From Pontibacter ramchanderi (GTDB lineage Bacteria; Bacteroidota; Bacteroidia; Cytophagales; Hymenobacteraceae): a DNA stretch of 64,000 bases. The position numbers and the translations under genes were made by a program. Each line of letters starts with the position of its first letter. Positions within the stretch are counted from its first letter, which is position 1. This document shows, piece after piece, positions 1 through 64,000 of the stretch. A model generated the notes under the pieces. The model did no database searches. It had not been told where the DNA came from and saw only the letters and a program-made list of their open reading frames with translations. The stretch is from the NCBI RefSeq assembly GCF_002846395.1, contig NZ_PJMU01000001.1:1426001-1490000 (forward strand), in the 5' to 3' direction.

Positions 1-110
1 TCGGATTCGACGAGCGCAACGTCCCGGCTATCATGCAATTCCTGATTGAGGAAGCCATGAACGGGACAGACAAGAGAGAAATAATTGAGCAGGTAAAGCA
101 AACGCTATAG
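1..110 (+). CDS. C-terminal end of an unidentified protein (partial)
   Basis: The window opens inside a reading frame whose codons start at position 3 and which ends with TAG at 108-110. About 35 C-terminal residues are visible. They are acidic and helical in character, with an FLIEEAMNG segment and an EIIEQVKQTL end. This is too little to assign a family. The next gene starts two bases after the stop, so this is probably the first visible gene of a three-gene operon with the membrane protein and the lipoprotein downstream. Confidence 0.6.
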   Translation, partial: GFDERNVPAIMQFLIEEAMNGTDKREIIEQVKQTL

Positions 111-112
111 TC

Positions 113-1366
113 ATGGTCAAACTATTCAAAGGCATATTCGATAGTGCAGCACCAGCCGAAGTACTGGAGCGCACCCCATCTTACCAGGATTTTGTACTGA
201 TCGACTGGTACGACGAAGGCAAAGCAAAAGCACAGAATCACGGCGCTTCTGAGACAGGGCTAAAAACCTGCATTGGCAAAATTTACCATAACCATAAGGA
301 GATTCTGCGCCAGGACGAGATAGAGCAGGAAAAGGCGAAGCAGCCTTTTCGGGTGAAGCTTAGGGAATACATGATGAAGAACGAGGTATACCACAACCGC
401 CTTGAGAAGATCAAGCATGTAGAGGTACCTAAGATTGAGGAGAAAATTGAAGCTCTGCAGGAAGAGATCCGGGAAATGAAAAGGAACCCGCAGGATTTCA
501 TCGGCGACAAGGTGGGTAAGGCCGGTTTTGTGATCGGCACCATTATCCTCACTTTCCTGACAGTATACCTGTTTATCTTCTATAGTTCAGCTTCTTTCTC
601 CGCTTTCTTCAAAGAATTCACAGTAGGTGAACTGGGAGTTGCTAACTCCATCTTTGATGCACAAGCCCTCTCAAAGGCTTACAAAGACGGGTTTACAGAA
701 TTGGTGCTCATCCTGACTATTCCCTTTGTGTTCCTGGGCCTCGGCTACCTCATTCACAAATTTCAGGAAGTAAAAGGCTGGGGCAAATATCCTAAAATTG
801 TCATGCTAATAGCTGTTACTTTCATTTTTGACGCTATCCTTGCTTATGAGATTACAGAGAAGATCTATAATATAAAGGCAGAAAACAGCTTTGACGACAT
901 CCCGCCATACACCGTAGCCATGGCATTTCAGTCAGTCAACTTTTGGCTCATCATCTTTGCAGGATTTGTGGTGTATTTAGTCTGGGGTTTAGTATTTGAC
1001 TTTGTGATGGAGGCCTACGGCAAATTAGATCAGTTAAGCGTGATTGTAAAAGCAAAAAAGGAGGAAATCGCTAAGAAAGAAGAGCAACTGCATAAGCTTG
1101 ATGAAGAAACAGATAAACTGAACAATATTATTGGCAGCAACAATACTGAGATAGAAAAGCTCAAGACCATTCTTGACCATTCGGACATCATTAAACCAAA
1201 GGAGTTGGAGCACTCCCTCATGCGGTTCCTGGATGGTTGGCTGGAGTTTCTCAATTTCAACAGCCGCGATGAAACAGCACGCCAGAACGCACATAACCTG
1301 GTAGTAGAATTTATACAAATGAATGTTAAACCCATGGAAGCCCTCGCCCAAGACAATGAAAAATAA
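113..1366 (+). CDS. Coiled-coil membrane protein of unknown function
   Basis: I do not recognise a named family in this 417-residue protein. Four hydrophobic segments are visible at about residues 137-158, 195-214, 228-247 and 276-298. A charged, heptad-like helix lies before them (about 95-125) and another after them (about 310-352), so long coiled coils probably extend from the inner membrane on both sides of the membrane domain. The ATG lies two bases after the upstream stop. The end overlaps the start of the following lipoprotein gene by 11 bp, which points to translational coupling. The gene is AT-richer than most of the window and has only one copy of the AGGTATA motif. It could be a scaffold or sensor in an accessory system, but that is inference. 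Confidence 0.75.
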   Translation: MVKLFKGIFDSAAPAEVLERTPSYQDFVLIDWYDEGKAKAQNHGASETGLKTCIGKIYHNHKEILRQDEIEQEKAKQPFRVKLREYMMKNEVYHNRLEKIKHVEVPKIEEKIEALQEEIREMKRNPQDFIGDKVGKAGFVIGTIILTFLTVYLFIFYSSASFSAFFKEFTVGELGVANSIFDAQALSKAYKDGFTELVLILTIPFVFLGLGYLIHKFQEVKGWGKYPKIVMLIAVTFIFDAILAYEITEKIYNIKAENSFDDIPPYTVAMAFQSVNFWLIIFAGFVVYLVWGLVFDFVMEAYGKLDQLSVIVKAKKEEIAKKEEQLHKLDEETDKLNNIIGSNNTEIEKLKTILDHSDIIKPKELEHSLMRFLDGWLEFLNFNSRDETARQNAHNLVVEFIQMNVKPMEALAQDNEK

Positions 1367-2255
1367 GCTCCTATCCCTGTTTCTTGCCTTCGCCCTATTC
1401 AGCTGCGGCAGTTCTGAAGAAGCAAATATTGAGAAGGCATCTGTAGAGCCACAGACTGCAGAAGTTAAACCCCAGATGCTGAACATCAGCATTGTACTAG
1501 ACTTGTCAGACAGAGTAATTCAGCCCATGCAGCCCACGCAGGCTGAGCGTGATATCCAGATTGTAGGTAAGCTGACGGAGGTATTCAGAAATAACATGAA
1601 AGCAAAGGGCTCTTTCCAGTCGAAAGACAAAATAAGAGTGCTGTTTAAACCTGCTCCTAATGATCCGAACATCAATAATATCGCCAAGAAGCTGTCGGTG
1701 GATCTTTCGAACATGAACAGCAAACAGAAGAAAGAAGTATACGACAACATCACTACCAATTTCGAGGAAGGTCTGAGAGAAATCTATACCCAGACCATCA
1801 ACAGTAAAAACTGGGTAGGCTCTGATGTCTGGCGCTTCTTTAAAAATGATGTAAAAGATCTTTGCATAGAGTCTAATCCTGAATACCGCAATATCTTGGT
1901 TATAGTGACAGATGGCTATCTCTATCATGAGCAGTCAAAGGACCGTCATCAGAATAAAACCTCTTACATCACACCGAAGTTTCTGCAGGACGAAGGCTTT
2001 AGAAAAGGCGGTGATTGGCGAGAGAAAATGAAAAAGGAAAGCTATGGCTTACTGAGCACCAACCAAAAAATCGAAAACCTGGAAGTTATGGTGTTGGAAA
2101 TTAATGCATCTGATTCTCACAAGAATGAAGAGGATATTATCAAAGCATATCTTAACGAATGGTTTCGGGATATGAGCATTGAAGATCCGGTGCTGCATAC
2201 TACCGATCTACCCTCGAACACAGACAAGAGAATTGAGAACTTCTTTAGAAGCTAA
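1356..2255 (+). CDS. Lipoprotein with von Willebrand A-like features
   Basis: The start at 1356 was chosen because it gives a clean lipoprotein signal: MKNK, a hydrophobic stretch, and the lipobox LFSC with Cys17 as the lipidation site. An in-frame ATG at 1323 would add 11 unlikely residues. The mature protein (about 282 aa) has a hydrophobic strand followed by D49-L-S51 and, later, a strand ending in T185-D-G. This order resembles a vWA fold with a MIDAS site, although the third MIDAS residue of the first motif is Arg rather than Ser. It overlaps the upstream membrane-protein gene by 11 bp and is followed by a terminator, so it closes the operon. A metal-dependent binding role in the envelope is plausible but unproven. 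Confidence 0.7.
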   Translation: MKNKLLSLFLAFALFSCGSSEEANIEKASVEPQTAEVKPQMLNISIVLDLSDRVIQPMQPTQAERDIQIVGKLTEVFRNNMKAKGSFQSKDKIRVLFKPAPNDPNINNIAKKLSVDLSNMNSKQKKEVYDNITTNFEEGLREIYTQTINSKNWVGSDVWRFFKNDVKDLCIESNPEYRNILVIVTDGYLYHEQSKDRHQNKTSYITPKFLQDEGFRKGGDWREKMKKESYGLLSTNQKIENLEVMVLEINASDSHKNEEDIIKAYLNEWFRDMSIEDPVLHTTDLPSNTDKRIENFFRS

Positions 2256-2290
2256 AAAGAAGGGCCCCAGGATTGGGGCCTTTCTTTTTG
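2256..2290 (+). terminator. Rho-independent terminator after the vWA-like lipoprotein
   Basis: GGCCCC at 2263-2268 pairs with GGGGCC at 2275-2280 across a 6-base loop. The stem is extended by AAGAAG/CTTTCTT and followed by a T-rich run. It starts directly after the stop codon at 2255. Confidence 0.8.
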
Positions 2291-2384
2291 AAAGTGTTCA
2301 GTTTTAATCAGGATTACAATTCCTTTGGGTAGTTTAATCTAAACTGTGTCATTTCCTGATTTCAAATTACCAGTCATAGCTATT

Positions 2385-3890
2385 TTACAGATCAGTAGCC
2401 AACTCAAATACCTCCCGGTACGCCTGCTCCATTCTCTCGATTTCATCGTCGGTGAGCTTAGCAAAGTCTTTTCTCCGGCGCTTCGGGAAACTACCCTTGT
2501 TCTGGTGCAGAAACAGGATCATCAGATTCAGCTCCTTGTCGGGCATGTCCACAATTTGCTGCAGCTCCCTTTTTGCCTCGTTATAGCGCTGAATAAAGGT
2601 AAGTTCCTGCGGCATATCATCAGTAATTGTCGACTGTATCGTGTGGGCAAGAAAAATAGTTTGGTCCGTCAAATCCGGGTAGCGGAAATACCCCTCCACT
2701 TCCTTCTTGTTGGTCACCTCCAGTTCTCCATTGGCTGTTTTGGTGTACTGCACCAGCCGCATCAAAGGTTTGGAGTAATTTTCAAGTGTTTTATCGTAGT
2801 CGCGCATGTGGCTAAGCATGTGGGCCGACACCGGAATGATCAGCCCATCGGGTACCACTCCGTCCCGTACGAGCATGTCATGGATCAGAAAACGGTGCAG
2901 CCTGCCGTTGCCGTCTTCGAATGGATGGATAAAGACGAACCCAAATGAAATGACAGTTGCTCTTACCAGAGCAGAAGCTCCCTCCGATTTGGAAGCGGTT
3001 TCTTTCAGACCCTCCATCAGTGAAAGCACAAACTCTGGTGGCGGACAAATGAAATGAATCATTTCCACGTAGTTTGGGAGTGTCTGCCCGATATAGTTCT
3101 GAAAGTTACGGTAACCGGAAGCCGCAAACCGGGGATCGACAATGGCATTTTGCAGTTGCGTCAGGTTTTCTTCGCTCAACAAATGTTCGCTTGTCCCCCT
3201 GCCGGCGTGGCTGAGCAGCGCTATAAAACGCTCCATTCTTTCGGGAGAGGGCTTCTCTTTTTCAATTTCATAGGAAGAGCGGGTTTCCTTACTATACAAG
3301 TAATGTATCGCTCTGCTGAACGTGTCCAGGTCAAAGCTTTCTTTCAACTGGTCCACTTGCTGCCGCAGGTCTTGTTGTAGTACATCTGCCAGTGCACTTG
3401 TCTTCCGTACGATGGGGCAATAAGCAGCCGTACCCAGCAAATTGTTGTTAATGCGCCACTTCTGGACTTTTACCGCCTTGCCTGTAAAGTATTTACCCTC
3501 TTCCAGCAAGTCAACATAATTTCCTCCTACCGCTACAGCAAGTGCTACTTGCCTGCCGGTTAGGAATTCGTACAGAAAACCGATCTTTCGGGCATACTTA
3601 CCTGTTGGGGAGCTTTCTACATAGGCTACAATTTCCACTTCCGAAACGAGCGCAAAAACAGCCTGCAGGAAAGCGAGATGGAGGTCATCATACTTTAAAG
3701 AGAACTCCAGGTGCGCCATTACTGTATTTGAAGCCGGTGCATATTTCGAACCATAAACCTGATTGACCTCCCCGCTAGGGGTCAGCTCCAATTTAGCGTT
3801 CTGTCCGATGTATGAACGGTGCGTCAGTGCAAAACGCATCAATTTAAAATGCTCCTGCAGCCACAGACTACCGACTGTTTGCAATTTCAT
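2385..3890 (-). CDS. Fic family protein (putative AMP transferase)
   Basis: The Fic signature HPFEDGNGR lies at residues 322-330 and is complete, including the catalytic His and the phosphate-binding GNGR. Fic enzymes usually transfer AMP from ATP to a Ser, Thr or Tyr of a target protein. SSYEIE at about 205-210, upstream of the Fic core, resembles the (S/T)xxxE inhibitory helix of self-inhibited Fic proteins, here followed by Lys rather than Gly or Asn. The first 180 residues form a separate N-terminal domain, and about 160 residues follow the motif. At 501 residues it is larger than a minimal Fic protein. It is alone on this strand. An array of palindromes at 3918-4038 lies just upstream and could be its operator. 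The substrate cannot be inferred. Confidence 0.9.
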   Translation of the reverse strand: MKLQTVGSLWLQEHFKLMRFALTHRSYIGQNAKLELTPSGEVNQVYGSKYAPASNTVMAHLEFSLKYDDLHLAFLQAVFALVSEVEIVAYVESSPTGKYARKIGFLYEFLTGRQVALAVAVGGNYVDLLEEGKYFTGKAVKVQKWRINNNLLGTAAYCPIVRKTSALADVLQQDLRQQVDQLKESFDLDTFSRAIHYLYSKETRSSYEIEKEKPSPERMERFIALLSHAGRGTSEHLLSEENLTQLQNAIVDPRFAASGYRNFQNYIGQTLPNYVEMIHFICPPPEFVLSLMEGLKETASKSEGASALVRATVISFGFVFIHPFEDGNGRLHRFLIHDMLVRDGVVPDGLIIPVSAHMLSHMRDYDKTLENYSKPLMRLVQYTKTANGELEVTNKKEVEGYFRYPDLTDQTIFLAHTIQSTITDDMPQELTFIQRYNEAKRELQQIVDMPDKELNLMILFLHQNKGSFPKRRRKDFAKLTDDEIERMEQAYREVFELATDL

Positions 3891-3910
3891 CTGTCTCTTT
3901 ATGTAAATTG

Positions 3911-4038
3911 ATTAAAATTACAGTAAAATAGTTAAAATGAATTTATTTTACAGTAAAACATATAAAAATTAAACAGGACATATTACACATACTAGAATTA
4001 CTGTAAAATGAATATAACAAGCAATAGCTACTGTAAAA
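3911..4038 (-). promoter_or_regulatory. Four regularly spaced TTACwGTAAAA palindromes upstream of fic
   Basis: Near-identical 11-mers TTACAGTAAAA (3918, 3948), TTACTGTAAAA (3998) and CTACTGTAAAA (4028) share an odd-length dyad TTAC-W-GTAA. Their centres are 3922, 3952, 4002 and 4032, so the spacings are 30, 50 and 30 bp. Multiples of 10 would place all four on about the same face of the helix. They lie 30-145 bp upstream of the fic start in very AT-rich DNA. A cooperative repressor operator is the simplest reading; the regulator is not identified. Confidence 0.55.
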
Positions 4039-4201
4039 CAATTAAATTATTAGGCGAAACAGACGGCATAAGCTTCATAAAAATGAACCGACACCAATAT
4101 CCTGAAGCGGAGATGTGTCATTATTACTAAATATATGCATATTCACACTATCGCTAAAGCAATTTTGCTTTTTTAGGTCTGTGTGCAAATCGTGTGTAAA
4201 C

Positions 4202-4237
4202 AAAAAAAGCACCTACCTCTCTGCGAGATAAGTGCTT
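4202..4237 (-). terminator. Terminator downstream of the CAT-anticodon tRNA
   Basis: Read on the minus strand, AAGCAC-TTATCTC pairs with GAG-GTAGGTGCTT (4207-4237), followed by seven T residues. It begins ten bases after the tRNA 3' end. Confidence 0.8.
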
Positions 4238-4246
4238 GATTTTGAG

Positions 4247-4320
4247 TGGGCCCACCTGGAATCGAACCAGGCACCTACTGATTATGAGTCAGTTGCTCTA
4301 ACCGAATGAGCTATAGGCCC
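4247..4320 (-). tRNA. tRNA with CAT anticodon (tRNA-Ile2 or elongator tRNA-Met)
   Basis: A 74-nt cloverleaf on the minus strand. The acceptor 5' GGGCCTA pairs with TGGGCCC and the discriminator base is A. The T arm contains GGTTCGATTCC. The anticodon stem-loop CTGACTCATAATCAG gives anticodon CAT. The GAC-CTCATAA-TC type stem is reminiscent of tRNA-Ile2, which needs TilS to make lysidine, but elongator Met cannot be excluded by eye. CCA is not encoded. The 3' end faces the AT-rich, possibly acquired region at 1-4.2 kb. Confidence 0.93.
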
Positions 4321-4355
4321 GTTCCCTTAAGAAACCCCTTTTAAAAAGCGCTTTC

Positions 4356-4386
4356 TTTGATTTGGGAGTGCAATTCTACATATTTG
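4356..4386 (+). promoter_or_regulatory. Candidate Bacteroidota promoter for the HAD gene
   Basis: TTTG at 4356-4359 is followed after 19 bases by CATATTTG (4379-4386), one mismatch from the consensus TTTG-N19-TAnnTTTG. The expected start site is around 4392, about 30 bases before the GTG at 4423. Confidence 0.4.
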
Positions 4387-4422
4387 TGGGGACAATTTCA
4401 AATACCAGACCAAAATATTTTC

Positions 4423-5055
4423 GTGGACCTGACTACTGTTAAAAACATCATCTTCGACCTCGGCGGGGTCATCATCAACATAGATTACTTCAAAAGCATT
4501 CGCGAACTGGAGCAGTACTGCACCCAGGGCCATACCATCGAGTACAGCCAACGCGCACAGTCTCACCTGTTTGACCTCTTCGAGACCGGCAACAGCAGCC
4601 CCGAGGAGTTTCGCCAGCACCTGCGCGAAGCCTACCACCTCGATGCCACCGACGAGCAGATCGACGAGGCCTGGAACGCCATGCTGCTCGACATTCCGGC
4701 CGAACGCATTGAGCTGCTCCGTGAGCTGGGCAAGAAATACCGCATCTTCCTGCTGAGCAACACCAACGCCATCCATTTGAAGCGCTTCAACGAGATGGTG
4801 GCCCACAGCTTTACCATGCCGAGCCTCGACTCGCTGTTTGAGCAGGCTTACTACTCGCACCTGATCGGGCAGCGCAAACCCGACGCCATTGTGTTTGAAC
4901 AGATCCTACAGGAGAACGGACTGAAGCGCGAAGAGACCCTCTTTATCGACGACAGCATCCAGCACATCGAGAGTGCCAACAAGATCGGCCTGCAGACGTT
5001 ATTCCTGGAGCCGCCGCTTACCATCAACCAGGTATTTAAGAATGTGGATGCCTAA
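4423..5055 (+). CDS. HAD superfamily phosphatase (YihX-like subfamily IA)
   Basis: The protein is a haloacid-dehalogenase-type hydrolase of about 210 residues. Motif I is FDLGGV (Asp12 as nucleophile), where the usual second Asp is Gly, as in the YihX-type sugar-phosphate phosphatases. LLSN is motif II, the Lys in QRKPD is motif III and FIDDS is motif IV. I prefer the GTG start at 4423, six codons before KNIIFDLGG. The in-frame ATG at 4357 lies within the predicted promoter and adds a non-conserved leader. The stop overlaps the next start (ATGCCTAA), so it is probably co-translated with the membrane protease. The substrate is unknown. Confidence 0.85.
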   Translation: MDLTTVKNIIFDLGGVIINIDYFKSIRELEQYCTQGHTIEYSQRAQSHLFDLFETGNSSPEEFRQHLREAYHLDATDEQIDEAWNAMLLDIPAERIELLRELGKKYRIFLLSNTNAIHLKRFNEMVAHSFTMPSLDSLFEQAYYSHLIGQRKPDAIVFEQILQENGLKREETLFIDDSIQHIESANKIGLQTLFLEPPLTINQVFKNVDA

Positions 5056-6328
5056 GCAGCAGAACAGGTATAACCTGCACCTGCTGCTCTTTGTGCTCAC
5101 TCTGATCACGACGACCATTGCCGGGGCCGAGTGGCGCTTCGGCAAGTTGTTCTTCTGGGGGCCGGAGGGTTTTTCGTGGACGGGTTCTTTTACCTGGGCC
5201 GAACTGGCAGCCGGGCTCTACTTCTCGCTGCCTTTTCTGGGCGTTCTAACGGTGCATGAGTTCGGGCACTACTTCACGGCCAAGCACTACCGCACCAATG
5301 TCACGCTGCCCTATTACATCCCGCTGTGGTTCGGCATCACGTCCACCATCGGCACGATGGGCGCTTTCATACGGATCCGGAGCCGCATCTTCTCAAGGCA
5401 ACAGTTCTTCGATATAGGTATAGCCGGTCCCCTGGCTGGCTTTGTGGTGGCGATCCCGCTGCTCTGGTATGGCTTCACGCACCTGCCCGAGCCTGATTTT
5501 ATCTACAGCATTCACCCGGAGTACCAGCAGTTCGGACAGGACTACGCCCGGTATGTCTACCAGGGAGAGGGTAATTTTTCGCTGGGCAAAAACCTACTTT
5601 TTCTATTTTTTGAACGATATGTCGCAGATCCGGCGCTGGTGCCCAATGCCTATGAAGTAATTCATTACCCGCTGCTTTTTGCCGGCTACCTGGCGCTGTT
5701 TTTCACAGCCCTCAACCTGCTGCCCATCGGTCAGCTGGACGGTGGACACGTGCTCTACGGCCTGATCGGGTACAGGCGCTTCAACCAGCTCTCGCCCATC
5801 TTCTTCACGCTCTTCATCGTGTATGCCGGTATGGGGATGATCTCGCCGCATCGCCAACCGCTCTGGGACGATAGCCTGTTGGTGGTGCTGGCGCCTTTTG
5901 TGTTCTTCGCCTTCCGGGGCATTCTGCACGACAATCGCCGCGGCCTGCTGGCGGCGCTGGGGATGCTGCTGGCGCAGTACAGCCTGGCCGAGACCTTCCC
6001 GGACCTGGCAGGCTACATCTGGGCATGGCCGCTATACCTGCTATACCTGTTCTTTGTGTTGGAACCCGCCACCCCAAAACTGCGCTTCACGGCTTACCTG
6101 GTGCTGATCGTGGTAGTGGTGCAGGTCCTGATCGCCTGGCTATACCCTGCCGCCGACGGCTACAGCGGCTGGCTGGTTTTCGGCCTCTTACTTTCGCGTC
6201 TGATGGGCATCTTCCATCCTTCCTGTCCAAACGAAGCGCCAATCACGACCGGACGTAAGGTGTTGGGAGTACTAGCCTTTGTGATCTTTCTGCTGTGCTT
6301 TACGCCTACGCCGTTTGTAATTGGGTAG
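5048..6328 (+). CDS. Site-2-type (M50) membrane zinc protease
   Basis: The zinc-binding motif HEFGH is at residues 70-74, inside a transmembrane segment. The second active-site motif NLLPIGQLDGG at about 223-233 supplies the third metal ligand (Asp). Around these are eight or more hydrophobic helices. Such proteases cut substrates within the membrane plane. There is no PDZ domain, so this is not the RseP-type enzyme; it resembles the compact M50 proteins of Bacteroidota and chloroplasts. The start at 5048 was chosen because MPKQQNR directly precedes the first helix, and it overlaps the HAD stop by 8 bp. The last 130 residues are almost entirely hydrophobic. The target is unknown. Confidence 0.9.
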   Translation: MPKQQNRYNLHLLLFVLTLITTTIAGAEWRFGKLFFWGPEGFSWTGSFTWAELAAGLYFSLPFLGVLTVHEFGHYFTAKHYRTNVTLPYYIPLWFGITSTIGTMGAFIRIRSRIFSRQQFFDIGIAGPLAGFVVAIPLLWYGFTHLPEPDFIYSIHPEYQQFGQDYARYVYQGEGNFSLGKNLLFLFFERYVADPALVPNAYEVIHYPLLFAGYLALFFTALNLLPIGQLDGGHVLYGLIGYRRFNQLSPIFFTLFIVYAGMGMISPHRQPLWDDSLLVVLAPFVFFAFRGILHDNRRGLLAALGMLLAQYSLAETFPDLAGYIWAWPLYLLYLFFVLEPATPKLRFTAYLVLIVVVVQVLIAWLYPAADGYSGWLVFGLLLSRLMGIFHPSCPNEAPITTGRKVLGVLAFVIFLLCFTPTPFVIG

Positions 6329-6373
6329 TTCCCCGGCCATTATCACCTCCCCCCAAGCCCCACCTTTTGTAGT

Positions 6374-6410
6374 GGTCCCCTTCCCCCAAAACAGGAGGGG
6401 GAAGGGGACC
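6374..6410. repeat. Perfect 14-bp GC-rich inverted repeat
   Basis: GGTCCCCTTCCCCC (6374-6387) and its exact reverse complement (6397-6410) flank a 9-base loop. There is no T run on either side, so it does not look like a terminator. It resembles the other CCCCTCC...GGAGGGG hairpins at 9.7, 13.0, 13.1 and 13.3 kb and probably belongs to a dispersed REP-like family. The rest of 6329-6570 shows no gene. Confidence 0.75.
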
Positions 6411-6570
6411 TCGATTTGTGTCAAGACAAAAAGGAAGGCCCGCTGGGCCAGGGCAAGCAATGCGACAACACTGGTTGCTATACCTGCAGCAAGCAGCCGC
6501 TACACCAGTTACAAACTGCCCTCATGTGTAACAACATTTGCGCTAGCGCTAAACTTGCGGTATAGCTAAA

Positions 6571-6594
6571 TAGAAAAAGGGGCCAAAGGCCCCT
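6571..6594 (-). terminator. Terminator after the rhodanese gene
   Basis: On the minus strand AGGGGCC-TTT-GGCCCCT is followed by TTTTTC. It lies 49 bp downstream of the rhodanese stop. Confidence 0.75.
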
Positions 6595-6642
6595 CTATAG
6601 TAGTCACAAACGAAGACGCTCGCGCCATATCCAAAAAACTAA

Positions 6643-6945
6643 TTATCCCTGGTAGCCAGTAATGCCCCCAAGCAGGTTACGAACCTGCTTGAACCCCTGC
6701 TGCTGCAAAAACGCTTTGGCAGAGGCAGACCGCATACCCGACTTGCAGTGCACGATCACTTCCTGCTCTTTGTAATCTTCTAGATCATCCAGGCGCTGTG
6801 GCAAAGCTCCCAGCGGGATATTCTGTGCGCCTTCAATTCTGCTTTCCTGGTGTTCCCAGTCTTCGCGCACGTCAATGATAACGGGTGTTTCCCCTTTGGC
6901 CAGTCGTTCCTTGAGCTCTTCGGCCGTGATATCTGTTGTAATCAT
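6643..6945 (-). CDS. Single-domain rhodanese-like sulfurtransferase
   Basis: This is a 100-residue stand-alone rhodanese domain. IIDVRE lies near residue 25 and the active-site loop CKSGMRS begins at Cys67, which would carry the persulfide. The length is typical of GlpE/PspE-like proteins, and there is no signal peptide, so it should be cytosolic. The start overlaps the stop of the upstream T9SS gene by four bases (ATGA), indicating an operon with it, although a functional link is not obvious. A terminator follows. Confidence 0.92.
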   Translation of the reverse strand: MITTDITAEELKERLAKGETPVIIDVREDWEHQESRIEGAQNIPLGALPQRLDDLEDYKEQEVIVHCKSGMRSASAKAFLQQQGFKQVRNLLGGITGYQG

Positions 6946-8753
6946 AATTTTAGTAGGATGCGTTTGGTGGTGAATGTATGATGGTCGGTTTCAATTCGGA
7001 TAGTGTATAAGCCCGGCGCTAGCCTGGGAAGTTGTATGGGCTCTTGCCAGACCGTTGCTTTATGACGCAAAATCTCGCGCCCGGTTACGTCGTAGAGCGA
7101 AAAAGAACGGTAAGGCCCGGAAAAATGGAGTATACCGGTATTCGGGTTAGGGTATACCTGCAGACTCGCCTCTACTGCCTCTTCCTCCAGACCCAATGCC
7201 TGGCCCGCCATAACAGGGCGCAGCATCACGGCACCGGTATTCACGCTGTCCTGTTGCCAGCCGCTGACTACGGTGTTGTAAAACAAGCGGCCAGTAGCAC
7301 CGGCATTGCGGTCAAACCCGATGTTCAGGTATAAAGTAGCAGGCTGACTGAAGCCAACATAAAACGTCCCCTCTACCGGTACCGGCTGATTCAACTCAAC
7401 TTCATAAAAGGTGTTAAGCCCTTCGTTCTGCTGCACCGGAAACGACTGTTCGTGCAGCGTGCGTCCCGGGTGTCCATTGTCATCAGCCCATATTCTGAAA
7501 GTGATCGCAACATTGTTATGCCTCACCCCTACCTGCGGGAAATGCACCCGGAAGGCTCGCACCATGTCTGCAGTGGCCACCTCGAAGCGCTGTGCCACCT
7601 GGGTATTGCCATAGGTATAGAGGCTGCTGTAACCGGCTTCGGCTGTACCATCGTCCAAGGCGAAGTAGTCGCTGAAGGTAGTGCGCTGCAGGGTGCTGTC
7701 GTTGGCACGTTGGCGGGCGTTCTGCTCCTTGGTGTCGAGCCAGAAACCGTGCTGCAGCACGAAGCCCTCCGGATTAAGGTTGAGGTTGTTGATGCGCGGT
7801 GTGGCCGTGATCTGGCGCTGTCGGGCCTGTCCAGGTATGAGCCCTTCTTCGCGCTGAAAGGTGTCGGCTGGTGTAGTGCCCACCTGCTGGATGAAGGCCC
7901 GCCAGCCGATGGCGCCGGGCAGGTCACCAAGGTTGTTCAAACTAGCAGAGATTTCATCGCGCAGGTATAGGTCGGGGTTGGCCAGGAACTGACGTGCAGG
8001 CACGGCACTGTAGTCCATAAGGGATGTTACGCTTTCGCTGATGCCGATGTCGCGGGTCGTGTTCTGGCCGCGGCGGCGGTTACGGTCCAGCTCCACATAG
8101 TCCAGGTTCCAGACATCGCGCATGGCATTGCGGGTGCCTTCCGTCCGGAAGCGGAACTGGAATTCGTTATGCAGAAAACGTTGCTCCCGCACGGCTACCC
8201 AAGCCTGGGCAAACTCCGTTACCAGTCCCGGTGCAGGTTGTTGCCATACCTGCACCCAACTGCCATTCGCATCCTTAAACTCCAGGCGCAGCAGACGTGG
8301 GTTGTTATTGTTGCGCTCCGGTGCGCTCCCAAGCCCACCCGACTGCCAGTAAAAGCTCAGGTATACGGAGTCGGCCGGTGTAAGCCCACTTAGCTTAATG
8401 GACTGGGAAGTAAGCGTATCGGTTGGTCCGCCAATATTGCTGCCATAGGGGTCTCCCTGTGCATTAAGCCCGTCGAAAGTGGCAACATTGCGGGTAAGGG
8501 GCCGCAGTGCGAAGCGGTTGTTGACGTAAGTGCCGCCATTGATCCAGTAGGCTGGATCGGGGGTAATGGAGGCACCGGAAAAATCGTCGAAAAAAGGAAG
8601 GGAAAGGTGGTTGCTTTCTGTTCGGAGCTGGTAGGGACTGGCTGTAGGTATACGCTGCGGATCCTGCTGCAAGGGCGTCAGGACGCCCTGCGCCGAGGCA
8701 AAAGAGCCACAACACAGCAGTACTAGCGTAAACAGAAACCTTCTTATACCCAT
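6942..8753 (-). CDS. Secreted protein with T9SS type A sorting domain
   Basis: A 603-residue exported protein. It has an N-terminal Sec signal peptide (MGIRRFLFTL... ending near ASAQG) and a C-terminal T9SS type A domain of about 80 residues, containing LQVYPNPNTG, SLYDVTGREI, LAPGLYTIRI and a basic KRILLKL end. The central 500 residues are rich in Asn, Tyr and aromatic strands, suggesting beta-sandwich domains. No catalytic motif was recognised. T9SS cargo is exported across the outer membrane and anchored or released after removal of the sorting domain. It precedes the rhodanese gene with a 4-bp overlap. Confidence 0.88.
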   Translation of the reverse strand: MGIRRFLFTLVLLCCGSFASAQGVLTPLQQDPQRIPTASPYQLRTESNHLSLPFFDDFSGASITPDPAYWINGGTYVNNRFALRPLTRNVATFDGLNAQGDPYGSNIGGPTDTLTSQSIKLSGLTPADSVYLSFYWQSGGLGSAPERNNNNPRLLRLEFKDANGSWVQVWQQPAPGLVTEFAQAWVAVREQRFLHNEFQFRFRTEGTRNAMRDVWNLDYVELDRNRRRGQNTTRDIGISESVTSLMDYSAVPARQFLANPDLYLRDEISASLNNLGDLPGAIGWRAFIQQVGTTPADTFQREEGLIPGQARQRQITATPRINNLNLNPEGFVLQHGFWLDTKEQNARQRANDSTLQRTTFSDYFALDDGTAEAGYSSLYTYGNTQVAQRFEVATADMVRAFRVHFPQVGVRHNNVAITFRIWADDNGHPGRTLHEQSFPVQQNEGLNTFYEVELNQPVPVEGTFYVGFSQPATLYLNIGFDRNAGATGRLFYNTVVSGWQQDSVNTGAVMLRPVMAGQALGLEEEAVEASLQVYPNPNTGILHFSGPYRSFSLYDVTGREILRHKATVWQEPIQLPRLAPGLYTIRIETDHHTFTTKRILLKL

Positions 8754-8803
8754 ACCTTGGTTATATAAAATACGCCCGCCACAAAGCGTAGCGGGCGCAC
8801 CTA

Positions 8804-9580
8804 TTAGTCTATACCTTGCACAGGCTCCTCACCGGCCACCCAAAGGTCCACCAGCTCGCCTGTTCGTATCTTGGCTTTCACGTCTGCGATCGGACGCTGA
8901 CGAATGACAGTGCCATCCGGCTTACCGCTGCCCGCCACATAAATGATGTTACCCAGCTGCAGCTTCTGACCCACAAGCAGTACCGAGGCTTCGTCGAGCG
9001 GCATACCTACCACATCCGGCACTTCAAACTCGGTATTGCCCAGGCCATCGCCTACATGCAGGTCTACCACGGCACCTTTCGGCACCAGATCGCCTGGCTG
9101 TACTTCTTTTCCGTCCACAAACTGCTTCAGCACGGCGCCATGCTGCAAGTCGGGCACGTTGGTGATCTTACCGCGACGCAGGCTGTAGCTTTTCAGGATC
9201 AGTTCTGCATTTTTCACCGAACCATCAATCAGCTTAGGCATCTTGATCATCGGCGGGTTTTTCATGTTGATGCTGATGTAGATCTTGCGGTTCTCCTTTA
9301 CTTTGGAGCCCGGCGACGGGTCTTGCGTCAGAATCTCGAAAGGCTTGTATTCCGGGTGATAGCTGGAGTCGTTTACGAAATAGCGTAGGTTCTGTTCTTC
9401 CAGAAAAGGCTCCGCATCCGGCAGCTGCATGCCCGTGATTTTAGGTACCGAAATGGTCTCGCCATGGTTTGTAGCCGACGGCAGGTATAGGTAGAAGAAT
9501 CCGAAGATCAATCCCGCCACGATCACTCCCATCAAGGCCAGGTGCACCAGCACTCCCACAAATGAATTCGTCTTTAGCAT
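8804..9580 (-). CDS. PASTA domain membrane protein
   Basis: A short cytoplasmic N terminus is followed by one transmembrane helix (about residues 9-32) and then three PASTA-like repeats, recognisable by the recurring VP(K/D)xxGMxLxxA and RQxPxxG patterns (for example VPKITGMQLPDA and VPDVVGMPLDEA). PASTA domains usually bind peptidoglycan or muropeptides and occur on kinases or PBPs. Here there is no kinase or transpeptidase domain, so the 258-residue protein is an isolated periplasmic sensor or anchor. The neighbour encodes a D-Ala-D-Ala ligase, in keeping with a cell-wall context. Confidence 0.9.
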   Translation of the reverse strand: MLKTNSFVGVLVHLALMGVIVAGLIFGFFYLYLPSATNHGETISVPKITGMQLPDAEPFLEEQNLRYFVNDSSYHPEYKPFEILTQDPSPGSKVKENRKIYISINMKNPPMIKMPKLIDGSVKNAELILKSYSLRRGKITNVPDLQHGAVLKQFVDGKEVQPGDLVPKGAVVDLHVGDGLGNTEFEVPDVVGMPLDEASVLLVGQKLQLGNIIYVAGSGKPDGTVIRQRPIADVKAKIRTGELVDLWVAGEEPVQGID

Positions 9581-9592
9581 TTATATTTTATT

Positions 9593-9800
9593 GTTGATTG
9601 TTCGCCCCATAGGGGCTTTTGTTGATTGTTTATTGTTGGATTGCTGATTGTTAATTGTTGATTGTTAAAAGATGGAGTAGGCTTCGTAGGGACAGGTCGC
9701 GACCTGTCCGAATCGTGCACCGAAATTCCCCTCCTCGAAGGGGCAGGGATGGGTGAATCATGCACCCAACAATCAACAATTAACAACCAACAATTTAACT
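9593..9800. repeat. Intergenic repeat bounded by inverted TTGTTAATTGTTGATTGTT copies
   Basis: The 19-mer TTGTTAATTGTTGATTGTT (9648-9666) recurs inverted at 9768-9786. Further TTGTTGATT-type units lie outside the left arm. Between the arms are the perfect 18-bp palindrome GACAGGTCGCGACCTGTC (9691-9708) and a CCCCTCC/GGGGCAGGG hairpin (about 9727-9752). No ORF is present. The arrangement resembles a small non-autonomous element or a composite of dispersed repeats. The TTGTTGATT unit also occurs at 52.98 kb and 57.6 kb. Confidence 0.6.
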
Positions 9801-12521
9801 ATTCCTCGCCTTATACCCCTGCAACTCTTTGGCTCGCTCGTTGCGCTCCACACCAAAAGTCAAAATCCTGTCGATGAACTCGTAGGGCTTATAGCCGTTA
9901 ATGGCGGTCTGGTGGAAGATGCAGGTGGCTGGGGTCATGCCGGGCAGGGAGTTCACCTCGATGATGATGGTCTCCACCTCGTCGTTTTCCAGCACGCGCA
10001 CAAAGGCGTCGATGCGGGCATAACCTTCAATGTTCAGGATCTGGGCCACGCGCTTCAGGTCCTCTTTCACCTGGTCCGATATCTTCTGGCGGCGCTCCGG
10101 GTCGGTGGCATAGCGGGCTGGGGTGATGTTCTGCCCCTCCCCTGCCAAAAACTTCTCTTCCAGCGACAGCACCTCGCCCTCGGCTAAGGCTTCGGAGGCT
10201 TCGAACACCTCGTACTCCACCGTGCCATCTGGGTTATACCTTGTCAGCAAACCGCCAGTGATCTCGAGGAAGTGCTTCGCGCCGTTTTTGCTGATGAGCG
10301 TCTCTACAAGGAAGCCCTGCTTGTTCGGGAATTCCTCTTTAAAGCCCAGCGACAAGGTACGGGCGCATTCTGTGTCCAGTTCCTCCATCTCCCGGAAGAT
10401 CAGGGTTGTGAAGGCGTCTAGTTCTGCGCGGTTCTTGATCTTTTTCACAGCCGAGCTACAGCCATCATCGGCTGGCTTGGCGATGAACGGATAGCGGAAC
10501 TCCGATTCGAGACTCTGATAGAAAGCTTCTTTATCTTTTTGCCAGTCGTCCTTCCAGGCCATACGGTGATGTGCTACCGGTACGCCGTGTTTGGCCAGGA
10601 TTTCGTTGGTGTCGTATTTGTTGATCGTGATCTGCGACGAGCTGATGCCGGAACCGTTGTAAGGTATAGCCAGCTTCTCGAGCTCCTGCTGCAGGGCACC
10701 GTCCTCACCCGGACGACCGTGCAGGGCAATGAACACCGCATCCACCATATTCTGCAACTGGCTATAGGTGATGCGCTGTGGCTCCTCCAGGCTCTTGCCA
10801 GTATACTTGCGGGTAATTCCTTCCGCCTCCCGGATGATCTCCTGCAGCACCGGGTGCGGCTTACCGCCCTGCTCGAAGTACAGTACTTTCTCCTTGATGT
10901 CGTCGGCATTGTCTTTCAGCATGATGTTGATCGGAATGCTGTAGAGACGATGCTCCTCGTTGCTACCCGTCAGAAAGATCGGCAGCGGCTCGTATTTGGT
11001 TGAGGAAGAAAGTTTTTCGTAAATGTTACGACCGCTCTCTACCGAAATATGTCTTTCAGAAGAATAACCACCCATGATTACACCCACGCGGATCTTGTCG
11101 TGGCGGTGGGCGTTTTCTTCGCGGATCGCATTGTCCAGCTGGCTCAGCAGCCTGGTCAGGGTCACGGTGTCTTTACCGGTCTTGAGTCGCTCTGCCACCG
11201 AAGTACGGATGATATAGGTCAGGAACTGCGACGGGTTCAAACCGATCTCAGCCGCCTGATGGAAGAAGAACGATGAAGGCAACATACCTGATGTCGTGTT
11301 CGGGTCATTCAGGAAAATGGTACCATCTTCCGAAAGGAAGCCATCGAGACGGGCGTATACGTTAAAGCCAAGATCCACGAACAATTTGCTGCAGTTCTTG
11401 CGGATCTCTTGGATCTGCTCGCTTGGCAGGTTGATCGGCGTGATCTTACGGGCCAGGCCCGGCAGGTATTTGGAGCGGTAGTCGAACACCTCGCTGCCCT
11501 TCACAATTTCGGTCGGTGGCAAGGCGATTGGCGCACCTGTCTCGTCCTGCACCACGATGCAGGAGAACTCGCGCCCTTTAATGAAAGCCTCTACCAGCAC
11601 CTGTTGCTCATGCTCTACGCTTGTCAGCACGATCGTTTCAGTATCGGTTGAGGCGAAGGTATGGTTGATGTGGTTCAACAGCTCCTCTGGGTGATATAGG
11701 ATCTTACCATCCTCGAGTACAACCGGCATGCCGATGCCCTCGCGGATGTCAACCAGCTGCTTCATGCTGGCCACCTGTTTCTCCTCGCCCAGCGCCTGCC
11801 ATTGCGCTTTGTAAATATTCTTGGTAAAGAAACTGCGGTCCATGCCCTGCTCAAAAAGCTCGTAGTTGTGCTCCTTGATAATGGACACGCCAATAGAAGA
11901 ACCCTGATGCGGGGCCTTGAGTACCAGCGGCAAACCTAAATCTGCCACAAGCGACTCGAACAGCTGCTGGCGGTTGCTTACATCTTTCCACTCCGCATAC
12001 TGCACCTTGCGGTAATCCGGCGTTGGGAAGCCGTGCTGCTTGAGCATTTCCTTTTGCGCGGCTTTGTCTATACCGATGGAGGAAGGCAGTATGCCTGATC
12101 CGGAGTAAGGAATGTGGTACCACTCGAGTAAACCCTGAATGCTGCCGTCCTCACCGTACGGTCCATGCAGGGCGAGGAAAGCAAAGTCGAAGTGGTTTTT
12201 GAATTCGTGCGGCAACAGGCGCTTGCCGGCTTTGGCAATGATGCGGTCCTGCTCCTCGATGCTCAGTTCGCCCAGCGACTCCAGGTAGATCTGCAGTCCG
12301 TGCTCACTCTCCGGCAGAGCCTCCACTGGTGGGTAAAAGTCGCGGATGGTGCCTTTGTAAATGTACTGCCAGTCCAGCAAGATGAAATTGCCGAGGCTGT
12401 CGGCAAACACCGGAACGGCTTCAAAAAGGGCTTTATCGAGGTTATCGTACACGGTACGGCCGCCTGCGAAAGAAATCTCGCGCTCACGGGACGGTCCGCC
12501 AAAAATTATTCCTACTCTCAT
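9795..12521 (-). CDS. ddl: Double-length D-alanine--D-alanine ligase
   Basis: The 908-residue protein contains two complete Ddl-like ATP-grasp units, roughly residues 1-445 and 477-908. Each starts with a GG(P/Y)SxER(E/H)IS signature and contains an HGxxGEDG motif. Ddl joins two D-Ala molecules for peptidoglycan precursors, and a normal enzyme is 300-370 residues. In the second unit the metal-binding motif reads EVNSLPGMTPA, as expected; in the first it reads NDPNTTSGM, with Glu replaced by Asp, so the two halves may not be equally active. The start at 12521 begins directly with the conserved MRVGIIFGG; the ATG six codons upstream is less likely. The PASTA gene lies downstream. Confidence 0.88.
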   Translation of the reverse strand: MRVGIIFGGPSREREISFAGGRTVYDNLDKALFEAVPVFADSLGNFILLDWQYIYKGTIRDFYPPVEALPESEHGLQIYLESLGELSIEEQDRIIAKAGKRLLPHEFKNHFDFAFLALHGPYGEDGSIQGLLEWYHIPYSGSGILPSSIGIDKAAQKEMLKQHGFPTPDYRKVQYAEWKDVSNRQQLFESLVADLGLPLVLKAPHQGSSIGVSIIKEHNYELFEQGMDRSFFTKNIYKAQWQALGEEKQVASMKQLVDIREGIGMPVVLEDGKILYHPEELLNHINHTFASTDTETIVLTSVEHEQQVLVEAFIKGREFSCIVVQDETGAPIALPPTEIVKGSEVFDYRSKYLPGLARKITPINLPSEQIQEIRKNCSKLFVDLGFNVYARLDGFLSEDGTIFLNDPNTTSGMLPSSFFFHQAAEIGLNPSQFLTYIIRTSVAERLKTGKDTVTLTRLLSQLDNAIREENAHRHDKIRVGVIMGGYSSERHISVESGRNIYEKLSSSTKYEPLPIFLTGSNEEHRLYSIPINIMLKDNADDIKEKVLYFEQGGKPHPVLQEIIREAEGITRKYTGKSLEEPQRITYSQLQNMVDAVFIALHGRPGEDGALQQELEKLAIPYNGSGISSSQITINKYDTNEILAKHGVPVAHHRMAWKDDWQKDKEAFYQSLESEFRYPFIAKPADDGCSSAVKKIKNRAELDAFTTLIFREMEELDTECARTLSLGFKEEFPNKQGFLVETLISKNGAKHFLEITGGLLTRYNPDGTVEYEVFEASEALAEGEVLSLEEKFLAGEGQNITPARYATDPERRQKISDQVKEDLKRVAQILNIEGYARIDAFVRVLENDEVETIIIEVNSLPGMTPATCIFHQTAINGYKPYEFIDRILTFGVERNERAKELQGYKARNS

Positions 12522-12833
12522 GGTATGCAAAGGTAACAAATACGCTCAGTATTTTAAGGGGCAAAAGATACAGGATGCTTTTGGAAATACATAGCAAATT
12601 CGGGATTTATGATTGTTTGCTATAGGTATAACGTTAAGGCGTAGGGAAAATTCAATGTTTAACCAAGGGGGAGTTCGTTTAGCGGGGTGCCTGCTAGCGT
12701 TGTTGAAGTTACTTATGCCGTTGAGCGTCTTCGCTTGTGACGGCTATGGTGGGGCGGTATAGGTACTTTGTAGCGACGGCTGTAGCGGGTATAGCAACTG
12801 ATTTGTTTCATGGCTTCGCCTGTGCGGCGGGCA

Positions 12834-12862
12834 CTTCCTTTTTCCTTGATGAAAAAAGGAAG
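12834..12862. repeat. Purine/pyrimidine hairpin repeat
   Basis: CTTCCTTTTTC and GAAAAAAGGAAG form an 11-bp stem around CTTGAT, followed by CAAAAAAATCAAG. I have seen similar wording in other Cytophagales intergenic regions, so it is probably a dispersed repeat rather than a terminator. Confidence 0.45.
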
Positions 12863-13033
12863 CAAAAAAATCAAGACGATTTTGAACTCGCTGACCGCTC
12901 AAACAAAAAATCGTCGTTTATGCACATGGCTAATGCTATACCTTCGTAGGCTCAGGGGCAAGTTAGTTTTACTATACCTGCCAGGGGTCATGTGCTACAA
13001 AGCTTATACCTGTTGAATGGCAATAGCAGAAAG

Positions 13034-13061
13034 TCCCCCTTTGAAGGGGGCAGGGGGATGA
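13034..13061. repeat. GC-rich hairpin repeat, copy 1 of three in this gap
   Basis: CCCCCTT-TGA-AGGGGGCAGGGGG pattern followed by GATGACAATCGTGCAC. The same architecture is seen at 9727-9766. Confidence 0.6.
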
Positions 13062-13118
13062 CAATCGTGCACAGGAAACTGCAGCCACAAAGTTTATACC
13101 TTAGAATGGCAATTACAG

Positions 13119-13158
13119 ATTCCCCGCCTTGGAAAAGGAGGGGTAGGGGTGGTTGGAC
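13119..13158. repeat. GC-rich hairpin repeat, copy 2
   Basis: TTCCCCGCCTTGGAAAAGG followed by AGGGGTAGGGGTGGTTGG. It has the same CCCC...GGGG(T/C)AGGGG layout as its neighbours. Confidence 0.55.
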
Positions 13159-13270
13159 CCGGTATCTGCCAAAATCCTGTTAATCCTCTAATCCTGTAAA
13201 TTCTTGGGGTAGGGGCCCTATAGAAAGATTCAGACAAACATGGCAGGAGGATGACAATTATATCCTTAGC

Positions 13271-13312
13271 GCCCACCCCTGCTCTTAGGGGAGGGCTGGG
13301 GTGGGGTAAATC
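13271..13312. repeat. GC-rich hairpin repeat, copy 3
   Basis: CCCACCCCTGCTCTTAGGGG then AGGGCTGGGGTGGGGTAAATC. It appears as the reverse orientation of the family and ends just before the pgk promoter. Confidence 0.55.
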
Positions 13313-13325
13313 ATACCCTTTTCCC

Positions 13326-13333
13326 TATATTTG
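13326..13333 (+). promoter_or_regulatory. -7 promoter box of pgk
   Basis: TATATTTG matches TAnnTTTG exactly. No TTTG is present 19 bases upstream. The predicted transcript start near 13340 would give a 5' leader of about 70 bases to the ATG at 13412. Confidence 0.5.
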
Positions 13334-13411
13334 TCCAACCATTTACACATACCGGAAACAAAAACTCCGCAAAAACGAAAAACGAGTAAGACTAACGAAA
13401 AAGACAAGTAC

Positions 13412-14611
13412 ATGAGAACTGTAGACGCGTATAACTTTGCCGGCAAGAAAGCTTTGGTCCGGGTGGACTTCAACGTGCCCCTCGATGCTGACTACCGCAT
13501 TACCGACGACACCCGCATCCGCGCGGCCGTGCCGACTATCCAGAAAATATTGAACGATGGCGGCGCTGTCATCCTGATGTCGCACCTCGGTCGTCCGAAA
13601 ACCGGGCCGGAAGAGAAATACTCGCTGCGCCACCTCGTGGACCGTCTTTCAAAGGAATTCAACACTACCGTCAAGTTTGCCACCGACTGCGTAGGCCCTG
13701 AAGCGGCACAGTTGGCCCAGGACCTGAAGCCGGGCGAGATCCTGCTGCTCGAAAACCTGCGCTTCCACAAGGCCGAGGAAAAAGGCGATCTGGAATTTGC
13801 ACGTGAGCTCTCCACGCTTGGCGATGTGTATGTGAACGATGCCTTCGGAACTGCGCACCGCGAGCACGCCTCTACTGCCGTAATCGCCCGCTACTTCCCG
13901 AACGACAAGGTGATGGGCTATGTGATGCACGCAGAACTCGACAATGCCCGCCGCGTGATGGACAACGCCGAGCGTCCTTATACCGCCATTATGGGTGGTG
14001 CCAAAATCTCCGACAAGATCCTGATCATCGAGAAGCTGATGGACAAGGTGGACAACCTGCTGATCGGTGGTGGCATGAGCTATACCTTCGTGAAGGCGGA
14101 CGGTGGCGAGATCGGTTCTTCGCTGGTGGAGGAAGACAAAGTGGAGCTGGCAAGACGCCTCATTGCAATGGCCCGCGAAAAAGGGGTGAATCTGATGATC
14201 CCGGTTGATTCGATCATCGCTGATGAGTTCAGCAACGAAGCCAACGTGGACACTGCCCTCAGCCACCACATCAAACCGCTCTGGATGGGCCTCGACATCG
14301 GACCTAACGCCCGCGAAATGTACGCCGACGTGATCCGCAACTCGAAGACCATCCTCTGGAACGGCCCGATGGGTGTATTTGAAATGTCGAACTTCTCGGT
14401 AGGAACTGAAGCCGTGGCCGAAGCGGTGGTAGACGCCACCCGCCGTGGTGCCTACTCGTTGATCGGCGGTGGCGACTCGGCCGCAGCCGTGAACCAGCTG
14501 GGTTACGCCGACCGCGTGTCTTACGTGTCGACTGGCGGTGGTGCCCTGCTCGAGTACATGGAAGGCAAGACGCTACCAGGTGTGGCAGCCATCGAACGCG
14601 ATGATTATTAA
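13412..14611 (+). CDS. pgk: Phosphoglycerate kinase
   Basis: This glycolytic enzyme transfers phosphate between 1,3-bisphosphoglycerate and ADP in the cytosol. Signature segments appear in order: [10 protein letters not shown] near the N terminus, SHLGRP, the hinge [25 protein letters not shown] and the nucleotide-binding [10 protein letters not shown]...[10 protein letters not shown]. At 399 residues it has the usual bacterial length. The start at 13412 (MRTVDAYNF) was chosen over an in-frame upstream ATG because that leader is highly basic and overlaps the promoter region. The gene is monocistronic, with its own promoter and a strong terminator. Confidence 0.98.
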
Positions 14612-14670
14612 GGATTAAACTAAAGGTATAGCACGAGCACCCTTGTTCGCGCTATAGAATTATCAAGATA

Positions 14671-14705
14671 AAAATCCCCCGCTGCTCCCGGTAGTGGGGG
14701 ATTTT
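14671..14705 (+). terminator. Terminator of pgk
   Basis: AAAATCCCCC pairs with GGGGGATTTT across a loop of about 15 bases. It lies 60 bp after the stop and ends in TTTT. Confidence 0.8.
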
Positions 14706-14827
14706 GCTAAGCGGTAGCCAAAAGTACTTCTCACCCACTTCTGCCTGCCGCTAAATCATACCTGACCACACCGGTGCTTCTTTAGCTCTGATGCCCGGCT
14801 TTATCAACCAAGAGCAAGAGACTGAAC

Positions 14828-16036
14828 ATGAAAATTTATACCCTGTTGCTGGCGTTCCTGCTGGCCGGTTCCGCTGCGGCTGTGGCACAAACCCCGGAAG
14901 GAAATCCTCCTCTATTTAACTTCAAACGTGGCGTAGGCCTGGTAACGCCAGACAGTTCCTTTTCCATCAACATGCGTTTTCGTGTGCAAAGCCGGGCCAT
15001 CTACAACTCAACTTCAAAGGATGATTTTGGGGTGTCGGAATATGAGATGCGGGTGCGCCGCCTGCGCCTGCGCTTCGAGGGTTTTATGTACTCACCCAAA
15101 CTGACCTACAACATCCAGCTCTCTTTCTCACGGGGCGACATGGATTGGAGCTTACGCGACGATACCTACATCAACATCAGCCCCAATGTGGTGCGCGATG
15201 CCGTGGTATACTACAAGCCAAATGACCAGTGGCAGTTCGCCTTCGGGCAGACCAAACTCCCCGGCAACCGCCAGCGGGTGATCTCATCAGGCGATCAGCA
15301 GTTTATCGACCGCTCCATCGTCAACATAGGCTTTAACATCGACCGCGACTTTGGTTTTCAGGCTGTCTACAACAACAGCATCGGCACTTTTCATTACCTG
15401 ATCAAAAGCGCGCTGACGGCTGGCGAGGGTCGCAACGTATTCTCGACTGACGGTGGTCTTGCCTATACCGGACGTGTGGAGCTCCTCCCCTTTGGCAGGT
15501 TCACCAACGGCGGCGACTACTTTGAAGGCGATCTGGAGCGCGAGCCTACCCCAAAGCTTTCGCTGGCCGGCGGTATGAGCCATAACGAAGACGCACGCCG
15601 CATCGGGGGCCAGATAGGGCGCGACCTGTATGAGCAAACCGATATCCAAACTTATATTTTCGATGGACTACTTAAGTACAAAGGCATGGCCCTGTACGCC
15701 GAATACATGGCCCGCGAAGCCGACAACCCGGTCACTCAGAATGCAGCAGGACAGCAACGCAACATTTTAACCGGCCGTGGGCAAAACTACCAGCTGAGCT
15801 ACATTTTCCCAAGCAACGTGGAATTGGCCGGTCGTTACTCGCGCGTTACCCCTAATCAGGAAGTGCGAGCCTTCGAAAACACGGAAGAGGCTTACCTGGT
15901 GGGCGTAACCAAATACCTGCGTGCTCACCGCCTGAAACTGCAGGGCAATGTGGGCTATCATTCCCAGAACCCGTTCCTGCCTGTGAACAACGACTACCAT
16001 TGGTCGGCCGGTTTACAGATAGAGCTGGGCATCTAA
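14828..16036 (+). CDS. Porin of the OprO/OprP (phosphate-selective porin) family
   Basis: A 402-residue outer-membrane beta-barrel protein. It has a typical signal peptide (MKIYTLLLAFLLAGSAAAVAQ). Alternating strands follow, with the family landmarks INMRFRVQSRA, RVRRLRLRFEG and YNIQLSFSRGDMD near the N terminus and a C-terminal strand ending WSAGLQIELGI. The family forms trimeric channels; members in Bacteroidota are not necessarily phosphate-specific, so I do not assign a substrate. It stands alone, about 220 bp after pgk, and no recognisable promoter was found. Confidence 0.88.
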   Translation: MKIYTLLLAFLLAGSAAAVAQTPEGNPPLFNFKRGVGLVTPDSSFSINMRFRVQSRAIYNSTSKDDFGVSEYEMRVRRLRLRFEGFMYSPKLTYNIQLSFSRGDMDWSLRDDTYINISPNVVRDAVVYYKPNDQWQFAFGQTKLPGNRQRVISSGDQQFIDRSIVNIGFNIDRDFGFQAVYNNSIGTFHYLIKSALTAGEGRNVFSTDGGLAYTGRVELLPFGRFTNGGDYFEGDLEREPTPKLSLAGGMSHNEDARRIGGQIGRDLYEQTDIQTYIFDGLLKYKGMALYAEYMAREADNPVTQNAAGQQRNILTGRGQNYQLSYIFPSNVELAGRYSRVTPNQEVRAFENTEEAYLVGVTKYLRAHRLKLQGNVGYHSQNPFLPVNNDYHWSAGLQIELGI

Positions 16037-16116
16037 CCACCCGAACAGGTATAGCAACGCGTTATAAAATTGCGTATTCAGGATAATGTCCGGAACTTGC
16101 GGACTGAAAAAGACAA

Positions 16117-16338
16117 ATGGAAGAGCAGAAAAATAACCCCTTGCACGGCAAAACGCTGGAGCGCATCCTGGTGCAGCTTGTCGATTACTATGGTTGGGAT
16201 GAGCTGGGGTATAAGATCAACATCAACAGCTTTAATAACAACCCGAGCATTAATTCGAGCCTAAAGTTTTTGCGGAAAACCCCCTGGGCACGAGAGAAAG
16301 TGGAAGAACTCTACATCAGAACATTTTACAACCAATAG
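16117..16338 (+). CDS. VF530 family small DNA-binding protein (DUF2132)
   Basis: A 73-residue protein that is almost entirely the conserved VF530 domain: [11 protein letters not shown], a [10 protein letters not shown] segment, and [17 protein letters not shown] near the C terminus. The family is described as a double-stranded DNA-binding fold, but its cellular role is unclear. The start is the ATG at 16117. It is followed after 21 bp by an SRPBCC gene, and the two probably share a transcript. Confidence 0.93.
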
Positions 16339-16359
16339 CTGCCTCCCAACAGACCGAAC

Positions 16360-16746
16360 ATGAAAGACTACAAAAAATATTTTATCATTCCGGCTGCCCC
16401 TGAGGAGGTATACGTGGCGCTGACCAACCCCAGCACCATCCAGCTTTGGTCAGGCGACCCGTCCGAGATGTCGACGGAGCCGGGTTCTGAGTTCTCGCTT
16501 TTCGAGGGCAACATTGTGGGCAAAAACCTGGAGTTCGAGGAAGGCAAAATGCTGATGCAGGAATGGTATTTCGGGGACCAGGCCGACCGATCGATCGTTA
16601 CCATCAAACTGCACCCGCACAAGCATGGCACCTCCGCCGAACTGCGCCACCTCAACATACCCGACGAAGCTTACGACGACATTGTGGAGGGTTGGAACGA
16701 GGCGTACTTCGGCGCCCTGATCGAGTTTTACGAAGACGAGCTTTAA
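16360..16746 (+). CDS. SRPBCC/START-like domain protein
   Basis: A 128-residue single-domain protein. The N-terminal strand KKYFIIPAAPEEVYVALTNP is typical of AHSA1-like members, followed by EFSLFEGNIVGKNLEFE and a long C-terminal helix (YDDIVEGWNEAYFGALIEFYED). The fold makes a hydrophobic ligand cavity. The ligand or partner is not predictable. Only three bases separate its stop from the TTG start of the ABC ATPase, so it is probably in the same operon. Confidence 0.88.
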   Translation: MKDYKKYFIIPAAPEEVYVALTNPSTIQLWSGDPSEMSTEPGSEFSLFEGNIVGKNLEFEEGKMLMQEWYFGDQADRSIVTIKLHPHKHGTSAELRHLNIPDEAYDDIVEGWNEAYFGALIEFYEDEL

Positions 16747-16749
16747 CCC

Positions 16750-17733
16750 TTGGATTTTCTGGAAGTAACCGGCCTGCAGATGCAGGAAGATGGCCATACC
16801 GTGCTGCACGGCATCAGCTTTCGGCAGGGTGAGTATGAGAAACTTGCCATTGCAGGCGAAACGGGCTCCGGTAAAAGCACGCTGCTGCAGGCCATTGCCG
16901 GGCTGGTGCAGCCCAGCGCCGGGCAGATCACCTTTGAGGGCAAGCGCGTCATCGGTCCGCACGACAAGCTGGTGCCGGGCCACGAAGGCATCGCCTACCT
17001 TTCGCAACACTACGACCTGCCCCAGTTTTTGCGCGTGGAGCAAGTATTGCGCTATGCCAACATACTGCAGGGCGATGAGGCCGAAACCCTGTACGAGGTA
17101 TGCCGCATCAGTCATCTGAAGCAGCGCAAAACCCACCAGCTTTCAGGGGGTGAGCGACAGCGCATCGCCCTGGCCCGCCTGCTCAGCACCTGGCCCAGCC
17201 TGCTGCTGCTCGACGAGCCTTACTCCAACCTCGACAAAGGTCACAAAGAGCTGCTAAAAGAGGTTATCCACGACATCACCGAGCGGCTCGCCATCACCTG
17301 CATACTCATTTCCCACGACCCGCACGACACTCTCTCCTGGGCGGACCGCATCCTGATCATCAAAGGGGGACGCATGGTACAGCAGGGCACGCCTGAGCAG
17401 GTATACCGCCACCCGGTTGATGCCTATACCGCCGGTTTGTTCGGCAATTACAACCTTATACCTGCGCACGTAGCCTTGCCATTTGCAGAAAAGCTAGGTA
17501 TAGCCGTTACTGCGCGCGACCTGCTGGTGCGCCCGGAGCATTTCAGGTTTGTAGCTAAAGAAGCCGGATCCTTAAACGGTACCGTCCAGAAAGTAACTTT
17601 CTTCGGTGGCTATTACGACGTGCAGGTACAGGTAACGGGCTTTAGCGTTACAGTCCGGACACAGGCTATACCTGCCACTGTAGGCGATCAGGTATACCTG
17701 GCGGTGAAGCAGGAAGACATCCGCTTTGTCTGA
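16750..17733 (+). CDS. ABC transporter ATP-binding protein (PotA/FbpC-like)
   Basis: The start is a TTG three bases after the previous stop. Walker A GETGSGKST lies at 36-44, the signature LSGGE at 131-135, Walker B LLLLDEP at 151-157 and the switch His at 189. Residues of about 230-327 form a regulatory domain like the TOBE domain of iron and polyamine importer ATPases. No permease or binding-protein gene lies nearby, so its transport partners must be elsewhere, or it acts with a non-transport partner. The 3' third carries an unusual density of the AGGTATA motif (six copies in 300 bp within the gene). Confidence 0.88.
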   Translation: MDFLEVTGLQMQEDGHTVLHGISFRQGEYEKLAIAGETGSGKSTLLQAIAGLVQPSAGQITFEGKRVIGPHDKLVPGHEGIAYLSQHYDLPQFLRVEQVLRYANILQGDEAETLYEVCRISHLKQRKTHQLSGGERQRIALARLLSTWPSLLLLDEPYSNLDKGHKELLKEVIHDITERLAITCILISHDPHDTLSWADRILIIKGGRMVQQGTPEQVYRHPVDAYTAGLFGNYNLIPAHVALPFAEKLGIAVTARDLLVRPEHFRFVAKEAGSLNGTVQKVTFFGGYYDVQVQVTGFSVTVRTQAIPATVGDQVYLAVKQEDIRFV

Positions 17734-17742
17734 TCAGGTATA
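17399..17742. repeat. Dense cluster of the dispersed AGGTATA/TATACCT motif
   Basis: Seven copies occur in 344 bp, at 17399, 17457, 17496, 17667, 17690, 17693 (the last two overlap as CAGGTATACCTG) and 17736. Six are inside the ABC ATPase gene and one just beyond its stop. Confidence 0.85.
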
Positions 17743-17745
17743 GCT

Positions 17746-18288
17746 TCAGTCCACCATATTGCCATTCGTAGTTTCCCGCTCGCGCAGCACGCGCGCCGTT
17801 ACCAGCAACTGCCCTACATGGCGCATGCTGTGTTCTGCGGCATGAAATAGCAGCCCCATCACCGTAGACTCTACCTGCGCACGCCCCACCCTCCTGCTCT
17901 CGGTCAGACTGCTTTCATCTGTCTGCTGTAGTTGCGCCATGGCCTTGTCTACCTGCTCGTTAAATTTCTGCACCAGCGTTTCAGATTGCTTGTCCTGCCC
18001 CACTGGCTTGCCTTCCGCATACAGATAGGCCAGTTGCTGCTCGCTCAGTTGCTCGCCGCGGGCGTAGGCAAACAGGCGCTCCAGTATACCGGTGAGGTGC
18101 TGCAGGTGATAGCCCACCGAGGCCACGCCGGCAGGTCGCTCCCAGAGCAGCTCGTCCGGAAAATCCAGCATGAAATTGCCGACTTCTTCACGGGCCTGCA
18201 GTAGCGCATGAGCAACCGGCTGCAGCAAAGCGGGTACGTCTGGCAGCGGTCCGCGCAGCCACACTTCGAGGTTTTTAGTTTGTGTCAT
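17746..18288 (-). CDS. DinB-like four-helix metalloprotein
   Basis: A 180-residue protein of the DinB/YfiT-like helical-bundle superfamily. Potential metal-binding His residues are in SVGYHLQHLTG and in the C-terminal AAEHSMRHVGQLLV segment. Members bind divalent metals and some transfer thiols such as bacillithiol; the actual reaction here is unknown. The ATG at 18288 (MTQTKNLEVW) was preferred to one 13 codons upstream. It is convergent with the ABC ATPase gene, 12 bp apart. Confidence 0.8.
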   Translation of the reverse strand: MTQTKNLEVWLRGPLPDVPALLQPVAHALLQAREEVGNFMLDFPDELLWERPAGVASVGYHLQHLTGILERLFAYARGEQLSEQQLAYLYAEGKPVGQDKQSETLVQKFNEQVDKAMAQLQQTDESSLTESRRVGRAQVESTVMGLLFHAAEHSMRHVGQLLVTARVLRERETTNGNMVD

Positions 18289-18460
18289 AAGATGAAAGGA
18301 TTGTGTATGAGCGATGTACGCAAACAAGAAGTAAAAAGCCCAGCTATTTTGAATTTTTCAGATCTGGAGGAATCAGCGTGCCTGTTCAATTTTCGGTTTG
18401 CTCCATCCACAGATTATACCTAATATGCAGTCATCCTATTTACAACCAAACAACAGTATT

Positions 18461-18748
18461 ATGCCAGCTTACATTATTTTAGACATAGACGTAACAGACG
18501 CCGCTACCTACGAAGACTACAAAAAACTGACACCAGGCTCGCTGCAGCCTTACGATGGCAAATTTATTGTACGGGGCGGCGCTGTGACACCACTGGAAGG
18601 AGACTGGAACCCGACCCGCATCGTGGTGCTCGAGTTCCCGACCATGCACAAAGCCAAAGCCTGGTGGACTTCTGATGAATATGCGCCAGCCAAGACCCTG
18701 CGCCAAAGCGCTTCCCGCACGCAAATGATCGCAGTAGAGGGAGTTTAG
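18461..18748 (+). CDS. DUF1330 family protein
   Basis: A 95-residue protein with the ferredoxin-like dimeric alpha/beta-barrel pattern of DUF1330: MPAYIILDIDVTD, a YDGKFIVRGG segment and IVVLEFP...AKAWWTSDEY. The function is unknown; related folds include small monooxygenases. The start at 18461 aligns with the usual N terminus, and upstream ATGs would add non-conserved residues. It stands alone. Confidence 0.88.
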   Translation: MPAYIILDIDVTDAATYEDYKKLTPGSLQPYDGKFIVRGGAVTPLEGDWNPTRIVVLEFPTMHKAKAWWTSDEYAPAKTLRQSASRTQMIAVEGV

Positions 18749-18875
18749 AAGTTTGAGAGTTTGGGAGTTTTGAAGGTAGAAAGGTAGAAAGTTTGGAAGT
18801 TTAGAAAATAAGATGTCAGTGAAGCTTTAGACCTGCTATACTCACCAATTCCCTAATTCCCAACCTCACAAACTC
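18749..18875. repeat. AGTTTAGAAGTTTGGGAGTTT-type intergenic repeat
   Basis: Runs of AGTTTGAGAGTTTGGGAGTT on the left and AACTCCTAAACTTCTAAACTT on the right form a loose inverted repeat between two convergent genes; the right arm runs on into the end of the next gene. A second example lies at 32759-32830. It may work as a weak bidirectional terminator or be a dispersed repeat. Confidence 0.5.
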
Positions 18876-19508
18876 CTAAACTTCTAAACTTCCCCTATCT
18901 CTCCTGTTCAGGTAGCCGAGCGCCTCGTGCACCGAGATAAGGTCGTTCTGCTCGTGGTAGCAGCGGATGCGTTCCATCTCCCCGGCAATGAGTCCGGCGC
19001 GGGTATCTTCGAGCTTGCCTTGGGAATGCGTTACCTCCTCCTGCCAGGACATCGTCTTGCTGGGCAGGCTGTATAGGTATAGCGCAGGGTAGTCGCGCAG
19101 GGCAGCGGTAATGGCCGTCATAAAAGCACGGGGCTGCTGGAAAGGGGCCGCTGTAACGGCCAGTCTTTTATAGCCCCGCTCCTTTGCATAGCGCACAGCC
19201 GAGGTTGCCTCGATCAGGGTATGCAGCAGGTCGGTATCGGCGGGAACGGGCGGCACAGGTATAAGCTGCCCAGCTGCTATACCTAGCTTTTTCATTTCCT
19301 TTTGCCATACCTCAAATCCGGGGTAGCCGCTCATGGCGCTGGTGCCCAGGCACATCACTTTATCGGCGCGGCCGCTTTGCAGGAAAGTCCGGGCCGTTTC
19401 GAAGGCTGCCTGCTGGTTGTCTTCGGTCTGTCCAAACAGGAACAGGGCGTCCACTGGCTCGTCAGGTATGGTATCGCACAGAGCGCGAATGATGAGTTCT
19501 TCTATCAT
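18876..19508 (-). CDS. YdcF/ElyC-like (DUF218) family protein
   Basis: About 210 residues. DALFLFGQTEDNQ followed by a helix and a GRADKVMCLGTSAMSGYPGF segment, then YKRLAVTAAPFQQPRAF, fits the Rossmann-like DUF218 family (YdcF, SanA, ElyC). No transmembrane anchor is visible, so this member is probably soluble and YdcF-like. The start at 19508 (MIEELIIRAL) is preferred; the longer form has a Cys-rich leader with weak coding character. The biochemical role is not established. Confidence 0.7.
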   Translation of the reverse strand: MIEELIIRALCDTIPDEPVDALFLFGQTEDNQQAAFETARTFLQSGRADKVMCLGTSAMSGYPGFEVWQKEMKKLGIAAGQLIPVPPVPADTDLLHTLIEATSAVRYAKERGYKRLAVTAAPFQQPRAFMTAITAALRDYPALYLYSLPSKTMSWQEEVTHSQGKLEDTRAGLIAGEMERIRCYHEQNDLISVHEALGYLNRRDRGSLEV

Positions 19509-19572
19509 AGCTACGCTTATACGCAACAGAAATGCGCAAGGTATATCCCCACAAAAATGCCTAATTTTGCGC

Positions 19573-19995
19573 ATGATCCACTATTTCCTATCCCTTAGCC
19601 TCTTATTACTGGGCACGACCAACGCCATGAGCCAAAGCAAACCCGAAACGCCCGCCGTTGTAAAGCCGGTGGAACTGCAGTTGAAAGGCTATAACAGCCG
19701 TGACATCGACCTGTTTGCCAGCGCCTTCAGCGACACGGTGAAGGTATACCGCCAGCCCGGTGTCCTCACCTACCAGGGCCGCGACGAATTGCACAAGCGC
19801 TACGGTGCTATGTTTGCCAGCACCCCTGACCTGCATTGCGAAATCGTGAACAGAATCGTGGCAGGCGATGTGGTGATCGATCAGGAGAAGGTGCAGCGCA
19901 AGAAAGGAGAACCACGCACTGACGCCATTGCTGTGTACCGCGTAAAGGATGGGCTAATCGTGGAGGTAACCTTTATACCACCTCACAACCAGTAG
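19573..19995 (+). CDS. Secreted SnoaL/NTF2-like domain protein
   Basis: A signal peptide (MIHYFLSLSLLLLGTTNAMSQ) precedes a domain of about 115 residues with the NTF2-like layout: a helix (QLKGYNSRDIDLFASAFSD), TVKVYRQPGVLTYQGRDELHKRYGAMF in two pieces, and closing strands (DAIAVYRVKDGLIVEVTFI). The fold covers ketosteroid isomerase-like enzymes and ligand-binding proteins; no catalytic residues were assigned. A TAATTTTG box at 19562-19569 ends three bases before the ATG, so the transcript may be leaderless. It is divergent from the DUF218 gene. Confidence 0.8.
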   Translation: MIHYFLSLSLLLLGTTNAMSQSKPETPAVVKPVELQLKGYNSRDIDLFASAFSDTVKVYRQPGVLTYQGRDELHKRYGAMFASTPDLHCEIVNRIVAGDVVIDQEKVQRKKGEPRTDAIAVYRVKDGLIVEVTFIPPHNQ

Positions 19996-20031
19996 CCTAT
20001 ACCTGCTACCGTTTATATTTTATACTTCGAC

Positions 20032-20661
20032 ATGACAAACAAAATAGACAGCATTATATTCGACCTGGACGGGACCCTCTGGGATGCGGCCGAGACCGTG
20101 GCCAAAGCCTGGAAAGCCGCCCGGGAGAAAGTCGACTTCCAGATACAGGAGATCACCCCCGACAAGATCCGCTCCATAGCCGGTACTCAGCACAACCTTA
20201 TTTTCCCGATGCTTTTCCCAGACCTGCGCCCGGAGCAGCAACAGGAACTGATGGAGGTCAGCGCCAAAGAGGAAATGGCCAAAATACGCGAGCACGGCGG
20301 CGAGCTGTACGAGGGGCTGGAAGAAACACTGGCATACCTGCACAGCAAGTACAGGCTTTTTATCGTGAGCAATTGCCAGGACGGCTACATCGAGGCTTTT
20401 ATGGAACGGCACGACCTGGGCAAATACTTCGGCGACTTCGAGTGCTCCGGCCGCACCGGCGACTCGAAGGACATCAACCTAAAGGCCATTGTGGAGCGCA
20501 ACAACCTGCAGGCTCCTGTATACGTGGGCGACACCCCCGGCGACCTGGAGGCCAGCAAGAAAGCGGGCGTTCCGTTTATCCACGCCGGCTATGGCTACCG
20601 CGATGTGGAGGAATTTGAGCATCGCCTGGAGCGCATCAGCGACCTGACCACGCTTTTCTAA
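20032..20661 (+). CDS. HAD family phosphatase (phosphoglycolate phosphatase-like)
   Basis: A 209-residue HAD-IA hydrolase with all four motifs: FDLDGTLWD (both Asp present), FIVSNCQDG, a Lys around KDINLKA and VYVGDTPGDLEASKKAG. The helical cap between motifs I and II is of the C1 type. The fold suggests a small phosphomonoester substrate such as phosphoglycolate or a sugar phosphate, which cannot be chosen by eye. A GNAT gene follows ten bases downstream, probably on the same transcript. Confidence 0.9.
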   Translation: MTNKIDSIIFDLDGTLWDAAETVAKAWKAAREKVDFQIQEITPDKIRSIAGTQHNLIFPMLFPDLRPEQQQELMEVSAKEEMAKIREHGGELYEGLEETLAYLHSKYRLFIVSNCQDGYIEAFMERHDLGKYFGDFECSGRTGDSKDINLKAIVERNNLQAPVYVGDTPGDLEASKKAGVPFIHAGYGYRDVEEFEHRLERISDLTTLF

Positions 20662-20671
20662 CATTTCTGCC

Positions 20672-21163
20672 ATGATCTTCGAAGCACAGCCTGACGACAT
20701 TGACGAGCTTTACGAACTCTGGCGCCTGCTCCTGGACATGCAGCAGACTTACCATGTGGTGTTCAGGTATAGGCCAGGCAGCGAACAGGCTTTGAAGGCT
20801 GAGTTGCTCCAACGCCTCAAAGACAAGAGCACCCGCGTGTTTGTTTATCAGGAGGGCGATACTTGGGTAGGTATGCTGTTGGCCAGTCTGCGCCCAGGCT
20901 CGGCGGGGTTCAGACTTTCCAGCAAAGGCTACATTGGCGAAACGGTGGTGCGGGAGGAATTCAGGGGAAAAGGCATTGGCAAAGAGCTGTTTGAGGCCGC
21001 CCGGAAATGGCTGAGCGACCAGGGTGCCGACCACCTGGAACTACAGGTATCGGTGCACAACCCACAGGGCATTCACTTCTGGGAATCGCTGGGTTTTACG
21101 CCTTCTACGCAACACATGGTGCTGCCCCTGCAGGCGCCGGGAAATTCGAAAAAAACAAAGTAA
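20672..21163 (+). CDS. GNAT family N-acetyltransferase
   Basis: A 163-residue acetyltransferase. The acetyl-CoA-binding motif A is visible as VVREEFRGKGIGKELFEAA, followed by LELQVSVHNPQGIHFWESLGF, the usual motif B. The substrate is unknown. It follows the HAD phosphatase gene with a 10-bp gap. Confidence 0.92.
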   Translation: MIFEAQPDDIDELYELWRLLLDMQQTYHVVFRYRPGSEQALKAELLQRLKDKSTRVFVYQEGDTWVGMLLASLRPGSAGFRLSSKGYIGETVVREEFRGKGIGKELFEAARKWLSDQGADHLELQVSVHNPQGIHFWESLGFTPSTQHMVLPLQAPGNSKKTK

Positions 21164-21204
21164 AAAGCGTAAACGGAAGCGACGGGGTTGCGTAACCCTC
21201 TATA

Positions 21205-21223
21205 GGCAACACCGCGTGTTGCC
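21205..21223. repeat. Short perfect hairpin GGCAACAC-CGC-GTGTTGCC
   Basis: An 8-bp stem with a 3-base loop between the GNAT gene and the next lipoprotein. There is no adjacent T run, so it may be a weak terminator or RNA stabiliser rather than a clear Rho-independent site. Confidence 0.5.
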
Positions 21224-21254
21224 TTCCCGCTTTAGCTTCTAATTTACGAATAGT

Positions 21255-21716
21255 ATGGCTTTACCTCTACGCACCCTTGCGCCCCTGCTGGCGCTTTTGT
21301 TGCTGCTTACCAGTGGCTGCGACAAAGAAAATGACGACACGTTGCCACTCCCCGATCCGCCTGTTTATAACAAGGAGATCATGTTCAATATATTCACCGA
21401 AACCGATTACAGTGAGGAACGCTGGAAGGACTCTAAGGTGAAGCTGAGCCTGAAACTGCGGCGCATCAGCACCAACCTGCCCAAAGACGCGATCGCGCTG
21501 GACACTACCTTCGGTTGGATGCCCTTTCAGAAGCTGCCGCTGAAAACAGCCCCCCTGCAGCTGGAAAAACAACTGCAAGGGGTGCACAAAGAGCAGGACC
21601 AGTTGGTGCTGGACGTGACCAAGGTGGTTTCCATTAACGGTTACGAAACGGTGTTCCGCTACGAACAGGCCCTCGACCATGGCAAGCGGCAGGAGACGGT
21701 AGAAGTGAAACTATAG
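21255..21716 (+). CDS. Small lipoprotein of unknown function
   Basis: 153 residues. MALPLRTLAPLLALLLLLTSGC gives a clear lipobox with the lipidated Cys at position 22, followed by a charged DKENDD linker. The mature part (about 130 aa) has no motif I can name; it looks beta-rich with several amphipathic strands. It is convergent with a methyltransferase gene, leaving 12 bp between the stops. Confidence 0.75.
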   Translation: MALPLRTLAPLLALLLLLTSGCDKENDDTLPLPDPPVYNKEIMFNIFTETDYSEERWKDSKVKLSLKLRRISTNLPKDAIALDTTFGWMPFQKLPLKTAPLQLEKQLQGVHKEQDQLVLDVTKVVSINGYETVFRYEQALDHGKRQETVEVKL

Positions 21717-21728
21717 CGGGCCCGAAAC

Positions 21729-22778
21729 TCAAGGGCGCATTTCGTATACCTTGTCGTACCAGGTTTCGACTACTTTGCGGAAAACCGAGAAGCCGGCTGC
21801 CGTGGCTGCTTTCTGCAGTTCGTACTCGTGCCTGTCGATGCCCCGCTCTACCCGGTAAACGTGCTCTTCCGCCACAGGTGTGACCCTGGTAGAGCGCAGG
21901 CGCTGGTATTGTTCTTCACTCACGATGCTACTCTCTTTGGCTTCGGCCACGACCAGCACTCCATCTGATTTAAGCACCTGGCGGCACTCGCTCAGCAGGT
22001 CCTGCAGGCTTTCGCCCATCTGGTGCGCGCTTTCGATCAAAGTAATCAGGTCGTACTGGTAGGCGTATACGTTTTCGTCGGTGGCCCACTCAAAATGGGC
22101 GTTGGCGATGTGCTTTTCCTTGGCCAGCAGATTAGCCCGCTCCACCGAAGATACATACCTGTCGAAACCCAGAAATGAGGACTTGGGAAAGACGCGCGCC
22201 ATCACCAGTGTTGAAGCGCCGTGCCGGCCGCTGCCCAGGTCTGCTACCACAATGCCGCTTTCCAGTTTCTCCGACAGTCCCTCTACGCCCGGTATCCAGC
22301 TATGCAGCAGACTGGCCAGGTACTCCTCGTTAAAAAACCGGGCCGATGCATCGGCTGCCAGCAGGCTTCTCACTTTGAAGTGGTTCCCTGCCATATCCGT
22401 AGGCCTTGCCTGGTGGTTTCCATTCTCTTTCAGGAAGCGGTTGCCGACATAGTAAGGGCTGGTTGGGTCTGTCAGGGCGGTGGCGTGCGCTTCAGGAAGG
22501 CAAAAGGTATCGGCTTCGGGCTCATGGTACAGGTAACCGTCAGCGGCCAGGCTGTCTGCCCAGTGCTTCACAAGTCTGACGCTGGCTCCGGCGCTTCGCG
22601 CAATCTGACCCACCGTCATGGGGCCCGCTCCGGCCATTGCTTTGTAGAGCCCCAGTTGGCTGCCCAGGAATGACATCCGCACCCGCTCGGCAGCACTCAG
22701 ATCGTCCAGCACGTGGTGAGCAAAATCCTCCACGCGCTCCGGGCGACTTCTTTTCCGTTGAATTGTGTTCTCTTTCAT
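21729..22778 (-). CDS. SAM-dependent methyltransferase with N-terminal winged helix
   Basis: The first 100 residues look like a winged-helix dimerisation region (MTVGQIARSAGASVRLVKHW and DGYLYHEPE), as in O-methyltransferases and Rv2258c-like proteins. A class I SAM-binding domain follows with VADLGSGRHGAS (motif I), FLGFDRY (acidic loop) and DGVLVVAEAKES. The 349-residue length is normal for such two-domain enzymes. The acceptor is unknown. The AraC-type regulator gene directly upstream on the same strand could be in the same transcript or control it. Confidence 0.85.
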   Translation of the reverse strand: MKENTIQRKRSRPERVEDFAHHVLDDLSAAERVRMSFLGSQLGLYKAMAGAGPMTVGQIARSAGASVRLVKHWADSLAADGYLYHEPEADTFCLPEAHATALTDPTSPYYVGNRFLKENGNHQARPTDMAGNHFKVRSLLAADASARFFNEEYLASLLHSWIPGVEGLSEKLESGIVVADLGSGRHGASTLVMARVFPKSSFLGFDRYVSSVERANLLAKEKHIANAHFEWATDENVYAYQYDLITLIESAHQMGESLQDLLSECRQVLKSDGVLVVAEAKESSIVSEEQYQRLRSTRVTPVAEEHVYRVERGIDRHEYELQKAATAAGFSVFRKVVETWYDKVYEMRP

Positions 22779-22868
22779 GGTAGTAGTGTTTAGGATAACG
22801 ATAACACCCTAAAATTAAATCACTTACCACAATAAGTATTGTATATATTTCGGAATAATTTGTACAGA

Positions 22869-23813
22869 TTAGAAGCTTTTCCGGATTTCCAATGGCGTGT
22901 GTCCGGTTTTACGCTTCACAAAGTGACTAAAGTGGGACTGATCATCGAAATGCAGCGTGTAGGCGATCTCGGCAATGCTCATTTCTGTGTTGCCAAGCAG
23001 CGTACGGGCCTCTTGCAGCAAGCGGTTGTGAATCATTTCGTGAGGAGGCTTGCCGGTGGTGCTTTTCACCACATCGGAGAGGTGCTTGGGGGTTATGTTG
23101 AGCAGGCTGGCATACTGTTGTACCTCGTGCATGTCACGAAAGTGCTCATCCACCAGGTGCTTGTAGGCGCTTGTCAGCTGCACGGCGCGGGTCGCTTTTT
23201 CTTTGATGTAAACGGTATACCTGGCCTTGTAGCAGTCGCGGATGAGCAGCAACAAGATATGCACATAATCGCGGAGAAGCTGGGTTTTCTCCCTTGAGTG
23301 GCCGTTGTATACCTCTATGATGTTCTCGAAAGAGCGTTGCACCAGGTTGCTCTCGTTGGCGTTGAGACTGATGACGTGCTCGGCATCCAGGTCGAAGAAA
23401 GGAAACTGCTCGGCTAGGGCTCCCTGTAAAAGCGACTCCAGAAATTCCGTCTTAAACTCGAGGCAGAAGCCCTTGCAGCCTTTTATGTTCGTGGAGGCGT
23501 ACAGCACATTGGCAGGCACGATTACCAGGTCGTGGGGCATCAGCCAGCGGAGTTGGTCATCTAACCGGATATCGTGCAGGCCGTCGAGCAGGAGGTAGAT
23601 CAGATTAAAGTTCCTTCGCAAGGCTGGAATACCCAGCTTTGGGTCAACATGTTGGTGCCTTTCCTCCATGCGTCCAGGCAATATTTGAAGGCCCGGATCA
23701 TAAGGCCGAGTATCGTGGTTTATTTTTCTTTCAAAGGCAGCAATTGTTTCAAAGGTCAATATTTCGTTTCTGGGCACAAAAAACCATTTAAACTTCCCTA
23801 AATACCCTTCCAC
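22869..23813 (-). CDS. AraC family transcriptional regulator
   Basis: 314 residues. The C-terminal 95 residues form the two helix-turn-helix units of AraC proteins: VQQYASLLNITPKHLSDVVK, then MSIAEIAYTLHFDDQSHFSH and FVKRKTGHTPLEIRKSF. The N-terminal 190 residues are a cupin-like sensor region (VDPKLGIPALRRNFNLIYLL in part). The 90-bp gap to the methyltransferase gene is compatible with one operon. The effector is unknown. Confidence 0.92.
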   Translation of the reverse strand: MEGYLGKFKWFFVPRNEILTFETIAAFERKINHDTRPYDPGLQILPGRMEERHQHVDPKLGIPALRRNFNLIYLLLDGLHDIRLDDQLRWLMPHDLVIVPANVLYASTNIKGCKGFCLEFKTEFLESLLQGALAEQFPFFDLDAEHVISLNANESNLVQRSFENIIEVYNGHSREKTQLLRDYVHILLLLIRDCYKARYTVYIKEKATRAVQLTSAYKHLVDEHFRDMHEVQQYASLLNITPKHLSDVVKSTTGKPPHEMIHNRLLQEARTLLGNTEMSIAEIAYTLHFDDQSHFSHFVKRKTGHTPLEIRKSF

Positions 23814-24151
23814 TTTAAGTTCGCCCGTAATGCGAAGGATGCTTTCCCCGCAAGAAATCTTCAGTTTTCACTTGAGTTGGTTGCGTTCAAAACTTGCAGG
23901 GTGTTTCTATAATTTACTAACACAATATCACTCAAAAAAGTAACACTTTTTCAGAAGTAAATTAAACTACTAAGCAGATTTTGGGTGAACTTAACCGCTG
24001 TGCTGATGTAGGGGCTGTCAGCGTAAGCTAACAACTCATGTACCAAAAAGCGCACGATATGAATTGCATGGGAAAATAGTAAATCCGGATAGCAGCATGT
24101 AAAATAGAGACCCCATCGGTTCGCCTGAGGTGGTGCAAAATCAGGTATAGC
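23814..24151. other. Intergenic stretch with no gene
   Basis: About 340 bp with no coding character. AAAAAGT-AAC-ACTTTTT near 23935-23951 could act as a weak terminator for the ldhA transcript arriving from the right. One AGGTATA copy lies at 24143. Confidence 0.6.
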
Positions 24152-25144
24152 TCAGGCCTTCACTTCGTTTTCAAGCGGCTTGCCTTGTTCAAAAGTCGTA
24201 ATGTTCTGCAGCGTAATGGCAGCGATGCTCTCCAGGGCATTGCTCGTAAAAAAGGCCTGGTGTCCCGTTATCAGCACGTTGTTGAAAGACAGCAGCCGCA
24301 TGAACACGTCATCTTGGATCACCCGGTCCGACAGGTCTTCGAAAAAAAGATCGGCTTCCTCTTCGTACACGTCAATGCCCAAATACCTGATATGCCCACT
24401 CTTAAGCCCGGCTATGACCGCTTTTGTATCGACCAGCGCCCCACGGCTTGTGTTGATGAGCATAACACCCTGCTTCATCTGCGCGATGGTAGACCGATTG
24501 ATGAGGTGAGAGGTTTGCGGGGTGAGCGGGCAGTGCAGCGAAATGATGTCGGAATTGGCGTAAAGGGCGGCCAGGTCTGTGAACTCAATGCCGATCTCGT
24601 CAAATTCTTTTTTCTTCTCCACGTCATAGCCCAGCACCCGGCAGCCGAATCCCTTCAGAATTCTGGCCGTCACCAACCCGATCTTACCCAGCCCAATCAG
24701 TCCCACTGTTTTGCCGTGCAGGTCGAAGCCCATCAATCCATTGAGGGCAAAGTTGCCTTCCTTTACCCGGTTGTAGGCGCGGTGGGTTTTTCGGTTGAGG
24801 GTAAGGATGAGTGCGAGTGTATGCTCTGCCACAGAATAAGGTGAGTAAGCCGGCACCCGCACCACTTTTATGCCGAGGGCAGCGGCTGCTTCCAGGTCCA
24901 CGTTGTTGAAACCGGCGCAGCGCAAGGCAATTAGTTTTATCCCCCCCTCTGCCAACAGCCGCAGCACTTCCGCGTTAGCCGTGTCATTCACGAAAATGCA
25001 GATCGCTTCGTGCTCCTTTGCCAGCAGAGCGGTCTTTTTGTTGAGTGGTGCTTCGAGGTAACTGAGCTGGTGTGAGTAGGCTTGGTTGGCTGCGTTAAAG
25101 AAAGTGCTGTCGTATACCTTCGAACTGAAAAATAGGACATTCAT
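24152..25144 (-). CDS. ldhA: D-lactate dehydrogenase (2-hydroxyacid dehydrogenase)
   Basis: 330 residues, the usual length for LdhA-type enzymes, which reduce pyruvate to D-lactate with NADH in the cytosol. The NAD-binding loop GLGKIG is at 151-156. The catalytic triad of the D-2-hydroxyacid family is visible as Arg234 (TSRGALVD), Glu in VYEEE (about 261-263) and His295 (TGHQAFFT). The LdhA-like AYSPYSVAEHTLALILTLNR segment sets it apart from glycerate dehydrogenases. It lies 54 bp downstream of recQ on the same strand, probably by transcriptional run-on. Confidence 0.93.
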   Translation of the reverse strand: MNVLFFSSKVYDSTFFNAANQAYSHQLSYLEAPLNKKTALLAKEHEAICIFVNDTANAEVLRLLAEGGIKLIALRCAGFNNVDLEAAAALGIKVVRVPAYSPYSVAEHTLALILTLNRKTHRAYNRVKEGNFALNGLMGFDLHGKTVGLIGLGKIGLVTARILKGFGCRVLGYDVEKKKEFDEIGIEFTDLAALYANSDIISLHCPLTPQTSHLINRSTIAQMKQGVMLINTSRGALVDTKAVIAGLKSGHIRYLGIDVYEEEADLFFEDLSDRVIQDDVFMRLLSFNNVLITGHQAFFTSNALESIAAITLQNITTFEQGKPLENEVKA

Positions 25145-25198
25145 AACGGGGCAGTATTGGTGATCAGGTATAAACCTATACGCAAAAGCCTCAGTGGG

Positions 25199-27118
25199 TT
25201 ATACCTCTTCCTGCGCCAGGTATAGCTTGCCGCTCTCGGCATACCTGAGAATGCCTGTGTCCACCAGCTCGCGCAGTAAGTCAGTTACCGCTTCGCTGTG
25301 TCGGGCCTCGAACTGCTGCACCAGCTCTTTTGGCAACAGTTTTTTCTCCTGCACCACTTCCAACAGCTTTTGTCGCAGGGCCTGTTGCTCCTGCCCTTCC
25401 CGCTCTTTTTTGCGCTGCGCCAGGCAAATGTCGCAAATGCGGCAGCTTTTGTCGCTGATCTCATTGAAATACTCAAGCAGCAGTTGGGTACGGCAGCGGT
25501 CCGTGGTCTCGACATAGTGGGCCATTTCTTTGGCCTGCTCCATGGCGCGATCGCGCAGTTGCTCCAGCTTTTTGTGGTTGAGCGGAAGATTGGCGGCATC
25601 CAGGCGTGGCGCCGTGAAGACCACTTGGGGCGCGTCGTGCTGCGGTTCGTATACCAGCACCTGCAGCTTGTGCAGGTACTCGAGCTTGCGGCGCACCTCC
25701 TGCTCCGGCTTTTTGAGCTGCTCAGCCAGTTTGCGCTCCGAAATCTTTACAAAGCCTGTAAAGGCCTCGCCGCCGTACATCCGCAGGACCAGGCGCAGCA
25801 GGGCGTCGTGCTCGGCATTGGCCACCTGAAACTCGTAGAGCGCCATGTTGTCGAGCAGCAGGTATAGCCGCGAGGGACTGTAGTAAGCTTCGTTAAGCTG
25901 CACGTAGCCTTCTCCTTCCAGTCGCTTGATGGCGTGGTGGGTTTCGAGCGCAGACAGTTTATAGTTCTTGGAAAAGGCTGCCAGGTCGAAATCGAAACTG
26001 CTCATAAAGCCGCTCCCCACCGCGATCTGGAAGTAATTGGCCAAACACTGGTATACCCGTCGGATCAACTCCAAAGGCGGGTGCGCTTCTTTCACTTTCT
26101 GAAGCAGGTCTTTGGTGTCGCTGGGCCCATAGAGCAGCGTGGCGTAGGCGTACTTTTCGTCACGACCGGCGCGGCCAGCTTCCTGGTAGTAGGCCTCGAG
26201 GCTCTCCGGCAGATCGAGGTGCACGACCAGCCGCACATCTGGTTTGTCGATGCCCATCCCGAAGGCATTGGTTGCTACCATAACCCGCACTTTGTCTTCG
26301 ATCCAGGCCTGCTGCGTCTTGTTGCGCTCCTCAAACTTAAGTCCCGCATGATAAGCGGCGGCAGGTATACGCCGGCTCTGCAGGAACCGGGCGATCTCGA
26401 CGGTCTGCCGTCGGCTGCGCACATACACAATGGACTGCCCCGGCATGCGGTTCAGGATCTCGAGCAGGCGGCCCACTTTGTCTTCGGTATAGAGGCAGGA
26501 GTACGACAGGTTGGCCCGGGCGAAGCTCTTGACAAAGACGTTCTGCTTTTTGAAAGCCAACTTCTCCTGTATGTCGGTGCGCACCTGCTCTGTAGCGGTA
26601 GCTGTAAGGGCCAGCACAGGTATAGCAGGCAGTGTTTCGCGCAGAGCGGCCAGCTCCAGGTAGGGCGGACGGAAGTCATAACCCCATTGCGAGATACAGT
26701 GTGCCTCATCTACGGCCAGCAAGCTCACTTTCATGCGTTTCACCCGCTCCTGAAACAGCTCAGTCTGTAAACGCTCCGGCGACAGGTATAGGAACTTGAC
26801 ATTGCCATACACACAGTTGTCCAGGGCAATGTCGATCTCGCGGCGGTTCATGCCCGAGAAGATGGCCACGGCAGGTATACCGCGTCTTTTGAGCTGCTCC
26901 ACCTGGTCCTTCATCAGCGCAATCAGCGGCGTGATCACCAGGCAAATCCCCTCCATAGCCATGGCCGGCACCTGAAAGCAGATCGATTTACCCCCACCTG
27001 TTGGCAACAGCGCCAGCGTGTCCTGCCCTGCCAGCACCGAACGGATAATATCCTCTTGCAAAGGCCGGAACTGATCGTAGCCCCAATAGGTGCGCAATAT
27101 GTGGTGGATGTCTGGCAA
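25199..27118 (-). CDS. recQ: RecQ family ATP-dependent DNA helicase
   Basis: 639 residues. Helicase motif I TGGGKS is at 40-45 and the DEAH box at 137-140, followed by the RecQ aromatic loop CISQWGYDFR; motif VI is seen as YYQEAGRAGRDE. The zinc-binding site has Cys542, Cys559, Cys562 and Cys565, and a winged-helix (RQC-like) region follows. There is no full HRDC domain, so this is the shorter type of RecQ. It unwinds DNA 3' to 5' during recombination and repair. Several AGGTATA copies occur inside the gene (25218, 25860, 26363, 26618, 26784, 26873). Confidence 0.96.
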   Translation of the reverse strand: MPDIHHILRTYWGYDQFRPLQEDIIRSVLAGQDTLALLPTGGGKSICFQVPAMAMEGICLVITPLIALMKDQVEQLKRRGIPAVAIFSGMNRREIDIALDNCVYGNVKFLYLSPERLQTELFQERVKRMKVSLLAVDEAHCISQWGYDFRPPYLELAALRETLPAIPVLALTATATEQVRTDIQEKLAFKKQNVFVKSFARANLSYSCLYTEDKVGRLLEILNRMPGQSIVYVRSRRQTVEIARFLQSRRIPAAAYHAGLKFEERNKTQQAWIEDKVRVMVATNAFGMGIDKPDVRLVVHLDLPESLEAYYQEAGRAGRDEKYAYATLLYGPSDTKDLLQKVKEAHPPLELIRRVYQCLANYFQIAVGSGFMSSFDFDLAAFSKNYKLSALETHHAIKRLEGEGYVQLNEAYYSPSRLYLLLDNMALYEFQVANAEHDALLRLVLRMYGGEAFTGFVKISERKLAEQLKKPEQEVRRKLEYLHKLQVLVYEPQHDAPQVVFTAPRLDAANLPLNHKKLEQLRDRAMEQAKEMAHYVETTDRCRTQLLLEYFNEISDKSCRICDICLAQRKKEREGQEQQALRQKLLEVVQEKKLLPKELVQQFEARHSEAVTDLLRELVDTGILRYAESGKLYLAQEEV

Positions 27119-27356
27119 GGGAATGTAGGTATGGGACAGCGAAGATAAAGTATAGAAGACAGAAGTCAGAATTTTTCGTTCCGGCCACTGTCATTTCTAT
27201 GGCGAGTGAGAAATCCTGATCTGGTGTTTACGCAAAATTCGAAAGCGCTAAACTAAAGTCCTATACCTAACTGAAAGAACGAAAATGATGATCGTGCACC
27301 CGAGCAACTCGCAGCGTAGCAATGGCAGCAGAATAATGTGAAAGCTAAAAGACATA

Positions 27357-27391
27357 AAAAAGCCTTCCGGAGCTAGCTCCGGAAGGCTTTT
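27357..27391 (-). terminator. Strong terminator after the outer-membrane protein gene
   Basis: AAAAGCCTTCCGGAGC and its reverse complement form a near-perfect palindrome centred on GCTAGC. T residues follow on both strands, so it could stop transcription from either side. Confidence 0.85.
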
Positions 27392-27408
27392 CTGCTATGC
27401 CAAATCAA

Positions 27409-27978
27409 TTACAGGTTGATCGAAACACCCAGTGTACCAAAGCCGAATGCGCCGCGTCCACCTTCAAAGTAGACACCTACTCGCTCGTTGAACTTATACT
27501 TTACGCCCAGCACCGGTCCGATGAAAAAGTTGGTCCCGTTCGCATAAGATCCCGGAAAGTCCTCGTCTCCGGAAAAAGTTCTGAATTCGAGCCCTACGAG
27601 CAGCGCACCGTACAGGTCCAGTTTCTCTTCGCTGATGCTGGCTCCCAGGGCTTCGTTCAAGAGGGGAACAGCATGGAAAGTACCTCTGGCACCTACCGAG
27701 GTGAAGTTCCATTTGTAGTTATAGCCGTAGTGGCTGTACTTCCAGCTGGCGTAGCCAATGTAAGGACCTACACTTATACTTTCATGAATTCCCTTCTCGA
27801 TGGAGGCTGTCACCGGGATAAATGCGCCCGATCGGTTACCTGTAAAACCATAGCCATAGTAGCCCAGCGATGTTCCTGCGTGAATAAACAGATCGCCCTG
27901 TTCGTAGGCCTTCTTCTGAGCAAATAAACACTGCACCATCAGGCAGCAGGCAAAAGTTAAGAGTAATTTTGCTTTCAT
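27409..27978 (-). CDS. Small outer-membrane beta-barrel protein
   Basis: 189 residues with a signal peptide (MKAKLLLTFACCLMVQCLFAQ). The mature part is made of alternating polar and hydrophobic strands rich in Gly, Tyr and Phe (for example FIHAGTSLGYYGYGF and GVKYKFNERVGVYFEGG), the pattern of an 8-stranded barrel like the OmpW/OmpX-type proteins. No specific function can be given. It ends 18 bp before a strong terminator. Confidence 0.78.
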   Translation of the reverse strand: MKAKLLLTFACCLMVQCLFAQKKAYEQGDLFIHAGTSLGYYGYGFTGNRSGAFIPVTASIEKGIHESISVGPYIGYASWKYSHYGYNYKWNFTSVGARGTFHAVPLLNEALGASISEEKLDLYGALLVGLEFRTFSGDEDFPGSYANGTNFFIGPVLGVKYKFNERVGVYFEGGRGAFGFGTLGVSINL

Positions 27979-28130
27979 AATATTTCGAAATTTAAACGAA
28001 TAATACTGGCTAATATATATGAAAATCTATATATTAAAAAATGATTCTCTACCTCTTGAAGAAACCTCCTGTATTCGTTTAATTGAATCGTATAAGGACA
28101 TTCAAAACCCGATACTGGAGATTAGCTGTA

Positions 28131-28168
28131 CAAAAAAAAAGCGGCCTGTCTCTAAGAGACAGGCCGCT
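28131..28168 (-). terminator. Terminator after the 267-residue gene
   Basis: On the minus strand AGCGGCCTGTCTC-TTA-GAGACAGGCCGCT is a perfect 13-bp stem followed by nine T residues. Confidence 0.93.
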
Positions 28169-28191
28169 AAACGTTATTATACTTATGCTTC

Positions 28192-28995
28192 TTAGGCTGC
28201 GGCAGACTGACCATCTTCACGGTCCTCGATCACTTTCTTCAGCTTCTCGATCGCCTGTGCAGCACGCTCTTCATCAAACCGGTTGATGTTGAGCAGCATC
28301 TTGGTCTTTTCCTGGCGCGTGATCACCGGATTGTTCAGCAGACGGATGATCTCTTCTTTCTGCTTGGCCGAAGCATAACGCACGCCTGCTATCTGCTCTT
28401 CTGCCACAGGCGCATTATCAGCGACTGGCGTAGCAGCGGCAGCTTTCATGGTTGCTTTCTTCTCGGTTGGCACAGCAGGCTTGGCCGATGGCTCGTTACC
28501 AGCATAATCCATCTCCTCAGACGGAGTAGGCTCGTAGCCGGCAGCGCGAATTACCCAAGCCAGGATGTTACGGTACGCCTTGCCAATAGCACGGGTCTGT
28601 GCCATGGAGGCAATCGCGAACTCCTGGTAGTACTTTTTGCCCTGCTCTTTGTTGGAGCAGATCGCAAAGCCGGCACCCACCACCTGCTGACTGCGCAGGT
28701 CGAGTAAGTTCACCTTTGCCTGGTACTTAATCTCGTCGTCGGTGCTGATGTTGACCACATGCTCCACCACTGGCAAGATACCCAGTCGAGAGCCAGCATA
28801 TTGCCAGCCTTCAACGTTCACGTACTCTTTACCTTGTATATTTTGATATAACCTATTCTCTTTTATAAACTTAGCCAGGTCAACAGCTAAGTGAAGCGTC
28901 TCATCAGATTTAGCTATGTCATAGCTTTCTACCTTCGGCTTCCTCTCCACTTTTGTCTCTTTATTCACTTGACTCATACCTTCGTTAGTTTTCAT
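28192..28995 (-). CDS. Unknown cytosolic protein, possible DNA recombination-type (Rad52/ERF-like) domain
   Basis: 267 residues without signal or membrane segment. Residues of about 45-170 form one domain with a conserved-looking helix, SMAQTRAIGKAYRNILAWVI, followed by AGYEPTPSEEM. The (S/A)xxxTRAxxRAxRN helix is reminiscent of phage single-strand annealing proteins of the ERF/Rad52 type, but this is a hint only. A low-complexity Ala/Pro/Lys linker follows (about 165-205), then a helical tail (KQKEEIIRLLNN and ERAAQAIEKLKKVI). It has one of the best promoters in the window and a strong terminator, so it is a well-expressed single gene. Confidence 0.7.
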   Translation of the reverse strand: MKTNEGMSQVNKETKVERKPKVESYDIAKSDETLHLAVDLAKFIKENRLYQNIQGKEYVNVEGWQYAGSRLGILPVVEHVVNISTDDEIKYQAKVNLLDLRSQQVVGAGFAICSNKEQGKKYYQEFAIASMAQTRAIGKAYRNILAWVIRAAGYEPTPSEEMDYAGNEPSAKPAVPTEKKATMKAAAATPVADNAPVAEEQIAGVRYASAKQKEEIIRLLNNPVITRQEKTKMLLNINRFDEERAAQAIEKLKKVIEDREDGQSAAA

Positions 28996-29011
28996 GTTTT
29001 AGTACATATAT

Positions 29012-29041
29012 CAAACATAGTTACTCCTGAAATGGTGCAAA
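29012..29041 (-). promoter_or_regulatory. Strong Bacteroidota-type promoter
   Basis: On the minus strand TTTG (29041-29038), 18 bases, then TATGTTTG (29019-29012), matching TTTG-N19-TAnnTTTG. The predicted start near 29005 leaves a leader of only about 10 bases before the ATG at 28995. Confidence 0.65.
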
Positions 29042-29292
29042 AAAACACAAAAAATATACATTATAAATAACTGATTATCAATTACTTATAAATTATTTTC
29101 AGGAATACACTTCCCCTCTCCCATCCACCGGCTTAATTAGCACAGAAATGCAAAGGGGGGATATATTGTACGTGAAAATTACAATTGAGATAGGCGTAGG
29201 TTTTTCTTTAGACCAGGTTTAAAAAAGGGACATGCGAGAACGACCAGCCATCAGGTGGCCAGGTATAGCAAAGCAACAAGAACAGGTATAGC

Positions 29293-29958
29293 TTAGGCCT
29301 TGACTTCCTGCACGATCAGCCCGTCCTTCATAACAAGTTTGCGGTCGGCCATGGTGGCCAGCTGCTCGTTGTGCGTTACGATCACGAAGGTCTGGTTGAA
29401 CTCGTCGCGCAGCTTAAAGAAGATTTCATGCAACTCCTGGGCGTTTTTGGAGTCGAGGTTACCGCTAGGCTCGTCAGCGAAGATAATGCGGGGTGAATTG
29501 ATCAGGGCGCGCGCCACGGCTGTGCGCTGCTGCTCACCACCCGACATTTCGGAGGGCTTGTGGTGCATGCGGTGGCCAAGGTTGAGCATGCTCAGTAGTT
29601 CGGCGGCCCGCTCGGTTACCTCCATCTCCGGGCGACCGGCCAGGAAACCAGGCAGACAGGCGTTTTCGATGGCTGTAAACTCAGGCAGCAGGTTGTGAAA
29701 CTGGAAGATAAAGCCAATGTGGCGGTTGCGGAAGCGCGCCAGTTCCGATGCGTTGAGGCGGGAAATGTTCTTATCGTCGAAGAGCACATCGCCGGTATCG
29801 GCCGAGTCGAGCGTACCCAGAATGTGCAGCAGCGTGCTTTTGCCAGCGCCCGAAGCGCCTACAATAGAAACTACTTCGCCGGCATGGATGGTCAGGTCTA
29901 TCCCTTTGAGCACTTCCAGTGAACCGTATTTCTTGTGAACGTTAACGACTTGCAGCAC
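29293..29958 (-). CDS. lolD: ABC transporter ATP-binding protein of the LolD/MacB type
   Basis: 221 residues. Walker A GASGAGKST lies at 34-42, followed by FQFHNLLPEFTAIEN, the signature MSGGEQQR, Walker B RIIFADEPSGNLDS and the switch His in VTHNE. The FQFHxLLPEFTAxEN and DEPSGNLDS segments are typical of LolD, which powers release of lipoproteins from the inner membrane towards the outer membrane. The LolC/E permease is not adjacent, so the assignment rests on sequence alone; MacB-like mechanotransmission ATPases are the alternative. Confidence 0.85.
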   Translation of the reverse strand: MLQVVNVHKKYGSLEVLKGIDLTIHAGEVVSIVGASGAGKSTLLHILGTLDSADTGDVLFDDKNISRLNASELARFRNRHIGFIFQFHNLLPEFTAIENACLPGFLAGRPEMEVTERAAELLSMLNLGHRMHHKPSEMSGGEQQRTAVARALINSPRIIFADEPSGNLDSKNAQELHEIFFKLRDEFNQTFVIVTHNEQLATMADRKLVMKDGLIVQEVKA

Positions 29959-30176
29959 GATCTGGCAATAATGTGTTTGACGATGGATTATCTGTCAAAG
30001 CTACAAAACAAAAGGTATAAGTGAGGTACCTGCCGTCAAAATTTAGCAGTAACCTCCGTTCCCGGGCCGGACAATCAAGGGCAGAGATGGCTTATGTTAT
30101 CATAAAATTGCGATGCTGCGGTCCAGAAACGGATACTCAGGGAAGAGTGGCTGCTACAGTGGTGCAGGTCCCAAAA

Positions 30177-31262
30177 TCAATTCTCCGACCCCTCTCTCCT
30201 GTCTTCAGGCATCTTATTGCCTTCGTCTCTGCTCTCACTCTCCAGCACGTCCTTCACATACAGTTCGTTAATGACTACGGTAAGCACAGCCAGCAGCGGG
30301 GCCGCCATTAGCAAGCCCAGTCCGCCTTGCATGATGCCGAGCAGCACCTGGAAAAAGAGCAGCAAGGCAGGAGGCAAGTCCACGGTTTTCTGAAAGATAA
30401 TTGGGGTGATGATGTAAGATTCTACCATTTGGATGGCCCCATACACGACAATGACAAGCAGCGCCATGTCGGGACTTACGGTTAGCCCTACCAGCACGGC
30501 AGGTATACCTGCCAGCCAGGGCCCGATGTTTGGTATAAAAGCCAGAAAGAAGGAAATCAGACCTAGCGCAAAAGCCAGCGGCAGGCCCATGATCGTGTAA
30601 GCAATGGCCGTGCTAACACCTATGATCGCCATGGCAGACAACATACCCAGCAGCCACATTTTCAAGGTATGGTAGCAGATATGGAGTACCTCCAGCATGC
30701 GGGTGCGCCGATGCTCAGGAAAGAGTTTTACAAAACCGTGGGTATAGAGCGTAGGGTTGGCTGCAAAGAACAGCGCTGTGATCACTACTATAAAAAAATC
30801 GGCCAGAATGCTGAGTGTAGAGGAAAAGGCGCCCGTCAGGCGTTTCAGTATCTCCTTTTGCTCCGGCATCATCCGGTTGTAGTCATCGGGTAGGCTCTCT
30901 ACCAGGCGCCGGCCCCAATTGTACTGGCCCAGCCACTCCTGCAAGCTACTGAAGGCCTGTGGTATGGTCTCGCGCATCTGGTCTGCCTGTTCATAAATAG
31001 TGGGCGCAACAACCCAAAAGGCACCGATCAGAACGCCGAACACCAGCATCGTCACCAGCAGCAAACTCAGGCCGCGCTTCAGGCCAAGGTGCTTTACCAC
31101 CCAGTCTGTGAGTCCGCTAAACAGTACGGCCAGCAGAATGCCGGCAAACACCAGCAGGAAGAAATAGGCCGCCTTGGCGAGCAGATAAAATCCGGCGACT
31201 ATGAGCATCACAATGAAAGCGGCCAGCGCCACACGTTTGGCAAATAAATGTTTCGAAGGCAT
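30177..31262 (-). CDS. AI-2E family transporter (PerM-like)
   Basis: 361 residues with the hydrophobic profile of the AI-2 exporter family: two or three N-terminal helices, a soluble stretch (about 90-160) and several C-terminal helices. It contains the family landmarks FIPNIGPWLAGIPAVLVGL and IESY-like MVESYIITPIIFQK. Members export or exchange small solutes or sodium ions, and only a few have been studied. The C terminus is hydrophilic and charged. It is divergent from sucC, with only 23 bp to the first bases of the sucC upstream region. Confidence 0.9.
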   Translation of the reverse strand: MPSKHLFAKRVALAAFIVMLIVAGFYLLAKAAYFFLLVFAGILLAVLFSGLTDWVVKHLGLKRGLSLLLVTMLVFGVLIGAFWVVAPTIYEQADQMRETIPQAFSSLQEWLGQYNWGRRLVESLPDDYNRMMPEQKEILKRLTGAFSSTLSILADFFIVVITALFFAANPTLYTHGFVKLFPEHRRTRMLEVLHICYHTLKMWLLGMLSAMAIIGVSTAIAYTIMGLPLAFALGLISFFLAFIPNIGPWLAGIPAVLVGLTVSPDMALLVIVVYGAIQMVESYIITPIIFQKTVDLPPALLLFFQVLLGIMQGGLGLLMAAPLLAVLTVVINELYVKDVLESESRDEGNKMPEDRREGSEN

Positions 31263-31434
31263 GATTCGCTTTATCTAAGATTAAGTGCGATGCAGCAGTT
31301 GCGTATACTTACTCAAAACTATCTTATACAGTTACTTTTCCTGCGCACAGGCGACGGGGCACCCTGTCTGGCGCGTTGCTGCAATAGCGACACGCGCCGG
31401 GCGCCTGTATCATCAATATTTTAAAAACCTATTT

Positions 31435-31466
31435 CTTGAATTTAAGCCGATAAAGGCTTACTTTCG
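31435..31466 (+). promoter_or_regulatory. Candidate promoter of sucC
   Basis: CTTG at 31435-31438, 20 bases, then TACTTTCG at 31459-31466, one mismatch from TAnnTTTG. The predicted start near 31473 gives a leader of about 16 bases before the ATG at 31489. Confidence 0.45.
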
Positions 31467-31488
31467 TGCGTCCAATAAAACTGAGAGC

Positions 31489-32691
31489 ATGAACATACAC
31501 GAATATCAGGCTAAAGAGATTCTGAAAAGCTACGGCGTTCGCATACAGGAAGGCATCGTGGCAGAAACGCCAGACCAGGCTGTAAAAGCGGCTATGAAAC
31601 TGACCGAAGAAACCGGTACAGGCTGGCACGTGATCAAAGCGCAAATTCATGCGGGTGGCCGTGGTAAAGGCGGCGGGGTGAAACTTGCCAAAAACCTGGA
31701 TCAGGTAAAGCAGATCGCCAACGACATCCTGGGCATGACACTGGTAACGCACCAAACTGGTCCTGAGGGCAAACTGGTACAGAAAGTACTCGTAGCACAG
31801 GACGTATACTACCCTGGCGAATCTGATCCGAAGGAGTTCTACCTGAGCATCCTGCTGGACCGCGCCAAAGGCCGCAACGTGATCATGGCATCTACTGAAG
31901 GTGGTATGGACATCGAGGAAGTGGCGGAGAAAACTCCCGAAAAGATCATCAAAGAGTGGATCGATCCGGCTGTAGGGCTGCGTCCGTTCCAGGCGAACAA
32001 AATTGCGTTTGCATTTGGTCTGCAGGGCGAAGCTTTCAAAGAGATGGTGAAATTCATCACCAACCTTTACAGAGCTTACGTGGAGACAGACTCTTCTATG
32101 TTCGAGATCAACCCTGTGTTGAAGACATCTGACAATAAAATTCTGGCCGTGGATGCCAAAGTGGATCTGGACGATAACGCCCTGTTCCGTCACAAGGATC
32201 TGGCCGCGTTGCGCGACATCACCGAAGAAGATCCGTTGGAGGTAGAGGCAAGCGCTTCGAACCTGAACTACGTGAAGCTTGACGGTAACGTAGGCTGTAT
32301 GGTAAACGGCGCTGGTCTTGCGATGGCGACTATGGATATCATCAAGCTATCTGGCGGTGAGCCTGCTAACTTCCTCGACGTAGGGGGTGGGGCAAACGCA
32401 CAGACGGTGGAGGCTGGTTTCCGCATCATCCTGAAAGACCCGAACGTGAAAGCTATCCTGATCAATATCTTTGGTGGTATCGTTCGTTGCGACCGTGTTG
32501 CCAATGGTGTGGTAGAGGCTTACAAAAACATCGGCGACATCAAGGTGCCGATCATCGTTCGTCTGCAGGGAACGAACGCCGAAGAAGGCGCCCGCATCAT
32601 CGACGAGTCTGGCCTGAAGGTATACTCTGCCGTAGCCCTGAAAGAGGCTGCTGAAAAAGTAAAGCAAGTATTGGCTGAAGTAGGAGCTTAA
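31489..32691 (+). CDS. sucC: Succinyl-CoA ligase (ADP-forming) beta subunit
   Basis: 400 residues. The start MNIHEYQAKEILKSYGV is the family's canonical N terminus. Other landmarks are KAQIHAGGRGKGGGVKLA (ATP-grasp), FEINPVLKT (metal-binding Glu/Asn), GNVGCMVNGAGLAMATMD and INIFGGIVRCDRVANG. The enzyme converts succinyl-CoA to succinate with nucleotide formation in the TCA cycle, together with the alpha subunit SucD. sucD is not adjacent: a terminator directly follows sucC. Only one AGGTATA copy is inside the gene. Confidence 0.98.
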   Translation: MNIHEYQAKEILKSYGVRIQEGIVAETPDQAVKAAMKLTEETGTGWHVIKAQIHAGGRGKGGGVKLAKNLDQVKQIANDILGMTLVTHQTGPEGKLVQKVLVAQDVYYPGESDPKEFYLSILLDRAKGRNVIMASTEGGMDIEEVAEKTPEKIIKEWIDPAVGLRPFQANKIAFAFGLQGEAFKEMVKFITNLYRAYVETDSSMFEINPVLKTSDNKILAVDAKVDLDDNALFRHKDLAALRDITEEDPLEVEASASNLNYVKLDGNVGCMVNGAGLAMATMDIIKLSGGEPANFLDVGGGANAQTVEAGFRIILKDPNVKAILINIFGGIVRCDRVANGVVEAYKNIGDIKVPIIVRLQGTNAEEGARIIDESGLKVYSAVALKEAAEKVKQVLAEVGA

Positions 32692-32711
32692 TCAGCTTTA
32701 AATCAACAAAA

Positions 32712-32748
32712 CAGAAAGGGGCTACCAGTAATGGCAGCCCTTTTCTGT
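32712..32748 (+). terminator. Terminator of sucC
   Basis: CAGAAAGGGGCT pairs with AGCCCTTTTCTG (one G-T wobble) across a 12-base loop, followed by TTTTA. Confidence 0.85.
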
Positions 32749-32758
32749 TTTATATGTG

Positions 32759-32827
32759 CCGGAAGTTTAAGAGTTTGGGAGTGCTGAGAAATACTTCCTA
32801 AACTCCCAAACTATTTAACTCCTAAAC
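32759..32827. repeat. AGTTTAAGAGTTTGGGAG-type inverted repeat
   Basis: GGAAGTTTAAGAGTTTGGGA on the left and CTTCCTAAACTCCCAAACTA then CTCCTAAACTTA on the right repeat the pattern seen at 18749. Both copies sit between convergent genes. Confidence 0.5.
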
Positions 32828-33244
32828 TTAAACCACTTCCAGTTCTACATTTATATTGCCACGCGTGCCGATGGAGTAAGGGCATACCTCGTGTGCTTCA
32901 TTCACCAGTTGCTCTGCTTTCTCTTTGTCCAGTCCCTGCAAATGCACTTCTAACTTCACCCCCAGCCCATACTTTCCGTCCTCAGACTTGAGCAGGTCTA
33001 CGTGCGCCTTTACAGTAGACTCCGGATTGATCCGGATATGCTGCTTGCCGGCCACCAATAGCAGCGCGCTCTGGAAGCAGGCCGCATAACCTGCCGCAAA
33101 CAGCTGTTCCGGGTTAGACTTTCCTTTCTCTCCTCCCAGCCCCTCCGGCAATGAGAGTGGCATATCAAGCACACCGTCTGACGAGACAACATGGCCTCTA
33201 CGACCTCCTGTAGCAGTAACTTCTGCCGTATATACTGTTTCCAT
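32828..33244 (-). CDS. ohr: Organic hydroperoxide resistance protein (Ohr/OsmC family)
   Basis: 138 residues. The redox pair is Cys56 (AACFQSAL) and Cys121 (VCPYSIGTRGN), in the arrangement expected for thiol peroxidases of the Ohr type. The N terminus (METVYTAEVTATGGRRGHV) is also typical. The protein reduces organic hydroperoxides in the cytosol, usually with lipoyl-dependent reduction. No OhrR regulator lies next to it. It is transcribed alone, convergent with sucC. Confidence 0.95.
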   Translation of the reverse strand: METVYTAEVTATGGRRGHVVSSDGVLDMPLSLPEGLGGEKGKSNPEQLFAAGYAACFQSALLLVAGKQHIRINPESTVKAHVDLLKSEDGKYGLGVKLEVHLQGLDKEKAEQLVNEAHEVCPYSIGTRGNINVELEVV

Positions 33245-33416
33245 AGCTTCTTGCTTCTTTTCTCTTGATTTAAAATATTATTTATTAACTCCCAGATTCT
33301 CCTTATTGTTTTAGGTATGAAGCAATTAAGATAATACTCGCCCCTTTTACCTACATGCCACACCTTTTTGGATTATAATAATTGATCCTAAAATTTCCTT
33401 TTTAGCGCATTGTTTC

Positions 33417-33424
33417 TATTTTTG
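33417..33424 (+). promoter_or_regulatory. -7 promoter box of the tRNA-Arg gene
   Basis: TATTTTTG matches TAnnTTTG and ends 11 bases before the tRNA. The -33 position reads TTTC rather than TTTG. Confidence 0.5.
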
Positions 33425-33435
33425 CAACACATAAA

Positions 33436-33509
33436 GCACCCGTAGTTCAACTGGATAGAATATCGGATTTCGGCTCCGAGGGTTAGGGGTTCGAATCCTC
33501 TCGGGTGCA
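33436..33509 (+). tRNA. tRNA-Arg (anticodon TCG)
   Basis: 74 nt. The acceptor stem is GCACCCG/CGGGTGC with discriminator A. The anticodon stem TCGGA/TCCGA encloses the loop TTTCGGC, giving anticodon TCG for CGA codons. The T arm contains GGGTTCGAATCCT. CCA is not encoded. A strong hairpin terminator follows. Confidence 0.93.
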
Positions 33510-33522
33510 CAAGTACAACTTC

Positions 33523-33560
33523 AAGCGCCAGCTACTGCAGAAGTAGCTGGCGCTTTTTTT
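33523..33560 (+). terminator. Terminator of the tRNA-Arg gene
   Basis: AGCGCCAGCTACT-GCAG-AGTAGCTGGCGCT forms a 13-bp stem and is followed by TTTTTTT. Confidence 0.92.
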
Positions 33561-33579
33561 ATGTGCTATTGGTAACCCG

Positions 33580-33744
33580 CTACAGAAATAAGCTATTGAT
33601 GGATGAGATGGCCAATGCAATGACATAGATCAGGAGCAGCCACCTGAAGAGCTGCTTTCTGTTGATTAACCTTCGTAGAAACGGGTAAAACAGAAAGTAG
33701 GCTATACCTATGATGATCAAGAGGTAAAGAAGTGCTTTTAACAA
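33580..33744 (-). CDS. Possible 54-residue two-helix membrane protein
   Basis: A minus-strand frame opens with TTG at 33744 and ends with TAG. It encodes two hydrophobic segments (LLYLLIIIGIAYFLFYPFL and WLLLIYVIALAISSINSLFL) separated by a basic hinge RRLINRKQLFR, a sensible inside-loop pattern. The codons fit the neighbourhood and the frame contains the AGGTATA motif as ATA-GGT-ATA. No ATG start is available, so the TTG start is a guess. It is too small to name. Confidence 0.4.
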   Translation of the reverse strand: MLKALLYLLIIIGIAYFLFYPFLRRLINRKQLFRWLLLIYVIALAISSINSLFL

Positions 33745-33917
33745 TTTGAATGTAACTTTATTGCATCGCGGTGGAAAAGATCGAGATCCGCCTTACTCAA
33801 CAAAGGTATAAAATTGGCTCGCCAATCCCTACCGCTGGCTTATCTTCCCGAGCTTTAGCTGTTGATCGAAATACCTTAGCTTTAGCACCATGAAAGAAAA
33901 CGCCCTGCACTAACAAC

Positions 33918-34095
33918 ATGAACTTATTCGTGCACTTATACTAAAAGACGCGGTAGGTTTTGGGCTGCACTAGCCCTGATCGGCTGCCTGGCCATGTCCG
34001 TGTCGTTGCCTCTTTCAGTGATATTTTCAGGTATAGGCCTGCTTGTGCTTGGCTTTGTGCTCCGATTCTTTCTTCACCAGGAATACGACAGGTAG
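33918..34095 (+). pseudogene. Possible frameshifted small membrane protein
   Basis: An ATG at 33918 reads only eight residues before TAA. The +1-shifted frame from about 33921 to the TAG at 34093-34095 looks coding. It gives a basic stretch (TKRRGRFW), two hydrophobic segments (AALALIGCLAMSVSLPLSVI and FSGIGLLVLGFVLRFFL) and a charged end HQEYDR. A one-base shift near 33940 would join both parts into a protein of about 58 residues. It could be a decayed gene, a sequencing error or a short ORF with an unusual start. Confidence 0.3.
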
Positions 34096-34193
34096 TTGGC
34101 GCCAGCATATCTTTTCCCAATGTCATTATTTTCGACTTAAACGCATACCGTATTGCAGCAATTGGTGCTTTTTAGTATGTTGCAGAAAAATTA

Positions 34194-34267
34194 CGGGGTG
34201 TAGCGTAGCCTGGTATCGCGCCAGCATGGGGTGCTGGAGGTCGTGGGTTCGAATCCCGCCACTCCGA
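34194..34267 (+). tRNA. tRNA-Pro (anticodon GGG)
   Basis: 74 nt. The acceptor CGGGGTG/CACTCCG includes the C1-G72 pair usual for tRNA-Pro. The anticodon stem CCAGC/GCTGG encloses ATGGGGT, giving anticodon GGG. The T arm contains GGGTTCGAATCCC. The discriminator base is A and CCA is not encoded. Confidence 0.94.
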
Positions 34268-34274
34268 CTGAAAC

Positions 34275-34310
34275 AAAAAGTCCTTGTAACAAAATGCAAG
34301 GACTTTTTTT
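34275..34310 (+). terminator. Terminator of the tRNA-Pro gene
   Basis: AAAAAGTCCTTG pairs with CAAGGACTTTTT across a 10-base loop, followed by further T residues. Confidence 0.9.
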
Positions 34311-34328
34311 ATTAAATATTAAACCTAC

Positions 34329-34886
34329 TCACGACGGGATCTCCTCTACCAGCTGGGCTATACCTTTTTCTATCTGTTCGCGCAGCTTTTCAGGTCTGTC
34401 GGAAATGATTCGCTCTGCCGTGCCTTGCCACACCAGCTCGTTCTGCACCGGGTCTACCAGGTGCACCGACACCGTGCCCACATTATAGCGCCCTACTTCT
34501 ACTTCTTTGCTCTGCCAGGTATAGCGCCGCTGCCCAATGTAGCGGGGCGGGTCTGTAATAATATTTGTCTCTCTTGTCTGCACCTGCTTGTCCACCACAA
34601 TGCCCAGGTTGATCAGCAGATCCGCTTCGTCCGCAGCCTCCACCTGTCTCAGTCCGCGTTGCTCCAACTGCTGGGCGATCTCCTGTTTCAGAAAGTGTAT
34701 GTGCCCCTGATAATTGGGCCCCGCGTCCTCTACCTCAGAGCTTACTTCCATAAAGGCAAATTGGCGGTAGGTGCTCAGCGCAAAGCCGGGTGCAGGCTCC
34801 GATTGAATGTTGGTGGCAGGGCTACAGGCCATAAACAACAGGCATAACAGGAAGGCAGTACTACTTACTAGGTTTCTCATTTCCAC
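34329..34886 (-). CDS. DUF4136 lipoprotein
   Basis: 185 residues. The signal sequence MEMRNLVSSTAFLLCLLFMAC ends in a lipobox, so it should be a periplasm-facing lipoprotein. The mature protein has the DUF4136 pattern: an F.L..YR.FAF start, a helix (GHIHFLKQEIAQQLEQRGLRQV), DEADLLINLGIVV and a closing EIP region. The function of the family is unknown. A second possible start is two codons downstream. It is divergent from the rsb locus, with about 175 bp between them. Confidence 0.88.
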   Translation of the reverse strand: MEMRNLVSSTAFLLCLLFMACSPATNIQSEPAPGFALSTYRQFAFMEVSSEVEDAGPNYQGHIHFLKQEIAQQLEQRGLRQVEAADEADLLINLGIVVDKQVQTRETNIITDPPRYIGQRRYTWQSKEVEVGRYNVGTVSVHLVDPVQNELVWQGTAERIISDRPEKLREQIEKGIAQLVEEIPS

Positions 34887-34924
34887 AAATCCTTAAGTGT
34901 TCGCATGAAAATAATTGTATATAC

Positions 34925-34949
34925 GCATACGGTAATTCGGAACGTATGC
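34925..34949. promoter_or_regulatory. Inverted repeat between the DUF4136 gene and rsbR
   Basis: GCATACG (34925-34931), 11 bases, then CGTATGC (34943-34949). The position in a divergent intergenic region suggests an operator, but no matching regulator was identified and no second copy was seen nearby. Confidence 0.35.
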
Positions 34950-35061
34950 TTTGATTGCAATTTTTATACCTAACTTAGCACCTGCCCTACTACAGCGTTT
35001 CGCGATGTAAAACGGTAACATTGCTTAAACCATATGTCCATAAGCTACGTTTTGCCCTACC

Positions 35062-35934
35062 ATGAACACAACAGCACAAGTACTAGAGAAAAACAAAGAG
35101 CGCATCCTCGAGCAATGGATGCAGAATCAGATGGCCGACGCCTCATTGCGCGAAGACCTGATGACGAACGATGAACTGCAGCGTCAGTCAAAAGAGATGC
35201 TGGATGGTCTGCTGCGTGCCATCTCAAAAGGCAACTACGACAATATTTATGAAACGGAGTTTGAGCAGGTAACTGACACGCTCCGCGACATTTCCATTAC
35301 CAGAGCAAGACAGGGATTTAGCCCGCGCGAAACCGGCACCTTTGTACTCAGCCTGAAGCAGGCACTCATTGAGGTACTGGTTGAGCAACGGCAAGGTGAT
35401 ACCAGCACGCTCTATCAGGAAATCATGCAGCTGAACACCCTGCTCGATAACCTGAGCATCGTTACCTTCGAAACCTTCATTAAAGGACGCGAAGAGGTGA
35501 TCCTGCGTCAGACAGATGAGATCAGCGAAATATCCACGCCGGTAATCCGGGTATGGGACGGCATACTTGCCCTGCCGATCATCGGAACCCTGGACAGCGC
35601 CCGCACCCAGATTGTGATGGAAAACCTGCTACAGGAGATCGTAAATACCGGTAGCACTATCGCTATACTCGATATTTCCGGCGTGCCGGCCGTAGACTCG
35701 TTGGTGGCACAGCACCTGATCAAAACCGTGAGTGCTACCCGCCTGATGGGTGCCGAGTGTATCATAAGCGGTATCCGGGCCGAGATTGCGCAAACCATCG
35801 TGCACCTGGGCATTGACCTCTCTAACATCAAAACCAAGGCTACCTTGGCTAGCGCCCTGCAGCTTGCCTTCAACATGACAGACCTGGAAGTGCGCCGGTC
35901 AGACCGAAACAAATCCAATAAACTACTGCGCTAG
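35062..35934 (+). CDS. rsbR: RsbR-like stressosome sensor/co-antagonist
   Basis: 290 residues. The N-terminal 150 residues are helical and resemble the RsbRD-type sensor domain (ILEQWM, QGFSPRETGTFVLSLKQAL). A STAS domain of about 170-275 follows: GTLDSARTQIVMENLLQEI, AILDISGVPAVDSLVAQHL and GIRAEIAQTIVHLGI. Ser213 in VDSLVA is at the position of the phosphorylated Thr205 of Bacillus subtilis RsbRA. With RsbS it would form the stressosome core and hold the RsbT kinase until a signal arrives. It starts a tight five-gene operon, with 4 bp to rsbS. Confidence 0.9.
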   Translation: MNTTAQVLEKNKERILEQWMQNQMADASLREDLMTNDELQRQSKEMLDGLLRAISKGNYDNIYETEFEQVTDTLRDISITRARQGFSPRETGTFVLSLKQALIEVLVEQRQGDTSTLYQEIMQLNTLLDNLSIVTFETFIKGREEVILRQTDEISEISTPVIRVWDGILALPIIGTLDSARTQIVMENLLQEIVNTGSTIAILDISGVPAVDSLVAQHLIKTVSATRLMGAECIISGIRAEIAQTIVHLGIDLSNIKTKATLASALQLAFNMTDLEVRRSDRNKSNKLLR

Positions 35935-35938
35935 AAAT

Positions 35939-36349
35939 ATGGAAAGGATACCGATTTTAAAAATGGGCCCTTTCCTGCTGGTAACCATTCAGATCGACCT
36001 CTACGACAGGCTGGCCCTGACCCTGGAGAACGACCTGATCAACATGGTGAGCCAGACCGGGGCACGGGGCGTTTTGATAGACATTTCGGCAGTGAGCATT
36101 GTGGACTCATTTATGGGCCGCATTTTGGGCAACATCGCCTCTATGTCGCGCATCATGGATGCTGAAACCGTAGTAGTAGGGATGCAGCCCGCCGTGGCGA
36201 TTACGCTAGTAGAACTCGGCCTGACGCTACAAGGTGTGCACACCGCCTTGAATGTGGAGAAGGGCATGGAATTACTTAACACTAAACTAGGCGATAACCT
36301 GGGACCAGACGACGAAGAGGAGGAAGACCAGGATGATCGTAATGACTAA
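35939..36349 (+). CDS. rsbS: RsbS-like STAS domain antagonist
   Basis: 136 residues, essentially one STAS domain: RIPILKMGPFLLVTIQIDLYD in part, VLIDISAVSIVDSFMGRILG and VVVGMQPAVAITLVELGL. Ser57 in VDSF corresponds to Ser59, the residue RsbT phosphorylates in Bacillus RsbS. The last 14 residues (GPDDEEEEDQDDRN) form an unusual acidic tail not expected in RsbS. The 3' end overlaps the rsbT start, implying coupled translation. Confidence 0.92.
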   Translation: MERIPILKMGPFLLVTIQIDLYDRLALTLENDLINMVSQTGARGVLIDISAVSIVDSFMGRILGNIASMSRIMDAETVVVGMQPAVAITLVELGLTLQGVHTALNVEKGMELLNTKLGDNLGPDDEEEEDQDDRND

Positions 36350-36746
36350 AGACACGATGGACATCGCGCGCGAACAGGATGTGGTTCCCTTCCGCAACCG
36401 CGTGCGCGAATTCAGCACCCGCATCGGTATGAGCCTCGTAAACCAGACCAAACTGATCACGGCGGCAAGCGAACTGGTGCGAAACATGCTCAAATACGCC
36501 AGCGGCGGTAAAGTAATACTCGAAATCATCAGCCAAAACGCCAAAACCGGCGTAAGACTAACCTTCAAAGACGAGGGCCCGGGTATAGCCGACATAGCCT
36601 TAGCCATGCGCGATGGCTACTCTACCGGCAGAAGCCTTGGCCTCGGACTGCCCGGCGCTAAACGGTTGGTCAACGAGTTTGACCTCAAAAGCACCCCGGG
36701 AGAAGGCACAACCGTTACTGTCATCCACTGGAAACATGGACGTTAA
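36333..36746 (+). CDS. rsbT: RsbT-like serine kinase (GHKL ATPase)
   Basis: 137 residues with the HATPase/Bergerat fold motifs: the N box ASELVRNMLKYA, the G1 box DEGPGIADI and the G2 box SLGLGLPGAKRL. In stressosomes RsbT phosphorylates RsbR and RsbS and is thereby released to act on its downstream partner. The start may be 36333 or the ATG three codons later; both overlap rsbS. In the Gram-positive model the partner is the phosphatase RsbU; here no RsbU is next to it, and the following genes are an RsbX-like phosphatase and a kinase. Confidence 0.92.
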   Translation: MIVMTKDTMDIAREQDVVPFRNRVREFSTRIGMSLVNQTKLITAASELVRNMLKYASGGKVILEIISQNAKTGVRLTFKDEGPGIADIALAMRDGYSTGRSLGLGLPGAKRLVNEFDLKSTPGEGTTVTVIHWKHGR

Positions 36747-37764
36747 TCAACATTACCGCTTCGCTGTACCCGACCGGAGTTACGCCAGTCTCACAAAAAA
36801 AGACATTACCCGCCTTGCCGAAAGCTTTGCCCTCTCTGAAGGAGCCGTGGGCAGGGTCAACATCATCGTGTCGGAGATGCTCACCAACCTGGAGAAGCAT
36901 ACCACACAGGGTGGCGAGCTGCTCGTGAAAGCCATCGGCAAGCCCATCAAAGGAATCGAGATCATCAGCCTGGATAACGGTCCCGGCATGAACGATCCTG
37001 ATCGGATGCTGCAGGACGGTGTATCCACTTTCGGGTCTGCTGGCGAAGGCCTGGGCGCCATCAAGCGGCAGTCCGACATTTTCGACATGTACTCCCAACC
37101 CCAGGTAGGCACAGTCATCGTGGCGCAGGTATACAAATCGGCCAAGTCTATACCTGCGGCGCGGCGCTACGACATCGGCAACATTATGGTGCCCAAACCG
37201 AAAGAGGTGGACTGTGGCGACGGATATGCCGTTATTCACCACGAGCGGGGGGTATACCTACTGGCCCTCGACGGGCTGGGCCATGGAACGCATGCCCAGG
37301 AGGCAGCAGCCTCCGCCGTTAAGATTTACTGCGAAGACCCTCTCCCTGATCCGGCCCTGGCACTGAAAGTGATCCACAATGGCATTCGCCGAACCCGGGG
37401 CGCAGTGGGCCTGGCTGCCAGCATCGACATCGCCCAGAACAAAATCAACTACTGTGGCATTGGCAACATAGCCGGCAAGCTGTTCACGATCGAAAATTCG
37501 ATCGGAACGATGCCCTATAAAAACGTGATTTCTTACAATGGCATCCTGGGGCACAATGTACCAGGCACGTTCAATACGCAAAGTTTGGACTGGAACCGCA
37601 ATAAGGTGCTCATCGTGCACAGCGACGGGCTTAAAGCGCGCTGGGACCTGAGCCGCTACCCAAACCTGCACCGCCACCTGCCCACCACCATCGCGGCTGT
37701 CCTTTACAAAGACCACAGTCGCCAGACAGACGATACGCTCGTATTGGTATGTAAAGCTAAATAG
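36736..37764 (+). CDS. RsbX-like PP2C/SpoIIE phosphatase with N-terminal GHKL ATPase domain
   Basis: 342 residues, starting at the ATG at 36736, which overlaps rsbT by 11 bp; an earlier in-frame ATG lies deep in rsbT and is unlikely. Residues 1-135 form an RsbW/RsbT-type ATPase domain (SEMLTNLEKHT, DNGPGM, GEGLGAIKRQSD). Residues of about 150-342 form a SpoIIE-type phosphatase (LLALDGLGHGTHAQEAA, YCGIGNIAG, VLIVHSDGLKAR, DDTLVLV). RsbX of Bacillus has only the phosphatase part; it resets the stressosome by dephosphorylating RsbR and RsbS. The ATPase fusion could localise the phosphatase or give it a second, kinase-like activity. Confidence 0.88.
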   Translation: MDVNQHYRFAVPDRSYASLTKKDITRLAESFALSEGAVGRVNIIVSEMLTNLEKHTTQGGELLVKAIGKPIKGIEIISLDNGPGMNDPDRMLQDGVSTFGSAGEGLGAIKRQSDIFDMYSQPQVGTVIVAQVYKSAKSIPAARRYDIGNIMVPKPKEVDCGDGYAVIHHERGVYLLALDGLGHGTHAQEAAASAVKIYCEDPLPDPALALKVIHNGIRRTRGAVGLAASIDIAQNKINYCGIGNIAGKLFTIENSIGTMPYKNVISYNGILGHNVPGTFNTQSLDWNRNKVLIVHSDGLKARWDLSRYPNLHRHLPTTIAAVLYKDHSRQTDDTLVLVCKAK

Positions 37765-37770
37765 TAGCCC

Positions 37771-39141
37771 ATGGCAAATAGTCTTCTCAAAATAAACATC
37801 ACTAACGAACTGGATGTGGTGCTGGCCTACAGACGGGCCATGCAGTTGTCTGAAAAAACAGGTATGGCGCAGGCCAACCAGACCAAATTTGCCACGGCCG
37901 TATCGGAGATCTGCCGCAACGTGGTAGAGCATGTGGGCAATGGCACCATTCAGTTTAGTATTGTAGAAGAGAATGGGCACAATTATCTGGAAGCCAAGAT
38001 ATCGGACCGCGGGCGTGGTATCGGCAACCTGGATCAGATCTATGACCGGGGCAGGTATGGCAGCAACCCCCTGGGGCGCGGCATGGGCATTGTCAACTCA
38101 CGCAAGCTTGTTGATTTTTTCGAGATTAAAACCGAGCACGAGCAGGGCACTGCCGTTACCCTCCGCAAGCGTATACCTACCCAGTCCCCGATTGTCACCA
38201 AAAGCCTGAAAGAGATCTGGCTACAGGAGTTTAACGACGAAGAAGGCATATCGCCCTACGAGGAGATCAAGAAGCAGAACATGCAGCAGCTCGAACTGCT
38301 CGAAAAGCTGCGACTGCGCAACCTCGAAGCCGAGCAGCAGCTTCAGGAAATCAGGAGGCTGAACCTGCAACTGCAGCAGTCCAACCTGGAGATTCAGACC
38401 CTCTCGGAGGAGCGCGAGCGCCGGAACAAGGAGCTGCAGAAAGCCAACGAAGACCTGGACGCCTTTGCCCATACCGTTTCGCACGACCTGCGGTCTCCTT
38501 TGCAAAACATCGGGGGCATCCTTAACTTTCTTGAAAACAGCCTGCACAACGGCAACACCGAAGATGCGGCCTCGCTCCTGCCCATGCTGCGCGAACAGAC
38601 AAGCAAGATGGACAAGCTGATAACAGGTATACTGGCTTACTCGCTTGCCGGTCACCACAGCCTGCACCGCCAGATCGTGCCTGTGCACGATGTGCTGCAC
38701 AAAGTGCTGGATTCCCTCTACATACCGCAATCGTTCAAAGTAACCTTGCCCGATGACCTGCCTACGCTCTATACCCAGGAGATATACCTGTACCAGATTT
38801 TCAGCAACCTGCTGGGCAACGCCATCAAGTATCACGACCGGCCGGATGAGGCCCTGATTGAAGTAACATGCAGCCGCCAGGCAGACGTCGTTCTTTTTGC
38901 TGTGCAAGACAACGGCCCAGGTATAGCCACGGAAGACCAGGATCAGATTTTTGGCAAGTACGAGGCGCTCGGCCACAACCTAACGCGCCCAGACAGTTCG
39001 GGACTGGGCCTTGCCATTGTGAAGCGCATACTCGAAGAAAAGCATGGCGACGTTTGGGTAGAGTCGACGGGGCGCGGCACCCGTTTTGTGTTCTCGTGGC
39101 CCGCCAGCGAGGTAGTGACGGAACCGGAAGAGGCTGAATAA
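37771..39141 (+). CDS. Hybrid sensor: RsbT-like ATPase fused to a histidine kinase
   Basis: 456 residues with no membrane segment. Residues 1-135 are an anti-sigma-type GHKL domain (VSEICRNVVEHV, DRGRGIGNL, GRGMGIVNSRKL). A coiled coil (about 165-230) leads to a HisKA domain with the phospho-acceptor His238 in SHDLRSP. A catalytic HATPase domain follows (NLLGNAIKYH, DNGPGIA, SSGLGLAIVKRI). The gene starts 6 bp after the RsbX-like gene. An RsbT-like module at the input end of a histidine kinase suggests that it reads the phosphorylation state of the stressosome and passes the signal to the convergent response regulator. Confidence 0.88.
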   Translation: MANSLLKINITNELDVVLAYRRAMQLSEKTGMAQANQTKFATAVSEICRNVVEHVGNGTIQFSIVEENGHNYLEAKISDRGRGIGNLDQIYDRGRYGSNPLGRGMGIVNSRKLVDFFEIKTEHEQGTAVTLRKRIPTQSPIVTKSLKEIWLQEFNDEEGISPYEEIKKQNMQQLELLEKLRLRNLEAEQQLQEIRRLNLQLQQSNLEIQTLSEERERRNKELQKANEDLDAFAHTVSHDLRSPLQNIGGILNFLENSLHNGNTEDAASLLPMLREQTSKMDKLITGILAYSLAGHHSLHRQIVPVHDVLHKVLDSLYIPQSFKVTLPDDLPTLYTQEIYLYQIFSNLLGNAIKYHDRPDEALIEVTCSRQADVVLFAVQDNGPGIATEDQDQIFGKYEALGHNLTRPDSSGLGLAIVKRILEEKHGDVWVESTGRGTRFVFSWPASEVVTEPEEAE

Positions 39142-39184
39142 ACAAGAACGCCTGTATACGTTGCGGTATACAGGCGTTCTTGTT
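39141..39184. terminator. 19-bp perfect hairpin between the histidine kinase and the response regulator
   Basis: AACAAGAACGCCTGTATAC and its exact reverse complement flank the 6-base loop GTTGCG. It sits between two convergent genes and starts within the stop codon of the kinase, so it probably terminates both transcripts despite only short T runs. Confidence 0.8.
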
Positions 39185-39198
39185 TAGGGCATGCCAAG

Positions 39199-39639
39199 TT
39201 ATTTTTTACGGTTCTGGAAAAACTCTGCCAGTATTTCCTTCACATCGTGGTTGGTCAGGGCCTTTGAGTAGTGTTTCTTTACTTTCTTAAAGCTCTTGAT
39301 GCGCTCCAAGTCATAAAAACTTGCCGAAGAAGTCAGCATCAGGATGATCACGTGATCGCCGGCATCGAGGCCTTTGCGTTGGTACTCTTCCAGAAACTCA
39401 AAGCCATCCATAGTTGGCATCTTGATGTCCAGAAAGATCAGGTCCGGGCATTTGAAGGTGCCCTCCGGCTGCTCGCTACATGCTTTGCTCAGGTAGTCAA
39501 TCGCTTCTCTTCCGTTCTTGAGCACCATTATTTCTTTTGCCACCTTCATATCGGTGAGCAGGCGCTTGTTCAGGTAATTTGTGGTATCGTCGTCGTCTAC
39601 CAACAGCACTAGGTCAAGCATTTCAGATGCTTCCTTCAT
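39199..39639 (-). CDS. Single-domain response regulator (CheY-like)
   Basis: 146 residues, receiver domain only. LLVDDDDTTN holds the acidic pocket (around Asp15-18), Asp71 in LIFLDIKMPTMDGFEF is the phospho-acceptor, MLTSS has the conserved Thr, and a Lys lies near KHYSKALT. There is no output domain, so it should act by protein-protein contact or as a relay intermediate. It is convergent with the hybrid kinase, its most likely phosphodonor. ATGs at codons 1 and 7 are both possible. Confidence 0.92.
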   Translation of the reverse strand: MKEASEMLDLVLLVDDDDTTNYLNKRLLTDMKVAKEIMVLKNGREAIDYLSKACSEQPEGTFKCPDLIFLDIKMPTMDGFEFLEEYQRKGLDAGDHVIILMLTSSASFYDLERIKSFKKVKKHYSKALTNHDVKEILAEFFQNRKK

Positions 39640-39875
39640 AGTCAGTTCTTTTCTCTTAAATCAACGGTAAGGTATAAATATTTACCTTGTATGCTCTGAT
39701 ACCCGGTAGAGCCACTAACATATTGTATACAATTAATGTTCAATATTGCGCCTCTTTAAATGCTTTGTTGCCAATAACAGCCCAAGTAAAGGACTATGCT
39801 ACATTGCGTCACTGCAAAAATACAGTTTTGGGTGTAAAATTTAAAGTTTGTTCACCAGTTATCTTCTCTAAATTT

Positions 39876-41009
39876 TCAGGCCTTCGCACTGCTGCGCACT
39901 TGCACATAGCCCCTTTTCTTTTTTTTGTTTTTGCCACGCCATATCACTATACCTGTTACCCACAGCGTGGCGGGCATCAGGCCCAGAAAGAACCACAGAA
40001 TCCGGGTTAGCCAGCCACCTATCTCGCCAAAGTGTATCGGTACAAACCAGTTGCGCGTAAGCTGCCGCCCGAGAGGAGCAGTATGCGGATTATAATCGTA
40101 CACGACAGCTCCGGAGTATTGGTCCAGGTATACCATCGGCCTGTCCTGTGGGCCAGCCTCCAGACCGGATGAAGCCAGGTAAGTCAGGTTGAGTGTCCCG
40201 GCACTGTCTGGAGCCATCACAAGAGTACGCTTGACATAGTGCGGGTATAAATCATCCATGCGGTCGAGGGCCTGGTAAACGGTGAGCGGGGCTATACCCT
40301 GTGTTGGCCGGGAGGACTGAAGCGCTTTAACATAAGGTGTCGGCTCTTTGGCCAGCGTCAGTTTATCCACCACAGCCTGGGTCTCTTCCTGAAAGCCGAA
40401 ATACACGCCGGTGATGGCGGCCAGGAAAAGCGGCAGGCTGAAGTAGAAGCCAAACACGTTGTGCAGATCGTAATTGCGCCTTTTAAAAGAGGCATTGGCC
40501 TTGAGGCGCAGGCCGTCCTTTAAGTTTCTCCGTTTGCGTGGCATCCACAGGTATAGGCCTGTCGTCAACAGCGCAAAGGCCAGCAACAGCGCACTTATAC
40601 CTGTTATCAGGGCGCCCGTGTCGCCGATGGTCAGTTGGCGGTGCATTTCCAATACGGTATCCATCACGCCGCGCCGCTTCTCGAGTTGGCCAACATACTG
40701 GCCGGTTGCCGCATCAAAAAACAGAAACTGCTTGTTGCCTTTTACTTTGATGATGTAATTCTCCAGTTCCCTTACCGGAAAAAAGATATTGGTCACAGGG
40801 GCGCCAAATTCCTCTTCGGCGTTGCTCACCACCTTCCGCACATCAACTGGAGCCGCTTCCGGGTTGGAGTTCTTGTAGTACGCAGGGTATAGCGCAACCG
40901 TCAGTTCGGGCTGAAAAACGTAGAGCGACCCTGTCAGGCCCATGAAGGCCACTACGGCACCTGCTGTCAGGCCGATCCAGAGGTGTAGCTGAAGGAGAAA
41001 TTTGCGCAT
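39876..41009 (-). CDS. PepSY-associated inner-membrane protein (PiuB-like)
   Basis: 377 residues. The first helix (LLQLHLWIGLTAGAVVAFMG) is the hallmark of PepSY_TM proteins, followed by a periplasmic PepSY region, two central helices (about 130-155 and 195-215) and a final helix near the end (LTRILWFFLGLMPATLWVTG). These proteins accompany siderophore receptors and are thought to reduce or release iron from siderophores. The gene lies 79 bp downstream of the TonB-dependent receptor on the same strand, an iron-uptake operon. Confidence 0.9.
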   Translation of the reverse strand: MRKFLLQLHLWIGLTAGAVVAFMGLTGSLYVFQPELTVALYPAYYKNSNPEAAPVDVRKVVSNAEEEFGAPVTNIFFPVRELENYIIKVKGNKQFLFFDAATGQYVGQLEKRRGVMDTVLEMHRQLTIGDTGALITGISALLLAFALLTTGLYLWMPRKRRNLKDGLRLKANASFKRRNYDLHNVFGFYFSLPLFLAAITGVYFGFQEETQAVVDKLTLAKEPTPYVKALQSSRPTQGIAPLTVYQALDRMDDLYPHYVKRTLVMAPDSAGTLNLTYLASSGLEAGPQDRPMVYLDQYSGAVVYDYNPHTAPLGRQLTRNWFVPIHFGEIGGWLTRILWFFLGLMPATLWVTGIVIWRGKNKKKKRGYVQVRSSAKA

Positions 41010-41088
41010 ATACCTGAACTTGAAATCGGCGGCACCGCCCCTTGCAGGGCAATACCGCCGATGTACTGGTTGTGTATGTTTCTATGTG

Positions 41089-43419
41089 TTAAAACCTCAC
41101 GCCCACTGTGCCCTGCACGGTTGTAGGCGCTCCTGGCATGATCACGGTAACTGACTGTGAGCCCTCGTAGTATTTCACATTCGTCAGGTTCTTCACGTTC
41201 AGGGCTGCATGGAAGCGTTTGCTGTTGTAGAACATGGTCGCGTCGTAGCGGGTATAGCCAGGCAGCATAAAGCTGTTGGCGTCATCCACCGGACGGTCTT
41301 CCACATAGGTAAAGCCACCGCCAATGCCCAGGCCTTTCAGCAGACCATCCTGCAACTCGTAAGTTGTCCAGAGGCTGCTGTTGTTATACCCTACTCCTCT
41401 GAAGCGACGGCCTACGGTACGCTTCGGGTCGTCTGTGCTCAAGGCATCTTTCGTTACGCGGGCATCGGTATAGGTATAGGTGGCGATCACGTTCAGGCCC
41501 GGCAGCACCTCTCCTGTTATGTCGGTTTCTACACCTTTGCTCTGCACTTCGCCTAACTGCACGCTGGCGCCGCTTTGCGTCGGGTGTGGCACCACCACAT
41601 TCTGGCGGGTGATGTCGAAGTAAGCCGCCGTCAGGTTCACACGGTCGTTCAGCAACCCGATCTTAGAACCGGCCTCGTACTGCACCGATGTGATCGGCTT
41701 GAAGGCCTCGCCCTCCAGCGTTTGTCCTATACCTGGCTGGAAGCCCTTGGAGTAGTTCGCATACACAGAAACCGGGCCGTATACTTCGTACAGCACGCCC
41801 AGCCTCGGGTTAAAGGCCTTGTTACTTTGCTTCGTGGTTTCATCTTTCATGCGGTTCTCTTTCTCCTGTTCCCAGAAGTCGTAGCGGCCGCCCAGCAATA
41901 CTTTCAGGCGCTGGTTGATGGTGATGAAATCCTGCAGGTAAAAGCCCAGCACATCCACACGGTCCTGGTAGTCTTGCGAGTAAGTCAGCAGCGAATAGTC
42001 CTTTGGCTTAGGGTTGTACTGCGGATTCAGAATATCAAATACATCATAAGGAGCACGCTTCACCCAGATGTCGAATATCGAGCGCGAGATCTCTATACCT
42101 CCCACCGCCTTGTGCTCCACCAGTGCGCCTGTGTTGAAGTTGGCGTACAGTTCGTTTTGCGTCGCGATGTTGCGGTCGTAGGTGTCCTGGTCCTGGTGCT
42201 GGCGGTTGATGCGGAACGAGCCGTCTTTGAGCACAGTGGTCTGCTCCACTACATCGCGTGTTTCGGTGGCGTAGTTGTAATTGAAGGCATGACGGAAGCT
42301 CAATGCCTCGGAGAACTTGTGCTGCAGGTTGTACTGCGCCATGCGGTTGGTAAACTCACCGGTGTTACTTGGCTCTATCAAAACGCGGCTTCTCGAAACC
42401 GGGGCGATCTGCCCGTTCACAGAGAAGATGCCGCGGTCCGACGGTTGGTCGTGGTTCAGGAATTCAGTCTCAACTGTAAAGGAAGTCTTGTCAGAGAAGT
42501 CGTAGGTAATGGCCGGGGCCACGAAAATGCGCTTGGTCTTCACAAAATCGCGGTAGCTGTCGGCACGCTCGTATACGGCGTTCAGTCTGTACTTGAAGGT
42601 CTTGCTCTCGTTAAAAGCACCGCCCAGGTCAATGGCCGGTCTCACCAGTCCAAAGTTGTTGGATGTGATCTGGATGTCCTGGAAGGTATGGGCGGTCGGT
42701 TTTTTGGTGGAGATGTTCACCATACCGCCCGGGTCGCTCACGCCGTATAGCACTGAGGCTGGTCCTTTCATCACCTCAATCTGCTGGATGTTGGCGCTTT
42801 CGCGGTAAGTGCGCACGGTGTTGCGGAAGCCGTTTTTGAACACGCTCTGCATATCGGTACGGAAGCCACGGATCTGGAAAATATCAGAACGGCCGCCAAA
42901 GCCTGTCTCCATGCTCACACCGCTCACGTTGCGCATGGCATCCTCGAGGCGCAGCACCTGCAGCTGGTCCAGGGCGCGGCGCGACACCACCTGCACCGAC
43001 TGCGGCACCGATTTGATGGGCGCCTCCATTTTAGTGGCGGTGGTGGCCGTGCGCTGCAGGTACTCACCGCTGCGGTGGGCCGTTACCTGCACCTCGCCCA
43101 GCGAGTGTGAGGAAGCTGCCAGGTCAATGTTCACAAAGGCGGCCTTACTGCCCGATACCTCCAACAGCTGCTTTTGCAAGGTATAGCCAATGCCGGAAGC
43201 GACCAGGGTATAGTTACCAGCCGGGATGTTTTTGATCAGGAATTTGCCTTCGTCATCGGTGGTGGAGCCATAAGAGGTACCTTCCAGTCCTACGCTGATA
43301 CCGGCTATACCTTCGCCTCTTTCTGACTGGATGCGGCCTTCTATACGGCCTGTTGTTTGAGCAAATGCCTGTTGTACCAGAAGCACAAGGGCAAACATAA
43401 GGGTGAGTGTGCGTTGCAT
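41089..43419 (-). CDS. TonB-dependent siderophore receptor
   Basis: 776 residues. A signal peptide (to about residue 20) is followed by a carboxypeptidase-regulatory-like beta-sandwich (about 24-105, GRIEGRIQSERGEGIAGISV in part), typical of Bacteroidota. A plug domain then runs from about 125 to 235 (SVPQSVQVVSRRALDQ, FQIRGFRTDM, IEVMKGPASVLYGVSDPGG). The rest is a 22-strand barrel ending in TVQGTVGVRF with a terminal Phe. The plug motifs are those of FhuA/FpvA-like siderophore receptors. Two Fur-like boxes lie directly upstream, and a PepSY gene follows. Confidence 0.95.
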   Translation of the reverse strand: MQRTLTLMFALVLLVQQAFAQTTGRIEGRIQSERGEGIAGISVGLEGTSYGSTTDDEGKFLIKNIPAGNYTLVASGIGYTLQKQLLEVSGSKAAFVNIDLAASSHSLGEVQVTAHRSGEYLQRTATTATKMEAPIKSVPQSVQVVSRRALDQLQVLRLEDAMRNVSGVSMETGFGGRSDIFQIRGFRTDMQSVFKNGFRNTVRTYRESANIQQIEVMKGPASVLYGVSDPGGMVNISTKKPTAHTFQDIQITSNNFGLVRPAIDLGGAFNESKTFKYRLNAVYERADSYRDFVKTKRIFVAPAITYDFSDKTSFTVETEFLNHDQPSDRGIFSVNGQIAPVSRSRVLIEPSNTGEFTNRMAQYNLQHKFSEALSFRHAFNYNYATETRDVVEQTTVLKDGSFRINRQHQDQDTYDRNIATQNELYANFNTGALVEHKAVGGIEISRSIFDIWVKRAPYDVFDILNPQYNPKPKDYSLLTYSQDYQDRVDVLGFYLQDFITINQRLKVLLGGRYDFWEQEKENRMKDETTKQSNKAFNPRLGVLYEVYGPVSVYANYSKGFQPGIGQTLEGEAFKPITSVQYEAGSKIGLLNDRVNLTAAYFDITRQNVVVPHPTQSGASVQLGEVQSKGVETDITGEVLPGLNVIATYTYTDARVTKDALSTDDPKRTVGRRFRGVGYNNSSLWTTYELQDGLLKGLGIGGGFTYVEDRPVDDANSFMLPGYTRYDATMFYNSKRFHAALNVKNLTNVKYYEGSQSVTVIMPGAPTTVQGTVGVRF

Positions 43420-43425
43420 TTATTC

Positions 43426-43448
43426 TTATTTAGATTTATTCTAAGAAT
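43426..43448 (-). promoter_or_regulatory. Fur-like box 1 upstream of the TonB receptor
   Basis: TTATTTAGA-TTTAT-TCTAAGAAT is a 9-5-9 inverted repeat with two mismatches, only 7 bp from the receptor start codon. Confidence 0.6.
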
Positions 43449-43487
43449 TTCTGCAAAAGTAAATACCATATACATAGCAGCAAAGAG

Positions 43488-43510
43488 TTATTTAGATATT
43501 TTCTAAATAA
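43488..43510 (-). promoter_or_regulatory. Fur-like box 2 upstream of the TonB receptor
   Basis: TTATTTAGA-TATTT-TCTAAATAA is a perfect 9-5-9 inverted repeat. Its centre is 62 bp from that of box 1. The TTTAGA...TCTAAA pattern is what I would expect for iron-repressed promoters in this group. Confidence 0.65.
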
Positions 43511-43641
43511 GTGACAAAAATCATCTGAGACTCTTCATCACACGCCTGCATACATCCTTTTAAGCACTTTTAGAGTATTTAGAGTTGTTACCCGACAGCA
43601 GTCGACAGGTATGCTAAAACTTGAACCTGAAACAAAGACCT

Positions 43642-43938
43642 ATGGATACTTACAACCTGAAACCCGAACACATGCGTGCGCCCAACAACCTGTCGCGCGA
43701 GGAGATAGCGAAAAGCCTGGATGAGTTGGACAGCAAGATCAAGACCCTGAAGGCCCGTGTAAATGCCACCACCGCCGACTCGAACCATACTTACCACGAG
43801 CACATAGCAGCCCTGGAAGCCAAGCGTGAACTGATTGCCAACAAACTTGGCGACCAGGAAGACAGCCAAAGCAAATGGCAGGGCCTGAAAGACGGCCTCG
43901 ACAATCTTAAAAAAGACATGGACAACTTATTCAAATAA
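43642..43938 (+). CDS. Small coiled-coil protein of unknown function
   Basis: 98 residues, starting at the ATG at 43642 (MDTYNLKPEHMRAP). It is hydrophilic throughout. Residues 20-75 have a heptad-like pattern (LDELDSKIKTLKARV and IAALEAKRELIANKLG), and the C terminus (GLKDGLDNLKKDMDNLF) is amphipathic, so a cytosolic dimeric coiled coil is likely. I do not recognise a family. It is monocistronic and ends inside the arm of a bidirectional terminator. Confidence 0.72.
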   Translation: MDTYNLKPEHMRAPNNLSREEIAKSLDELDSKIKTLKARVNATTADSNHTYHEHIAALEAKRELIANKLGDQEDSQSKWQGLKDGLDNLKKDMDNLFK

Positions 43939-43975
43939 AAAAGCCCCGGCGCTAGGTATAGCGCCGGGGCTTTTT
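43938..43975. terminator. Bidirectional terminator with the AGGTATA motif in its loop
   Basis: AAAAAGCCCCGGCGCT pairs with AGCGCCGGGGCTTTTT (16 bp). The loop is AGGTAT, so the dispersed motif AGGTATAG is read across the apex. It separates two convergent genes. Confidence 0.92.
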
Positions 43976-43995
43976 ACTTCTATCTAAAGCGCTGA

Positions 43996-45669
43996 TTAGC
44001 CGGCTACCGGCTCCCGGAAACCTACCCAGGTAAAGCGCTTGATCACAAACTCGGGGTTGGTGAACGAGGCGTTGCCAGCCGGGTTGCCGCCCGTTACGTG
44101 GAAGTCGGAGAAAGCCGCGTTCTGGTTCACATAGATACCACCCGTCAGGTTGAAACTTACCGGAGTACCCGCCAGACTCATCTCATCCATGATCTTCTCT
44201 TTGGTAGCCTCGTCTGTGGTATAGGCACCGCAGGAAATCGCTCCGTAGTTCATCGCCATTTCCTTGGCCAGCTCAATTGACTGATCCGTGTCTTTTGTTT
44301 TGATCACCAGCGCAATCGGGCCGAACAGTTCGCGGCTGAAGCTTTCCTTCTCGGATGCGTCTACTTCGTAAATCACCGGCGTGCAGGTACGGGCGTTTTC
44401 GAACATTGGGTTGCTAAAGTCGCAGGTGCTCAGTACTTCCTTGCCTTTCACGCTGGCGGCCTCTTTCACTCGCTCGGCTGTGGCTGGGTTTTGGATAGCG
44501 CCCAGGATGTGCGGACCCGCTTTCGGATTGTTCACCAGACCTGTCACGGCATCGGCCAGTTTCTTCACTACCTCTTCGTAAGGCATCATCTCCTCTCCTA
44601 CCTTCACGCCAGATGCCGGCACAAAGAAGTTCTGTGGAGCCGTACACATTTGTCCGGAGTAGAGGCTAAGCGAGAAAGCCAGGTTCTGGGCTACTTTGTC
44701 GATATCCTGCACTGAATCCAGGATGATGGAGTTCACGCCTGTTTTTTCGGTAAAGGTGATTTTGCCTGGCAGGCTCTCTACATAGTTACCAAACTCGGTA
44801 CCGCCAGTGTAGTCGATCAGCTTCACTTTCGGGTTTTCGGCCAGCTCTTTCGTGATCAGGCGGTCGTCGGCATCCACGCCCAGTTGGCAGATGTAAGGGC
44901 TCAGGCCATTCTCCACCAGCACCTTTTGCACCTCAGCCACTACAATCGCGATCGGCAACACCGCTTTCGGGTGTGGCTTCACGATAACCGGGTTGCCGGT
45001 AACAAGGCTTGCATACATGCCCGGCACCGTATTCCAGGTTGGGAAGGTAGAGCAGCCAATCACCAGGCCAATTCCTTTCGGCACGGCACGCCAGCTCTTG
45101 TTCAGTTTCAGATTGTATTTGCCCATTGGCTTTTCCCACTCGGTTTGCTCCGGGAAACGGGTCTGCTCCTGGTAGCCAGCCGCAATGGCTTCCAGGGCAC
45201 GGTCGGCGGCATGCGGACCCGATGCCTGGAACGACATCATGTAGGCCTGCCCGGTGGTGTGCATCGTAGCATAGGCGATTTCAAAGAAACGGGCTTTCAT
45301 ACGTTCCAATGATTCCACCAGAATGGCGGCACGGTCGGCAGGTTTTACTTTGCGCCACTGATGGAACGCCTCGTCGGCCCTGGCCACCAAGGTTTCTGCA
45401 CTGAAGTAAGGGTACTTTATACCTAAAGCCTGCTGCTCGTAAGGGGATTCCTCCTGACCAGCCCAATTTTCAGCGCCATCGTGCACCAATTCTGTAAATT
45501 TGGTGTTAAGGTGCTGCTTATACTTCTCACGACCTTCTTTATCAGCGGTTTCGCCATATATATCGGGCATCGGATTTTCGGGATACTGGGCAAAAAAACG
45601 ACGCTCATGCAGGGCTTTCACGGCGTTTTCTATGATGGGAAGATGTTTATTTTTTAAATCCGGGGTCAT
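43996..45669 (-). CDS. paaN: PaaN-type aldehyde dehydrogenase
   Basis: 557 residues with the aldehyde dehydrogenase core: VIGCSTFPTWNTVPGMYASL in the cofactor region, IDYTGGTEFG, LYSGQMCTAPQNFFV with the catalytic Cys, and ELFGPIALVIKTK. The extended N terminus (ENAVKALHERRFFAQYPENP) is characteristic of the PaaN branch of phenylacetate degradation, which oxidises a ring-opened semialdehyde. No other paa gene lies in this window, so the pathway would have to be completed elsewhere. It has its own downstream terminator. Confidence 0.9.
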   Translation of the reverse strand: MTPDLKNKHLPIIENAVKALHERRFFAQYPENPMPDIYGETADKEGREKYKQHLNTKFTELVHDGAENWAGQEESPYEQQALGIKYPYFSAETLVARADEAFHQWRKVKPADRAAILVESLERMKARFFEIAYATMHTTGQAYMMSFQASGPHAADRALEAIAAGYQEQTRFPEQTEWEKPMGKYNLKLNKSWRAVPKGIGLVIGCSTFPTWNTVPGMYASLVTGNPVIVKPHPKAVLPIAIVVAEVQKVLVENGLSPYICQLGVDADDRLITKELAENPKVKLIDYTGGTEFGNYVESLPGKITFTEKTGVNSIILDSVQDIDKVAQNLAFSLSLYSGQMCTAPQNFFVPASGVKVGEEMMPYEEVVKKLADAVTGLVNNPKAGPHILGAIQNPATAERVKEAASVKGKEVLSTCDFSNPMFENARTCTPVIYEVDASEKESFSRELFGPIALVIKTKDTDQSIELAKEMAMNYGAISCGAYTTDEATKEKIMDEMSLAGTPVSFNLTGGIYVNQNAAFSDFHVTGGNPAGNASFTNPEFVIKRFTWVGFREPVAG

Positions 45670-45843
45670 AGTATTTATTTTATATAATTAAACACATATA
45701 TTAGAATCAATTGTTGGAAAGTTACGTATTTTTTTAATAAGCGCGGGATGCATCTTTAAATTTCGCCGCGCTGTATGCACTTTACCTTCTACCTCTGTCC
45801 GCTGAGCGGAGGTTGTATTCACCTAATAGTTTAATATGATTTA

Positions 45844-48800
45844 ATGTTTACCCCTGGGCCAGTGGTTTACCGCTGCATTTTATCTTTACTGTGTATAGTT
45901 CTGGGGGCTTCCCTGCTGAGGGCGCAGCATCTGCCCGCTCCAACAGGTATAGGCACCGCGACTAAACCGCATACCGTTGTCTACAAGCTGAAGCCCCAGT
46001 CTGTCAACCAGCTTCGCATGGCCGGAGGCAACCCCATGCAAAAAGCCCTGCAAAAAGTAGGAGCCAAAACCGTGGAACAGAAGTTTCCGGGCAAAGCACC
46101 TGCTCCCTTTGCCCGGAAAGCACGCGTAGACCTCTCCCTTATCTACGAGCTGGCCTACGACCCGGCGCACAACCTGGAAGCCGTGCAGCAGGCTTTGCTG
46201 GCAACCGGCATGGTCGAGTATGTAGAGCCCCTGTACGAACGCGTTCCGCTTTATCAGCCAAACGACCCCTCTGCCGATTCTACCAAAACTACCCAGGCCT
46301 ACCTGAAAAACATCAGCGCCTATGGCGGCTGGGCCGTGCAGAAAGGCGATACCAACATCGTGATTGGGGTGCTGGACTCAGGTTTCCGCTTCAGCCACGA
46401 AGACATCCGCAACAAGATCAAGTATAACTACGACGACCCCATAGACGGCATCGACAACGACGGCGACGGCCTGATCGACAATTTTTACGGCTGGGACTTT
46501 GGGGACCGGGACAACACGCTCAACGATGACTCTCCTTACAAAGGGCACGGCACAAAGGTGGCCGGCGTGGCCATAGCTGAGGCCGATAACCGTGCAGGTA
46601 TAGCAGGCGTGGGTTTCAACACGAAATTCATGCCCATCAAAGTGTTCCCATCGACTTCCTACGGCAGCTTCGGCGGCTACGAGGCCATTGTGTATGCAGC
46701 AGACAAGGGCTGCAGTATCCTCAACCTCTCCTGGGGCGGAACAGGCTTCTCGAGATACGAGCAGGATATTATCAATTATGCGGTACTGGAGAAGGATGTG
46801 GTGATTGTAGCCGCAGCCGGCAACACCAATGCTTTTGTCAACATTTACCCGGCAGCTTACGATAACGTGCTGGCCGTGGGCGGTACGCACAACGATGTGA
46901 AAACGAACGGCCATACCTGGAACTACAAAGTCGGCCTGACTGCTCCCAGCCAGAGCGTTTACAGCACCACTTACAGCCGCGATAACTCCTATGGCAGCGA
47001 CACGGGCACCTCGTTGGCCTCACCGCTTGTGGCCGGTGCCGCTGCGCTGCTGCGCTCACACATGCCGCATCTTAATGCATTGCAGGTTATTCAGCGCCTT
47101 CGGGCCACTTCCGACGACTTTTACCACCTGCCAGGCAACGCCGCTTACCACGAGATGCTTGGCAAAGGCCGACTGAACGTGAAAAGAGCGCTGCGGGATG
47201 CCCGGGCGAAATCGGTGCGCTGTACCTCCTTCGGCATCGTCGACAACAAGGTAGCCCAGATCGGCGACACACTGCTGGTTAACCTGAGCGTGATGAACTA
47301 CCTGGACCCGACCACTGCCCTGAAACTTACGCTCACCTCCACCTCACCCTTCATAAAAGTGCTGCCTGATAACGAGCTCAGCATTGGGGCCATGGGTACC
47401 CTGACAACACGCGACAACCATGCAAAGCCCTTCCGTTTTGTTGTACTGCCTGATGCACCCAACAATGCCATGGCTACTTTCAGAGTAGGATTTGTAGATG
47501 GCGCTTACCAGGACTTCCAGTACTTTCAGGTACCCGTTAACCCCGATTACCTCACTCTCACGGCCAACAACCTCCACATAACCCTGAACAGCAAAGGCAA
47601 CCTCGGCTACAACGGGTATAATTTCGGGCAGGGAGTCGGCATTACCTACAAGGGCAGCACCTCACTCCTTTTTGAAGGCGGACTGCTGGTGGCCGCTGCC
47701 CCGGACCGTGTATCGGACAATGTGCGCAATGCCAGCTGGCAAACCGACAACGATTTTGTAGCGGTGAGCGCTGCCCGCCTCCGCCATAACACGAGCGAGG
47801 CAGACCAGGAGATCAGCGGTGTGATGCGCGATAAGTTTCCTGCTCCGGCCCAGGCAGGCGTGCAGGTGAGCTACAAAGGAATGGCCTGGAGCGATGATCC
47901 GGATGCTGGTTATATCATCTTGGAGTACCGCATCCGTAACATCACCTCCGACACGATCAAAACCCTGCATGCCGGCCTGTTTGCCGACTGGAACATTACA
48001 GACGCTTATATGAACGTGGCCGAATGGGACGAAACGCTGAACCTGGGGTATGTCTACAACATGGGCCAGGCTTCGCCTTACGCGGGTATTAGCCTGCTCT
48101 CGGTTACCCCGCCCTCATACTATGCGATCGATAACCTGTCTGGGGGTACTTCTACCTTTGCAATTGCCGACGGTTTCAGTGCTCAGGAGAAGTACAGGGC
48201 ATTGTCCGGTGGCGTAGCCCGCAAAAAGGCATGGGGCAGTGGCTACGGCAATGATGTAGCACATGTTGTCGGCACAACGGCCAGCAACTTAGCCCCCGGA
48301 CAAAGCCAGCTGGTTTCGTTTGCCATCGTAGCCGGCGACGATCTGGAAGCGCTTCGACTAAATGCCAAGGCCGCTCTCGTAAAATATCAGGTGATGAAAG
48401 CAGGGCCGGCTCCGCTGGCGGTCAGCGATACAGTATGTGCTGGCGCTTCGCTAAGCCTGGAACCTGCCGGCGGCAAACGTTTCAAGTTTTTTGCGGACGA
48501 AGCCAAAACCACCCTACTGGGTGCAGGCAACAAGTTAGAGCTTACCGCCCTCGACAAAAGCACGACGCTGTTCGTGTGCAATGCCGACTCCCTATTCGAC
48601 AGTCCGGTGGTACCTTTCGAGATCGTAGTCGCCAGTTTGCCGGTGGCTGGTTTCAGCATAGCGCAACAGCAGGAAATACTGGAGCCCGGTCAGCGCATCG
48701 ACTTCCGCAACGAAAGCGAGCACAGTACCAGCTGGCGCTGGAATTTCGGAAATGGCATCACTTCCACAGAACAGCACCCCAGCTATACCTACGAACTGCC

Positions 48801-49164
48801 CGGTACCTACGACGTCACGCTGGTGGTAGGCAGCGCGTATGAGTGCTCCGAAGACACTGTTATAAGACGCATAGAGATCAAGCAGAGTGGCACAGTGATC
48901 CCACCGCAGGAGGCACCAAAGCAATTTCAGGTATACCCCAACCCGGCTGTGCACGAACTGCATGTGACGATGCCTAAGGCTGATGCTGCTCTCAGTGTGC
49001 TGATGACTGACAGCATGGGGCGACGGGTTAGTCCGAAGTTAAGGAGCCGTATGACGCACGAGGCCATTTACGACCTGAGCGGTTTGGCCGAAGGACTTTA
49101 CATTGTGCAGCTCACTTACGAACAGACCACTACCACAAAGCGCCTGCTGATCATCCGTCCTTAG
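45844..49164 (+). CDS. Secreted subtilisin-like (S8) protease with PKD and T9SS domains
   Basis: 1106 residues. A signal peptide (to about 27) and a prodomain (about 40-135) are followed by the S8 catalytic domain with Asp178 (VLDSG), His235 (GHGTKVAG) and Ser390 (GTSLASP). A DNDGDGLIDN loop at about 204-213 resembles a calcium site. Beta-rich modules follow, then a PKD-like domain near 970-1020 (WNFGNGITSTEQHPSYTYEL), and a type A sorting domain at the end (FQVYPNPAVHEL, GLYIVQL, KRLLIIRP). It should be exported by the T9SS and degrade extracellular protein. Confidence 0.94.
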   Translation: MFTPGPVVYRCILSLLCIVLGASLLRAQHLPAPTGIGTATKPHTVVYKLKPQSVNQLRMAGGNPMQKALQKVGAKTVEQKFPGKAPAPFARKARVDLSLIYELAYDPAHNLEAVQQALLATGMVEYVEPLYERVPLYQPNDPSADSTKTTQAYLKNISAYGGWAVQKGDTNIVIGVLDSGFRFSHEDIRNKIKYNYDDPIDGIDNDGDGLIDNFYGWDFGDRDNTLNDDSPYKGHGTKVAGVAIAEADNRAGIAGVGFNTKFMPIKVFPSTSYGSFGGYEAIVYAADKGCSILNLSWGGTGFSRYEQDIINYAVLEKDVVIVAAAGNTNAFVNIYPAAYDNVLAVGGTHNDVKTNGHTWNYKVGLTAPSQSVYSTTYSRDNSYGSDTGTSLASPLVAGAAALLRSHMPHLNALQVIQRLRATSDDFYHLPGNAAYHEMLGKGRLNVKRALRDARAKSVRCTSFGIVDNKVAQIGDTLLVNLSVMNYLDPTTALKLTLTSTSPFIKVLPDNELSIGAMGTLTTRDNHAKPFRFVVLPDAPNNAMATFRVGFVDGAYQDFQYFQVPVNPDYLTLTANNLHITLNSKGNLGYNGYNFGQGVGITYKGSTSLLFEGGLLVAAAPDRVSDNVRNASWQTDNDFVAVSAARLRHNTSEADQEISGVMRDKFPAPAQAGVQVSYKGMAWSDDPDAGYIILEYRIRNITSDTIKTLHAGLFADWNITDAYMNVAEWDETLNLGYVYNMGQASPYAGISLLSVTPPSYYAIDNLSGGTSTFAIADGFSAQEKYRALSGGVARKKAWGSGYGNDVAHVVGTTASNLAPGQSQLVSFAIVAGDDLEALRLNAKAALVKYQVMKAGPAPLAVSDTVCAGASLSLEPAGGKRFKFFADEAKTTLLGAGNKLELTALDKSTTLFVCNADSLFDSPVVPFEIVVASLPVAGFSIAQQQEILEPGQRIDFRNESEHSTSWRWNFGNGITSTEQHPSYTYELPGTYDVTLVVGSAYECSEDTVIRRIEIKQSGTVIPPQEAPKQFQVYPNPAVHELHVTMPKADAALSVLMTDSMGRRVSPKLRSRMTHEAIYDLSGLAEGLYIVQLTYEQTTTTKRLLIIRP

Positions 49165-49212
49165 ACCACAATAGGTATAGGTGTGACTTAACGCTATACC
49201 TGCCCTAAAACA

Positions 49213-49243
49213 AAACGCCCCGCTCTTTCGAGCGGGGCGTTTC
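49213..49243 (+). terminator. Terminator between the S8 protease and aconitase genes
   Basis: AAACGCCCCGCTC-TTTC-GAGCGGGGCGTTT is a 13-bp stem between convergent genes. An inverted pair of the dispersed motif (49173 and 49195) lies just before it. Confidence 0.88.
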
Positions 49244-49263
49244 TATTAAAATCCAGCTGTTGC

Positions 49264-51543
49264 TTACGCGCTGGCGTTTTGCTTCTGCTGCAAACGGATC
49301 AGGTTAAGCGCTGAACCAGCCTTGAACCACTCGATCTGTCCTTCGTTGTAGGTATGGTTTACCATAAAGGCATCCTGAGAACCGTCTTTGTGCGTCAGAA
49401 CCACTTTCAGTGGAACGCCAGGCGTGAAGTTCTCCAGACCCAGGATATCGATTGTGTCGTTCTCCTCGATCAAGTCGTAATCCGCTTTGTTGGCGAACGT
49501 AAGACCTAACATACCTTGCTTCTTCAGGTTGGTTTCGTGGATACGTGCAAAAGATTTCACGATAACCGCACGAACACCCAGGTGGCGTGGCTCCATGGCC
49601 GCGTGCTCACGAGATGAACCCTCACCGTAGTTCTCGTCGCCTACTACTACTGTACCGATGCCGGCAGCTTTGTAGGTACGGGCAGTTGCAGGTACTGTGT
49701 CGTATCCGCGGGTCATGTCGTTGTATACCTTGTTGGCCTCACCGTTAAACGCGTTGATCGCACCGATCAGCATGTTGTTGGAGATGTTGTCCAGGTGACC
49801 ACGGTACTTCAACCACGGACCAGCCATAGAAATGTGGTCAGTCGTACACTTGCCTTGTGCTTTGATGAGCAGCTTCAGACCTTTCAGGTCAGTGCCTTCC
49901 CATGGCTTAAAGCCTTCCAGCAATTGCAGGCGGTCAGACTTCGGATCCACTACTACCTCCACGCTGCTACCGTCTTCTGCTGGGGCTACATAGCCTGCAT
50001 CTTCTACGGCAAAGCCCTGCGGAGGCAATTCAACACCTACTGGCTCGTCCAGCATCACCTCTTCCCCATCCGCGTTGATCAGCTTATCAACCAGTGGGTT
50101 AAAGGTCAGGTCACCGGCAATGGCGAAAGCCGTTACGATCTCAGGAGAGGCCACGAACGCGTGCGTGTTCGGGTTGCCGTCGTTACGCTTGGCGAAGTTA
50201 CGGTTAAACGATGTAATGATCGAGTTCTTGCGGGTTGGGTCGTCGGTGTGACGGGCCCACTGTCCGATGCATGGACCGCAGGCGTTTGCCAGCACCACAC
50301 CGCCCATCTGCGCGAATGTATCCAACAGACCATCGCGGGCTGTAGTATAGCGTACCAGTTCAGAACCCGGCGTGATGGTGAATTCAGCCTGAGCTACCAG
50401 TTTCTTAGATACCGCCTGCTCAGCAATAGAAGCTGAACGGGTCAGGTCCTCGTAAGAAGAGTTGGTGCATGAACCGATCAAGCCTACCTCAAGTTTAGCT
50501 GGCCAGTTGTGCTCTTTTACTACAGCGGCGAACTGCGAGATTGGCCAGGCTGCGTCTGGTGTAAACGGACCGTTTACGTGTGGCTCCAGTGTACTCAGGT
50601 CGATCTCGATCAATTGGTCGTAGAACGAAGCTGGGTCCGCGTATACCTCGTCGTCAGCACGCAGGTACTGAGCTACTTCGTCGGCCATACCTACCACTTC
50701 TTCGCGGTTGGTGGCACGCAGGTAAGCACGCATGCTGTCGTCGTAGGCAAATACCGAAGTAGTCGCACCAATCTCAGCACCCATGTTACAGATTGTACCT
50801 TTACCAGTACAAGACATGGACTCAGCGCCTTCGCCGAAATACTCCACGATCGCGCCTGTACCACCTTTTACAGTCAGGATACCAGCTACTTTCAGGATCA
50901 CATCTTTCGGGGAAGTCCAGCCGTTCATTTTGCCGGTCAGTTTCACACCAATCACTTTCGGGAACTTCAGCTCCCAGGCCATACCGGCCATTACGTCCAC
51001 GGCGTCAGCACCACCTACACCGATCGCTACCATACCCAAGCCGCCCGCGTTTGGCGTGTGCGAGTCGGTACCGATCATCATACCGCCCGGGAAGGCGTAG
51101 TTTTCGAGCACTACCTGGTGAATGATACCTGCACCCGGCTTCCAGAAACCGATGCCGTATTTGTTTGAAACAGAAGCCAGGAAATCGTATACTTCTTTGT
51201 TTTCGCTGTAAGCGTCCTGCAAGTCCTGGTCAGCACCTACGCGGGCCTGGATCAGGTGGTCGCAGTGCACGGTAGATGGTACGGCCACCTGCGGTTTGCC
51301 CGCCTGCATAAACTGAAGCAAGGCCATTTGTGCCGTTGCGTCCTGCATCGCCACCCTGTCTGGAGCGAAGTCCACATAGGACTTGCCGCGCTCGAAAGAC
51401 TGCGTCGCGTTACCATCGTAGAGGTGCGCGTATAAGATTTTCTCTGTCAGGGTAAGCGGTCTGCCTACTGCGTTACGGGCAGCATTCACGCGCTCGGCCA
51501 TCCCGGCATACACTGCCTTGATCATTCCTAAATCAAATGCCAT
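49264..51543 (-). CDS. acn: Aconitate hydratase (mitochondrial-type aconitase)
   Basis: 759 residues, matching the length of the mitochondrial-type enzyme rather than AcnA (about 890) or AcnB (about 860). Iron-sulfur ligands are visible in IGSCTNSS and [10 protein letters not shown]. Substrate-binding segments [12 protein letters not shown] and [22 protein letters not shown] are intact. The enzyme isomerises citrate and isocitrate in the TCA cycle. It is transcribed alone from a recognisable promoter. The AGGTATA motif is scarce here (two copies in 2.3 kb), as in other strongly conserved genes of this window. Confidence 0.97.
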
Positions 51544-51588
51544 AGTTTTGCTATTGTTATTATGTTTAATGCTTCGTTGTGAAGTTTA

Positions 51589-51596
51589 CAAATGTA
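51589..51596 (-). promoter_or_regulatory. -7 promoter box of the aconitase gene
   Basis: On the minus strand TACATTTG matches TAnnTTTG exactly. A TTG lies about 21 bases further upstream. The predicted start near 51582 gives a leader of about 40 bases. Confidence 0.55.
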
Positions 51597-51712
51597 CGAA
51601 ATATGCCTGTTTAAGCACAACATTAGCCGCGATGAATATAACATTTCCGCATCCGGGCAAGCTAATTGTTGCATATTTCGCTTTTCACGAATTCATCTGT
51701 TAATTTTGCCGT

Positions 51713-52978
51713 ATGAAACTTACTTGTTTTAATACCCCAATGAGGCTGATTTTGTTGTTAACACTGTCCGCTACGCAGCTTTTAACTTCCTGTGGCTCTT
51801 CCACATCTACCGATAACACCTTACAACCCGGTCCGTGGCGCGTGGCGCTGCAGGCACAGGGTCAGGAAATCCCGTTCATCATGGAAGCCGAGGAGCAGAA
51901 CGGCAAAACGGTGCTATACCTGATCAACGCCGACGAACGCATTCTGGTAGACGAATTTCACCAGGAGGGCGACTCACTTCGTATCCGGCTGCACATCTTC
52001 GACGCTGACCTGATTGCGAAGGTAGACGACGACAAGATGGCGGGCCGCTTTACCAGAAATGACCTGGCCTATCGCTATTCGGTTCCGTTTGTAGCGGAGC
52101 ACGGCAATGCCAACCGTTTTAAGGCTAACCCCGACCCTGCCAGCTATACCTACACCGGCAAGTGGGAGGTGGTTTTCACCGAGCCGGATGGCAAGCAGTA
52201 CAACGCGATCGGTATATTTGAGCAGAAAGACAACCACGTAACCGGCACTTTCCTGACCGAGACAGGCGACTACCGCTACCTCGAAGGACAAGTGGAAGGC
52301 AATGGGCTGAAGGTGTCGACGTTTGACGGCAACCACGCCTACCTGTTCACGGCCACGCCAACAGATAACGACAACCTGAGCGGCCATTTTTACTCCGGCC
52401 CTTCGCACCACGAAACCTGGGTAGCCAAGCGCAACGAAAATGCTGAACTGGCCAATGCCAACGAACTGACTTTCCTGAAGCCTGGCCACGAGTCGCTGGA
52501 ATTCACCTTCCCTGACCTGGAGGGCAAGCAAGTATCGTTGTCGGATGAGAAGTACAAAGGCAAAGTGGTGCTGGTGCAGCTGCTCGGCTCCTGGTGCCCG
52601 AACTGTATGGACGAGACCCAGTTTCTGGCACCATACTATGCCAAGAATAAAGACCGCGGTCTGGAGATAATCGGCCTGGGCTTTGAGCGCGCCAAGGGCT
52701 ACGAGCAAGCGGTACCGCGCCTGAATAAAATGAAGGACCGCTTCAACATTGAATACGACTTGCTCTACGCAGGTACATCCGATAAAGAGGCAGCTGCACA
52801 GGCGCTTCCGGCGCTCAACCACGTCCTCTCCTTCCCAACCACTATCTACATCGACCGCCAGGGCAAGGTGCGCAAGATCCACACAGGCTTCTCGGGCCCC
52901 GGCACAGGCAAATACTACGAAGAGTGGGTAACGGATTTTAACAAGACGATGGACGAGTTACTGGCCGAGGAAATTTAA
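51713..52978 (+). CDS. Lipoprotein with TlpA-like thioredoxin domain
   Basis: 421 residues. A lipoprotein signal ends in LLTSC. Residues of about 40-245 contain beta-rich repeats of the kind in which similar halves recur (GPWRVALQAQGQEIPFIMEA, then GKWEVVFTEPDGKQYNAIG). The C-terminal 150 residues form a TlpA/AhpC-like domain with the redox motif WCPNC at 294-298. It should be a periplasm-facing thiol-disulfide or peroxiredoxin-type protein attached to a membrane. A TAATTTTG box at 51701-51708 ends four bases before this ATG, so the downstream in-frame ATG at 51740 (MRLILLLTL) may be the true start. Confidence 0.85.
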   Translation: MKLTCFNTPMRLILLLTLSATQLLTSCGSSTSTDNTLQPGPWRVALQAQGQEIPFIMEAEEQNGKTVLYLINADERILVDEFHQEGDSLRIRLHIFDADLIAKVDDDKMAGRFTRNDLAYRYSVPFVAEHGNANRFKANPDPASYTYTGKWEVVFTEPDGKQYNAIGIFEQKDNHVTGTFLTETGDYRYLEGQVEGNGLKVSTFDGNHAYLFTATPTDNDNLSGHFYSGPSHHETWVAKRNENAELANANELTFLKPGHESLEFTFPDLEGKQVSLSDEKYKGKVVLVQLLGSWCPNCMDETQFLAPYYAKNKDRGLEIIGLGFERAKGYEQAVPRLNKMKDRFNIEYDLLYAGTSDKEAAAQALPALNHVLSFPTTIYIDRQGKVRKIHTGFSGPGTGKYYEEWVTDFNKTMDELLAEEI

Positions 52979-53008
52979 TTGTTGATTGTTAATTGTTGAT
53001 TGTTTGAT
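52976..53008. repeat. TTGTTGATTGTTAATTGTTG repeat
   Basis: The sequence directly after the stop repeats the AATTGTTGATTGTT unit seen at 9.6 and 57.6 kb. No ORF or terminator stem is attached to it. Confidence 0.6.
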
Positions 53009-53056
53009 CGGCAGGTATGGCAAAGGCCGCTACTGGTGCAGTAGCGGCCTTTGTAG

Positions 53057-53680
53057 TTATAATGGCTTACGAAGCCGCACGATCCGAAAGGTGCCTCCAA
53101 AAGCAGCTGGCTCGTTTAATTCCATCTGCAGCGAGGTATGGCTGACGATGTTGCCAATGCTGCGATTCACATCAGAGAACAATGTGCTGGCAACTTGATT
53201 GAAAAGGCGGCGCAGCAGCGAGGGCTTCTGTCCGTCTGGCAGGAACTTGTCGAAGACCACGACCGTGCCGCTCGGTTTTAGTACCCGCTCCACTTCACGT
53301 ATGCAGGCTACCGGGTCAGGTATAACCGCGATGATCAGGTGCAGCACTACGGCATCAAAACTGTTGTCGGGGTAGCTGAGCTTTTGGCCGTCCATCACGT
53401 GTGCCTCCACAGGTATAGCCAGTTGCTCGGCACGGGCTTTCAGTTTGGTGATCATGCCAGGCGTGATGTCGTTGGCGGTGATGCGGGTATAGCCTTTCAG
53501 GTATGGGAGATCCAGCCCTGTGCCTGCTCCAACAATTAGGATGGCGTCGTCAGGATGAACCTGCAGCAGTTCGATAGAGCGCTTACGGTGCTTGCGGAAA
53601 ATACGGTCAGCGATGAGATCGTAAATCGGCAGGTAGAAGGTATAGCGCAGCCGGTTCCAGGTGTTGGTGTTGACACTCAT
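53057..53680 (-). CDS. Class I SAM-dependent methyltransferase (UbiE/PmtA-like)
   Basis: 207 residues, one Rossmann-like methyltransferase domain. ILIVGAGTGLDLPYL is motif I, ITANDITPGMI holds the acidic residue binding the ribose, FDAVVLHLIIAVIPDPVACI is the post-motif region and VLKPSGTVVVFDKFLP is motif III. The layout resembles UbiE or phospholipid N-methyltransferases; the acceptor is not defined. It is a single gene. Confidence 0.88.
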   Translation of the reverse strand: MSVNTNTWNRLRYTFYLPIYDLIADRIFRKHRKRSIELLQVHPDDAILIVGAGTGLDLPYLKGYTRITANDITPGMITKLKARAEQLAIPVEAHVMDGQKLSYPDNSFDAVVLHLIIAVIPDPVACIREVERVLKPSGTVVVFDKFLPDGQKPSLLRRLFNQVASTLFSDVNRSIGNIVSHTSLQMELNEPAAFGGTFRIVRLRKPL

Positions 53681-54077
53681 TTTTCATAGGGTATTTTGTA
53701 CACGCAAAATTACCTACGCCCCTGTTTCTCAAGCTTACAAATTTCAGAGTAGTTTTTACAGATATTACTTTTTAGCTAGGTATAGGTTTAGCCGGTAGAA
53801 ATAGTGACTTTTTACCTGTCATCTCGACAGCATGGAGGGATCTGGATTATTTTGGAGTGTAGGCACTATTTCAGATTTCTCACTAGCGTTCGAAATGACA
53901 AAGAAATTGTGAGCGACACATAAGTTATGAAGCAGGTCCACCTCTACTTGTCAGGTATAGGTATGGCTCATATCTTAGACTCTCGCGGGAACCCCCGAAA
54001 TGCTTCGGGGCAGGTGCGCACACTGCGAGGTCATAACCGAACGTTCAAAACAATTTAACCATCAACAATTTAACAAT
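53681..54077. other. Intergenic region with repeats and no gene
   Basis: About 400 bp. It carries two AGGTATA copies (53778, 53953), the TGTCATCTCGA...TCGAAATGACA element at 53817-53900, a CCCCGAAATGCTTCGGGG hairpin near 53986-54003 and a CAATTTAACCATCAACAATT repeat before the polyprenyl synthase stop. Confidence 0.6.
53817..53900. repeat. 84-bp element with TGTCAT terminal inverted repeats
   Basis: TGTCATCTCGA (53817-53827) and TCGAAATGACA (53890-53900) are inverted with one mismatch. Its right end, TGTCATTTC-N7-AGTGAGAAATC on the other strand, recurs at 27189-27215. It looks like a small dispersed element without coding capacity. Confidence 0.55.
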
Positions 54078-55058
54078 TTATTTTTCCCTTTCGATGGTAT
54101 AAGCGATGAGTTGCTCCAGCGAGTGGCGCGACGGGGAAGCCGGGAAGGTATGGAGAATGGCGAGTGCCTCGGCATGGTAGCGGTTCATCACCTCGATGGT
54201 GTATTGAATACCGCCGGAGGCTTTCACGTAATCGATCACCTGCTGCACGCGTTTATTATCACCGTTGTTGTTCTTTACGTTGTAAATCACGCGGCGGCGG
54301 GTCATCCAGTCGGCTTCGCGCAGGGCATGGATCAAGGGCAGGGTCATCTTCTTTTCCTTGATGTCGATGCCCACTGGTTTACCGATCTCAGCGGTACCGT
54401 AGTCGAACAGGTCGTCTTTGATCTGGAAGGCGATGCCCACTTTCTCACCGAACAAACGTGCTTTCTCGATATCTTCTTTCGAAGCGCCGGCCGAAGCAGC
54501 GCCTACGGCACAGCAGGAAGCAATAAGTGAGGCGGTTTTCTGGCGGATGATATCGAAATACACACTCTCGTCAATATCCAGACGACGGGCTTTCTCAATC
54601 TGCAGCAACTCTCCTTCACTCATCTCCCGCACGGCATTCGACACGATCTTGAGCAGCTCGAAATCGTCGTTTTGCAGCGATAGCAAGAGGCCTTTGGAGA
54701 GCAGGTAGTCACCTACCAGCACAGCAATCTTATTTTTCCAGAGGGCGTTAACGGAGAAGAAACCGCGGCGGTAATTGGCCTCGTCCACCACGTCGTCATG
54801 CACGAGGGTGGCCGTGTGCAGCAGCTCAATAAGGGCAGCCCCGCGGTAGGTGGCATCGCCAATGGCATCGCCGCGGAAGAGCTTGGCCATGAAGAACACA
54901 AACATGGGCCGCATCTGCTTGCCTTTGCGCTTTACGATGTAGCTCATGATCTTATCGAGCAGCAGTACCTTAGACTTCATCGAAGTCCTGAACTTCTTCT
55001 CGAACAGCTCCATCTCCTGGGCAATGGGCGCTTGTATTTCCTTTAGGCTAATGCTCAT
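54078..55058 (-). CDS. Polyprenyl diphosphate synthase
   Basis: About 326 residues from the ATG at 55058 (MSISLKEIQAPI); a longer form starting at 55100 is possible. The two aspartate-rich motifs are DDVVDE (after LLHTATLVH) and DDLFDY (after AFQIK), with GKQMRPMFVFF near the N terminus. The short residues before the first motif suggest a long-chain product, as used for the menaquinone side chain, but chain length cannot be fixed by eye. The protein condenses isopentenyl diphosphate units in the cytosol or at the membrane. Confidence 0.92.
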   Translation of the reverse strand: MSISLKEIQAPIAQEMELFEKKFRTSMKSKVLLLDKIMSYIVKRKGKQMRPMFVFFMAKLFRGDAIGDATYRGAALIELLHTATLVHDDVVDEANYRRGFFSVNALWKNKIAVLVGDYLLSKGLLLSLQNDDFELLKIVSNAVREMSEGELLQIEKARRLDIDESVYFDIIRQKTASLIASCCAVGAASAGASKEDIEKARLFGEKVGIAFQIKDDLFDYGTAEIGKPVGIDIKEKKMTLPLIHALREADWMTRRRVIYNVKNNNGDNKRVQQVIDYVKASGGIQYTIEVMNRYHAEALAILHTFPASPSRHSLEQLIAYTIEREK

Positions 55059-55237
55059 GCGATATTCCGCAATATTACTAGGTGCGGGGGTCGTTTCCAA
55101 ACAAGTATAGCAAATCAGCGTTTAAATAATCGTAAGTTGAGCATAGCGGTGTCGTTTACCAACAGCATGGCCCCATGCTGGTTCGCCGCTAACTTAAAAT
55201 AACTAACTTGCCTTCTGATAACCCAGCGCATCTTGCC

Positions 55238-56095
55238 ATGGCAGACACACTCAAAGTAGACTTCGTGGTATACCCGGAGCACGAGCGTCCGTTTACCGCT
55301 GACGCCACCTTTACCCAGGACGGCAACAAAAAGCCCGTCGTGCTCTATACCCACGGCTTTAAAGGATTTAAGGACTGGGGGCACTTCAACCTGCTGGCAG
55401 ATTACTTTGCCCGGCAAGGCTTTGTGTTCATCAAGTTCAACTTCTCGCACAACGGCACCAGCATCGATAACGATTCGGACCTGCACGACATGGAGGCTTT
55501 CGGACGCAACAACTTCAGCATCGAACTCGATGACCTGAAGGCGATCATCGACCTGGTGCACGACGAAGAAGGGCCGCTGCCGCAAAACGAGATGAACCTG
55601 GACCGCATCTACCTCATCGGTCATAGCCGCGGGGGTGGGTCTGTTATTCTCAAAGCTGCCGAAGACGAGCGGGTGCGGGCGCTGGCCACCTGGGCGGCTG
55701 TAAACAATTTCGACCAGCGCTGGGACGAGCTGGAAAAAGACTCCTGGAAAGAAGAGGGTGTGCAGTGGGTGACCAATGCCCGCACAGGTATACGCATGCC
55801 GCTTTATTACCAGATCGTGGAGGATTACCTGGCCAATGTGGAGCGTCTGGAGATTCCGACAGTGATCCAGAAAATGCAGCAACCCCTGCTCATTCTCCAT
55901 GGCGAGGAAGACGAAACCCTGCCCGTGAAAATGGCTCACGACCTGCATACCTGGAAGCCGGACGCCGAGCTGCACCTGCTGCCTGGTGCCGACCACTCTT
56001 TTGGCGGACAACACCCTTACGAGCAACACGAACTGCCCACGGCAGCCAAAGCCGCAGCCGACCTGAGTATCGCCTTTTTCAACAAACATGCCTAA
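55238..56095 (+). CDS. Alpha/beta-hydrolase family protein
   Basis: 285 residues. LYTHGFKGFKDWG holds the oxyanion region, GHSRGGG the nucleophile elbow (Ser), ILHGEEDETLP the acid and ADHSFGG the catalytic His. The architecture is that of dienelactone-hydrolase-like or acyl-peptidase-like esterases, without signal peptide. I chose the ATG at 55238 rather than a TTG ten codons upstream. The stop overlaps folK by eight bases (ATGCCTAA), so both are co-translated, although a metabolic connection is not evident. Confidence 0.88.
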   Translation: MADTLKVDFVVYPEHERPFTADATFTQDGNKKPVVLYTHGFKGFKDWGHFNLLADYFARQGFVFIKFNFSHNGTSIDNDSDLHDMEAFGRNNFSIELDDLKAIIDLVHDEEGPLPQNEMNLDRIYLIGHSRGGGSVILKAAEDERVRALATWAAVNNFDQRWDELEKDSWKEEGVQWVTNARTGIRMPLYYQIVEDYLANVERLEIPTVIQKMQQPLLILHGEEDETLPVKMAHDLHTWKPDAELHLLPGADHSFGGQHPYEQHELPTAAKAAADLSIAFFNKHA

Positions 56096-56582
56096 GCTAT
56101 ACCTGCTGCTGGGCGGCAACCTCGGTGACCGCCCGCTATACCTGTCCCATGCCCGCGAACGCATTGCCGCTCAAATCGGCTCCATTGCACAGAGCTCTGC
56201 CCTGTACGAAACTGCCGCCTGGGGAAAGACGGACCAACCCGCTTTTCTGAACCAGGTGCTGGAGGTACAAACTGACTTGAGCCCCGAACAGGTGCTGCAA
56301 GGTATACACGGGATCGAGCAGGAACTGGGCCGCATCCGGCACGAGCACTGGGGGGCACGCGTGATTGATATTGACATCCTGTTCTACGACCAACTGGTGT
56401 TGCAATCGCAGCGTCTGACCATTCCGCACCCACAACTACACCTCCGCCGGTTCACCCTGTTGCCGTTGAGCGAGATCGCCCCGCATTTGCTGCACCCAGC
56501 CCTGAACACAACTGTTACACAGCTTCTGCAAGACTGTCCGGATGAACTGCCTGTCCAGGTATACGATCCGGCAGCTGACTAA
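56088..56582 (+). CDS. folK: 2-amino-4-hydroxy-6-hydroxymethyldihydropteridine pyrophosphokinase
   Basis: 164 residues. LLLGGNLGDR at the N terminus, SALYETAAWGKTDQPAFLNQ, LGRIRHEHWGARVIDIDILFYD and the PHPQLHLRRFTLLPL segment are the folate HPPK signature in order. The enzyme transfers pyrophosphate from ATP to the pterin in folate synthesis. It overlaps the upstream hydrolase by eight bases. A terminator follows 70 bp after the stop. Confidence 0.96.
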   Translation: MPKLYLLLGGNLGDRPLYLSHARERIAAQIGSIAQSSALYETAAWGKTDQPAFLNQVLEVQTDLSPEQVLQGIHGIEQELGRIRHEHWGARVIDIDILFYDQLVLQSQRLTIPHPQLHLRRFTLLPLSEIAPHLLHPALNTTVTQLLQDCPDELPVQVYDPAAD

Positions 56583-56653
56583 TTACTGGTCTCAAATCCC
56601 GAAAAACTTTCGCCTTCAGCTATACCTGGCTCTGCGTCATACACAGGGACCAT

Positions 56654-56692
56654 AAAAAAAGACCATTGCAGCAAACACTGCAATGGTCTTTA
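56654..56692. terminator. Bidirectional terminator between folK and fabD
   Basis: AAAGACCATTGCAG pairs with CTGCAATGGTCTTT across a 6-base loop. A-rich and T-containing flanks suit termination from both convergent genes. Confidence 0.85.
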
Positions 56693-56712
56693 TGATTAGC
56701 TCTAAATTAGCG

Positions 56713-57594
56713 CTATACCGCTGAGCTAACCTCAGCCGTGCGCTCTATCTTTTTCACGAGTCCCTGCAGCACTTTGCCTGGGCCGCACTCTATAAAATGT
56801 GTTGCACCGTCTGCTACCATCTGCTGTACCGATTGCGTCCAGCGTACGGGAGCTGTCAGCTGGCTGATAAGGTTTTGCTTGATCTCCTCTGGATCGGTGT
56901 GCGGCATGGCGTCTACGTTCTGGTAGATCGGGCAGATGCCCTGGCTGAAGGTGGTTTCGTTGATGGCTTTGGCCAGTTCCACTTCGGCTGGCTTCATCAG
57001 CGGAGAGTGGAAAGCACCACCCACCGGCAATGGCAGCGCACGCTTGGCGCCGGCTTCCTTCATCTTCTCACAGGCAATCTCTATCCCTTTGTTAGAACCG
57101 GAGATCACCAACTGGCCCGGGCAGTTGTAGTTGGCTGCTACCACCACTTCGCCTTCCACAGAGGCGCACACCTCTTCAACCTTCGCGTCGTCCAACCCAA
57201 GGATGGCCGCCATCGTGGATGGGTTGGCCTCGCAGGCTGCCTGCATCGCCATCGCTCTTTTGTACACGAGTCTCAGGCCATCCTCAAAGCTCAGCACCTT
57301 GCTGGCCACCAGCGCCGAGAACTCACCCAGCGAGTGACCGGCTACCATATCCGGGTTGAAATCCTGGGCAACGGCCGCCTGCGCCACGGAGTGCAGAAAG
57401 ATAGCTGGCTGTGTTACTCTCGTCTGCTTCAGTTCCTCTTCCGTTCCACTGAACATGATCTCTGTGATGTTAAAACCCAGGATCTCATTTGCTTTGTCGA
57501 ACAACTGTCGAGCCGTTTCGTGCTGCTCATACAAGTCCTTGCCCATGCCCACGAACTGCGACCCCTGTCCCGGGAAGATGTATGCCTTTTTCAT
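56713..57594 (-). CDS. fabD: Malonyl-CoA:ACP transacylase
   Basis: 293 residues. GQGSQ at 9-13, the nucleophile Ser88 in GHSLGEFSAL, the active-site Arg region (KRAMAMQAAC) and GAFHSPLM with the catalytic His are all present. FabD loads malonyl groups onto acyl carrier protein for fatty-acid synthesis. It stands alone, with a terminator 20 bp after the stop and TTGTTGATT repeats at its 5' side rather than a clear promoter. Confidence 0.97.
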   Translation of the reverse strand: MKKAYIFPGQGSQFVGMGKDLYEQHETARQLFDKANEILGFNITEIMFSGTEEELKQTRVTQPAIFLHSVAQAAVAQDFNPDMVAGHSLGEFSALVASKVLSFEDGLRLVYKRAMAMQAACEANPSTMAAILGLDDAKVEEVCASVEGEVVVAANYNCPGQLVISGSNKGIEIACEKMKEAGAKRALPLPVGGAFHSPLMKPAEVELAKAINETTFSQGICPIYQNVDAMPHTDPEEIKQNLISQLTAPVRWTQSVQQMVADGATHFIECGPGKVLQGLVKKIERTAEVSSAV

Positions 57595-57599
57595 GCTGA

Positions 57600-57917
57600 T
57601 ACTTATTGTTGATTGCTGATTGTTGATTGCTGATTGTTGATTGCTAATTGTTGATGGTTAAATTGTTAAATGGTTGAATTGTTAGATGGTTAAGAATTTA
57701 GGTGTGCTTACATATATGCCAAACCTATACCTGAGCTTAGGCTATACCTCTATTATACCTGCTCTTATGTTTGAGCTTACAGGTATAAGTACATTTCCTA
57801 TCGGCTCTACCTCTCCGCATAGCAAGGTATAAAAGGGGGCAATAAAGCCAGTAGCCGTTCGGACAAAGAAAGACCCAACAACCATTTAACCATCAACATT
57901 TTAACAATTGATCCAAT
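57600..57917. repeat. Intergenic block of TTGTTGATT and AGGTATA repeats
   Basis: Tandem-like TTGTTGATTGCTGATTG units run from about 57605 to 57690, changing into AAATTGTTAAATGGTTGAATT. Five copies of the AGGTATA motif follow at 57726, 57743, 57754, 57781 and 57825. AACAACCATTTAACCATCAAC near 57878-57898 is an inverted match to the left part. No gene is visible. Confidence 0.65.
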
Positions 57918-58346
57918 TTAATACGCCACAAACCGGGCCCGTTCTTCGGGGCTGGGCAGCATGCAGGCTTCGTTGCGTCCTGCTATGCGGTAGCGGTGTT
58001 TCGCGATGAAGCGGTACACAAAATTGCGGAAAGATAAGGGAATAAACCTGAAATAGTAAAGCGCCGACCACGGAAAATTGAGATGCCGGGCAATGCGCAG
58101 GGCGGCTTCGGACTCGGTGTAGAGCTGGCCGTTTTCAAAAAACAGAATGGAATCGGGCAGTGGATCAGGTACAAGCTGCTGCGGCACGAGCTGCTCCACC
58201 AATCCGGACTGCAAGGCGGCAAAATGCAGGTTTTGCCGCTCATTATACTTTAAGGCAATTTGAATGCTGGCCTGGCAAAAGCCACAGGTGCCATCGTAAA
58301 ACACGATGGGCAAACCCTGCAGCCGGTCCAGTTCCTCTTTTGTCAT
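57918..58346 (-). CDS. DCC family thiol-disulfide oxidoreductase
   Basis: 142 residues. VFYDGTCGFCQASIQ near the N terminus contains the CxxC pair Cys21-Cys24, placed as in the DCC (DUF393) family, which has a thioredoxin-like fold. The central hydrophobic region (FPWSALYYFRFIPLSF) and the basic C terminus (RFIAKHRYRIAGR) are also family features. The substrate is unknown. Its start overlaps the stop of the big T9SS protein by one base (TAATG), so the two are co-translated. Confidence 0.92.
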   Translation of the reverse strand: MTKEELDRLQGLPIVFYDGTCGFCQASIQIALKYNERQNLHFAALQSGLVEQLVPQQLVPDPLPDSILFFENGQLYTESEAALRIARHLNFPWSALYYFRFIPLSFRNFVYRFIAKHRYRIAGRNEACMLPSPEERARFVAY

Positions 58347-61126
58347 TAGCGTACTATTTCAACCCAGCCTTTGTATTTACTGCGGCTGCGTTCAGGGTCA
58401 ATGGATATAAACTCAACCTCGGCCTCGTAGTAATAAACTCCATCTGTGAGGCGCTTACCATCGTTATCGGTGCCTGGCCAGTTGATATACGGATCTGAGT
58501 TGCTTTCGTATACCTTCACGCCCCAACGGTTAAATACCTTGAAGGTAGTAGAGCGAATAAAGGCCGCCCTCGGATCCGGCCTGAACACATCGTTCTTTCC
58601 GTCATCGTTTGGCGTGATGATATTCGGGAGCTGGAAGAAGAAGCAGTTGTCCTTGCATTCTTCGTTGCTCGGCTCGCTTTCCTCTCCTGCCAGGCTCGTA
58701 GCCGTTACATAGTAGCAGGCGGCAAAAGACTCCAGCCCGGTATGGGTATAGGTGGTTTCTTTTGTCGTTGCGATGGCGCGGTATTCTGTTTCGCCCGGCC
58801 CTCTGAAGTATACGGTATAGAAATCGATCTCATCCGTGCATCCATTGCCGATCTGTGGTTCCCAGTTCAGCACGTTCTGGTATGGTGGCCTGGTCGGGTT
58901 AGCGAAGAAGGCCTCGCAATCCAATACATCCAGCGTGAGCTTTGGCGGACAGATCAGGAGCGGGGTTTCCACACAAACCTGCTGGCTGAAGTTTTGGAGA
59001 GGCTCCGGCAAACCATCGATCTGGTAAGTACCCTGCGTGCGCACAACATAGCAGTAAGTTTGACCACGCTCCAGCGGGGCGGCGGTAGTGCCTCTGTCTA
59101 CAAAGGTACCTCCCGTGGCCGATGCCGACACACTGCCTACCTGCACCAATTCGTTTCCTACAACCCGGAAAATCTGATGCTCGAGCACCTCGTTTTTCCA
59201 AGGCACAATGTAGTTCCAGTTGAGCGACACCGCAAGGTCGTTGCCTGTGCTTTGTACTTCGGCCGCCAATCGCACACTGGAAGCGGAAGTGGAATCGCGC
59301 AGCATGTTCGGTGTGGCGCCGCCCGCAGTACGGGTGCTGTAAAACTCCAGCTTATACCTGTAGCCATTCGCCTCAGTGTTCAGTCCGCTGTTCACAAAAA
59401 CCGTGTCGCTCAGTCTGCGTGAAGAGAAGACCTGTTGGTAGACCCCTCCCGGCTCCTGCCCTGTCTTGCGATACAGCCTATATTCGAAAGGCGGGTTCAG
59501 GCGCTCTATACCTGGGCCGGGCTGTGTCCAGCGCACCGTAATCTGTCCGTTGGTAGTGGCCGTGCGGTCAATTGTCACGTTGGTAATATACGGTATGTCC
59601 CGCTCCAGCACCACACAGGCTTCGAGCGAGGCGATACTCTGCCCACCGGCAGGTCTTGGAAACTCAGCATAAATCACATAGCAATACTCGGCCCCGGCAA
59701 CAAGCCCTTGTCCGTTGTTATTGTCTAAAAACTCTGTCTTGTCCTTGCCCACTTCGCCTATCAGTGTATAACCCGCACTGGCCGGCACGCCGGTCTCACA
59801 AGGCCCTGGTCGCCAGCCCGATGGTCCCTCCCGCCTGTAAATGCGGATAGTAGAAGCGTTCTGGCAAATGTATTTGTCCCAGGTCAGGAGCACAGACCGA
59901 TCCTCGCCGGTAGCAAGCAGATTCTGAGGCGCCGGCCCAATCACCGTAATGCGGTAAGGCTGCAAGTCGGCCAGCTGCCTGCCCGGAGGAGGCGGATTAT
60001 CTTCTGCCCTGAAAATAAGCTGGTAAGGATTGGCACGCACATCACTGCAGGAAGTATTCCAAACCAATTGTCCGGCGGCCCGGCCCGGCTCGTTTACAGT
60101 CGATCTAAAAGTAGCAGGAGGCAGTATGCCGCCGGTACCAGGTACGGTAAGGGTGATTCGTTGGCCAATACCATTAGCGTCTCTGTCCGGGTCAGTGGCG
60201 GTGATGGTGGTACGCAGTGTCTCGCCGGCCACAATACAGGTATCGCGCGGTACGAGCACCGGCGGCCGGTTTCGGGCATCCACTACTAGGATCTGCATGT
60301 CGCGCACCACAGTGCTGATCAGCACAGGGGCGGCACCCGTTACCCGCCACTCCTCTACTACAAAGGCCACGTTGTATTCGCCCAGGCGGCAGGGGGCATC
60401 CCAGGTGATCTGGCCGGTAATCGGGTCGAGGTTAAAGGTCGAAGGTCCGGTGTTAGTAGAGTTGCGGCAATTATCAACGGTGTGCGGATCGCGGTAACCG
60501 GGCACATTGGTGATCAGGCCTGTCTGCGGATTACGGTACTGTGGCTGAATCAGGCGGAAGGCCAGGCTGTCGCCATCCGCATCGATCGCGCCCGGGTTGT
60601 GCACCCAGCGCTCGCCGACAGTTGCTTCATCAATTGGAGCTACTTGTAGTATAGGCGTGCTATTGAGGCCACGCAGTGGGTTAATTGAAACAGTGGTCGA
60701 AATAGAAAAGGTGAGCTGATCAGTTGGAGCAGCCATGTTCAGGATGCCGCCGTTCCGGTTTTCGCCTACCCACGTTACAGTATAGGTGCCATTAGCCGGA
60801 AAGGTATACTCCCACTTAAATTCTTCGCGGTCTACGTCCGGTTTAATGTTCGTAACAGACAGGCGTTCTACTGTAACGGTCTCCCCTGTTCCCATGGAGA
60901 TGAACACGCGCGGGTCGTCGGCTGTGGAGGATGTTTTGGTGTACATCACCATCGTAAAAAAGAACTTTCGGGGGTTGGGGTTGGGTCCGGTGTCCCGGAC
61001 GGCGGTGATGTCCCCGGCACGGATGTGCGTCGCCTGCGCCTCATATGCATATCCCAACAGCAACATCAATACCAACAGCACTATGCGGCCAGGCAAGCAA
61101 CAGCTCAAGCGTAAACTATTTGGCAT
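58346..61126 (-). CDS. Large extracellular protein with T9SS type B sorting domain
   Basis: About 926 residues. A signal peptide ends near EAQA-THIRAG. The middle is a chain of beta-sandwich modules, several of fibronectin type III character (VLLTWDKYIC, ITVRWTQPGPGIERL, VSLNWNYIVPW). The C-terminal 90 residues are the gliding-motility-associated type B sorting domain: FFQLPNIITPNDDGKNDVF, FKVFNRWGVKVYES, WPGTDNDGKRLTDGVYYY. I start at 61126 because a TACCTTTG box at 61154-61161 would put the transcript start downstream of the ATG at 61156. It is probably surface-attached, adhesin-like. Confidence 0.9.
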   Translation of the reverse strand: MPNSLRLSCCLPGRIVLLVLMLLLGYAYEAQATHIRAGDITAVRDTGPNPNPRKFFFTMVMYTKTSSTADDPRVFISMGTGETVTVERLSVTNIKPDVDREEFKWEYTFPANGTYTVTWVGENRNGGILNMAAPTDQLTFSISTTVSINPLRGLNSTPILQVAPIDEATVGERWVHNPGAIDADGDSLAFRLIQPQYRNPQTGLITNVPGYRDPHTVDNCRNSTNTGPSTFNLDPITGQITWDAPCRLGEYNVAFVVEEWRVTGAAPVLISTVVRDMQILVVDARNRPPVLVPRDTCIVAGETLRTTITATDPDRDANGIGQRITLTVPGTGGILPPATFRSTVNEPGRAAGQLVWNTSCSDVRANPYQLIFRAEDNPPPPGRQLADLQPYRITVIGPAPQNLLATGEDRSVLLTWDKYICQNASTIRIYRREGPSGWRPGPCETGVPASAGYTLIGEVGKDKTEFLDNNNGQGLVAGAEYCYVIYAEFPRPAGGQSIASLEACVVLERDIPYITNVTIDRTATTNGQITVRWTQPGPGIERLNPPFEYRLYRKTGQEPGGVYQQVFSSRRLSDTVFVNSGLNTEANGYRYKLEFYSTRTAGGATPNMLRDSTSASSVRLAAEVQSTGNDLAVSLNWNYIVPWKNEVLEHQIFRVVGNELVQVGSVSASATGGTFVDRGTTAAPLERGQTYCYVVRTQGTYQIDGLPEPLQNFSQQVCVETPLLICPPKLTLDVLDCEAFFANPTRPPYQNVLNWEPQIGNGCTDEIDFYTVYFRGPGETEYRAIATTKETTYTHTGLESFAACYYVTATSLAGEESEPSNEECKDNCFFFQLPNIITPNDDGKNDVFRPDPRAAFIRSTTFKVFNRWGVKVYESNSDPYINWPGTDNDGKRLTDGVYYYEAEVEFISIDPERSRSKYKGWVEIVR

Positions 61127-61153
61127 AAGCGTAGAGTTAGATTTGGCGCTGAA

Positions 61154-61161
61154 CAAAGGTA
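61154..61161 (-). promoter_or_regulatory. -7 promoter box of the T9SS type B gene
   Basis: On the minus strand TACCTTTG matches TAnnTTTG. Transcription would start near 61147, about 20 bases before the ATG at 61126. No clear TTTG at -33. Confidence 0.45.
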
Positions 61162-61280
61162 AAATGAAAACTGAATTTTTACCTTTTTATTATCAACAAA
61201 AGCGAGAAAAGTAGGTTTATAATATATGGTTTTCAGTCCTACGCATTGCAATTTAGATTGATTCAAAATATGCTATTTAA

Positions 61281-61311
61281 TTGTTTTATACGGGCTCCAC
61301 TTGTACCTTTG
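61281..61311 (+). promoter_or_regulatory. Promoter of the sdh operon
   Basis: TTG at 61281-61283, 20 bases, then TACCTTTG at 61304-61311, an exact TAnnTTTG box. The predicted start near 61318 leaves a leader of about 37 bases before sdhC. Confidence 0.55.
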
Positions 61312-61354
61312 GGCATTAAAAAGCATTCATTACTTAACCTTCTAACAAATACAG

Positions 61355-62035
61355 ATGAATTGGTTTACTAAAACGTTTTCCAGTACAATCGGACGTAAGA
61401 TCATCATGTCGGTAACGGGCCTTTTCCTGTGCTCCTTCCTGGTGGTGCACCTTGTAGGTAACCTTACACTGTTTTACAGAGATGGCGGCGAGGCATTTAA
61501 CATCTACTCCCATTTTATGGCTAATAACCCTGTTATCCGTACGATGGAAATAGTGCTGGTACTCGGATTCCTGTTCCACATTTACGATGCCATTGTATTG
61601 ACGCGCCGCAACAAGGCTGCCCGCCCTGTTGGATACGCAGAGAATCACCCACAGGAAAACTCCACCTGGTCTTCCCGTAACATGGGTCTGCTGGGTACGA
61701 TCATCCTGGTGTTCCTGCTGGTGCACTTATGGAACTTCTTTGTACCGGCTCGCTTCGGAGAGCTGGAGGGTGTTCCAAACGCCGAGTACACGAACCTGTA
61801 CGCTGAAGTAGTAAAAGCATTCAAAAACCCGATCTACGTAGGCCTTTATGTGATCTCGATGATCGCCCTGGCCTATCACCTGATCCACGGTTTCCAGAGC
61901 GCGTTCCAGTCGCTGGGCCTGACGCACAAAAAGTACACGCCGTTTATCAAAACATTTGGCGTGGCGTTCTCTGTGCTGATCAGCCTGGGCTTTGCGCTTA
62001 TCCCGCTCTACTTCTTTTTCTTCGTTAATTTGTAA
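61355..62035 (+). CDS. sdhC: Succinate dehydrogenase cytochrome b subunit
   Basis: 226 residues with five membrane helices, the fused single-anchor type found in Bacteroidota and Wolinella-like enzymes. IGRKIIMSVTGLFLCSFLVVH at the start, HIYDAIVLTRRNKAARP in the middle and AYHLIHGFQSAFQSLGL near the end contain the His residues expected to bind two hemes b. It anchors the flavoprotein and iron-sulfur subunits and passes electrons to menaquinone. sdhA follows after 19 bp. Confidence 0.95.
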   Translation: MNWFTKTFSSTIGRKIIMSVTGLFLCSFLVVHLVGNLTLFYRDGGEAFNIYSHFMANNPVIRTMEIVLVLGFLFHIYDAIVLTRRNKAARPVGYAENHPQENSTWSSRNMGLLGTIILVFLLVHLWNFFVPARFGELEGVPNAEYTNLYAEVVKAFKNPIYVGLYVISMIALAYHLIHGFQSAFQSLGLTHKKYTPFIKTFGVAFSVLISLGFALIPLYFFFFVNL

Positions 62036-62054
62036 TTAAGCTAATATACTTGCT

Positions 62055-63989
62055 ATGATATTAGATTCTAAAATCCCGGAAGGCGCCTTAGCTGAAAAGT
62101 GGGATAAGCATAAATTCAATGTGAAGCTGGTAAACCCAGCCAACAAGCGTAAATACGATATTATTGTAGTAGGTACCGGTCTTGCCGGTGCATCTGCCGC
62201 CGCCACACTTGGCGAACTGGGCTATAACGTAAAAGCGTTCTGCTTCCAGGACTCTCCACGCCGTGCGCACTCGATTGCGGCGCAGGGTGGTATCAACGCT
62301 GCCAAAAACTACCAGAACGACGGTGACTCCATCTTCCGCCTGTTCTACGATACTATCAAAGGGGGCGACTACCGTGCCCGCGAGGCCAACGTTTATCGCC
62401 TGGCCCAGGTATCGGTTAACATCATTGACCAGTGCGTGGCGCAGGGTGTTCCTTTTGCCCGTGAGTACGGCGGTCTGCTGGCCAACCGTTCATTCGGTGG
62501 TGCACAGGTATCGCGTACGTTCTACGCTCGTGGCCAAACCGGACAGCAGCTGTTATTAGGTGCCTACTCTGCCCTGAACCGTCAGATCGCTTATGGTAAA
62601 GTGAAGATGTACCCACGCACCGAAATGCTGGACCTGGTGATGGTGGATGGCAAAGCTCGCGGTATAGTGGTGCGTAACCTGATCACGGGTAAAATAGAGT
62701 CGCACAGCGCGCATGCGGTGGTGTTGGCAACAGGTGGTTACGGCAACGTGTTCTTCCTCTCTACCAACGCAATGGGCTCGAACGCCACTGCAGCCTGGAG
62801 AGCGCACAAAAAAGGGGCTTTGTTCGCCAACCCTTGCTTCACCCAGATTCACCCAACCTGTATACCTGTATCCGGCGACTACCAGTCCAAACTGACGCTG
62901 ATGTCGGAGTCACTGCGTAACGACGGTCGTGTATGGGTTCCTAAGACAGTAGAGCTTGCCCAGCGCCTGCGCAAGGGTGAGATCAAAATAAACGATATCA
63001 AAGAAGAAGATCGCGATTACTACCTGGAACGCAAATACCCTGCTTTCGGTAACCTCGTGCCGCGCGACGTGGCTTCACGCAACGCCAAACTGGTATGCGA
63101 CGAAGGCCGTGGCGTAGGTGCCTCTGGTCTGGCCGTGTTCCTCGACTTTGCTGACGCCATCAAGCGCGAAGGCCAGCCGGCGATTGCTGCCAAGTATGGT
63201 AACCTCTTCGAGATGTATGCCAAGATCACGGACGAGAACCCATACGAAAGTCCGATGCGCATTTACCCTGCGGTGCACTACACCATGGGTGGCCTTTGGG
63301 TAGACTACAACCTGATGACCAACATCCCGGGTCTGTACGCAACCGGCGAGTGTAACTTCTCTGACCACGGTGCAAACCGCCTTGGTGCTTCGGCCCTGAT
63401 GCAGGGTCTGGCCGACGGTTACTTCGTGATTCCTTACACAATCGGTGATTACCTGGCACAGACGCCTTACGCGAAAGTAAGCACAGAGCACCCTGCCTTT
63501 AAGGAAGCCGAGCAAAACGTGAAAGCGATTACAGACCGTCTGTTGTCTATTAAAGGTAACCGCACGGTAGATGACTTCCACAAGGCCCTTGGCCAGATCA
63601 TGTGGGATTACTGCGGTATGGCCCGAAACGCCGAAGGTCTTCAGTTCGCAAAACAGGAGATCCGTAAGCTGCGCGACGAGTTCTGGCAGAACGTGAAAGT
63701 TACTGGTGTGAACGAAGAGCTGAATCAGACACTGGAGAAAGCACACCGCGTAGCCGACTTCCTGGAACTGGGCGAACTGATGGTAGACGACGCCCTGAAC
63801 AGAAATGAATCGTGCGGTGGTCACTTCCGTGAAGAGTACCAGACACCAGAGAACGAGGCCCTGCGTGACGACGAGAACTATGCCTATGTAGCCGCCTGGG
63901 AGTATACTGGCCCTGGCAACCAGGCCATCCTGCACAAGGAAGATCTGAAGTTCGAGAACGTGAAGCTAACGCAGCGTAGCTATAAATAA
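62055..63989 (+). CDS. sdhA: Succinate dehydrogenase flavoprotein subunit
   Basis: 644 residues. The FAD-binding dinucleotide motif [12 protein letters not shown] lies at 38-49, His72 in [11 protein letters not shown] is the covalent FAD site, and HPTC and HYTMGG (substrate region) are intact. It oxidises succinate to fumarate in the TCA cycle. The gene is complete; its stop lies 11 bases before the window end, and sdhB is expected immediately after it. Only one AGGTATA copy (62861) is present in 1.9 kb. Confidence 0.97.
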
Positions 63990-64000
63990 TGAATAATTAA

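Follow-up and report, generated by a model that had tools for sequence, protein, structure and literature searches.

The word in the window and in the host genome

The window analysed here, a 64 kb stretch of Pontibacter ramchanderi (Bacteroidota; genome G000, 4.43 Mb), holds a dispersed array of the heptamer AGGTATA and its reverse complement TATACCT (Table 1). A direct count of the plus strand gave 63 AGGTATA and 55 TATACCT, close to the roughly 62 and 54 of an earlier note on this DNA, whose span for the array was exact, the first copy starting at 384 and the last ending at 62867. Among all 7-mers of the window, AGGTATA/TATACCT had the top excess score, with 118 copies compared to 23.7 expected under a third-order Markov model, while the extended form CAGGTATAG/CTATACCTG was seen 36 times compared to 2.2 expected under the same model.

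Table 1 Location of individual copies, clusters and pairs of the word in the 64 kb window
Feature	Position	Strand	Evidence
Dispersed array, 63 AGGTATA + 55 TATACCT	384..62867	both orientations	position list and enrichment
CAGGTATAG, example of the extended form (20 forward copies)	29260..29268	+	position list
Other forward CAGGTATAG copies, including	7962, 9482, 16046, 17735, 20764, 24142, 25217, 53410, 53952	+	
CTATACCTG, example of the extended form (16 reverse copies)	56097..56105	-	position list
Other reverse CTATACCTG copies, including	6032, 6041, 12972, 37148, 49194, 59506	-	
Densest cluster, 7 copies in <350 bp (17399, 17457, 17496, 17667, 17690, 17693, 17736)	17399..17742		
Palindrome AGGTATACCT, two opposite copies overlapping	30501..30510; another 17690-17699		
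Copy pair, same orientation, 9 bp start to start	6033..6048	-	

A local effect of the window was rejected, as CAGGTATAG occurs 2,242 times across the G000 genome (1,127 + 1,115 by strand), compared to 10 occurrences (5 + 5) of a reversed control. In a 446.5 kb sample of G000, which includes 2,500 masked N (row L102, left out of later counts), AGGTATA was found 737 times compared to 154.9 expected (4.8x) and CAGGTATAG 211 times compared to 14.3 expected (14.8x), and these ratios are conservative because the third-order Markov model itself contains the motif. The over-representation claimed from the window thus exceeds 2-fold over a Markov expectation and extends well beyond it. The logo over the same sample is [C/A/T]AGGTATA[G/C][C], outside which the flanks are almost flat. 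Overall, the word is short, non-palindromic and present in thousands of dispersed copies, as is typical of the uptake sequences DUS and USS (9-12 bp, hundreds to thousands of copies).

The word is maintained at the DNA level, not at the protein level. Coding copies in 444 kb numbered 549, compared to 67.6 +/- 5.5 after synonymous shuffling, and occupied all six phases; codon use or a protein family was therefore rejected as the explanation, in agreement with the earlier argument that the codon use of one protein family is insufficient. Copies were 1.9-2.6 times denser between genes than in genes (27.4 intergenic vs 14.5 coding per 10 kb in G000; 52.6 vs 19.9 in the Pontibacter genome G030). 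The stretches termed “accessory” were chosen for being motif-poor, and 20 of their proteins were scanned. Copies were slightly clustered and not more evenly spaced than random (CV 1.24), a point that the earlier note had proposed to test, with gaps <30 bp making up 9.6% in G000 compared to 5.1% expected. The 115 copy pairs lying <=60 bp apart in 444 kb comprised ++ 35, -- 30, +- 29 and -+ 21, and the overlap palindrome AGGTATACCT represented 13 of the 29 +- pairs. Paired inverted DUS copies frequently act as terminators in Neisseria; with these counts of inverted pairs, such a role was rejected here.

Although the two orientations are equal overall in G000, strand counts per segment were uneven (p = 0.008), with ratios of 134:79 at C1 100-600 kb and 26:47 at 1.2-1.32 Mb. 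Orientation followed GC skew over 20 segments (r = 0.61, p = 0.005), the G-rich strand holding only 384 of the 737 copies (384:353). This link was absent in G030, whose genome is a single contig (20 stretches, r = 0.01; strands 528:548), and where 19 of the 20 stretches spaced over the genome carried 18-44 copies per 10 kb, with one exception at 5.5, and no zone limited to ori or ter was seen among them. The argument that near-equal orientations speak against a Chi- or KOPS-like polarity signal hence holds for G030, but only partly for G000.

Dialects and conservation across Pontibacter

Across 50 Pontibacter genomes, the word was spelled AGGTATA in 12, AAGTATA in 19 and AACTATA in 5, while 3 mixed AAG and AAC and 11 had no strong form. 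P. virosus has the AGG spelling at its locus L003, and P. mangrovi and P. arcticus are AAG species. The spellings are single-letter variants whose distribution agrees with the species tree: the AGG genomes are monophyletic (12/12, UFBoot 100), the 5 AAC and 2 of the mixed genomes form one clade (UFBoot 100), and the word is missing in several lineages. Lineage-specific dialects of this kind, consistent with phylogeny, also characterise DUS and USS. Copy numbers of CAGGTATAG ranged from 1,073 to 2,518 in the 12 AGG genomes and from 56 to 411 in the other 38. AAGTATAAA reached 1,270-4,337 in the 19 AAG genomes, 1,968-3,463 in the 3 mixed ones and 1,062 in G074, an AAC genome (84-572 in the remaining 27), and AACTATAG reached 6,288-8,208 in the 5 AAC and 907-2,617 in the 3 mixed genomes (70-476 in the other 42). 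Genome G032 carries two word forms in 2,242 and 2,002 copies. In the sister genus, four genomes showed an unrelated iterated word, GCTAGGCCA.

Copies were conserved at orthologous places. Near comEC, G000 copies were intact in 52-86% of the places aligned with 11 AGG species, each a single comparison, compared to 24-38% for any heptamer. Over ordered pairs, AGGTATA was intact at 2,698 of 3,918 aligned sites (identity 83.7%), counts that are not independent because 12 loci are reused in 132 ordered pairs. For the other classes a chosen subset of pairs was compared: 238 of 348 AAG copies were intact in 7 pairs (42% background) and 168 of 262 AAC copies in 3 pairs (35% background), while 3 pairs without a strong motif gave 0/6, 2/6 and 4/9 (34% background). 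Dialects also switch in place: the comparison of G006 with 12 AGG genomes counted 151 aligned AAG sites, of which 44 were one base off, and 27 of these 44 had G in place of A at position 2. At orthologous places, the one-mismatch states (n=538) fell on all seven positions and included transitions and transversions, so that no single mutation type makes them.

Competence genes and known systems

ComEC and DprA were both found in 50/50 genomes, including the 11 without a strong motif; that comEC and dprA are kept in motif-less genomes counts against an uptake role of the word. A convincing type IV pilus ATPase was not found in the 50 genomes when this ATPase family alone was searched (PF00437, T2SSE/PilT family): the match covered only a P-loop of ~60 residues, the best per genome scored 20-26 bits, and the cut-off was exceeded in 3/50. 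Any receptor would therefore have to be unrelated to ComP. Both proteobacterial families with uptake sequences use type IV pili, including the Pasteurellaceae, whose USS core is unrelated to the Pontibacter word; the characterised DUS and USS systems are type IV pilus uptake machines with a minor-pilin receptor, an arrangement that the ATPase search did not recover here.

In layout, the word resembles the DUS of Neisseriaceae, for which Frye 2013 (PMC3630211) describes, in the excerpts available, eight dialects, some one base apart, and one genome with two dialects in 2,257 and 2,292 copies. Shared with it (PMC3630211) are a ~10-bp word scattered in thousands of copies, dialects of one or few bases consistent with phylogeny, a genome holding two dialects in near-equal number and related genomes with none. 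Unlike DUS, the Pontibacter word is unrelated in sequence, occurs in another phylum, lacks inverted-pair terminators and serves an uptake that is putative; in addition, the absence of a convincing type IV pilus/T2SS ATPase means that a ComP-like pilin receptor is not expected. Pasteurellaceae USS, as far as covered by parts of PMC2346458 and PMC1626085, are similar in their 9-bp core, in hundreds to thousands of motifs, in one orientation being commoner in reading frame and in differences between lineages.

Within the same phylum, natural transformation of Riemerella requires ComEC and DprA, R. columbina prefers its own DNA, and R. anatipestifer needs four proteins outside the known machinery, one of which belongs to the DUF5689 family (excerpts of PMC7965970 and PMC8459023). 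In the available part of PMC7965970, unlike in Pontibacter, all words in the k-mer table consist of A, T and no more than one further base, and the authors leave their function open. DUF5689 (PF18942), the only one of the four families tested, did not track the motif in Pontibacter: it occurred in 22/50 genomes without a clean link and was absent from G000. The 12 genomes with proteins of 413-450 aa all bear the motif (5 AGG, 5 AAC, 1 AAG, 1 mixed); proteins of 1,099-1,299 aa occurred in 5 AAG and 5 motif-less genomes. The 12/0 split of the shorter proteins does not represent one orthologous gene, because the preceding gene is of SusD type in G011, G030 and G108 and in G139 codes for a protein of 728 aa that has no Pfam match. 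As a receptor candidate, the family led nowhere.

Candidate functions of the word

Among the roles proposed in the earlier note, a mutational or repair by-product, whether Vsr-like or from context-dependent mutation, is highly improbable. Repair bias can enrich a short word and Vsr is widespread among the Pontibacter genomes (43/50), but the mismatches cover all seven positions and show no enrichment at the cost of a single mutational neighbour, and Vsr was rejected because it does not track the motif, being present in 33/39 genomes with a strong motif (absent in 6/39) and in 10/11 without. We also consider a KOPS-, parS-, Noc/SlmA- or MatP-like signal for nucleoid organisation, segregation or replication very unlikely: the word is non-palindromic and missing in several lineages, and in G030 it is spread without an ori/ter-limited zone and oriented independently of GC skew, despite its genome-wide, conserved occurrence and the weak skew link in G000.

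The skew link in G000 also speaks for a Chi-like site, at which the word would attenuate AddAB (or RecBCD) and mark chromosomal DNA for repair, its dialects tracking the Chi-reading subunit; uptake words need no link to GC skew, so that the G000 result counts against an uptake role. Chi words of RecBCD/AddAB are likewise short, over-represented and species-specific, differing between lineages, their length range includes a 7-bp core, and polarity is not universal among them. A search for AddB returned an AddB-like PDDEXK_1 protein (967-1,018 aa) in 50/50 genomes, but this protein is kept in genomes without the word. As the skew link is absent in G030, the G-rich-strand excess in G000 is small, copies are denser between genes and a full single-base rewrite inside one genus would be unusual for Chi, we regard a Chi-like function as unlikely. 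Somewhat less probable still is recognition of the word by a methyltransferase, or by some other sequence-specific DNA protein with a housekeeping advantage, as proposed for cyanobacterial HIP1, which is also short and highly iterated and, in the excerpts of PMC4390886, is tied to orphan methyltransferases; HIP1, however, is palindromic, whereas the Pontibacter word is not and changes by single bases within the genus.

The remaining role proposed earlier, a DNA-uptake sequence, fits best with the dialects, the intergenic excess, the conservation and ComEC/DprA in 50/50 genomes. On this comparative evidence, AGGTATA probably serves self-recognition in DNA uptake, in a new form that does not depend on pili. 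The form [CAT]AGGTATAGC would then act, in a DUS-like manner, as a self-recognition signal for DNA import, and a sequence-specific receptor, either surface-exposed or periplasmic and presumably other than a type IV pilin, would favour DNA carrying it. Imported strands would pass through ComEC, be protected by DprA and recombine, and such biased import (molecular drive) could regenerate and spread copies where codons or spacers tolerate them. A one-base shift in receptor preference may have led to a slow genome-wide rewrite to a new dialect, possibly from AAG to AGG and from AAG to AAC, while copies would decay where receptor specificity was lost.

More broadly, we put at slightly under even the prospect that the Pontibacter/Hymenobacter family independently evolved sequence-tagged DNA import, with a pilus-independent sequence-specific receptor, at least two single-base respellings of word and receptor in one genus and the unrelated GCTAGGCCA in some sister-genus genomes. 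If so, DNA uptake sequences would, to our knowledge, have arisen a third time, and for the first time in Bacteroidota. Uptake sequences have been described for two proteobacterial families (in the available part of PMC1939737), and the earlier statement that no such motif is described in this group is contradicted by nothing among the literature matches listed. An uptake word would make self-recognition in Bacteroidota testable, and the 50 genomes of this genus form a natural experiment: they comprise three dialects set apart by single bases, three genomes of mixed spelling and several that lack the word. The receptor should be traceable through genes whose presence follows the word and through residues that vary in step with its spelling. 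The case bears on the debate whether uptake words serve species recognition or are by-products of receptor bias, and adding the word to donor DNA could offer a practical handle for genetics in a phylum with poorly understood transformation.

Weaker signals were also seen outside the three main spellings and outside the genus. G007, classed as lacking a strong motif, had a weak excess of CAGGTATAG (218, control 29), AAGTATAAA (572, control 92) and AACTATAG (476, control 182). Possible further dialects are ATATATGG in G060 (24 vs 5.6), GGGTATA in G036 (25 vs 9.1) and CAGGTACAG in G002 (9 vs 1.2 in 40 kb). Elsewhere in the order, a mild excess of CAGGTATAG was found in G038 (76, control 13) and G040 (162, control 61).

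Abundance and placement of the word

The earlier note had estimated about 62 AGGTATA and about 54 TATACCT in the window, and the count closely matched this estimate (63 and 55; first copy at 384, last copy ending at 62867). AGGTATA/TATACCT had the top excess score among all 7-mers of the window (118 copies compared to 23.7 expected), while the extended forms AGGTATAGC and CAGGTATAG occurred 38 and 36 times (1.7 and 2.2 expected, respectively). A genome-wide count, also proposed there, gave 1,127 + 1,115 copies of CAGGTATAG in the 4.43 Mb P. ramchanderi genome (G000), compared to 5 + 5 for the reversed control. SdhA encoded in the window matched ten Pontibacter loci at 91–96% identity among 80 retained loci, and named loci of other genera at no more than 89%, in line with the genus Pontibacter (Bacteroidota, Cytophagales). 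In 446.5 kb of this genome, the logo was [C/A/T]AGGTATA[G/C][C], with flanks further out almost flat. Variants of CAGGTATAG with a single mismatch within positions 2–7 totaled 109 (roughly 99 expected) in these 446.5 kb, where CAGGTATGG was raised (43 compared to 10.8 expected), as were CAGGTATAG variants starting with A or T. The earlier note proposed testing whether copies are spaced more evenly than random; they were slightly clustered over 444 kb of G000, and a pair count in the same 444 kb revealed no special excess of inverted pairs.

Within these 444 kb, called ORFs contained 549 copies (247 sense, 302 antisense, six of six phases) compared to 67.6 ± 5.5 expected after shuffling synonymous codons within genes, which bears out the earlier argument that codon use of one protein family is not the cause. 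Per 10 kb, ORFs held 14.5 copies, the spaces between ORFs 27.4 and those between convergent ORFs 50.7 (41 copies in 8.1 kb). These classes are approximate, as ORF calling followed a simple rule that took the longest first. In 20 stretches of G030, a one-contig genome with the AACTATA spelling, density was 52.6 between genes and 19.9 within them. Stretches chosen for being motif-poor carried accessory-looking genes, namely an MmeI-type enzyme, a SusCD-like pair and an efflux pump (a G028 contig start), glycosyltransferases at 40% GC (start of contig C3 of G000), and HipA, a beta-lactamase-fold protein and an ABC transporter (G030). The low-GC G000 stretch L099 was only moderately poor (11 copies per 10 kb).

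Spellings across Pontibacter and their conservation

In 14–40 kb samples, the commonest over-represented word of many congeners was AAGTATA (AAG) or AACTATA (AAC) rather than AGGTATA (AGG). Across 50 Pontibacter genomes, CAGGTATAG reached 1,073–2,518 copies in 12 and 56–411 in 38. AAGTATAAA reached 1,270–4,337 in 19, 1,968–3,463 in three mixed genomes (AAG and AAC), 1,062 in G074, labelled AAC, and 84–572 in the other 27, and AACTATAG reached 6,288–8,208 in five, 907–2,617 in the three mixed and 70–476 in the other 42. No strong form of the three spellings was found in 11 of the 50 (G002, G007, G023, G024, G025, G027, G033, G036, G060, G141 and G151), G007 showing a weak excess of all three. 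In pooled 20-kb comEC loci, the own spelling topped the 16 ANNTATA words (AGG 5.2x, AAG 5.2x, AAC 4.3x; runners-up 2.0x, 1.6x and 1.9x, respectively). In G060, G036 and G002, the words ATATATGG, GGGTATA and those like AGGTACAG were weakly over-represented, possibly as further or fading dialects.

A PhoH + ComEC tree covering the 50 genomes (midpoint rooting, 1,042 columns) grouped all 12 AGG genomes in a single clade (UFBoot 100), to which the AAG genome G006 was sister. The five AAC genomes formed a separate clade with mixed G026 and G032 (UFBoot 100). The third mixed genome, G095, adjoined G007 elsewhere, genomes without a strong word occupied several positions, and AAG genomes were spread over the remainder. 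AAG is probably the ancestral spelling, AGG and AAC each requiring one base change.

At the 12 AGG comEC loci (mean identity 83.7%), the word was intact at 2,698 of 3,918 aligned ordered-pair sites, with one base changed at 538 and more at 682 (2,011 unaligned); control words were intact at 49/177, 68/379, 50/232 and 0/27. Between G000 and each of the 11 other AGG genomes, the word was intact at 52–86% of sites compared to 24–38% for any aligned heptamer. Similarly, 238 of 348 sites were intact in seven chosen AAG pairs (42% background) and 168 of 262 in three AAC pairs (35% background); three pairs without a strong motif retained 0/6 AAGTATA, 2/6 AGGTATA and 4/9 AACTATA (34% background). In the last 16 kb of the window, 19 of 29 sites were alignable with the AGG species P. 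virosus; 11 were intact and the other eight showed eight distinct states. At the AGG loci, one-mismatch states affected every position through transitions and transversions, most commonly first-base A to G (150/538). G006 had 151 aligned AAG sites, counted over the 12 AGG genomes; 5 were intact and 44 one base off, and 27 of these 44 differences were A to G yielding AGG, showing that some sites were rewritten in place.

Competence machinery and possible roles

In copy number, dialects, conservation and enrichment between genes, the word behaves as an uptake sequence would. A receptor bias would favour DNA with the word, import would proceed through ComEC and recombination would be guided by DprA, a drive that could spread copies. 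ComEC and DprA were present in 50/50 Pontibacter genomes. Both genes contained stops in G009, where assembly quality may be the reason, and in G021, where called ORFs near comEC were ordinary in length and competence may therefore be decaying. In Riemerella anatipestifer, transformation is reported to require ComEC, DprA, ComF and RecA together with four proteins that do not belong to the known machinery (PMC8459023), and a preference for its own DNA is reported for R. columbina (PMC7965970). DUF5689, one of the R. anatipestifer transformation families, occurred in 22 of the 50 genomes in at least three forms, G000 not being among them.

The proteobacterial cases are tied to a pilus ATPase and terminator pairs. 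Inverted pairs showed no special excess in the 444 kb of G000, and a search of the 50 genomes for the secretion/pilus ATPase family gave only P-loop matches of ~60 residues, above the cut-off in 3/50. Because of these differences, and because polarity differs between G030 and G000, we describe the word as working like an uptake sequence without classing it as a member. The earlier argument against a polarity signal held in G030 (528:548; r = 0.01 with GC skew), where orientation tracked gene strand (r = 0.67; 411 sense, 235 antisense; 20 stretches), but only partly in G000, where per-segment strand counts were uneven (chi2 p = 0.008) and orientation followed GC skew (r = 0.61, p = 0.005) rather than gene strand (r = −0.12), the G-rich strand carrying 384 copies and the opposite one 353. 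A Chi site, on which this divided polarity bears, is an improbable though not negligible reading. Slightly less probable is a methyltransferase site, or a site of another sequence-specific DNA protein, kept for a housekeeping advantage. A repair by-product is close to excluded. On contig C1 of G000, copies leaned forward at 100–600 kb (134:79) and in reverse at 1.2–1.32 Mb (26:47) with GC skew, a pattern absent in G030.

Other genera and other repeated words

Among the best matches in the open-access literature, no description of such a word in Pontibacter or Hymenobacteraceae was found, which is weak evidence of absence as most subscription papers lay outside this scope. In 130 genomes from other genera of the family, AAGTATAAA reached at most 260 copies (control 137) and, where common, at most 2.6-fold over control. 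Counts of CAGGTATAG in 22 genomes from other families of Cytophagales ranged from 9 to 162; the maximum came from a genome of 9 Mb (control 61), and the next highest count was 76 (control 13). An unrelated word, GCTAGGCCA, occurred 1,185–1,966 times in both orientations in 4 of the 130 (G184, G185, G193 and G194, one genus, which we infer to be Hymenobacter). The remaining 126 had no more than 202 copies each, some with a near-zero control (e.g., 197 compared to 1 in G089). GCTAGGCCA was also noted for Hymenobacter fodinae L018, where CTAGGCC was found 27 times in 22 kb (4.3 expected). In 22 kb of Hymenobacter citatus (L029), GGGTAGG occurred 31 times (7.7 expected) and was strongly one-sided (7:24), so it is perhaps a polarity signal instead of a dispersed word. 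AAAACCG was over-represented in Larkinella L034 and L039 (35 compared to 13.3 and 59 compared to 20.6).

Tandem heptamer runs located in the window
Feature	Position in window	Remark
Tandem run of TTGTTGATTG-type heptamers	9575-9666	short
Tandem run of TTGTTGATTG-type heptamers	52963-53004	short
Tandem run of TTGTTGATTG-type heptamers	57597-57666	short

The heptamer runs of the window included a 28-nt unit in nine copies.
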